Virus record (IMG/VR): IMGVR_UViG_3300027743_000099
Location: 1-20,821 of that record
Direction: 5' to 3' (one strand)
DNA: 20,821 nt
Origin: a virus
The translations under genes and the position numbers were made by a program. The notes below the pieces were generated by a model. That model was given only the letters and a program-made list of their open reading frames with translations. It was not told the origin of the DNA and made no database searches. Positions 1-20,821 of this stretch are shown here, in pieces; within the stretch, counting starts at the first letter, position 1, and every line of letters starts with the position of its first letter.

Positions 1-328
1 CGGCCGCGCGGTACTCGGTCGGGAAGTATTGCCCGGTGCAGTATTCCAATTTCCAACCCTTGGCGGTCTCCACCAGGGAGAGGCGGCCAGAGAAAGCACG
101 GAAGGCCGCGCGGAGCTCTTCGGCTGTAATGCCGGAGTATTCCACGGCGCGAAGCAGGGTATCCGCGTCGTGTTTCTGCTGGGTGATCTTGCGCGATTCG
201 CTGCGATAGGCGGCGCGTCCGCTGGTGTCATTCCAGCCGCTGATGTAATTCCCCGCCTCCAGTCCAGCGCGTTGGTTTATCCAGGCACGCAGGAGGGTAA
301 CAATTGTATCTTTCGTGAGTGTAGTCAT
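1..328 (-). CDS. Hypothetical phage protein, 3' end cut by window edge
   Basis: An open frame of 109 codons starts with ATG at 328 and runs off the left edge, so the C-terminus is missing. A GAAAGGA ribosome site lies about 10 nt before the ATG, and a promoter-like pair lies at 351-378. The visible protein begins MTTLTKDTIVTLLRAW and is soluble and mostly helical, with many Arg, Ala and Glu residues and no signal peptide or membrane segment. A helical stretch near residues 68-84 precedes an aromatic stretch containing YCTGQYFPTEYR. I do not recognise the family. It stands apart from the next minus-strand gene (476-763) by a strong hairpin and its own promoter, so it may be transcribed separately. 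The call as a real gene rests on frame length, ribosome site and promoter. Confidence 0.7.
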   Translation of the reverse strand, partial: MTTLTKDTIVTLLRAWINQRAGLEAGNYISGWNDTSGRAAYRSESRKITQQKHDADTLLRAVEYSGITAEELRAAFRAFSGRLSLVETAKGWKLEYCTGQYFPTEYRAA

Positions 329-350
329 TTTCGTTTTCCTTTCAATCTTG

Positions 351-378
351 ATTATATGGATTTTGGCAGGTTGTACAA
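351..378 (-). promoter_or_regulatory. Sigma70-like promoter for the leftmost minus-strand gene
   Basis: Read on the minus strand: -35 TTGTAC (373-378), 16-bp spacer, perfect -10 TATAAT (351-356). The ATG at 328 lies about 16 nt beyond the expected transcription start. A TGACA...TGTCA inverted pair (402-424, 13-bp spacer) lies just upstream and echoes the operator-like palindromes elsewhere in the window. Confidence 0.5.
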
Positions 379-431
379 TGTACAGATGTAACGTTCTGGG
401 AGTGACATTTATAATACTTGTGTCATCCAGC

Positions 432-459
432 GGGCCGGGGATCGAAGGATCCCCGGCCC
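432..459. terminator. Strong 12-bp hairpin, terminator-like but without U-tract
   Basis: Perfect inverted repeat GGGCCGGGGATC / GATCCCCGGCCC with a 4-nt loop. It lies 16 nt past the stop codon of the 476-763 gene and before the promoter of the next minus-strand gene. Neither flank has a T-run, so it may be a factor-dependent terminator, an RNA 3'-end stabiliser or a processing site rather than a classical intrinsic terminator. Confidence 0.45.
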
Positions 460-475
460 TAGCATGTCGCAAGGG

Positions 476-763
476 TTACCAGTTATATTCCTTGGTGGGG
501 AGGTCCGGGTACAGGTCAAATACTAGTTTGGGGACCTCTATACCGCTTTTTTCATCCGCCCAAAGGCTATACTCCTGCACGGCCTTTATGGTCTTATATT
601 CACAATCGCGCTTTTTATGCTCATGCGTGCGGGTTGTCACGCTTCGGGAAATTGGCGGGTTATCTGCCAGGTATTGGCGGAGGGTGCAGGTTTTGCCACT
701 GAAGTTATAAAGGCGGTCCAGTGCCTTTTCGCGGCGTGCGGCGTTCAATTCGTCTGTATTCAT
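476..763 (-). CDS. Hypothetical small phage protein (95 aa)
   Basis: Starts MNTDELNAARREKALDRLYN; ends with TAA at 476-478. A clear AAGGAG site lies 7 nt before the ATG, directly after the stop codon of the 773-922 gene, so the two are co-transcribed and probably translationally linked. The protein is charged and soluble. The N-terminal half (to about residue 45) looks helical and contains TCTLRQYLADNPPISRSVTT, reminiscent of a DNA-binding or adaptor helix pair, though I cannot assign a fold. The C-terminal half has KSGIEVPKLVFDLYPDLPTK. No catalytic motif is visible. The strong hairpin at 432-459 ends this cluster. Confidence 0.7.
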   Translation of the reverse strand: MNTDELNAARREKALDRLYNFSGKTCTLRQYLADNPPISRSVTTRTHEHKKRDCEYKTIKAVQEYSLWADEKSGIEVPKLVFDLYPDLPTKEYNW

Positions 764-772
764 AGAGACTCC

Positions 773-922
773 TTATAGGGATTTTTTGATTTCAGCGCGC
801 AAGCGTTCTACTTCCCCGGCCCAATAAGACAGGCCGTGAAAGTCTACGTTGCCGGCTTCGTTTTCGATTAACCAAATCACGGCGTTTTTTGCATATTGCA
901 ATTTTTCAAAAAGTTCGTTCAT
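773..922 (-). CDS. Small hypothetical protein (49 aa)
   Basis: ATG at 920-922, TAA at 773-775, 49 codons: MNELFEKLQYAKNAVIWLIE then a Gly/Asn turn and a charged helix ending RLRAEIKKSL. It has the same AAAGGATCC ribosome site, preceded by CTCATGA, as the other minus-strand cassette genes, which is the main reason to accept so short a frame. The stop lies 9 nt from the start of the 476-763 gene, whose ribosome site occupies the gap. Predicted as two amphipathic helices; it may form a small helical dimer or bind a partner protein. Function unknown. Confidence 0.6.
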   Translation of the reverse strand: MNELFEKLQYAKNAVIWLIENEAGNVDFHGLSYWAGEVERLRAEIKKSL

Positions 923-1009
923 AGCAGGATCCTTTCATGAGTTTATAGGGCTGATTGCCTTTCGCCTGCCTATGTCCTCACATAAGCAGGAGGGAGATTA
1001 TCAGCAATC
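923..1009 (-). promoter_or_regulatory. Folded 5' leader between minus-strand cassette genes
   Basis: On the minus strand an outer stem GATTGC (1004-1009) / GCAATC (953-958) encloses an 11-bp hairpin with a GAGG loop at 965-990 (one G-T pair). The 5' arm of the outer stem is the last two codons of the upstream gene. The leader then reads CTCATGAAAGGATCC and ends at the ATG at 922. It has the same plan as the 93-bp repeats but unrelated stem sequence. Confidence 0.5.
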
Positions 1010-1321
1010 CGTTACAAGCTGGGGCAGCAAGCGCGCCCACCAATCGCCAAAGGTGCGAGTCTGGGGGTCATAATGCCCGCCGCAGAAGAACAAGCCAGGC
1101 TCGCCCTTCCACTCAATCCCGCCCCAGTCCCAGACGTACCCGGCATTTTCGCCGGTGTAGAGGTGATCGTCACACAACTGGAAGCGGATACACCCGGAGA
1201 ATGGGCCCGCCCGATATGAGCCGTCCTCAAACAACGTGACCGCGCCCGATTGCAGGCACAATAACGCCGCGCCAATCAGTAGCGCAAGCAGGACAATAAG
1301 AAGCAGGGTTCGGGTTTTCAT
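1001..1321 (-). CDS. Small exported or membrane-anchored protein (106 aa)
   Basis: Begins MKTRTLLLIVLLALLIGAAL, a short basic N-region followed by a strongly hydrophobic stretch (residues 5-24) that is either a signal peptide or an N-terminal membrane anchor. The rest is outside-type sequence rich in Trp, Gly and Cys (C39, C44, C50 region, WDWGGIEW, FFCGGHYDP), consistent with a small disulphide-stabilised domain. There is no good lipobox: the Cys at residue 22 is preceded by Leu-Leu. The ATG overlaps the TGA of the upstream gene (GAATGA), which indicates translational coupling. Secreted phage accessory proteins of this kind often act at the host envelope, but no function can be assigned. Confidence 0.65.
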   Translation of the reverse strand: MKTRTLLLIVLLALLIGAALLCLQSGAVTLFEDGSYRAGPFSGCIRFQLCDDHLYTGENAGYVWDWGGIEWKGEPGLFFCGGHYDPQTRTFGDWWARLLPQLVTDC

Positions 1322-1515
1322 TCTGCCCTCATAAGGTCTTGCACTTGCAAGATGGTTTGTGGACGGATTGTCATAGGGACAACGGCCTCAACTAACACGC
1401 GGCCGCCGCTGGGATCCTCGAGAAGGATATAAACCAATCCTTCCTCATCTGGATAGGGGTGGTGAAATTTCACCCGGTCACCTTTTTTCAGGTTTTCATT
1501 ATCGTATTTTGGCAT
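1318..1515 (-). CDS. Small hypothetical protein, SH3/KOW-like pattern (65 aa)
   Basis: Starts MPKYDNENLKKGDRVKF and ends at TGA 1318-1320, overlapping the next ATG by 4 nt. The pattern KKGDRVKF...DEEGLVYILL...GGRVLVEAVV looks like a compact beta-barrel of the SH3 or KOW type, where a Lys-Gly-Asp turn opens the first strand. This is an inference from the strand pattern only. A GGAG ribosome site lies before the ATG within a folded leader that also carries the CTCACGA box. Confidence 0.65.
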   Translation of the reverse strand: MPKYDNENLKKGDRVKFHHPYPDEEGLVYILLEDPSGGRVLVEAVVPMTIRPQTILQVQDLMRAE

Positions 1516-1601
1516 GTTTTACTCCATATCGTGAGATTAGAGACTCGCCGTCTCCATTGTGCCTGCTATCCTTGCGAATAGTAGACACTAGCAGGAGTGA
1601 G
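1516..1601 (-). promoter_or_regulatory. Folded 5' leader with two hairpins and CTCACGA box
   Basis: On the minus strand a CCTGCTA / TAGCAGG stem (1589-1595 with 1562-1568) is followed by a GAGAC / GTCTC hairpin with a 5-nt loop (1540-1554). Then come CTCACGA and a GGAG site before the ATG at 1515. The stem sequences differ from the 93-bp repeats but the plan is the same. Confidence 0.5.
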
Positions 1602-1820
1602 TTATAGGGCTAATGCCCGGGCCATGACTTCCTTATCCCAGAATGCGCCGTGAGAGAGAATGTAGCGGCCGCTCCCCGTGTCAAGTTTTATTATCTTCTC
1701 TCTACGGTATAGATTGAATATCTTTTCGGCTTGTTCTGTTGTATAACCGAATTGTTCTACAATATCGCTAATAAAGGTGTTTTGACCGTTTTCAATTCGA
1801 GTAAACATATCTTTTAGCAT
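1602..1820 (-). CDS. Small helix-rich protein, winged-helix-like (72 aa)
   Basis: Starts MLKDMFTRIENGQNTF. The central stretch DIVEQFGYTTEQAEKIFNLY followed by RREKIIKLDTGSGRYILSHG has the rhythm of a helix-turn-helix plus a small beta wing, so a DNA-binding or regulatory adaptor role is plausible. It is too short and too poorly known to call more. It ends with a helix (KEVMARALAL). Translation starts from the shared AAAGGATCC site of repeat copy A, and the start codon is the last three bases of that repeat. Confidence 0.65.
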   Translation of the reverse strand: MLKDMFTRIENGQNTFISDIVEQFGYTTEQAEKIFNLYRREKIIKLDTGSGRYILSHGAFWDKEVMARALAL

Positions 1821-1910
1821 GGTAGGATCCTTTCGTGAGATAGTGGGCCGGGCTTGTAACCAGCCTGCACATTACAGGCATTCCCCCCAGCCTGTACTCT
1901 GTGGCACTAT
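1818..1910 (-). repeat. 93-bp leader repeat, copy A
   Basis: First of three copies, spanning from the stop of one gene to the ATG of the next. Copy A is identical to copy C at all 93 positions. On the minus strand it reads ATAGTG (overlapping the TAATAG stop region), an ACAGGC/GCCTGT hairpin, a GGCT/AGCC hairpin, CACTAT (closing a stem with ATAGTG), then CTCACGAAAGGATCC and ATG. Confidence 0.95.
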
Positions 1911-2140
1911 TATCCAATCACCAGACAGTGGCGGACGGGTTTCATTTCAATTTCACTCAAAAAGCGGTCTCGCTTTTTGTTGTCCACATATTCAAGGGTG
2001 TATTGCCAAACATCGCCGGGATTCTCTCGGTAAATGTCCAGAAGAATAGCGAATTGATTCAAGGTGTTGTCAAACACAACTTTCCCGATTTGGTCTGATT
2101 CCATGTGTTCTATTGGCCGTGTATGCTGTACGTGTTTCAT
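1910..2140 (-). CDS. Small hypothetical protein (76 aa)
   Basis: Starts MKHVQHTRPIEHMESDQIGK and ends with TAA 1910-1912, whose last base is shared with repeat copy A. It contains an alternation of strands and a helix (KVVFDNTLNQFAILLDIYRE), then WQYTLEYVDNKKRDRFLSEI. It is soluble, with no cysteine pair or membrane segment. It begins directly at repeat copy B. Family not recognised. Both this and the neighbouring 2227-2511 protein contain an N-P-G-D motif next to aromatic residues (NPGDVWQY here, YDNPGDTSH there), so they could be distant relatives. Confidence 0.6.
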   Translation of the reverse strand: MKHVQHTRPIEHMESDQIGKVVFDNTLNQFAILLDIYRENPGDVWQYTLEYVDNKKRDRFLSEIEMKPVRHCLVIG

Positions 2141-2230
2141 GGTAGGATCCTTTCGTGAGATAGTGGGCCGGGCTTGTAACCAGCCTGCACATTACAGGCT
2201 TTCCCCCCAGCCTGTACTCTGTAACACTAT
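2138..2230 (-). repeat. 93-bp leader repeat, copy B
   Basis: Differs from copies A and C at only three bases: one in the loop of the first hairpin and two just inside the ATAGTG arm. All three fall at positions left unpaired in the proposed fold. The TAG of ATAGTG is the stop codon of the upstream gene (2227-2229). Confidence 0.95.
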
Positions 2231-2511
2231 AAGACAACTGTAAGCAGGTCAGACCCGGGAAGAGTCGTCCTGATTTCGTCTTTCTCAATAACCATCTCTT
2301 CGCCGTTGTAATGGGCGGTCACACAATGGGAAGTGTCGCCGGGGTTGTCGTACTGATAATAGAACGTCTCGCCGTCCGTGATTTTCTTGATTTCGTCCAT
2401 AACGTCCATGGTATGGAGTACACGGTCATTATAGGCGTTTTGCATGTCAAAATATTGGAGAGTATAGACAGGCCCTAAAACAGGGGCGGAGGTATAAAAA
2501 GAGTGATTCAT
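2227..2511 (-). CDS. Small hypothetical protein (94 aa)
   Basis: Starts MNHSFYTSAPVLGPVYTLQY. A helical segment (DRVLHTMDVMDEIKKI) lies at about residues 29-45, followed by beta-like segments GETFYYQYDNPGDTSHCVTA and EEMVIEKDEIRTTLPG. It is soluble and acidic. No known motif. Its start lies at the end of repeat copy C and its TAG stop is inside copy B, so the whole gene is a cassette bounded by the same 93-bp element on both sides. Confidence 0.65.
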   Translation of the reverse strand: MNHSFYTSAPVLGPVYTLQYFDMQNAYNDRVLHTMDVMDEIKKITDGETFYYQYDNPGDTSHCVTAHYNGEEMVIEKDEIRTTLPGSDLLTVVL

Positions 2512-2601
2512 GGTAGGATCCTTTCGTGAGATAGTGGGCCGGGCTTGTAACCAGCCTGCACATTACAGGCATTCCCCCCAGCCTGTACTCTGTGGCACTA
2601 T
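2509..2601 (-). repeat. 93-bp leader repeat, copy C
   Basis: Identical to copy A. The stop codon TAG of the 2598-2732 gene is part of the ATAGTG arm. Distances between successive copies are 320 and 371 bp, set by the lengths of the intervening genes. Confidence 0.95.
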
Positions 2602-2732
2602 TTTGCAATGAAACCGACAAAAAGAGCCGCTCCCAGAACGATTACATAAACAGGCACAGAAGCGGGCAGGGTTACCATGGTCAGAATGCCCCAGACAATG
2701 AGAGCGGACAAAAGAGCTGCAATTATGTTCAT
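2598..2732 (-). CDS. Small two-helix membrane protein (44 aa)
   Basis: ATG at 2730-2732, TAG at 2598-2600. The sequence starts MNIIAALLSALIVWGILTMV and ends GAALFVGFIAK. It has two hydrophobic segments (about residues 3-19 and 27-43) joined by a Pro-containing turn, so it is a hairpin-like inner-membrane peptide. AAAAAAAGGATAA before the ATG is a reasonable ribosome site, and the CTCACGA box lies just upstream as in the other cassettes. Size and topology resemble small holins or membrane toxins, but there is no lysis gene beside it and I do not claim that role. It is the first gene of the minus-strand array. Confidence 0.6.
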   Translation of the reverse strand: MNIIAALLSALIVWGILTMVTLPASVPVYVIVLGAALFVGFIAK

Positions 2733-2761
2733 GATGTTATCCTTTTTTTTCGTGAGAATAT

Positions 2762-2867
2762 GGTTTATAACGTCCTGTCGGCCGGGAAAGACTGGCTAGT
2801 CTTTCGTCTTCGCTCATGGGTTGGTACCCTGTAGCCAATAGAGACGGCCGACAGCAGGCTATAAACC
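2762..2867 (-). ncRNA. Structured leader or RNA element with three-way junction
   Basis: Nested complementarity: GGTTTATA/TATAAACC (2762-2769, 2860-2867); CTGTCGGCC/GGCCGACAG (2775-2783, 2846-2854); inside these, hairpin AAAGACT-GGCT-AGTCTTT (2787-2804) and a GTCTT/GAGAC stem (2806-2810, 2841-2845) enclosing a GGGT/ACCC hairpin (2818-2829). The GGCT loop is complementary to AGCC at 2833-2836, a possible pseudoknot. Pairings work on both strands. On the minus strand it precedes the CTCACGA box and ATG of the first array gene. On the plus strand it is followed by a T-run (2870-2876). Strand is therefore uncertain. Confidence 0.5.
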
Positions 2868-3031
2868 TGTTTTTTTCTTTCAATGAAACCGGTCACTTGT
2901 TATCTGGTGTATTCGATATGCTGGTTCTTTTCTTACTCCCCTGTCAACTCCTCGTTTACACTCGGTCAGACTGATTTAGGTGACTGGTTGGCTATTTGGT
3001 TGTAAAGGTGCAGTTCGTTCTATCTGCCTAT

Positions 3032-3060
3032 ATAATACACCCATTGTACAACCAACACAA
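3032..3060 (-). promoter_or_regulatory. Promoter for the minus-strand cassette array
   Basis: Minus strand: -35 TTGTGT (3055-3060), 17-bp spacer, -10 TATTAT (3032-3037). A palindromic operator abuts the -35 box. It would give a leader of about 290 nt before the first small gene. Confidence 0.5.
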
Positions 3061-3073
3061 TGACAAATGTCAC
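3060..3073. promoter_or_regulatory. Operator-like palindrome O1
   Basis: ATGACAAATGTCAC matches the consensus ATGACA-NN-TGTCAT at 11 of the 12 defined positions. It overlaps the first base of the -35 box of the minus-strand promoter, a typical place for a repressor or activator site. Confidence 0.5.
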
Positions 3074-3082
3074 ATATTTCAT

Positions 3083-3096
3083 ATGACATTCGTCAT
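3083..3096. promoter_or_regulatory. Operator-like palindrome O2
   Basis: ATGACATTCGTCAT differs from the consensus ATGACA-NN-TGTCAT at one base. Its centre is 23 bp from that of O1, about two helical turns, so two bound dimers could touch. Confidence 0.5.
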
Positions 3097-3205
3097 GATA
3101 CATCTGTTCTAACTAGCCTGGCAGGGGATAGGATCATCCAGGCAGTAGAGTACACCCAGCCATACACTGGCTTTCATGTTTTGCAAAATAATTCCCAGCG
3201 AAAAA

Positions 3206-3233
3206 TTTATAATGGGTAATACTGCTCATACAA
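3206..3233 (-). promoter_or_regulatory. Second candidate minus-strand promoter
   Basis: Minus strand: -35 TTGTAT (3228-3233), 16-bp spacer, -10 TATAAA (3206-3211). It is further from the array than the promoter at 3032-3060 and transcribes across both operators. Confidence 0.35.
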
Positions 3234-3253
3234 TGGGCCTGTATGCCACGTAC

Positions 3254-3282
3254 ACGCATGGATTATCCTACAATCCATGCGT
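3254..3282. repeat. Perfect 11-bp inverted repeat
   Basis: ACGCATGGATT / AATCCATGCGT with a 7-nt loop. It is followed directly by palindromes AGTTAT-T-ATAACT (3284-3296), TGACA-T-TGTCA (3296-3306) and ATGAGCTCAT (3317-3326). There is no T-run, so a terminator is unlikely. A protein-binding or origin structure is more plausible. Confidence 0.7.
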
Positions 3283-3484
3283 TAGTTATTATAACTGACA
3301 TTGTCATACCCTATATATGAGCTCATTTATTATTTTATTAGAACAAATTTTCTACACAAAAAACGAATTTTATTCTTGTCAGACAACTGACATATGCACA
3401 CCCTGAGTCGCACAATTTCCAGTTTTTCGATCTTCCTTATTCTTCCCCCTGTAAAATACCATCCACCAATCCCCCTCTGTAACC

Positions 3485-3513
3485 TTGACAGCCTGACTCG
3501 TAGGTTGTACAAT
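3485..3513 (+). promoter_or_regulatory. Sigma70 promoter for the methyltransferase operon
   Basis: Consensus -35 TTGACA (3485-3490), 17-bp spacer, -10 TACAAT (3508-3513). The expected start of transcription near 3520 gives a leader of about 20 nt to the GTG at 3542, with AGGAG at 3531-3535. This is the best promoter in the window. Confidence 0.75.
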
Positions 3514-3541
3514 CTTTTTATCTCTTGGCTAGGAGCGATAC

Positions 3542-4516
3542 GTGAAAACATCTGGATCATTCTTTACGGGCGGTGCATTATTTGATGTCGGCGCACAGGC
3601 TGCGGGTTATAAGGTCATCTGGGGAATAGAAAAGGACGACAAGATCGCAAGCGTAGCGCGCTTGAATGGCTTTCCGGTCAGGAAAGCCGATGTGATTAGC
3701 TTGGACCTGGCAACCCTGGAACGCCCCGATCATTTCCATGCTTCCCCCCCCTGCCCCAGCTTCTCTGTGGCAAACAACAAAAAAGGTGAAACCGAGCTGG
3801 ACATCGCCATGGCGGATGTCATCTGCCGTGCGCTTGTCCATTTCAAGCCCGATACATTCACTCTTGAAAACGTTGTGGGATATCGGAACTCGGAGAGCTT
3901 CAAGCGGATCTCGAACACCCTGACAGAGCTGGGGTACTGGTGGGATGCGACCAACTTGAACTCCGCCGACTTCGGCGTTCCCCAGACCCGTATCCGCCTG
4001 TGGGTCCGTGCCTGCCGTGGCCTCCTGCGTGGATATCCCCATCCTGTTCCATGGAAGGGATGGTATCAGGCGATCGAAGACCTGATCCCGTCTCTCCCGG
4101 ATGCCGAGTTTGCACCCTGGCAGCTTTCCAGATTGCCGGAGGAGTACAGGACTCTCATAACACGACCTGCAAAATATGGGCCTGAGGAGCGCGGCAGAGC
4201 CTATCGCGAAGGCAATGAGCCGTCTCCCACTGTGTTGACGTACAACACGGTGCAGAGAGCCTTTGTCCTGGATGGGCAGGCAAACGAAGGCGAGCGGATG
4301 ACGGTCAGGGATGAACAGGAACCGATCTTCACCCAGTCGGCAAGCAGCGCAAAACGACCCGCCCGCGCTCATGTCGGCGGGCGGGTCGTGAAGCTGGACA
4401 TTCGCTGTCTGGGCAGGTTCCAGACGGTCCCGGACTGGTACCAGGGGTTGACGGTGAAGATCAACGGGAACGGCGTGCCGTGCCTGATGGCACAGAGGGT
4501 TCTGGAAACGCTGTGA
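3542..4516 (+). CDS. DNA (cytosine-5) methyltransferase
   Basis: Transfers a methyl group from S-adenosylmethionine to carbon 5 of cytosine in DNA. The family motifs appear in order: motif I SFFTGGALFDVGAQAAGY (5-22), motif IV PPCPSFS with catalytic Cys71, motif VI ENV (109-111), motif VIII QTRIR (148-152), and the C-terminal motif X GNGVPC (309-314). At 324 aa it is short for the family but complete; the target-recognition region lies between about 160 and 290. The start is GTG with AGGAG six bases upstream. No restriction endonuclease gene lies beside it, so it is an orphan phage enzyme, probably protecting phage DNA from host restriction or marking it. It is the first gene of an operon with the second methyltransferase, and both genes share the identical 14-nt leader TTGGCTAGGAGCGA. 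Confidence 0.93.
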   Translation: MKTSGSFFTGGALFDVGAQAAGYKVIWGIEKDDKIASVARLNGFPVRKADVISLDLATLERPDHFHASPPCPSFSVANNKKGETELDIAMADVICRALVHFKPDTFTLENVVGYRNSESFKRISNTLTELGYWWDATNLNSADFGVPQTRIRLWVRACRGLLRGYPHPVPWKGWYQAIEDLIPSLPDAEFAPWQLSRLPEEYRTLITRPAKYGPEERGRAYREGNEPSPTVLTYNTVQRAFVLDGQANEGERMTVRDEQEPIFTQSASSAKRPARAHVGGRVVKLDIRCLGRFQTVPDWYQGLTVKINGNGVPCLMAQRVLETL

Positions 4517-4554
4517 CCTCCCCCGAATTACTATACATTGGCTAGGAGCGACTG

Positions 4555-6036
4555 ATGACTATTGTTATACTCAACGCGAATTCTATAAGCATTCCCTTGA
4601 AAGATAAATCCGTTCACTGTGTTATTTCCAGTCCTCCCTACTGGGGACTGCGAGACTACGGCACTGCTACGTGGGAAGGCGGTGATCCTGAGTGCGATCA
4701 TCGCTTCCGAGACGATAAGCGAGATCCAACCTCCACTCTGGCAGGGACAAGTAATAAGGAAGGTTTTGCGTTGAATCACTATAAAGCCATCTGCGGCAAA
4801 TGCGGCGCAAAGCGCATCGATAACCAGCTTGGTCTCGAAGCCGTCCCGGATTGCCTGGGATGGGCGACCGGTGATCCTTGTGGAGAATGCTATGTGTGCC
4901 ACATGGTACAGGTCTTCCGTGAGTGCTGGCGTGTCCTGCGGGACAATGGAACGCTGTGGTTGAACCTTGGGGATAGCTTTAATGGGAGCGGCGGGCCTGG
5001 GAGCCAATACGACAACAAGGCGGGGAAATCCTTCAAGGGAGAATTCAAGAAGTACGAGAACCCTAACCGTAAATGTGATGGCTTGAAGCCCAAGGACATG
5101 GTTGGCATCCCCTGGCGGGTGGCGTTTGCTCTGCAGGCGGATGGCTGGTACCTGCGCATGGATAACATCTGGTCGAAACCCAATCCAATGCCCGAGAGCG
5201 TGACCGATCGGCCGTCCAAGAGCCATGAATATCTATTCCTGTTTTCCAAAAACAAGAAATACTACTACGACCAGGTGGCGGTCCTGGAACCGGTCTCGGG
5301 TGGAACCCATGCGCGCATTTCTCAGAACGTGGCGGAGCAGGTCGGCAGTTTTCGCGCCACCGGTGGCGCGAAAACGAACGGACCCATGAAGGCGGTCATA
5401 CGAACGCCAAAGCAGCAACCTGAGGGATTGGGTATCAAAAACAACGAAAGTTTCAATAACGCCCTGGCCTTGCCTGTCATTCAGAGGAATAAGCGTTCTG
5501 TGTGGGAGATCACCACCCAGCCCTATGCTGGCGCTCATTTCGCCACCTACCCCCCAAAGCTGGTGGAGCCCTGCATCCTGGCAGGAACCTCTGAGAAGGG
5601 ATGCTGCCCCGAGTGTGGCGCGCCGTGGGAGAGGATTGTAGAGAGAAAAGTCGTAAACAGAGACGAACTTCCAGAAGACGATCCGCGCTATCGACCCAAC
5701 CGGTACCAGGACACAAAGCAGGCGGAATTGCGCGGAGAGTTTGAGAGCGGAAAATATGTCTCTTCTTCTACCCTAGGCTGGCAACCCGCCTGCTCCCACG
5801 ATCTTGATCCCGTCCCCTGTCGTGTTCTGGATCCCTTCTCCGGCAGCGGAACCACGGTGATGGTTGCTCGGGCGCTGGGTCGGGATGGCATCGGGCTGGA
5901 CTTGAGCCTGAAATACATCCTGGAATGCGCCGTACCTCGTTTGCAACTCAATGCCCTGGATGAATGGGAGACCGGCAAAAAAGTGGACACTAGCGACCTC
6001 TCCGACCTTCCGATGTTTGCGGGAGTGTCGGCATGA
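4555..6036 (+). CDS. DNA amino-methyltransferase (N4-cytosine or N6-adenine), SPPY type
   Basis: A SAM-dependent enzyme that methylates an exocyclic amino group in DNA. Catalytic motif SPPYWGLRDYG lies near the N-terminus (SPPY 26-29) and the SAM-binding DPFSGSGTT near the C-terminus (from 426), the order of the beta class. SPPY is more common in N4-cytosine enzymes, but N6-adenine cannot be excluded. The 493-residue protein carries cysteine-rich insertions: C47/H49/C80/C83, C112/C115 and CCPECG (350-355), which look like small zinc-binding knuckles within the target-recognition part. AGGAG lies 6 nt before the ATG. No endonuclease partner is visible. Its TGA overlaps the next ATG by 4 nt. 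Confidence 0.9.
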   Translation: MTIVILNANSISIPLKDKSVHCVISSPPYWGLRDYGTATWEGGDPECDHRFRDDKRDPTSTLAGTSNKEGFALNHYKAICGKCGAKRIDNQLGLEAVPDCLGWATGDPCGECYVCHMVQVFRECWRVLRDNGTLWLNLGDSFNGSGGPGSQYDNKAGKSFKGEFKKYENPNRKCDGLKPKDMVGIPWRVAFALQADGWYLRMDNIWSKPNPMPESVTDRPSKSHEYLFLFSKNKKYYYDQVAVLEPVSGGTHARISQNVAEQVGSFRATGGAKTNGPMKAVIRTPKQQPEGLGIKNNESFNNALALPVIQRNKRSVWEITTQPYAGAHFATYPPKLVEPCILAGTSEKGCCPECGAPWERIVERKVVNRDELPEDDPRYRPNRYQDTKQAELRGEFESGKYVSSSTLGWQPACSHDLDPVPCRVLDPFSGSGTTVMVARALGRDGIGLDLSLKYILECAVPRLQLNALDEWETGKKVDTSDLSDLPMFAGVSA

Positions 6037-6236
6037 ACCCACCTCTCTGTCCAAAAGGGCACGGTTTGATGATCCTCATGGTTGTCACTGAGGGAGAGGG
6101 TCGAGGCAGCGTGCAACTGGGGAAGTTCTGGGGATGCGCGAACGACGACCGGAACTCCCCGGACTACTGCGACGAATGCGAGGATTATGTGGAGGAGGCC
6201 CAGCAACTGGTTCTATTGGAAAAGGAGAAACCATGA
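6033..6236 (+). CDS. Small topoisomerase-type zinc-finger-like protein (67 aa)
   Basis: Starts at an ATGA overlap with the methyltransferase stop. The pattern CPKGHGLMILMVV (C6, H10), then GKFWGCAN (C35), then YCDEC (C46, C49) resembles the C4 zinc-ribbon found at the C-terminus of topoisomerase I, where GKFxGC is a hallmark, although the first CxxC is replaced by CxxxH. As a stand-alone protein it may bind single-stranded DNA or help the neighbouring methyltransferase. That role is inference from context. Confidence 0.6.
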   Translation: MNPPLCPKGHGLMILMVVTEGEGRGSVQLGKFWGCANDDRNSPDYCDECEDYVEEAQQLVLLEKEKP

Positions 6237-6340
6237 GCGACGACTATGACTATAAACCCCTGCCCCAACCGACCTGTCTGGAAAAGGTTGTGGTCTTTGT
6301 TTTTGCGATCATCTCAGCCATATTATGGAGGAAGCGATGA
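6233..6340 (+). CDS. Tiny single-span membrane protein (35 aa)
   Basis: Starts at the ATG at 6233 (MSDDYDYKPLPQPTCLEKVV), overlapping the upstream stop by 4 nt, with AAAGGAG ahead. An upstream in-frame ATG at 6134 has no ribosome site and would overlap the previous gene by about 100 nt, so the short form is preferred. After a 20-residue soluble head there is one hydrophobic helix (about 20-33, VVVFVFAIISAILW) and a basic WRKR end, which suggests the C-terminus faces the cytoplasm. Function unknown. Confidence 0.5.
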   Translation: MSDDYDYKPLPQPTCLEKVVVFVFAIISAILWRKR

Positions 6341-6555
6341 GTGACGACACCTATCTGATCGGGTACAAGTGCTGCAACTGCATGGCAGAGCGAATGGCAC
6401 GAATGCCCAAAGGGAAAACTGCTCCGGGTTCTCTACTGTGCGAGGAATGCGGCACACAAAACCTTATAAAGGTGAACGCAAGGGAGATCAAGCATTTCGG
6501 GAATATCTACGAAGTTGATACAAAGAACTGCGTCCTGATGAAATCTGCCAGTTGA
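6337..6555 (+). CDS. Small zinc-ribbon-like protein (72 aa)
   Basis: Starts at the ATG at 6337 with GGAGGA just upstream and a 4-nt overlap with the previous stop; an ATG at 6325 is in frame but lies at the ribosome site itself. Two cysteine pairs, KCCNC (C12/C13/C15) and LCEECG (C35/C38), form a likely zinc ribbon, followed by a short beta-rich tail ending KNCVLMKSAS. It could be a nucleic-acid-binding accessory or adaptor. The last codons overlap the -35 box of the next promoter. Confidence 0.55.
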   Translation: MSDDTYLIGYKCCNCMAERMARMPKGKTAPGSLLCEECGTQNLIKVNAREIKHFGNIYEVDTKNCVLMKSAS

Positions 6556-6580
6556 CTTTCGCTCCCCTTTTTGCTACACT
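6552..6580 (+). promoter_or_regulatory. Sigma70 promoter with palindrome over the -10 box
   Basis: -35 TTGACT (6552-6557), 17-bp spacer, -10 TACACT (6575-6580). A perfect palindrome, ACACTG-A-CAGTGT (6576-6588), covers the -10 and the expected start site, suggesting an operator distinct from the ATGACA/TGTCAT type. Confidence 0.6.
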
Positions 6581-6586
6581 GACAGT

Positions 6587-6701
6587 GTGTACGATGTGAA
6601 GGAGCTGTGCCTATGACCTAATTCACCGCCACTCAGCCAATTTGGATGTTTTTGTAGTCTAGGACAAGACCCGCCGATGGGAGTTGGCGGGTTCTTCTTT
6701 T
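6587..6701 (+). ncRNA. Candidate short transcript with a two-codon minigene
   Basis: Between the promoter at 6552-6580 and the terminator at 6669-6701 lies about 110 nt with no normal ORF. It has a strong AAGGAG (6599-6604) placed 8 nt before ATG-ACC-TAA (6613-6621), a two-codon reading frame. Phage lambda bar minigenes (AUG-AUA-UAA) are a known precedent for such start-then-stop frames that sequester tRNA. An alternative is an ordinary regulatory small RNA, or simply a leader with chance features. Confidence 0.4.
6669..6701 (+). terminator. Rho-independent terminator
   Basis: Stem ACCCGCC (6669-6675) / GGCGGGT (6686-6692) with a 10-nt loop, followed by TTCTTCTTTT. It ends the short transcript and any read-through from the methyltransferase operon. 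Confidence 0.75.
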
Positions 6702-6709
6702 GGCGGGCA

Positions 6710-6730
6710 ATGACATTTGTCATGTATAAT
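6710..6730 (+). promoter_or_regulatory. Operator O3 and -10 box before the heptose isomerase
   Basis: The palindrome ATGACATTTGTCAT (6710-6723, perfect arms) sits directly before a perfect TATAAT (6725-6730). No good -35 lies 17 bp upstream, so this promoter may need an activator bound at the palindrome. The expected start (about 6737) would leave a leader of only about 10 nt beginning at the GGAG site, so the true start may differ. Confidence 0.5.
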
Positions 6731-6746
6731 TAGGGCGGAGGCACTT

Positions 6747-7265
6747 ATGAGACAGTATCTGGCTGATACGGCGGAGGCGATTGGGCGCGTCGAGGTGGGG
6801 GAACTGGACAACGCCGTGAGGATCCTTCAGGAAGTACGCGACAACGGGAATGTGGTCTGGATCGTCGGAAATGGGGGCAGCGCCGCGACCGCCGAGCACT
6901 TTGCCAACGACCTGGTGAAGATGGCAGGCGTGCGGGCAATTGCGGTGCATTCCCTCACGCCCACCCTGCTTGCGTATGGGAACGATGAGGGCTGGGAGAC
7001 AGCCTGCCTCAGCATCCTGAACGTCATGAAGAAACCAGGAGATGCGCTGGTGGCAATCTCCTGCTCGGGGAAATCTCCTAACGTTGTCCTGGCTGCCATG
7101 AAGTTCCACCATAACCGCCTGATCGTCCTGACCGGCAATAAATACGACAGCCAGCTTGCTTCCATGGATGCAGGCGCCAAGATATTCGCGACAGACGAGG
7201 ATATCCGAATCCAGGAGGATGCGCACCTGGCCGCCTGTCATGCCATTGCAGGAGCTCTCAGATGA
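6747..7265 (+). CDS. gmhA: Phosphoheptose isomerase (sedoheptulose-7-phosphate isomerase), GmhA-like
   Basis: Predicted to convert sedoheptulose 7-phosphate to D-glycero-D-manno-heptose 7-phosphate, the first step to nucleotide-activated heptose. It is a single SIS domain of 172 aa (E. coli GmhA is 192). GNGGSA at 41-46, HFANDL with His51 and Asp55 (the usual Glu is replaced by Asp), SCSGKS at 105-110 and the signature IRIQEDAHLAACH with Gln156 and His160/His165 match GmhA, including its metal-binding positions. A longer TTG start at 6717 would lie inside the operator, so the ATG with GGAG upstream is chosen. It opens an operon that runs into the packaging genes and overlaps the next gene by 4 nt. 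A related SIS protein such as DiaA is less likely given the Gln/His signature. Confidence 0.85.
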   Translation: MRQYLADTAEAIGRVEVGELDNAVRILQEVRDNGNVVWIVGNGGSAATAEHFANDLVKMAGVRAIAVHSLTPTLLAYGNDEGWETACLSILNVMKKPGDALVAISCSGKSPNVVLAAMKFHHNRLIVLTGNKYDSQLASMDAGAKIFATDEDIRIQEDAHLAACHAIAGALR

Positions 7266-7603
7266 AAATCTACATTGCCGGCCCGTACACAAAAGGAGAC
7301 ACAGCCATGAATGTCCGCGCGTCCATCCATGCTCAGGACGCGATTGAGTCCATGGGTCACATGGCATACAACCCCATGCTCTCCCACTTCCAGCACCTGG
7401 TCATCCCCCATCGGGACGTGAACTACTGGTATGAGAAGGATATCAAGTGGCTGAAGGAATGCGATGCGCTCCTGCGGCTGGAAGGCGAAAGCCTGGGCGC
7501 AGATAGGGAGGTGATGATCGCCAGCGATCTGGGAATGCCGATCTACCATTCGGTTTTCGAGATACCGAAGGTCAGGGAGCCGGTTGCTGAGGCAGGCGAG
7601 TAA
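7262..7603 (+). CDS. DUF4406 / nucleoside 2-deoxyribosyltransferase-like protein
   Basis: Begins MKIYIAGPYTKGD and continues with a Rossmann-like pattern: GHMAYNPMLSHF (about 38-49), then DVNYWYEKDIKWLKECDALLRLEGESLGADRE and GMPIY. These are the hallmarks of the small DUF4406 branch of the nucleoside 2-deoxyribosyltransferase superfamily (113 aa is typical). Members bind nucleotides or sugar-nucleotide-like ligands; the reaction is mostly unproven. Glu80 in LEGES is at the place of the catalytic Glu of the family (inference). Translationally coupled to gmhA by ATGA overlap. Possible roles are nucleotide salvage or trimming during infection, or a step in the sugar pathway given its neighbour. 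Confidence 0.8.
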   Translation: MKIYIAGPYTKGDTAMNVRASIHAQDAIESMGHMAYNPMLSHFQHLVIPHRDVNYWYEKDIKWLKECDALLRLEGESLGADREVMIASDLGMPIYHSVFEIPKVREPVAEAGE

Positions 7604-7604
7604 T

Positions 7605-8372
7605 GTGGCCGCCAAATGTTCTGCCCTGCTCTATAACTGCCCGTCCTGCAAACGCCATTTCAGGAATTCCGAACGCGTACCCGCCTGCCCCGACTGTGCA
7701 GCCGACCTCCATTGTGGGAAGTGGGCCGTGCCTGGGTATAAGTTTTGTGAGGACCACGGGGGTCCTGCCCCATCCAGGAACTTCTACGGGAAAGGTAGGG
7801 GCATTGTGACCGGAGAGAATGGGAAGTTTGCCTTGACCCGCCTGGCTTCCAAGTACGTGGAGATGCAGAAGAATGGGGCTCTGCTCTCGAACCGCCACTC
7901 CATTGAGATCGTGCGGGAGCGCATTGCCGAACTGCTCGAACGCCTGGGGAACAACCAGTTCCCGGACCAGCTCGTAAAATTACAGGATTTGTGGGAAGAA
8001 TATAAACGCCTGGGAGAATCACTTGAAGGGATCGAAGTCAAAAAACAACTCGATGCGGCGTTCGAAGCCGTTTATCACGACTATATGGCGTGGAACCAGG
8101 TCTTTCTGGCAATGGAACTTGACTCCAAGATGGTGGAGCGCGAAGCGAAGATCGCGAAGGATCTCCACGCGATCCTGAGCGCCGAGGACGCCTACAAGCT
8201 GGTGGCAAAGGTCCAGGCGGCTGTGATCGTCTCGGTCAGCCAGGAGCCGGCCATCCCCGACAACGTGAAATCGCACTTATTGAAGAGGATAGAGTATGAG
8301 CTTACTAGGATCATTGGCGAAGGATCTGGTGAAGGGTCTGGGGGAAGCGTCGGAGAAGTTATCGACGCCTGA
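7605..8372 (+). CDS. Zinc-finger phage protein, probable terminase small-subunit-like
   Basis: Lies directly before the large terminase and overlaps it by 77 nt. GTG at 7605 is chosen because it follows the upstream stop by 1 nt; an in-frame TTG at 7584 is an alternative. The N-terminus has zinc-binding pairs CPSC (12-15) and CPDC (28-31), then C37, C48 and H51 before GGPAPSRNFYGKGRG, a pattern seen in small phage proteins next to terL. Residues 75-235 are long charged helices, probably for oligomerisation. The final 15-20 residues are Gly/Ser-rich (GEGSGEGSGGS) because they are read out of frame over the start of terL. The terminase-small role is inferred from position and architecture; helices plus zinc finger could also be a DNA-binding adaptor. 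Confidence 0.6.
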   Translation: MAAKCSALLYNCPSCKRHFRNSERVPACPDCAADLHCGKWAVPGYKFCEDHGGPAPSRNFYGKGRGIVTGENGKFALTRLASKYVEMQKNGALLSNRHSIEIVRERIAELLERLGNNQFPDQLVKLQDLWEEYKRLGESLEGIEVKKQLDAAFEAVYHDYMAWNQVFLAMELDSKMVEREAKIAKDLHAILSAEDAYKLVAKVQAAVIVSVSQEPAIPDNVKSHLLKRIEYELTRIIGEGSGEGSGGSVGEVIDA

Positions 8373-9807
8373 TCCCGTTGACTGGATCGAAAAGAACTTC
8401 TATATCCCTGAGACCAAAAACGACCCGATCCATCGCGGTCGTATTTTCCTTATGGATTACCAGAAGGATGCCATCCGCGAAGCTCTTTCCAGGGATGAGG
8501 ATGGGAATTATAAGTATTCGATCATTGTCTGGTCGGACATCAAGAAAAGCGCCAAGTCTACGATCGCCGCAGCGATCAACCTCTTTCGGGCGGAGTACAC
8601 GGATTTTGGTGAATTCTATGTGATCGCCAATGATCTGAAGCAAGCCGATTCCAGGGTGGCGATGTACCTGCGCCGAGCTCTCCAGTTGAATCCAAAATTC
8701 AGGAAGAAGTTTTCCGTAAGGGGATATCGCACCACTCACCCCGAGAACGGATCCTACATCGAGGCTATCCCCATTGACCCGAGCGGTGAAGCCGGGTCGA
8801 ATGCAGACATGATCACCTTCTCGGAGTTGTGGGGCGCCAACGAGGACGCCAAGCAGACCATGTGGGCCGAAATGACCCTCTCCCCTACCAAGGCAGGTCG
8901 GAGTTTCCGCTGGATCGAGAGTTACGCTGGATACACGGAAGAAAGCCTTCTATTATATTCGCTATACGCATTGGGCGCTTTACAGGGGAAAATGATATGG
9001 CCGGATAAACTCTACCCGGTGACGGGGGGAGAGCCTACACCCCTTGAATTGTACGTGAATGAGGAAGCTGGAATGCTGTGCCTGTGGAACACGCAGCCGA
9101 GATGCCCATGGCAAACCAAGAAATACTATCAGGGCGAAGAGAAGATTCTGCCCCCAAACGACTTTCTGCGGATGCACCGCAACCAGTGGGTGTCCTCTTC
9201 GGACACATTTATCCCCATGGAATGGTTCGATGCGTGCAGAAGGGCAAACGAGACCTGGCCAGAGATCGACAAAAAACGTCACCCGCACATTATATCATTA
9301 GATGCGGCCACTACGAACGACTGCTTCGGTTTATACATGGGTTGCAGGCACCCGGAGAACCCTTCTGATATCCTGACCCAGTACGCGCAGAGGTGGAAAC
9401 CCGTCAACGGGAAGATCGACTTTCAGGGAACAGAGGAGAATCCGGGACCCGAGAGGGTGTTGAGACGTTTGATCAGTGAGTACAACGTGGTGCAGGTGAC
9501 CTACGACCCGTTCCAGCTTCATGATATGGCGTCCAGGCTGAAGAAGGAAGGACTGGCGTGGTTCAAGCCGTTCAACCAGGGGCAGGACCGCCTGGTGGCC
9601 GACAGCCAGCTCCGGGATGTCATCCGAGATCGAAGGCTATGGCACCGCGGTGAGCCGGACCTGAGGGAACATATCCAGAACGCCAACGCCCAGATCGACC
9701 CGCAGGAGTCAAAGATCAGGCTCGTGAAGCGCGTAGAGAGCCTCAAGATCGATCTGGCGGTCTGTCTTTCGATGTGTACCCACAATTTGCTCTACTTGAA
9801 CCTGTAA
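8296..9807 (+). CDS. terL: Phage terminase large subunit
   Basis: ATP-driven motor and nuclease that packages and cuts phage DNA at the procapsid portal. The ATPase domain has a deviant Walker A, SDIKKSAKST (80-89, Ala replacing the usual Gly before Lys87), and Walker B MITFSELW (172-179) with catalytic Glu177. The C-terminal RNase H-like nuclease shows HIISLDAATTND (Asp336), VTYDPFQ (Asp404) and KIDLAVC (Asp486). At 503 aa it has a typical length. AAGAGGAT lies upstream of the ATG, within the end of the previous gene. A short hairpin follows at 9821-9840. Confidence 0.92.
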   Translation: MSLLGSLAKDLVKGLGEASEKLSTPDPVDWIEKNFYIPETKNDPIHRGRIFLMDYQKDAIREALSRDEDGNYKYSIIVWSDIKKSAKSTIAAAINLFRAEYTDFGEFYVIANDLKQADSRVAMYLRRALQLNPKFRKKFSVRGYRTTHPENGSYIEAIPIDPSGEAGSNADMITFSELWGANEDAKQTMWAEMTLSPTKAGRSFRWIESYAGYTEESLLLYSLYALGALQGKMIWPDKLYPVTGGEPTPLELYVNEEAGMLCLWNTQPRCPWQTKKYYQGEEKILPPNDFLRMHRNQWVSSSDTFIPMEWFDACRRANETWPEIDKKRHPHIISLDAATTNDCFGLYMGCRHPENPSDILTQYAQRWKPVNGKIDFQGTEENPGPERVLRRLISEYNVVQVTYDPFQLHDMASRLKKEGLAWFKPFNQGQDRLVADSQLRDVIRDRRLWHRGEPDLREHIQNANAQIDPQESKIRLVKRVESLKIDLAVCLSMCTHNLLYLNL

Positions 9808-9820
9808 GGTGATAAAATAA

Positions 9821-9840
9821 GGAGTGGTAGTCTCCACTCC
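9821..9840 (+). terminator. Weak terminator-like hairpin after terL
   Basis: GGAGTGG-TAGTCT-CCACTCC, a 7-bp stem, followed by a T-rich but interrupted tract (ATTTGTCCTATTCTTTTTCTT). It may attenuate rather than end transcription, since the following genes have no clear promoter of their own. Confidence 0.4.
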
Positions 9841-9872
9841 ATTTGTCCTATTCTTTTTCTTAGGAGGCTGCC

Positions 9873-10160
9873 ATGGCTGATTTCGTTCCGTTGACAGGGG
9901 AAACCCATCACTCCGTTGCTCTGGGCGCGGGGGCGTTGACCCTGAGTCTTCCACTTCACGCGCAAAAGATCATGATCCAGGCGTTGGCGCAGAACATCCG
10001 CTACACCCTGGAAGGCACCGCACCGGCTGCCGCCAGCGGTTTTCAGTTGAAAGCCGGGGATCCGCCGCGCGTCATTGAACTCACGGGTAACAACAGACTT
10101 GTCCTGAAAGTCATCCGCGAGACCAGCGGGGCGATCCTCGAGTACGAATACGGTGAATAG
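9873..10160 (+). CDS. Small beta-rich phage protein, probable structural protein (95 aa)
   Basis: Preceded by an excellent AGGAGG site. Starts MADFVPLTGETHHSVALGAG, with alternating hydrophobic strands throughout (ALTLSLPLHA, NIRYTLEGTA, RVIELTGNNRLVLKVI, GAILEYEYGE), so probably a small beta-sandwich. Location between terL and portal suggests a head decoration or cement protein or another virion component, but no family is recognised. Confidence 0.65.
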   Translation: MADFVPLTGETHHSVALGAGALTLSLPLHAQKIMIQALAQNIRYTLEGTAPAAASGFQLKAGDPPRVIELTGNNRLVLKVIRETSGAILEYEYGE

Positions 10161-10175
10161 GGAGATGAGGGAAGC

Positions 10176-10652
10176 ATGAAACACAAGAATTTTCGATCCG
10201 CAGTAATTACCCGCGAACTTCCGCCCAGGATGCAGAAGACCCCTAAGGGCATTCAGATGATTTGCCCGTTTTGCGTTCCTTCGCACTCGCTCGTCCCCGG
10301 GCAGGAATCGGTCTGCGGGACAATCGTGAAAGTCACAGCGGTGCAGACGATCATCCCCCAAAGGACCGTTTCTGACCGCGGCCTCCACTGCCTGAAGTGT
10401 GGAGAAGGCAGGGGGAAGATGGTGCGTTTTGGTGCCGGATTCGTCCACATCGAGGACTGCAAACCAGGCACGAAACTCCTGGCAGTACCCCCACCTCATT
10501 CGAAGTTTGCCGAACGCGTGTTCAAGATGAAGGACAGGCGAGTCAAAAACTGGCTTGAAAAACGCTATGGGAAAGCACAGAGCGTGGGCGAGGTTGACGG
10601 CGATGGAAACGAGACCGGGAAGGTTCTGAGCTACTTTTTCCTGAAGGTATAA
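10176..10652 (+). CDS. Zinc-ribbon hypothetical protein (158 aa)
   Basis: GAGGGAAG precedes the ATG. Cysteine pairs CPFC (30-33) and CLKCGEG (72-75), with C47 between, suggest a zinc ribbon in the first half. The second half is basic and helical (FKMKDRRVKNWLEKRYGKAQ). The gene ends 3 nt before portal. It may be a DNA-binding head or packaging accessory. Function unknown. Confidence 0.65.
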   Translation: MKHKNFRSAVITRELPPRMQKTPKGIQMICPFCVPSHSLVPGQESVCGTIVKVTAVQTIIPQRTVSDRGLHCLKCGEGRGKMVRFGAGFVHIEDCKPGTKLLAVPPPHSKFAERVFKMKDRRVKNWLEKRYGKAQSVGEVDGDGNETGKVLSYFFLKV

Positions 10653-10655
10653 AAA

Positions 10656-12110
10656 ATGGCAAATACCCCGAAACTTGTCCCCGATAGTCAGTTCCCGGAA
10701 CTGGCGCTGGAAGAGAGCATACAGAAGCCGCCCACCGCCAATCTGCTAGGCGGTGGTGGCATGGTCTTCACCTGGACGATTGCCAGCGCCGCCGATAGCA
10801 TCCTTCCGTGGGGCAGGAACGTGGCGGGGCGCGACAGGCAACTGCGCGACTTCTGGCCCACCGAGACGTACCTGGCAGGCGGATTGGCGAGTGTTTCCTT
10901 CCGCAACGCAACCCTGGACTGGGAGGTGCAGAACAGTTCGGAGCGCGTGGCGCAGGTAGAAACGGAAAAATTGAACTCTGCGATCGCCGGGGATACGTTC
11001 GGCTGGGTGCAGTTCATCGAGAAGTTCAGCCAGGATCTGTACACACAGGACAACGGGGCTTTTGTGGAGATCATTCGCGACCCTGGTCTGGATGCTAGTA
11101 GCAAGTTCAAGAACGAACGCGCTCCCTGCATTGGGATCGCCCACATGGATTCGAACAAGTGTATCCGCACAGGCGACCCGGAAACCCCGGTGCTCTACAC
11201 CGACCGCAATGGAAAAATTCATAAACTGAAGTGGTACCAGGTCATTGCCTTCTCGGATTACCCCAGTGCCATCGAGACCATGAATGGGGTTGGGTACTGC
11301 GCGGTGACGCGCGCCCTGCGCATGGCACAGATCGCGCGCTCGATCTTCATCTTCAAGGACGAGAAGATCAGCGGGCGGCACTTCAAGCAGATGCACTTTG
11401 TCTCGGGGGTTTCCAGGCAGGATATCAAGGACGAGATGGTGCGCGGACAGGAGGAAGCCAATAACTCCGGCATGATCCGATTTATGCTTCCAGCCATCCT
11501 CGCATCTCTGGACCCGGAGAAACCGGTCTCCACTGCCACGATCGATCTGGCAAGCCTGCCGGACGGGTTTAGTTTTGACGAGGAAATGAAGTGGTACATC
11601 TCCGGCTTGTCTCTGGCGTTCGGCGTGGATTATCAGGAGTTCGCTCCCCTGCCGGGCGGGAACATCGGGTCGGCTTCGCAGAGCATGATCCTGCACAGGA
11701 AGTCCAGCGGGAAGAGCCCGGCAGTCTTCATGCGGAAACTAACGGAGGGCTTCAAGAATTACGGGATCCTTTCGCGCGGCAGCACCCTGCGATTCAATGA
11801 CAAGGATGAGCAGGAGGAGCTCGAGCGCCAGGAAGTCCGCACGGCTGCCATGGAAGAAGTGGCGATCTCGGTCCGCTCCGGGATCCTTACACCGGACGCG
11901 GCACGCAAAGACCTGGTGGCGCGCGGGATCTATGACCAGAAGACTATAGAGGGTATTCCTGAGGATTACGGGAACGAGATCGTGGCGCCCAGTAAAAACC
12001 CCGTAGGGCAGACAGGCGGGAATACCATTCGCGAGGACGCGAACCGGAATACCACCGGCAAGGAAAAACAGAAGGCGGGGGCACGCCTGCGCAAGATGTT
12101 TGGTGGATAA
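10656..12110 (+). CDS. Phage portal protein
   Basis: Forms the dodecameric ring at one capsid vertex through which DNA enters and leaves and to which terminase and connectors dock. The 484-residue protein shows portal-like organisation: N-terminal arm; wing/clip regions with DNGAFVEIIRD (about 129-139) and KWYQVIAFSDYPSAIETMNG before the helical stem (ALRMAQIARSIFIFKDEK); the SGLSLAFGVDYQEFAPL stretch near 315-331; and a charged C-terminal helical crown ending with Gly-rich and basic tail sequence. Placement between terminase and protease is canonical. It overlaps the following ATG by 1 nt. Confidence 0.85.
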   Translation: MANTPKLVPDSQFPELALEESIQKPPTANLLGGGGMVFTWTIASAADSILPWGRNVAGRDRQLRDFWPTETYLAGGLASVSFRNATLDWEVQNSSERVAQVETEKLNSAIAGDTFGWVQFIEKFSQDLYTQDNGAFVEIIRDPGLDASSKFKNERAPCIGIAHMDSNKCIRTGDPETPVLYTDRNGKIHKLKWYQVIAFSDYPSAIETMNGVGYCAVTRALRMAQIARSIFIFKDEKISGRHFKQMHFVSGVSRQDIKDEMVRGQEEANNSGMIRFMLPAILASLDPEKPVSTATIDLASLPDGFSFDEEMKWYISGLSLAFGVDYQEFAPLPGGNIGSASQSMILHRKSSGKSPAVFMRKLTEGFKNYGILSRGSTLRFNDKDEQEELERQEVRTAAMEEVAISVRSGILTPDAARKDLVARGIYDQKTIEGIPEDYGNEIVAPSKNPVGQTGGNTIREDANRNTTGKEKQKAGARLRKMFGG

Positions 12111-12610
12111 TGGCTACCATTGGGGTAAAGCTGCGCGTGTTTGTTCCCAAAGAGGTGATGAACCTCGCGCGCGTGAACCAGGCTATCCAGCACGTCATGA
12201 TCCAGAAGACCACCCGGGAACTCAAGCGGGAATTTGAAAAGACAGTCTCCACCTGGGATCACAAGCCAAATTGGACAATGGAACACTACTTCGGCGTGCG
12301 GGTGCTGTGGGTCAAGGTTTTCACCTACTCCACCCAGTACCGCATTGTGAATGCGGGGGCAGCCCCCCACTTGATCCTTCCGCGCCGCGCAAAGATCCTC
12401 CGATTCCAGACGAAATATAAAGCCAAGACGCGCGCACGCCTGATCGGGAGTTTTGCGGGGGGAAAATCAGGGCCGTATATCTCCACTCCGGCAGTCTATC
12501 ATCCCGGGTTTGAGGCGCGCGATTTTGACATAACCATTGCCGAGGAGTATGCCGAGACCTTCCATGACGACATCCAGGAAGCGATCAAGGATGGCATAAT
12601 TCATGCTTGA
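12110..12610 (+). CDS. HK97 gp10-like head-tail connector / minor head protein
   Basis: 166 aa, starting at a TAATG overlap with portal. The stretch TQYRIVNAGAAPHLILPRRA followed by KILRF, then ISTPAVYHPGFEARDFD, is the signature of the HK97 gp10-like family (GxxPHxIxP ... HPGxxxRxF), whose members act at the head-tail joint as stopper or tail-completion proteins. An N-terminal helix runs from about 15 to 45. It sits next to portal and ahead of the protease, slightly earlier than usual for this family. Confidence 0.75.
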   Translation: MATIGVKLRVFVPKEVMNLARVNQAIQHVMIQKTTRELKREFEKTVSTWDHKPNWTMEHYFGVRVLWVKVFTYSTQYRIVNAGAAPHLILPRRAKILRFQTKYKAKTRARLIGSFAGGKSGPYISTPAVYHPGFEARDFDITIAEEYAETFHDDIQEAIKDGIIHA

Positions 12611-12631
12611 CGCCTGTTTTTTTATCCCATA

Positions 12632-12662
12632 GTGTCATTTGTCATATATCCTGTGTTATAAT
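12632..12662 (+). promoter_or_regulatory. Promoter with degenerate operator O4 before the protease gene
   Basis: GTGTCATTTGTCAT (12632-12645) matches the ATGACA-NN-TGTCAT consensus at 10 of 12 defined positions. An extended -10, TGTTATAAT (TATAAT at 12657-12662), follows, with TGTCAT 18 bp upstream as a weak -35. It would separate protease and capsid expression from the upstream packaging genes. Confidence 0.5.
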
Positions 12663-12686
12663 TTCCTGTGACCTGTGGAGGCTAGG

Positions 12687-14390
12687 ATGGCTAAGAAACA
12701 CAAAGACATAACGACGCGCGCAGAGCGCCAGGCTTCCTACGCTGTAAAACAAAAGGCGCGGGAGAAAGAACTTCAGGATAAGGCGGAGGAAACCCCTGAG
12801 GTTGAATTGATTCAGGATGAACCCATCGAGAAGGATATGGGCGAAATGTATTACATGGGTCCTACTTCCTTTTCGGAACTGGATCAATTGAAGGAAACGC
12901 GCGAGCAGGCCGCCCAGGTACGGAGTGTCACCTACGACACACAGGATCTGGTCTGGAACATCCTCAACCACCCCATGATGCCCGCGGAAGAGAAAGCTAA
13001 AGCCATCCAAAGCGTTGGCAGCGAATTCGGCGCGCGCGTCACAAAAGCCGCCAAGCCCATCAAGAAAGACCTTGATATCCTGGTGATCGAAGCAATCCTG
13101 GCAGCCGACAAGCGCAATTCCAAACCCCTTGAATTTATCGGTGATTTTATTTCCAAAGCCAAACTTACAGCCGGCGCGGAGAACGCGCTGGATGACAGTC
13201 AGTTTGCGCTCGTGCGAAGTGACGGGGAAAAGAAGGAACGCAAGTACCCGATCCACGATAAAGCCCACGTGAGAAACGCACTGGCACGCGCCGCCCAGAT
13301 GATGGCAGAGGGCGGAGAAGCTGCCGCGGACGCCAAGGCTGCCATGCCGAAGATCCGCGCGGCTGCCAAGAAGATGGGCATCGAGATGTCCATGGAGAAG
13401 GACAACAACGCCATCCTGATTGAAAAGGATGCGAACGGGGATTGGCGCTGGATCGGCTGGGTCTCCAACAACTTCATCGACTGGGATGGAGACATCATCG
13501 CGGAAGATGCCCACAAGGAATACGTGGGCTGGCTGGACAAGAACCCGGATATGTACCCGGCTTCAACCACCTGGCACATGCCTGAAATGGTACGAAAGAA
13601 CGCTGTCGATTTTGCGACCTACGAGAGCGGGTTCCTGATCATGAGCGGCAAACTCGAGGAAAGCGAAGCTGAATCTCTACTGAAAGCCAAATCCCTGACC
13701 GACCTCGGGATGTCGCATGGAACTTTTGCTCTGGCGCGCGATCCGAACGACACGCGTGTAATTACCAAATACCGGATGTATGAATGCTCGGACCTGCCGC
13801 TCGAGAACGCGGCCAATCCGTTTACAGATTTTGAAATCCTCACCAAGGAGGCTGACATGGATAAGACGAAATATCTGGCCACGATTTTGGGCAGTGAAGA
13901 GAAGGCAAACGCCTTCATCCAGAAGACCGGCTTGAAGAAGGAAGCCCTGGAAGCTGCCGGAATCGAGAATAAGGAAAAACAGGATGAAACACCTGAAGTA
14001 CCTGCCGTTCCCGAGACCCCGGTTGCAGAAGCGGCGCCCGCGCCCGCAGCCACTCCCGAACTGAAGGTGATCTTCGAAGCCATCGAAAAGCAGTTCGGCA
14101 TGAAGGACCTGAGTGAAGCCTTTGCCCAGCTTCAGGAAACCGCCGAGAAGGTCCCCCTTCTGGAAGCCCTCGTGAAAGACCTGCAGGGCAGCAAGGAAGA
14201 GGCACTGGTGGAGATGCTCACTCCCCCAGCCGAGCGGTATTCCTGGATGAACAAAGCGCGCGCTTCGGCGTCGGACAAGAACGTGCCCGATGACGAGGAA
14301 GCCGAAAAACTCAAGAAACAAGCTCCCGGCGTACCGGAAGGCTACTGGCTCTCACAGGCCACGAACTCCACGCCGGTGCTAACGCAATAA
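12687..14390 (+). CDS. Prohead protease fused to scaffold-like regions
   Basis: 567 aa from the ATG at 12687, with GGAGG ahead (an in-frame GTG at 12675 lies too near the ribosome site). Residues 1-160 are charged and helical. About 171-235 carry a repeat-like domain (KYPIHDKAHVRNALARAAQ, MPKIRAAAKKMGIEM) known from phage head proteins. About 240-385 form an HK97-type serine protease domain: WVSNNFIDWDGDIIAEDA, then TWHMPEM with His297 and GMSHGTFALA with Ser343 as likely catalytic residues. The C-terminus has a Pro/Ala-rich linker (430-460) and coiled-coil segments resembling a scaffold (delta domain). It would cleave and remove scaffold and itself during capsid maturation. It precedes the major capsid gene, as expected. 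Confidence 0.8.
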   Translation: MAKKHKDITTRAERQASYAVKQKAREKELQDKAEETPEVELIQDEPIEKDMGEMYYMGPTSFSELDQLKETREQAAQVRSVTYDTQDLVWNILNHPMMPAEEKAKAIQSVGSEFGARVTKAAKPIKKDLDILVIEAILAADKRNSKPLEFIGDFISKAKLTAGAENALDDSQFALVRSDGEKKERKYPIHDKAHVRNALARAAQMMAEGGEAAADAKAAMPKIRAAAKKMGIEMSMEKDNNAILIEKDANGDWRWIGWVSNNFIDWDGDIIAEDAHKEYVGWLDKNPDMYPASTTWHMPEMVRKNAVDFATYESGFLIMSGKLEESEAESLLKAKSLTDLGMSHGTFALARDPNDTRVITKYRMYECSDLPLENAANPFTDFEILTKEADMDKTKYLATILGSEEKANAFIQKTGLKKEALEAAGIENKEKQDETPEVPAVPETPVAEAAPAPAATPELKVIFEAIEKQFGMKDLSEAFAQLQETAEKVPLLEALVKDLQGSKEEALVEMLTPPAERYSWMNKARASASDKNVPDDEEAEKLKKQAPGVPEGYWLSQATNSTPVLTQ

Positions 14391-14414
14391 AGCCCCTAAT
14401 CAGGAGGTGCAATC

Positions 14415-15938
14415 ATGAAACCCAATGTTATTGACGGAACAGTTGATCCCGCACAGATCACACAGGCTCTTATCGAGATCCTGTCCAAAGGTCTTGGCGG
14501 GGAGAATATCCAGAAGACCCAGACGGCCGGAAACCCGATTGGGCCTTACATCCACGGTCCGGGCGGCTTGTTCGGCATCCGCGGCCTTTCGCAGGACGTG
14601 ATCTCGACCCATACCCAGTTCACCGGGAGTCTGGGCGAGTTGCTGCCCATCCAGGGCAGCCGGGACACGAATCCGCTCTTCCCCTACATCACTGGCTACC
14701 TGCGCAGTGATCAGCAGGAGAAGAACCTGGTCTGCGATGACCCCCCGGAGGCGAACCATTTCAAGACCTGTATCCAGACCACACAGTTTGGGCGCAAGGA
14801 ATTCAAGACCCGCCAGGCGGAGATCAACCGCATCGGGCAGCGCCTGAACCGGGGTGAGTTCATGGATCTGCGGATCGTGAACAGTCCCCTGGTCCCGCAG
14901 ATGGCAGGCTTGATGGGCAACATCTACGGCAACGGACTCAGCCAGCAGAACCAGATCCTCGCCGGGCGCGAGATGGTGGCGCGGCTGGTGGAAGTGGTTG
15001 TGGCGTTCCAACGCTGGTTCTGCCCCCACATCTTTACCGGAAACCCCTCCAACAACAGCGCGGGTGGCGGGTACAAGGAATTCCCCGGGCTGGATCTCCT
15101 GATCTCGACCACAAAAGTGGACGTTGAGACCGGGACATCCTGCCCATCGCTGTACAGCGATATAAAGGATTTCAATTACCAAAACGTGTCTTCCAACGCC
15201 GATCCCAACATCGTTCGCACGTTGACCACAATGTACCGCATCCTGACCCGCAAAGCTGTCCAGCAAGGCATGGCGCCTGTTGATCTGCGGATTGTCATGC
15301 GCGAGCCTCTGTTCTACGAGCTCACCCGAGCCTGGCCCTGCCAGTACAACACGGACGGCTGCGCAGTCGGACAGAGCAACACCCAGGAAGTCAATATGAA
15401 CGACGCGGTGCGCTTCCGGGACGACCTGCGCAACAATCGCTACCTCCTGATCGATGGTCGTAAGGTACCCGTTATCCTCGATGACTGCATCATGGAAGAG
15501 ACCACCTCGGATAACGATGCCATCCCGCTCGGTGGGTTCTCCTCGGACATCTACTTTGTGCCGTTCAGCATCATGGGCGGGTCGTACCGCACACTCTACA
15601 TGGAATACTACGACTACCGCAACGATGTCCTGCCGGCCGCCGGTGACGCCCATGCCCTGCCGACCTTCTTCTGGTCAGACAACGGCGTGGCGCTGTGGAG
15701 CCTCAAGGCACCGGATAACTGGTGTATCGAGGTCATCTCCAAGATCGAACCCCGCCTGATCCTGCGTACCCCGCAGCTTGCGGGACGCCTGCAGAACGTG
15801 GTCTACATCCCGCTGCAGCACACGGATGACCCGCTGCCCAGCCAGGACTACCACGTCAATGGTGGCGTTACGACCGGACGGCCGTTCCCCAGCCCATTCA
15901 GTGAATGGAACTTGGGCGGACCCGGCGTAGGAGCCTAG
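14415..15938 (+). CDS. Major capsid protein (probable HK97 fold)
   Basis: The 507-residue product follows the protease gene with its own strong AGGAGG site, as expected for the most abundant virion protein, and is ended by a strong terminator. It starts MKPNVIDGTVDPAQITQALI. Features consistent with a capsid shell protein are the N-terminal helix, the long hydrophilic central part, NNRYLLIDGRKVPVILDDCI near residues 335-360 (a beta-rich P-domain-like stretch) and the many aromatic residues. HK97 fold is inferred from order and companion genes rather than a diagnostic motif. Confidence 0.75.
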   Translation: MKPNVIDGTVDPAQITQALIEILSKGLGGENIQKTQTAGNPIGPYIHGPGGLFGIRGLSQDVISTHTQFTGSLGELLPIQGSRDTNPLFPYITGYLRSDQQEKNLVCDDPPEANHFKTCIQTTQFGRKEFKTRQAEINRIGQRLNRGEFMDLRIVNSPLVPQMAGLMGNIYGNGLSQQNQILAGREMVARLVEVVVAFQRWFCPHIFTGNPSNNSAGGGYKEFPGLDLLISTTKVDVETGTSCPSLYSDIKDFNYQNVSSNADPNIVRTLTTMYRILTRKAVQQGMAPVDLRIVMREPLFYELTRAWPCQYNTDGCAVGQSNTQEVNMNDAVRFRDDLRNNRYLLIDGRKVPVILDDCIMEETTSDNDAIPLGGFSSDIYFVPFSIMGGSYRTLYMEYYDYRNDVLPAAGDAHALPTFFWSDNGVALWSLKAPDNWCIEVISKIEPRLILRTPQLAGRLQNVVYIPLQHTDDPLPSQDYHVNGGVTTGRPFPSPFSEWNLGGPGVGA

Positions 15939-15958
15939 TCCAAAAAGTGTAACCTTTT

Positions 15959-15990
15959 GGGAGTGGCGCAGACCCGCCACTCCCTTTTCT
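15959..15990 (+). terminator. Strong rho-independent terminator after the capsid gene
   Basis: Perfect 10-bp stem GGGAGTGGCG (15959-15968) / CGCCACTCCC (15975-15984), 6-nt loop, then TTTTCTCTT. It closes the head operon 20 nt past the capsid stop codon. Confidence 0.9.
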
Positions 15991-15995
15991 CTTGC

Positions 15996-16103
15996 CTTTT
16001 CGGGTGTACAATTGAGCCGTAAAGGGATAGCATGGTTAGGCCAGCCCTGCGAACGTGACGCTTCCCCACCCTCCTTTTACGGTTCTACTGTGCGCCCGAA
16101 AGG
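15996..16103 (+). ncRNA. Structured RNA-like element before small membrane gene
   Basis: Closing stem CTTTTCGGGTG (15996-16006) / CGCCCGAAAGG (16093-16103), 11 pairs including two G-U; symmetric 10 x 10 internal loop; second stem CCGTAAAGGG (16017-16026) / CCTTTTACGG (16073-16082), 10 pairs including one G-U; a 46-nt apical region. The rest of this 237-nt gap, 16104-16175, shows nothing beyond a ribosome site. It may be a leader controlling the next two genes or a free RNA. Confidence 0.45.
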
Positions 16104-16175
16104 GCAGGCTTTCAAAATTGCAATGCAGTGACAATGTAACTCTGTTTGAATGAAATCGTCTGGGAAGAAGGAAAG

Positions 16176-16319
16176 ATGGTGGCTCAAAAGCCGGGAAGCG
16201 GTAATTATTGCCTAAGAGTTGTAATTGTGGGGTTTTTTATTGTGACGATGTTAGCGTATTTGTTGTACTATCTGTATCGTATTGGAATCATTCGTGATTT
16301 ATTGAGGTTTCTTCCATAG
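16176..16319 (+). CDS. Small single-span membrane protein (47 aa)
   Basis: ATG at 16176, TAG at 16317-16319; AAGGAAAG ribosome site. A polar N-terminus (MVAQKPGSGNYCLR) is followed by one long hydrophobic helix (about 15-34, VVIVGFFIVTMLAYLLYYLY) and a basic amphipathic tail RIGIIRDLLRFLP. The next gene's ribosome site overlaps the stop, so they are coupled. Size and topology fit many phage membrane peptides, including holin-like or superinfection-exclusion proteins, but there is no direct evidence for any role. Confidence 0.55.
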   Translation: MVAQKPGSGNYCLRVVIVGFFIVTMLAYLLYYLYRIGIIRDLLRFLP

Positions 16320-16327
16320 GAGTCGTC

Positions 16328-16615
16328 ATGGACAAGAAAATGGGACCCGCAACGCTTCAAAGATTGAAAGCCATCCGAGAAAACCTCGAGAGCAAGATCG
16401 AGGAAGCCGGCCGCGGCCTGGGGATACCCGAGGACAAGCCGATGGTCATGGAAATCCTGCGGATCGAGCGCCAGCAACAGTGGGAAGAAGAGAACCGCCA
16501 GTGGAGAAAAGAACTGGATGAGAAGAACCGCGCTGCGGTATATGACAAATGGCACTTTCTGCGAAATATCGTCCGTTTTATCGACGGACTTCTGGACAAG
16601 CGTTTGGGAAAGTGA
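16328..16615 (+). CDS. Charged helical hypothetical protein (95 aa)
   Basis: AGGAG precedes the ATG, 8 nt past the previous stop. Starts MDKKMGPATLQRLKAIRENL. Almost wholly helical with heptad-like charge (IRENLESKIEEAGRG; RIERQQQWEEENRQWRKELD), so probably a coiled coil. It ends in the weakly hydrophobic helix NIVRFIDGLLDKRLGK. Could act with the adjacent membrane peptide. Function unknown. Confidence 0.65.
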   Translation: MDKKMGPATLQRLKAIRENLESKIEEAGRGLGIPEDKPMVMEILRIERQQQWEEENRQWRKELDEKNRAAVYDKWHFLRNIVRFIDGLLDKRLGK

Positions 16616-16635
16616 TAGACTGATTTACAACTTAC

Positions 16636-16731
16636 ACCGCCCCTGATGCGTCACGGGCGGGACATGTGACTAATGCGTTAGCCACTTACCACGTCTCCAG
16701 AATGGAGGCCGGTGAGTGGCTTTTTTGTTTT
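16636..16731 (+). terminator. Leader hairpins and strong terminator before the sugar operon
   Basis: Three hairpins in a row: CCGCCC/GGGCGG (about 16637-16661), CTAA-TGCG-TTAG (about 16670-16681), and the terminator GCCACTTACC (16681-16690) / GGTGAGTGGC (16711-16720, one G-U) with an inner CTCC/GGAG hairpin and TTTTTTGTTTT. The T-run ends 12 nt before the ATG of the dehydratase and one base before its ribosome site. Either it isolates the operon, or it is an attenuator; the second stem shares its last base with the terminator stem. Confidence 0.8.
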
Positions 16732-16743
16732 CGGAGGAAGCCG

Positions 16744-17679
16744 ATGGACATAAGGGAAGCAAACATTTTCTGCACGGGCGGTGCAGGAACCCTGGGTCAC
16801 GCAATCGCGCGGCGCAGGCAGAAGGACGGGTGGAAAGGCAGGTTCACAGTTTATTCCAGACATACTCATATCCTTGAACAGATGAAGCGGGAGTTCCCGG
16901 ACGTTGCGATCGTCCAGGGTGACATCCGCGACACCCTGACCCTCTATCACGCCATGGTCGGGCATGACTGCGTGATCCATGCCGGGGCTGTGAAGGTCAT
17001 CCCGGTCAGCGAATTCCAGTCCATCGACACCATTCAGGTCAACGTGATGGGCTCGTTGAACGTCTGTGATGCGGCGGTGCGCGCGGGAGTAAAGGACGTG
17101 CTGGGTATTTCCACAGACAAAGCCTGTCACGCCGCGAACGCCTACGGCGCGACCAAGTACCTGATGGAGAAGATTTTCCAGGAATTCGCACGCGCCGGGA
17201 CCGAAACCAAATTTCACCTGGTTCGCTATGGGAATGTTCTGGAATCCAACGGTTCGGTGGTGGAGGCTTGGAAGGCGGCTGTCGCGCGTAAGGAGCCGAT
17301 CAAGATCACAAACCCGAACATGACCCGCTTCTGGATCTCCCCTGCTCAGGCGGTGGACTATGTGATCGACGCGTTCCGCTATGACTCCGGGTGCATCTAC
17401 ATCCCGAAAATGTCGGCGCTCCCGATAGGAAAACTTGCCAAATATACCCTGGGAGAAGAGAACTACACATCCGCGATCATCCCCCTCAGACCCGGCGAGA
17501 AGATCCATGAATGCCTCCTCACAAGCGAGGAAAGCTGGTTCGCCCTGTCGGAGGGGAAATTCTTCCTGCTCTACCCGACCACCCATAAGAAATTCGGTGC
17601 ATCCAAACAACCCTATACCAGCGATGTCGCGCCTGAGTTGACGCGCGAGGAGCTGGAGGAGTTATTGAAAAATGCCTAA
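16744..17679 (+). CDS. NDP-sugar 4,6-dehydratase-like SDR enzyme (CapD/PseB family)
   Basis: Extended short-chain dehydrogenase of the family that includes UDP-GlcNAc 4,6-dehydratases (PseB, FlaA1, CapD). It would use bound NADP to make a 4-keto-6-deoxy nucleotide sugar in the cytoplasm. Rossmann motif TGGAGTLG (11-18), STDKA (123-127) and catalytic YGATK (134-138), then RYGNVLESNGSV and MTRFWIS, which bind substrate in this family. Length 311 aa, like PseB. The ATG at 16744 with GGAGGA is chosen over an upstream start that would read through the terminator. Actual substrate unknown; given the heptose genes, a heptose nucleotide is possible but unproved. It overlaps the next gene by 8 nt. Confidence 0.85.
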   Translation: MDIREANIFCTGGAGTLGHAIARRRQKDGWKGRFTVYSRHTHILEQMKREFPDVAIVQGDIRDTLTLYHAMVGHDCVIHAGAVKVIPVSEFQSIDTIQVNVMGSLNVCDAAVRAGVKDVLGISTDKACHAANAYGATKYLMEKIFQEFARAGTETKFHLVRYGNVLESNGSVVEAWKAAVARKEPIKITNPNMTRFWISPAQAVDYVIDAFRYDSGCIYIPKMSALPIGKLAKYTLGEENYTSAIIPLRPGEKIHECLLTSEESWFALSEGKFFLLYPTTHKKFGASKQPYTSDVAPELTREELEELLKNA

Positions 17680-17893
17680 ACAAAAAATCTTTGAAGTTGT
17701 CAGGTTGGAGATCGAAAAACTGGAATTGAAGCCAGGGCAGATGCTGTGTGTAAAATTCCCGGAAAACCACACTCTTGGGGATATTCGTGATTTTGTGGAA
17801 ACGTGTAAAGAAGTCTTTCCTGAAAAAGGTATAAGCGTGATGGTTTTTCGGGGGGATGTGGAGATAGCAATTATTGAGAGGAAAAATGGATGA
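17672..17893 (+). CDS. Small hypothetical protein in sugar operon (73 aa)
   Basis: Starts MPKQKIFEVVRLEIEKLELK, overlapping the dehydratase by 8 nt, and overlaps the next gene by 8 nt. Predicted as strand-helix-strand, with VVRLEIEKLELKPGQMLCVK, TLGDIRDFVETCKEVFPEKG and ISVMVFRGDVEIAII. Similar short proteins occur in phage gene arrays. No domain recognised. Position suggests a role with the neighbouring sugar enzymes, but this is only context. Confidence 0.65.
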   Translation: MPKQKIFEVVRLEIEKLELKPGQMLCVKFPENHTLGDIRDFVETCKEVFPEKGISVMVFRGDVEIAIIERKNG

Positions 17894-18572
17894 ATATCCC
17901 ATCCTTGCCGCGGTTATGGTGACCTACAAGCGCACCGAACTGGCGCTGCGCACCATTCGGGGATTGGGAAACTTCCTTGCCTATCCCCATGAGAAAGTAG
18001 CCTGGTATGTAGCCGATGACGGCAGCCCGCGCGAGCACGTGGACGCCATCCTGAAGGAGATCGTGATCAACGGGTTCACCATTATCGGGTACCATAACGA
18101 AAAATTTGCACCCGGCACATACAACGCTGGGAAAGGCTGGAACCTCGGGCTGAGATCCGCCCACGAACGCTCCCCATTTGTCCTGTGGATGGAGGACGAC
18201 TGGGAACTGCGCCGGCCTCTGGCACTCTCGCCTTACCTGCAGCTTCTCCACGATCGGGAAGACATAGGCATGATCAGGCTCGGTCATCTGGCAGTTGGTT
18301 CGCAGGTGGAGATCGTCGGACACAGCGGGATCCATTACCTGAATTACCTGCGCAACACCGCCTACGCCTACTCGGGAAATCCCCATATTCGGCATATTCG
18401 CTTTTCGGAAGCGTGTGGACCGTTTGCAGAAGACCGTAACCCGGGAGAAATCGAACTTCACCAGGATCACAACTTCCGAACCAACCCGAACGTTCCCGCC
18501 ATCTGGCGGCCGGCAGACATCCCGGGCTGGGGCATCTTTGCCCACCTGGGGACGGAGAAGTCTTTCCAATGA
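17886..18572 (+). CDS. GT-A / family-2-like glycosyltransferase
   Basis: The first 110 residues have the GT-A pattern: AVMVTYKRTELALRTIRGL (9-27), nucleotide-binding DDGS (44-47), and WMEDDWEL (101-108), where EDD serves as the DxD-like metal and sugar-nucleotide site. Total 229 aa, small for GT2 but complete. The ATG at 17886 has GAGAGGAAA just upstream; a TTG at 17874 is within that site. Predicted to be cytoplasmic, transferring a sugar from an activated donor to a glycan or protein acceptor. The acceptor is unknown. ATGA overlap with the next gene. Confidence 0.75.
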   Translation: MDEYPILAAVMVTYKRTELALRTIRGLGNFLAYPHEKVAWYVADDGSPREHVDAILKEIVINGFTIIGYHNEKFAPGTYNAGKGWNLGLRSAHERSPFVLWMEDDWELRRPLALSPYLQLLHDREDIGMIRLGHLAVGSQVEIVGHSGIHYLNYLRNTAYAYSGNPHIRHIRFSEACGPFAEDRNPGEIELHQDHNFRTNPNVPAIWRPADIPGWGIFAHLGTEKSFQ

Positions 18573-19099
18573 CCACTTTCCTTGGAATTCCAATGTCGCA
18601 GGACTATAACGATTTCCTGATCTGGGAAACGTTCTTCGAGCAAAACCCCCTCAAAACATTCATTGAGCTGGGGACAGGCAACGGCGGGATGTCCACCTTC
18701 TTTGCATTGCAGTGCGCAAAACGCGGGATCGACTTCAATACCTACGACCACCAGCAGTGGTTCGACTACTTCACCGACCCGTTTTCCAAATTTCTCGGAT
18801 TGCCCCAGCGGTTCCATCGGATCGACCTCTTCTCCGCAGCCGGTGCGATGGAGATTGCCCGCGTGATTCGGGATTCCCCGAAACCCCTGGCGATCTTCTT
18901 TGATGACGGGAACAAGCCGCGCGAGTGGGAAATCTTTGCGCCTCTCACCTCCCCCGGAGACTTCTGTATCGTCCACGACTGGGACACAGAGTTCTTCGCC
19001 AAGGATATCGGGGATGTGAAAGTAGAGCGCATCCTGCCAGAGCTGTGCGACGCGCGTCCTGCCGGATGGAAAGCCATGTGGTTCAAGAGGATTGAATGA
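18569..19099 (+). CDS. CmcI-like SAM-dependent methyltransferase
   Basis: 176 aa. A SAM-binding loop, FIELGTGNGGMSTFFAL (31-47), is followed by FFDDGNKPREWE (110-121) and CIVHDWDTEFF (133-143), the acidic and His-containing pattern of the CmcI / rhamnosyl O-methyltransferase group, which often methylate sugar hydroxyls and use a metal ion. In this operon it may methylate the phage-encoded glycan. Start overlaps the glycosyltransferase stop by 4 nt; end overlaps the next gene by 4 nt. Confidence 0.75.
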   Translation: MTTFLGIPMSQDYNDFLIWETFFEQNPLKTFIELGTGNGGMSTFFALQCAKRGIDFNTYDHQQWFDYFTDPFSKFLGLPQRFHRIDLFSAAGAMEIARVIRDSPKPLAIFFDDGNKPREWEIFAPLTSPGDFCIVHDWDTEFFAKDIGDVKVERILPELCDARPAGWKAMWFKRIE

Positions 19100-19677
19100 G
19101 CGTCCTGTATGACGGCGAGGAGCGCGAGACCTGGATGAACGGGCTGGGCGAGATGGATAAATATAACATAAAGCACATCCTGGCGATCTTCGCGCTCCTG
19201 GGTATCCCTGAAAGCTACATGGATGCCGGGTGCGGGACCGGGGTCATGGTGCGCACTGCCCAGAAGTTGGGAGTACGCGCTTATGGGCTGGATCAACTGG
19301 TGGAGGATAGCTGGGGCGAGGGGTTTTATCACGTCAACCTGGTCGATAAGTTCGCACTCCCCGAGCCTGTAGATATCGTGACTTCCTTCGAAGTAGCCGA
19401 GCATATCCACGAAAGTGCCCACGCAACCCTGTGCGACACCCTGGCAAGCAACCTGAAAATGGGAGCAGACCACCACTTGATTTTCTCCGCCGCGCGCCCT
19501 GGACAGGCCGGCACCGGGCATATCTCCTGTAAACCCGCCGAATACTGGCATAACGAATTCATCCTGCGCGGTCTCCATTACGATGGATACCTGACCCTGC
19601 GCTTGGCGCATTTGTTCTCCAACATCGAGAGTCCCCTGAATTATATGTGGGACAACTTGATTTGCTTTACGAGGTGA
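19096..19677 (+). CDS. Class I SAM-dependent methyltransferase
   Basis: 193 aa with motif I MDAGCGTGVMVRTA (42-55), GLDQL, the post-motif VTSFEVAEHI (about 99-108) and GTGHISCKPAEYWHNEF, a substrate-side pattern common in the Methyltransf_23/11-type enzymes of polysaccharide gene clusters. It may methylate a sugar of the phage glycan, possibly at a different position from the CmcI-like enzyme. Translationally coupled upstream; the next ATG follows by 1 nt. Confidence 0.8.
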   Translation: MSVLYDGEERETWMNGLGEMDKYNIKHILAIFALLGIPESYMDAGCGTGVMVRTAQKLGVRAYGLDQLVEDSWGEGFYHVNLVDKFALPEPVDIVTSFEVAEHIHESAHATLCDTLASNLKMGADHHLIFSAARPGQAGTGHISCKPAEYWHNEFILRGLHYDGYLTLRLAHLFSNIESPLNYMWDNLICFTR

Positions 19678-19678
19678 A

Positions 19679-20485
19679 ATGAAAGTCTCTATTGCCGATT
19701 CATTGTTCCTGCAATACGGGAAGACCGCCAAACTCGGGGGAGGAAACAAGGTCGTTCCTCCCACTCATTTCGATTGGGAATTGACGGATCCTGAAACCGC
19801 GCGGTTCGTTACCGATAGCCACCTGCAATTCGTGGAAGGTCCGGGCAAGGTGGCGTTCCTGCTGGAGACGTTCTTTCTGCACCCCGAGAATTACCTGACA
19901 GCCCTGCAGAAACCCTTCGATTACGTCCTGACCCACAACTCCTATTTTGCCAAACATAAGGGCTGGCTGTGGTATCCGCATGGCGGGTCGTTCGTGGACT
20001 TCGCTGACTGGAAAGTCCATGAGAAGAGCAGGAATGTCTCTATTCTGCTCTCCCCCAAACAACAGTTATGGGGCCACAAGAAATTCCACGAGGTAGTTGA
20101 GAAGTTCGGGGACAAGCTGGATGTCTATGGTTTGGATGGTTACGTGGACAAACTGACCGCCCTGGCTCCCTACCGCTTCGCGGTGATCGTGGAAGCCGAG
20201 CAGACCCATGATTTCTTCTCTGAGAAACTGATCGATTGCTTTGCGGTCGGGACGATCCCCATTTACCTGGGATGCCCGAATATTGACGATTTCTTTGACA
20301 CTCGAGGGATATTCTGGCCTGAAAATTTTGAGCAGATTTCCAAAGCTATTGACTTGGCAGATTCTTACGGCTATGAAATGCGCTTGGAATCGGTTCGTTA
20401 CAACCTGGAACGCGCCAAGCAGTACCGCATCCCCGAGGACTGGATTTATGACCACTACCCATTTCTTTTCGAGGAAAAGTCATGA
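19679..20485 (+). CDS. GT10-type (alpha-1,3-fucosyltransferase-like) glycosyltransferase
   Basis: 268 aa. The C-terminal half carries the GT10 signature: [20 protein letters not shown] (165-184) followed by [13 protein letters not shown] (186-198), matching the family's YxFxxxxENSxxxDYxTEK...GxxPxxxG pattern, with Glu182 and Lys183 as the donor-nucleotide binding pair. GT10 enzymes use a GDP-activated sugar, normally GDP-fucose; the heptose kinase next door belongs to a pathway that ends in GDP-heptose, so the donor could be GDP-heptose here (inference). The N-terminal half is less conserved. GAGGTGAA precedes the ATG. It overlaps the next gene by 4 nt. Confidence 0.8.
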
Positions 20486-20821
20486 TCATCTCGAAAACCC
20501 CTCTCCGGCTCTCTCTCTTCGGCGGCGGCACGGACTTGCCCGAGTTCTTCGCCCAGTCCACCGGCGCGGTCGTGAGCTTCGCAATCAATAAATATATCTA
20601 CGTGTCTGTGAATGAAAAATTTGACGGGAGAACGCGCGTCTCCTACTCCAAGACCGAGATGGTGGATAACCCCAAAGACCTGGAACACGACCTGGTACGG
20701 GAGACGCTCAGATACTTTGGTCTGAGAGGGTTGGAGATCACATCCATTTCAGATATCCCCGGTGAAGGCAGCGGACTGGGAAGCTCCTCTGCCTTCACTG
20801 TGGGGTTGGTGACCGCCCTGG
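20482..20821 (+). CDS. hddA: D-glycero-alpha-D-manno-heptose 7-phosphate kinase, HddA-like (partial)
   Basis: A GHMP-family kinase predicted to phosphorylate heptose 7-phosphate at carbon 1. The 113 codons visible before the window ends begin [20 protein letters not shown], typical of HddA, and contain the ATP-binding [18 protein letters not shown] (91-108). The C-terminal two thirds lie outside. It follows step 1 (gmhA-like, 6747) of the same pathway; the phosphatase (gmhB) and guanylyltransferase (hddC) may lie further right. The start overlaps the GT10 stop (ATGA). Confidence 0.85.

Follow-up and report, generated by a model that had tools for sequence, protein, structure and literature searches.

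The window analysed here (the whole stretch of 20,821 nucleotides, positions 1 to 20,821 of the virus record IMGVR_UViG_3300027743_000099) carries a packaging and capsid gene cluster headed by a GmhA-like isomerase gene (gmhA) and, beyond it, a sugar operon that runs into an HddA-like kinase gene (hddA) cut by the contig end. The features are listed below; names of the form G001 denote the other genomes and contigs compared.

6668..6693, +, intrinsic-terminator-like hairpin just 5' of gmhA (11-bp stem)
6711..6723, +, operator-like palindrome TGACATTTGTCA(T), abutting the gmhA -10 element
6725..6730, +, -10 element TATAAT before gmhA, conserved with its flanks in G001
6747..7265, +, gmhA, GmhA-like SIS isomerase (subfamily with an H-D-E-H metal site), opening the packaging unit
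7262..7603, +, DUF4406/nucleoside 2-deoxyribosyltransferase-like gene, overlapping the gmhA stop by 4 bases (PF14359 1.2e-8, phrog_355 4e-17)
7584..8372, +, gene between gmhA and TerL, probable small terminase from its position
8296..9807, +, terminase large subunit, TerL (PF20441 4.2e-9; tblastn match to Streptomyces phage TerL)
10656..12110, +, portal protein (phrog_146 4.9e-6)
12633..12645, +, second operator-like site, exact TGNCATTTGTCAT followed by TATAAT, before putative prohead/capsid genes
14415..15938, +, putative major capsid protein (MCP), from position and conservation (61-88% identity in close relatives); no family match and no PHROG hit
15959..15984, +, strong intrinsic terminator, 21 bases past the putative capsid gene (10-bp stem and T run)
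16666..17679, +, nucleotide-sugar SDR, PseB/FnlA-like but with Tyr in YGATK (PF02719 4e-62; 209 bits to the PseB model, cut-off 408)
17874..18572, +, GT2-like glycosyltransferase (PF00535 5e-5), with conserved counterparts ahead of hddA in relatives
18569..19099, +, possible methyltransferase, weak RMNT_CmcI match (PF04989 0.0017, under cut-off)
19096..19677, +, SAM methyltransferase (PF13489 1.9e-8)
19679..20485, +, GT10 (fucosyltransferase)-like glycosyltransferase (PF00852 8e-4, under cut-off; the G008 homologue, at 49% identity, also gives a weak GT10 match)
20482..20821, +, hddA, HddA-like GHMP heptose-phosphate kinase, N-terminal 113 aa, truncated by the contig end

The isomerase gene starts at ATG 6747, preceded by the SD sequence GGCGGAGG; a longer start at TTG 6717 was rejected because it lies within the gmhA promoter. 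The product matched Pfam SIS_2 (PF13580, 5.5e-15), GmhA profile models (52-64 bits) and GmhA chains in the PDB (4e-14), and its AlphaFold model (pLDDT 97.7) superposed on the GmhA structure 5i01 with a Z of 24.8 and an rmsd of 1.7 over 169 residues. With the terminase genes next in line, these results bear out the first-pass annotation, which had read a GmhA-like isomerase at the head of the packaging operon and had proposed a structure prediction of 6747-7265. The same model superposed almost as well on DiaA (Z 23.9), so that the fold alone does not separate the two families.

The metal site is more discriminating. Residues H51, D55, E157 and H165 are invariant in the isomerase alignment, and this H-D-E-H set is found in the window protein and in all viral relatives examined, in place of the H-E-Q-H of GmhA; two of the four GmhA ligands are thus changed (E to D and Q to E). 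In GmhA orthologues the four ligands are completely conserved and mutating any of them lowers activity (PMC5705639). Compared with bacterial GmhA (E. coli gmhA, B. pseudomallei 2X3Y), the phage proteins share the SIS fold, the helix register, H61 and H180 (E. coli numbering), whereas the entire phage set has D for E65 and E for Q172, and the phage genes form a separate tree clade. Signature residues, previously claimed for both enzymes, therefore hold for the kinase and only half for the isomerase. The curated GmhA equivalog model TIGR00441 scored 58 bits against a cut-off of 209, which none of the 30 viral records searched passed, and the DiaA model NF008138 scored 33 bits against a cut-off of 352; in the GmhA-versus-DiaA profile comparison proposed earlier, GmhA scored higher, with both families under their curated cut-offs. 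At the metal-site positions, moreover, the isomerase has D/E/H where DiaA has S/Q/N (DiaA S65, N180), and a DiaA identity was rejected on these residues and the profile scores. In the tree, the gmhA genes of the window clade formed one supported clade (100/99) lying outside canonical GmhA, which itself grouped with DiaA.

Judged by its residues and tree position, the isomerase fits neither canonical GmhA nor DiaA, and belongs to a bacterial and viral H-D-E-H subfamily. An HddA-like gene lay within about 4 kb of the subfamily member in 28 of 75 bacterial loci, on the same strand in 27 (the local GmhB model seems to catch HddC-type proteins too, and only HddA counts were used). Clustering of the isomerase with DiaA or other SIS proteins had been named in advance as a refutation, and the outcome is mixed: the isomerase lies outside canonical GmhA, with which DiaA groups, yet its subfamily is frequently close to HddA in bacteria. 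The H-D-E-H signature defines a large SIS subfamily across many bacterial phyla, often beside HddA and easily assayed, for which we found no characterised member. No link to HygP is claimed for its Streptomyces hygroscopicus member, since the neighbours (a glycogen-synthase-like GT, a transporter and a C45 acyltransferase) show no aminoglycoside cluster.

The kinase fragment matched PF00288 (3.6e-7), phrog_34407 (6e-27) and the HddA model NF049969 (43 bits, 3.3e-11), and its top PDB match was HddA (4n3o, 2e-8). A full-length homologue in G001, 88% identical to the window copy over the common part, contains both GHMP domains (PF00288 and PF08544), the window copy showing the N domain only. This homologue scored 151 bits to HddA at full length (NF049969, curated equivalog cut-off 600) versus 72 to fucokinase, and matched HddA structures at 4e-37 versus 5e-13 for fucokinase; HddA is thus its closest relative among GHMP kinases. 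Fucokinase, mevalonate kinase and galactokinase were all rejected, their scores lying far under that of HddA. The assignment of an HddA-like GHMP kinase to the sugar operon is thereby upheld, and the earlier concern that the complete gene might prove to be another GHMP kinase, such as fucokinase, is answered by the G001 homologue in favour of HddA.

The two genes are 13.4 kb apart in the window, a separation reported previously with a slightly larger figure (about 14 kb). The split is conserved across an uncultured phage clade, in which gmhA heads the packaging operon and the later steps lie in the sugar operon beyond the capsid genes: in all five clade contigs that hold gmhA and hddA (window included) the distance was 13-23 kb, whereas 18 further viral records carrying the pair had it at 0.1-3.4 kb. 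In G001, G002, G005, G006, G027 and G028, gmhA directly precedes the terminase genes, beginning with a homologue of 7584..8372, and in G029 it precedes a TerL match; all three relatives of about 62 kb (G001, G005 and G006; 61-63 kb) carry both gmhA and hddA. The gmhA/hddA split is thus stable in this clade, and the other compared viruses with both genes do not show it. G007, where an unsplit hddA-nucleotidyltransferase-gmhA block sits between TerL and portal, was rejected as ancestor of the split, its isomerase lying outside the window clade.

Candidate control sites were found at both ends of the gmhA unit. The sequence TGNCATTTGTCAT occurs in four exact copies in the window versus 0.01 expected; the palindrome before gmhA is kept in G001 with one change, and the G001 orthologue of the second site is at position 32780. 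The hairpin just upstream of gmhA was not found in relatives. Five relatives have a different hairpin at the position equivalent to 15959..15984, and a terminator follows the putative MCP in six of nine genomes examined; since the terminator scan total was near chance (19 versus 15.7), only this position-conserved terminator was used. A sigma-70 scan returned 5 promoters versus 7.7 in shuffles and missed the gmhA promoter. We infer that the 15959..15984 terminator closes the gmhA-containing unit and divides it from the hddA transcription unit. Together with the promoter and operator-like site of gmhA, it supports separate control of the two units; the two expression times hinted at earlier would be a further step.

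The same layout might instead reflect unrelated roles. The SIS protein would then serve the packaging or early programme, either as a partner of DiaA type or as a different sugar-phosphate isomerase, and would lie far from the kinase simply for want of a functional link. The tie of gmhA to the terminase genes, the recurrence of its operator-like element before the putative prohead/capsid genes, the lack of a sense-oriented copy ahead of the sugar operon and the fold shared with DiaA all fit such a view. We nevertheless consider it unlikely, given the differing DiaA metal-site residues and low DiaA score, the adjacency of the H-D-E-H subfamily to HddA in bacteria and other viruses, and the presence of both genes in all three relatives of about 62 kb.

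The isomerase and kinase had been described as consecutive steps of the GDP-heptose pathway; consecutive heptose-activation steps are supported, and the GDP assignment is not. Neither GmhB (TIGR01656, TIGR01662) nor an HddC-type PF00483 protein, the homologues recommended for search, was found in G001, G005, G006 or the shorter clade contigs (linear, possibly partial records), while both phosphatase models detected the positive control G013; the clade contigs searched thus lack the GmhB and HddC that would accompany the kinase in that pathway. Adjoining hddA in G001, G005 and G006 is a nucleotidyltransferase of a different family, for which RfaE domain II is the best curated match in G001 and G005 (TIGR02199; 61 and 81 bits, cut-off 181.5) and whose HxGH motif reads HTGH in G001 and HPGY in G005 and G006. 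No nucleotidyltransferase is present in the window, which ends inside the kinase. A GDP-heptose pathway with GmhB/HddC-type partners is therefore quite unlikely, even though HddA is the kinase of that pathway, PF00483 is present in two other hddA-carrying viral records and many bacterial H-D-E-H loci have GmhB/HddC-type genes by HddA (counted with a model that apparently mixes both families). The missing GmhB and HddC in the ~62 kb relatives, with the RfaE2/HldC-like nucleotidyltransferase by the kinase, make an NDP-heptose other than the GDP type, probably ADP- or CDP-heptose formed with a host phosphatase, the more likely product. The clade resembles the ADP-heptose pathway (GmhA-HldE, or HldA/HldC, then GmhB-HldD) in this nucleotidyltransferase and in a G001 SDR with some HldD similarity (TIGR02197, 98 bits), and the GDP-heptose pathway (GmhA-HddA-GmhB-HddC) in its isomerase and GHMP kinase; it differs from the former in that its kinase is of the GHMP (HddA) type, not the PfkB (HldA) type.

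We favour, with a probability of roughly 0.6, the reading that the opening two committed steps of a nucleotide-heptose pathway are phage-encoded, in separate units. Its observed basis is the gene families, the conserved synteny, the split layout, the terminator and the operator-like repeats. The SIS isomerase would convert sedoheptulose 7-phosphate to an aldoheptose 7-phosphate, the GHMP kinase would phosphorylate it at C1, a host phosphatase (presumably host GmhB) would remove the 7-phosphate, and an RfaE2/HldC-like nucleotidyltransferase such as that of the near relatives would then charge the sugar to an NDP-heptose. Tailoring of this sugar and its transfer to a surface glycan of phage or host may fall to the SDR, methyltransferases and glycosyltransferases encoded in the sugar operon. 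In this scheme gmhA would lead the packaging/capsid transcript, driven by an operator-bearing promoter of its own, and the kinase and sugar genes would be transcribed as a separate unit past the terminator.

Several observations run against such a route: all profile scores lie far under the curated equivalog cut-offs, two metal ligands are changed, no GmhB was found, the window is without a nucleotidyltransferase, and G005 and G006 have HPGY for HxGH.

Diversion of host sedoheptulose 7-phosphate from other metabolism, with activated heptose as a by-product rather than a glycan supply, would agree with the pentose-phosphate origin of the substrate and with the DUF4406/nucleoside 2-deoxyribosyltransferase-like gene overlapping gmhA. 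It appears very improbable, as the kinase shares its operon with glycosyltransferases, methyltransferases and an SDR, joined in relatives by a large GT4/GT2 protein, and depletion of ribose precursors would seem to hinder phage DNA synthesis. Within the favoured nucleotide-heptose reading, a bolder extension can be envisaged, in which the HddA-type kinase and the RfaE2-like nucleotidyltransferase make up a hybrid route to an NDP-heptose specific to the phage, while the operator in common couples the isomerase step to the making of capsids and virions receive their sugars as they are produced; we regard it as a long shot.

Viral heptose genes are usually listed singly as auxiliary LPS genes. 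Here an entire phage clade opens its packaging unit with the committed step, leaves the remainder to the sugar operon and offers regulatory sites open to testing. Phage gmhA/hddA pairs were known before, and what is new is the variant with a split layout: Caulobacter phage Cr30 (KF301602) already has an annotated phosphoheptose isomerase (AGS80891) and D,D-heptose 7-phosphate kinase (AGS80893). Like the window clade, Cr30 combines an H-D-E-H isomerase with an HddA-like kinase, near a GT2 and a UDP-glucose 4-epimerase; unlike it, Cr30 keeps the two genes at most 0.2 kb apart in a single block, the 10.5 kb displayed carries no annotated packaging gene, and Cr30's identity to the clade is about 33%.

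In this 20,821-base IMG/VR fragment, ORF 6747-7265 encoded a SIS protein (Pfam SIS_2, 5.5e-15) that scored 52-64 bits with several GmhA models versus 33 bits with DiaA and matched PDB GmhA chains (4e-14). An AlphaFold model built on 20 relatives was confident over its full length (pLDDT 97.7), and its similarity to GmhA (Z 24.8) and DiaA (Z 23.9) structures means that the two are not told apart by fold alone. From 20482 to the contig end, which cuts the gene short, the window encoded the N-terminal 113 residues of a kinase of the GHMP family, closest to HddA; its complete homologue in the related viral contig G001 (324 amino acids, 88% identical) matched HddA structures (4e-37) and was closest to HddA among the families scored (HddA 151 bits, runner-up 72 bits). 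These matches confirmed that the window carries both genes, which the first-pass annotation had placed about 14 kb apart; they are indeed far apart, although the measured distance was 13.4 kb.

Viral contigs were then fetched with both proteins as queries and searched for both families. The proposed separation of the heptose genes was kept in all five records of the window's clade carrying both (window, 13.4 kb; G001, 17.4 kb; G002, 14.4 kb; G005, 23.1 kb; G006, 17.2 kb), and the gap was 0.1-3.4 kb in 18/18 non-clade viral records with both genes. The isomerase gene lay directly 5' of the terminase genes in these five and in G027 and G028, and ahead of a TerL match in G029; the clade kinase came after genes for a putative capsid protein, an SDR and a GT2. 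Isomerase identities were as low as 38% within the clade. Terminase-linked isomerases formed a single supported clade in the tree (9 rows, 100/99), which fits one placement of the gene beside the terminase, long ago. Family search found no second isomerase in the long clade contigs. In the related phage G007 the genes were not split: hddA, a nucleotidyltransferase gene and gmhA formed one block flanked by TerL and portal (locus L008, 6798-13346), and its isomerase belonged to a different branch.

G001 shared the gmhA promoter region, TGACATTTGTCATGTATAATTAGGGCGGAGG, apart from a single change in the palindrome. An operator-like element, TGNCATTTGTCAT, occurred in four exact copies in the window versus 0.01 in shuffles:

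3060-3072 (span listed up to 3095), divergent control region
6711-6723, before gmhA
12633-12645, before putative prohead/capsid genes
16542-16554, minus strand

Operator-like sites in G001:

19332, control region
23338, gmhA, one change
32780, capsid
52435, additional site

The first three G001 sites look like positional counterparts of window sites. Since the element preceded both gmhA and capsid genes, and none of the window and G001 sites preceded the sugar operon in sense orientation, this arrangement supports a single regulator that controls gmhA and capsid genes but not the sugar operon. G002 and G006 had different palindromes at the same pre-gmhA spot, each followed by a -10 element. 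A strong intrinsic terminator (15959-15984) lay 21 bases 3' of the putative capsid gene, and hairpins, differing from one another, occupied this place in six of nine genomes examined (window, G001, G004, G005, G008 and G029). Another hairpin (6668-6693) lay just 5' of the gmhA promoter in the window and was not found there in relatives.

The zinc ligands of B. pseudomallei GmhA (H64, E68, Q175, H183) are invariant across GmhA orthologues, and mutation of any of them lowers activity (PMC5705639); the M. tuberculosis GDP-pathway isomerase likewise has E66 and Q173 (PMC7705670). In the window and all viral relatives aligned, including Caulobacter phage Cr30, these positions were H, D, E and H, so that the full GmhA signature initially attributed to the isomerase did not hold at two of four ligands. 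When bacterial and archaeal genomes were scanned, 75 of the top 80 loci, from many phyla, had the H-D-E-H site; these loci were selected by their similarity to the phage proteins. In the tree, E. coli GmhA, an archaeal H-E-Q-H protein and DiaA shared one long supported branch apart from the H-D-E-H set; by sequence, the window isomerase belongs to a distinct subfamily. This subfamily probably acts on heptose 7-phosphate, mainly because an HddA-like gene lay within about 4 kb in 28/75 bacterial loci (same strand in 27/28). The product may be the manno or the altro epimer, as HygP, an isomerase of such a pathway, can yield the latter (PMC10948575).

HddC-type NTP transferases (PF00483) were found in 2/31 records, neither within the clade. 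GmhB-type phosphatases (TIGR01656, TIGR01662) were not found in the clade, including three 61-63 kb contigs, and these absences are provisional because the contigs, all linear records, may be incomplete; the GmhB-type models did find matches in other viruses that carry gmhA plus hddA, and they recovered the control record. A cytidylyltransferase-like gene was present in 20/31 records, overlapping the kinase start in G001 (motif HTGH), 3' of the kinase in G005 (HPGY) and fused to a cREC domain in G006 (HPGY). Among curated models it matched RfaE domain II (heptose 1-phosphate adenylyltransferase) best, scoring 61-81 bits (cut-off 181.5). With this gene at the kinase instead of GmhB and HddC matches, the plain GDP-heptose pathway first proposed gives way to an apparently mixed set, with a kinase of HddA type, a nucleotidyltransferase of HldC type and a phosphatase supplied by the host.

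A cREC (cyclic-phosphate processing receiver) domain gene lay 3' of the kinase in five clade relatives, at these loci:

L002, 10985-11452
L006, about 10995-11300
L007, 10965-11819
L005, 11371-11817
L009, 6926-7495

In G009 (locus L010, contig 121718-122639) two TAA codons broke up the HddA-like kinase, and a GmhB-like match close by was also broken; this cassette is decayed or recoded.

Phage isomerase/kinase pairs are already known from annotated genomes: in Cr30 a GT2 and an epimerase adjoin genes annotated as phosphoheptose isomerase and as D,D-heptose 7-phosphate kinase, and in Synechococcus phage Bellamy a related kinase lies close to genes for a nucleotidyl transferase and for epimerases. 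Heptose genes have also been described among viral auxiliary genes (PMC9611531, PMC10653327, PMC11671562). As far as the literature consulted shows, what is new is that the clade conserves the split, that an operator-bearing promoter precedes the isomerase gene, that the enzyme set is a hybrid, and that the isomerase has the H-D-E-H signature.

Beyond gene families and layout, we infer a route in which the packaging-unit enzyme would isomerise sedoheptulose 7-phosphate and the kinase would add a phosphate at C1; host GmhB would next remove the 7-phosphate, and the nucleotidyltransferase seen in relatives would charge the sugar. The sugar-operon SDR, methyltransferases and glycosyltransferases would then modify and transfer it to a glycan that could be on the virion or the host envelope. 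The window SDR (16666-17679, PseB/FnlA type) and those of five relatives had Tyr in the YGATK active-site motif, where UDP-GlcNAc 5-inverting dehydratases have Met, so its substrate may be another nucleotide sugar. Immediately 5' of the G004 kinase, an HNH/His-Me endonuclease-like ORF (L005, 9346-10014) is possibly a mobile insertion into the sugar operon. Just 5' of the window's packaging unit lay two adjoining genes, classified from sequence only:

3542-6036, DNA methyltransferase-like genes, one cytosine-5 type and one N4/N6 type
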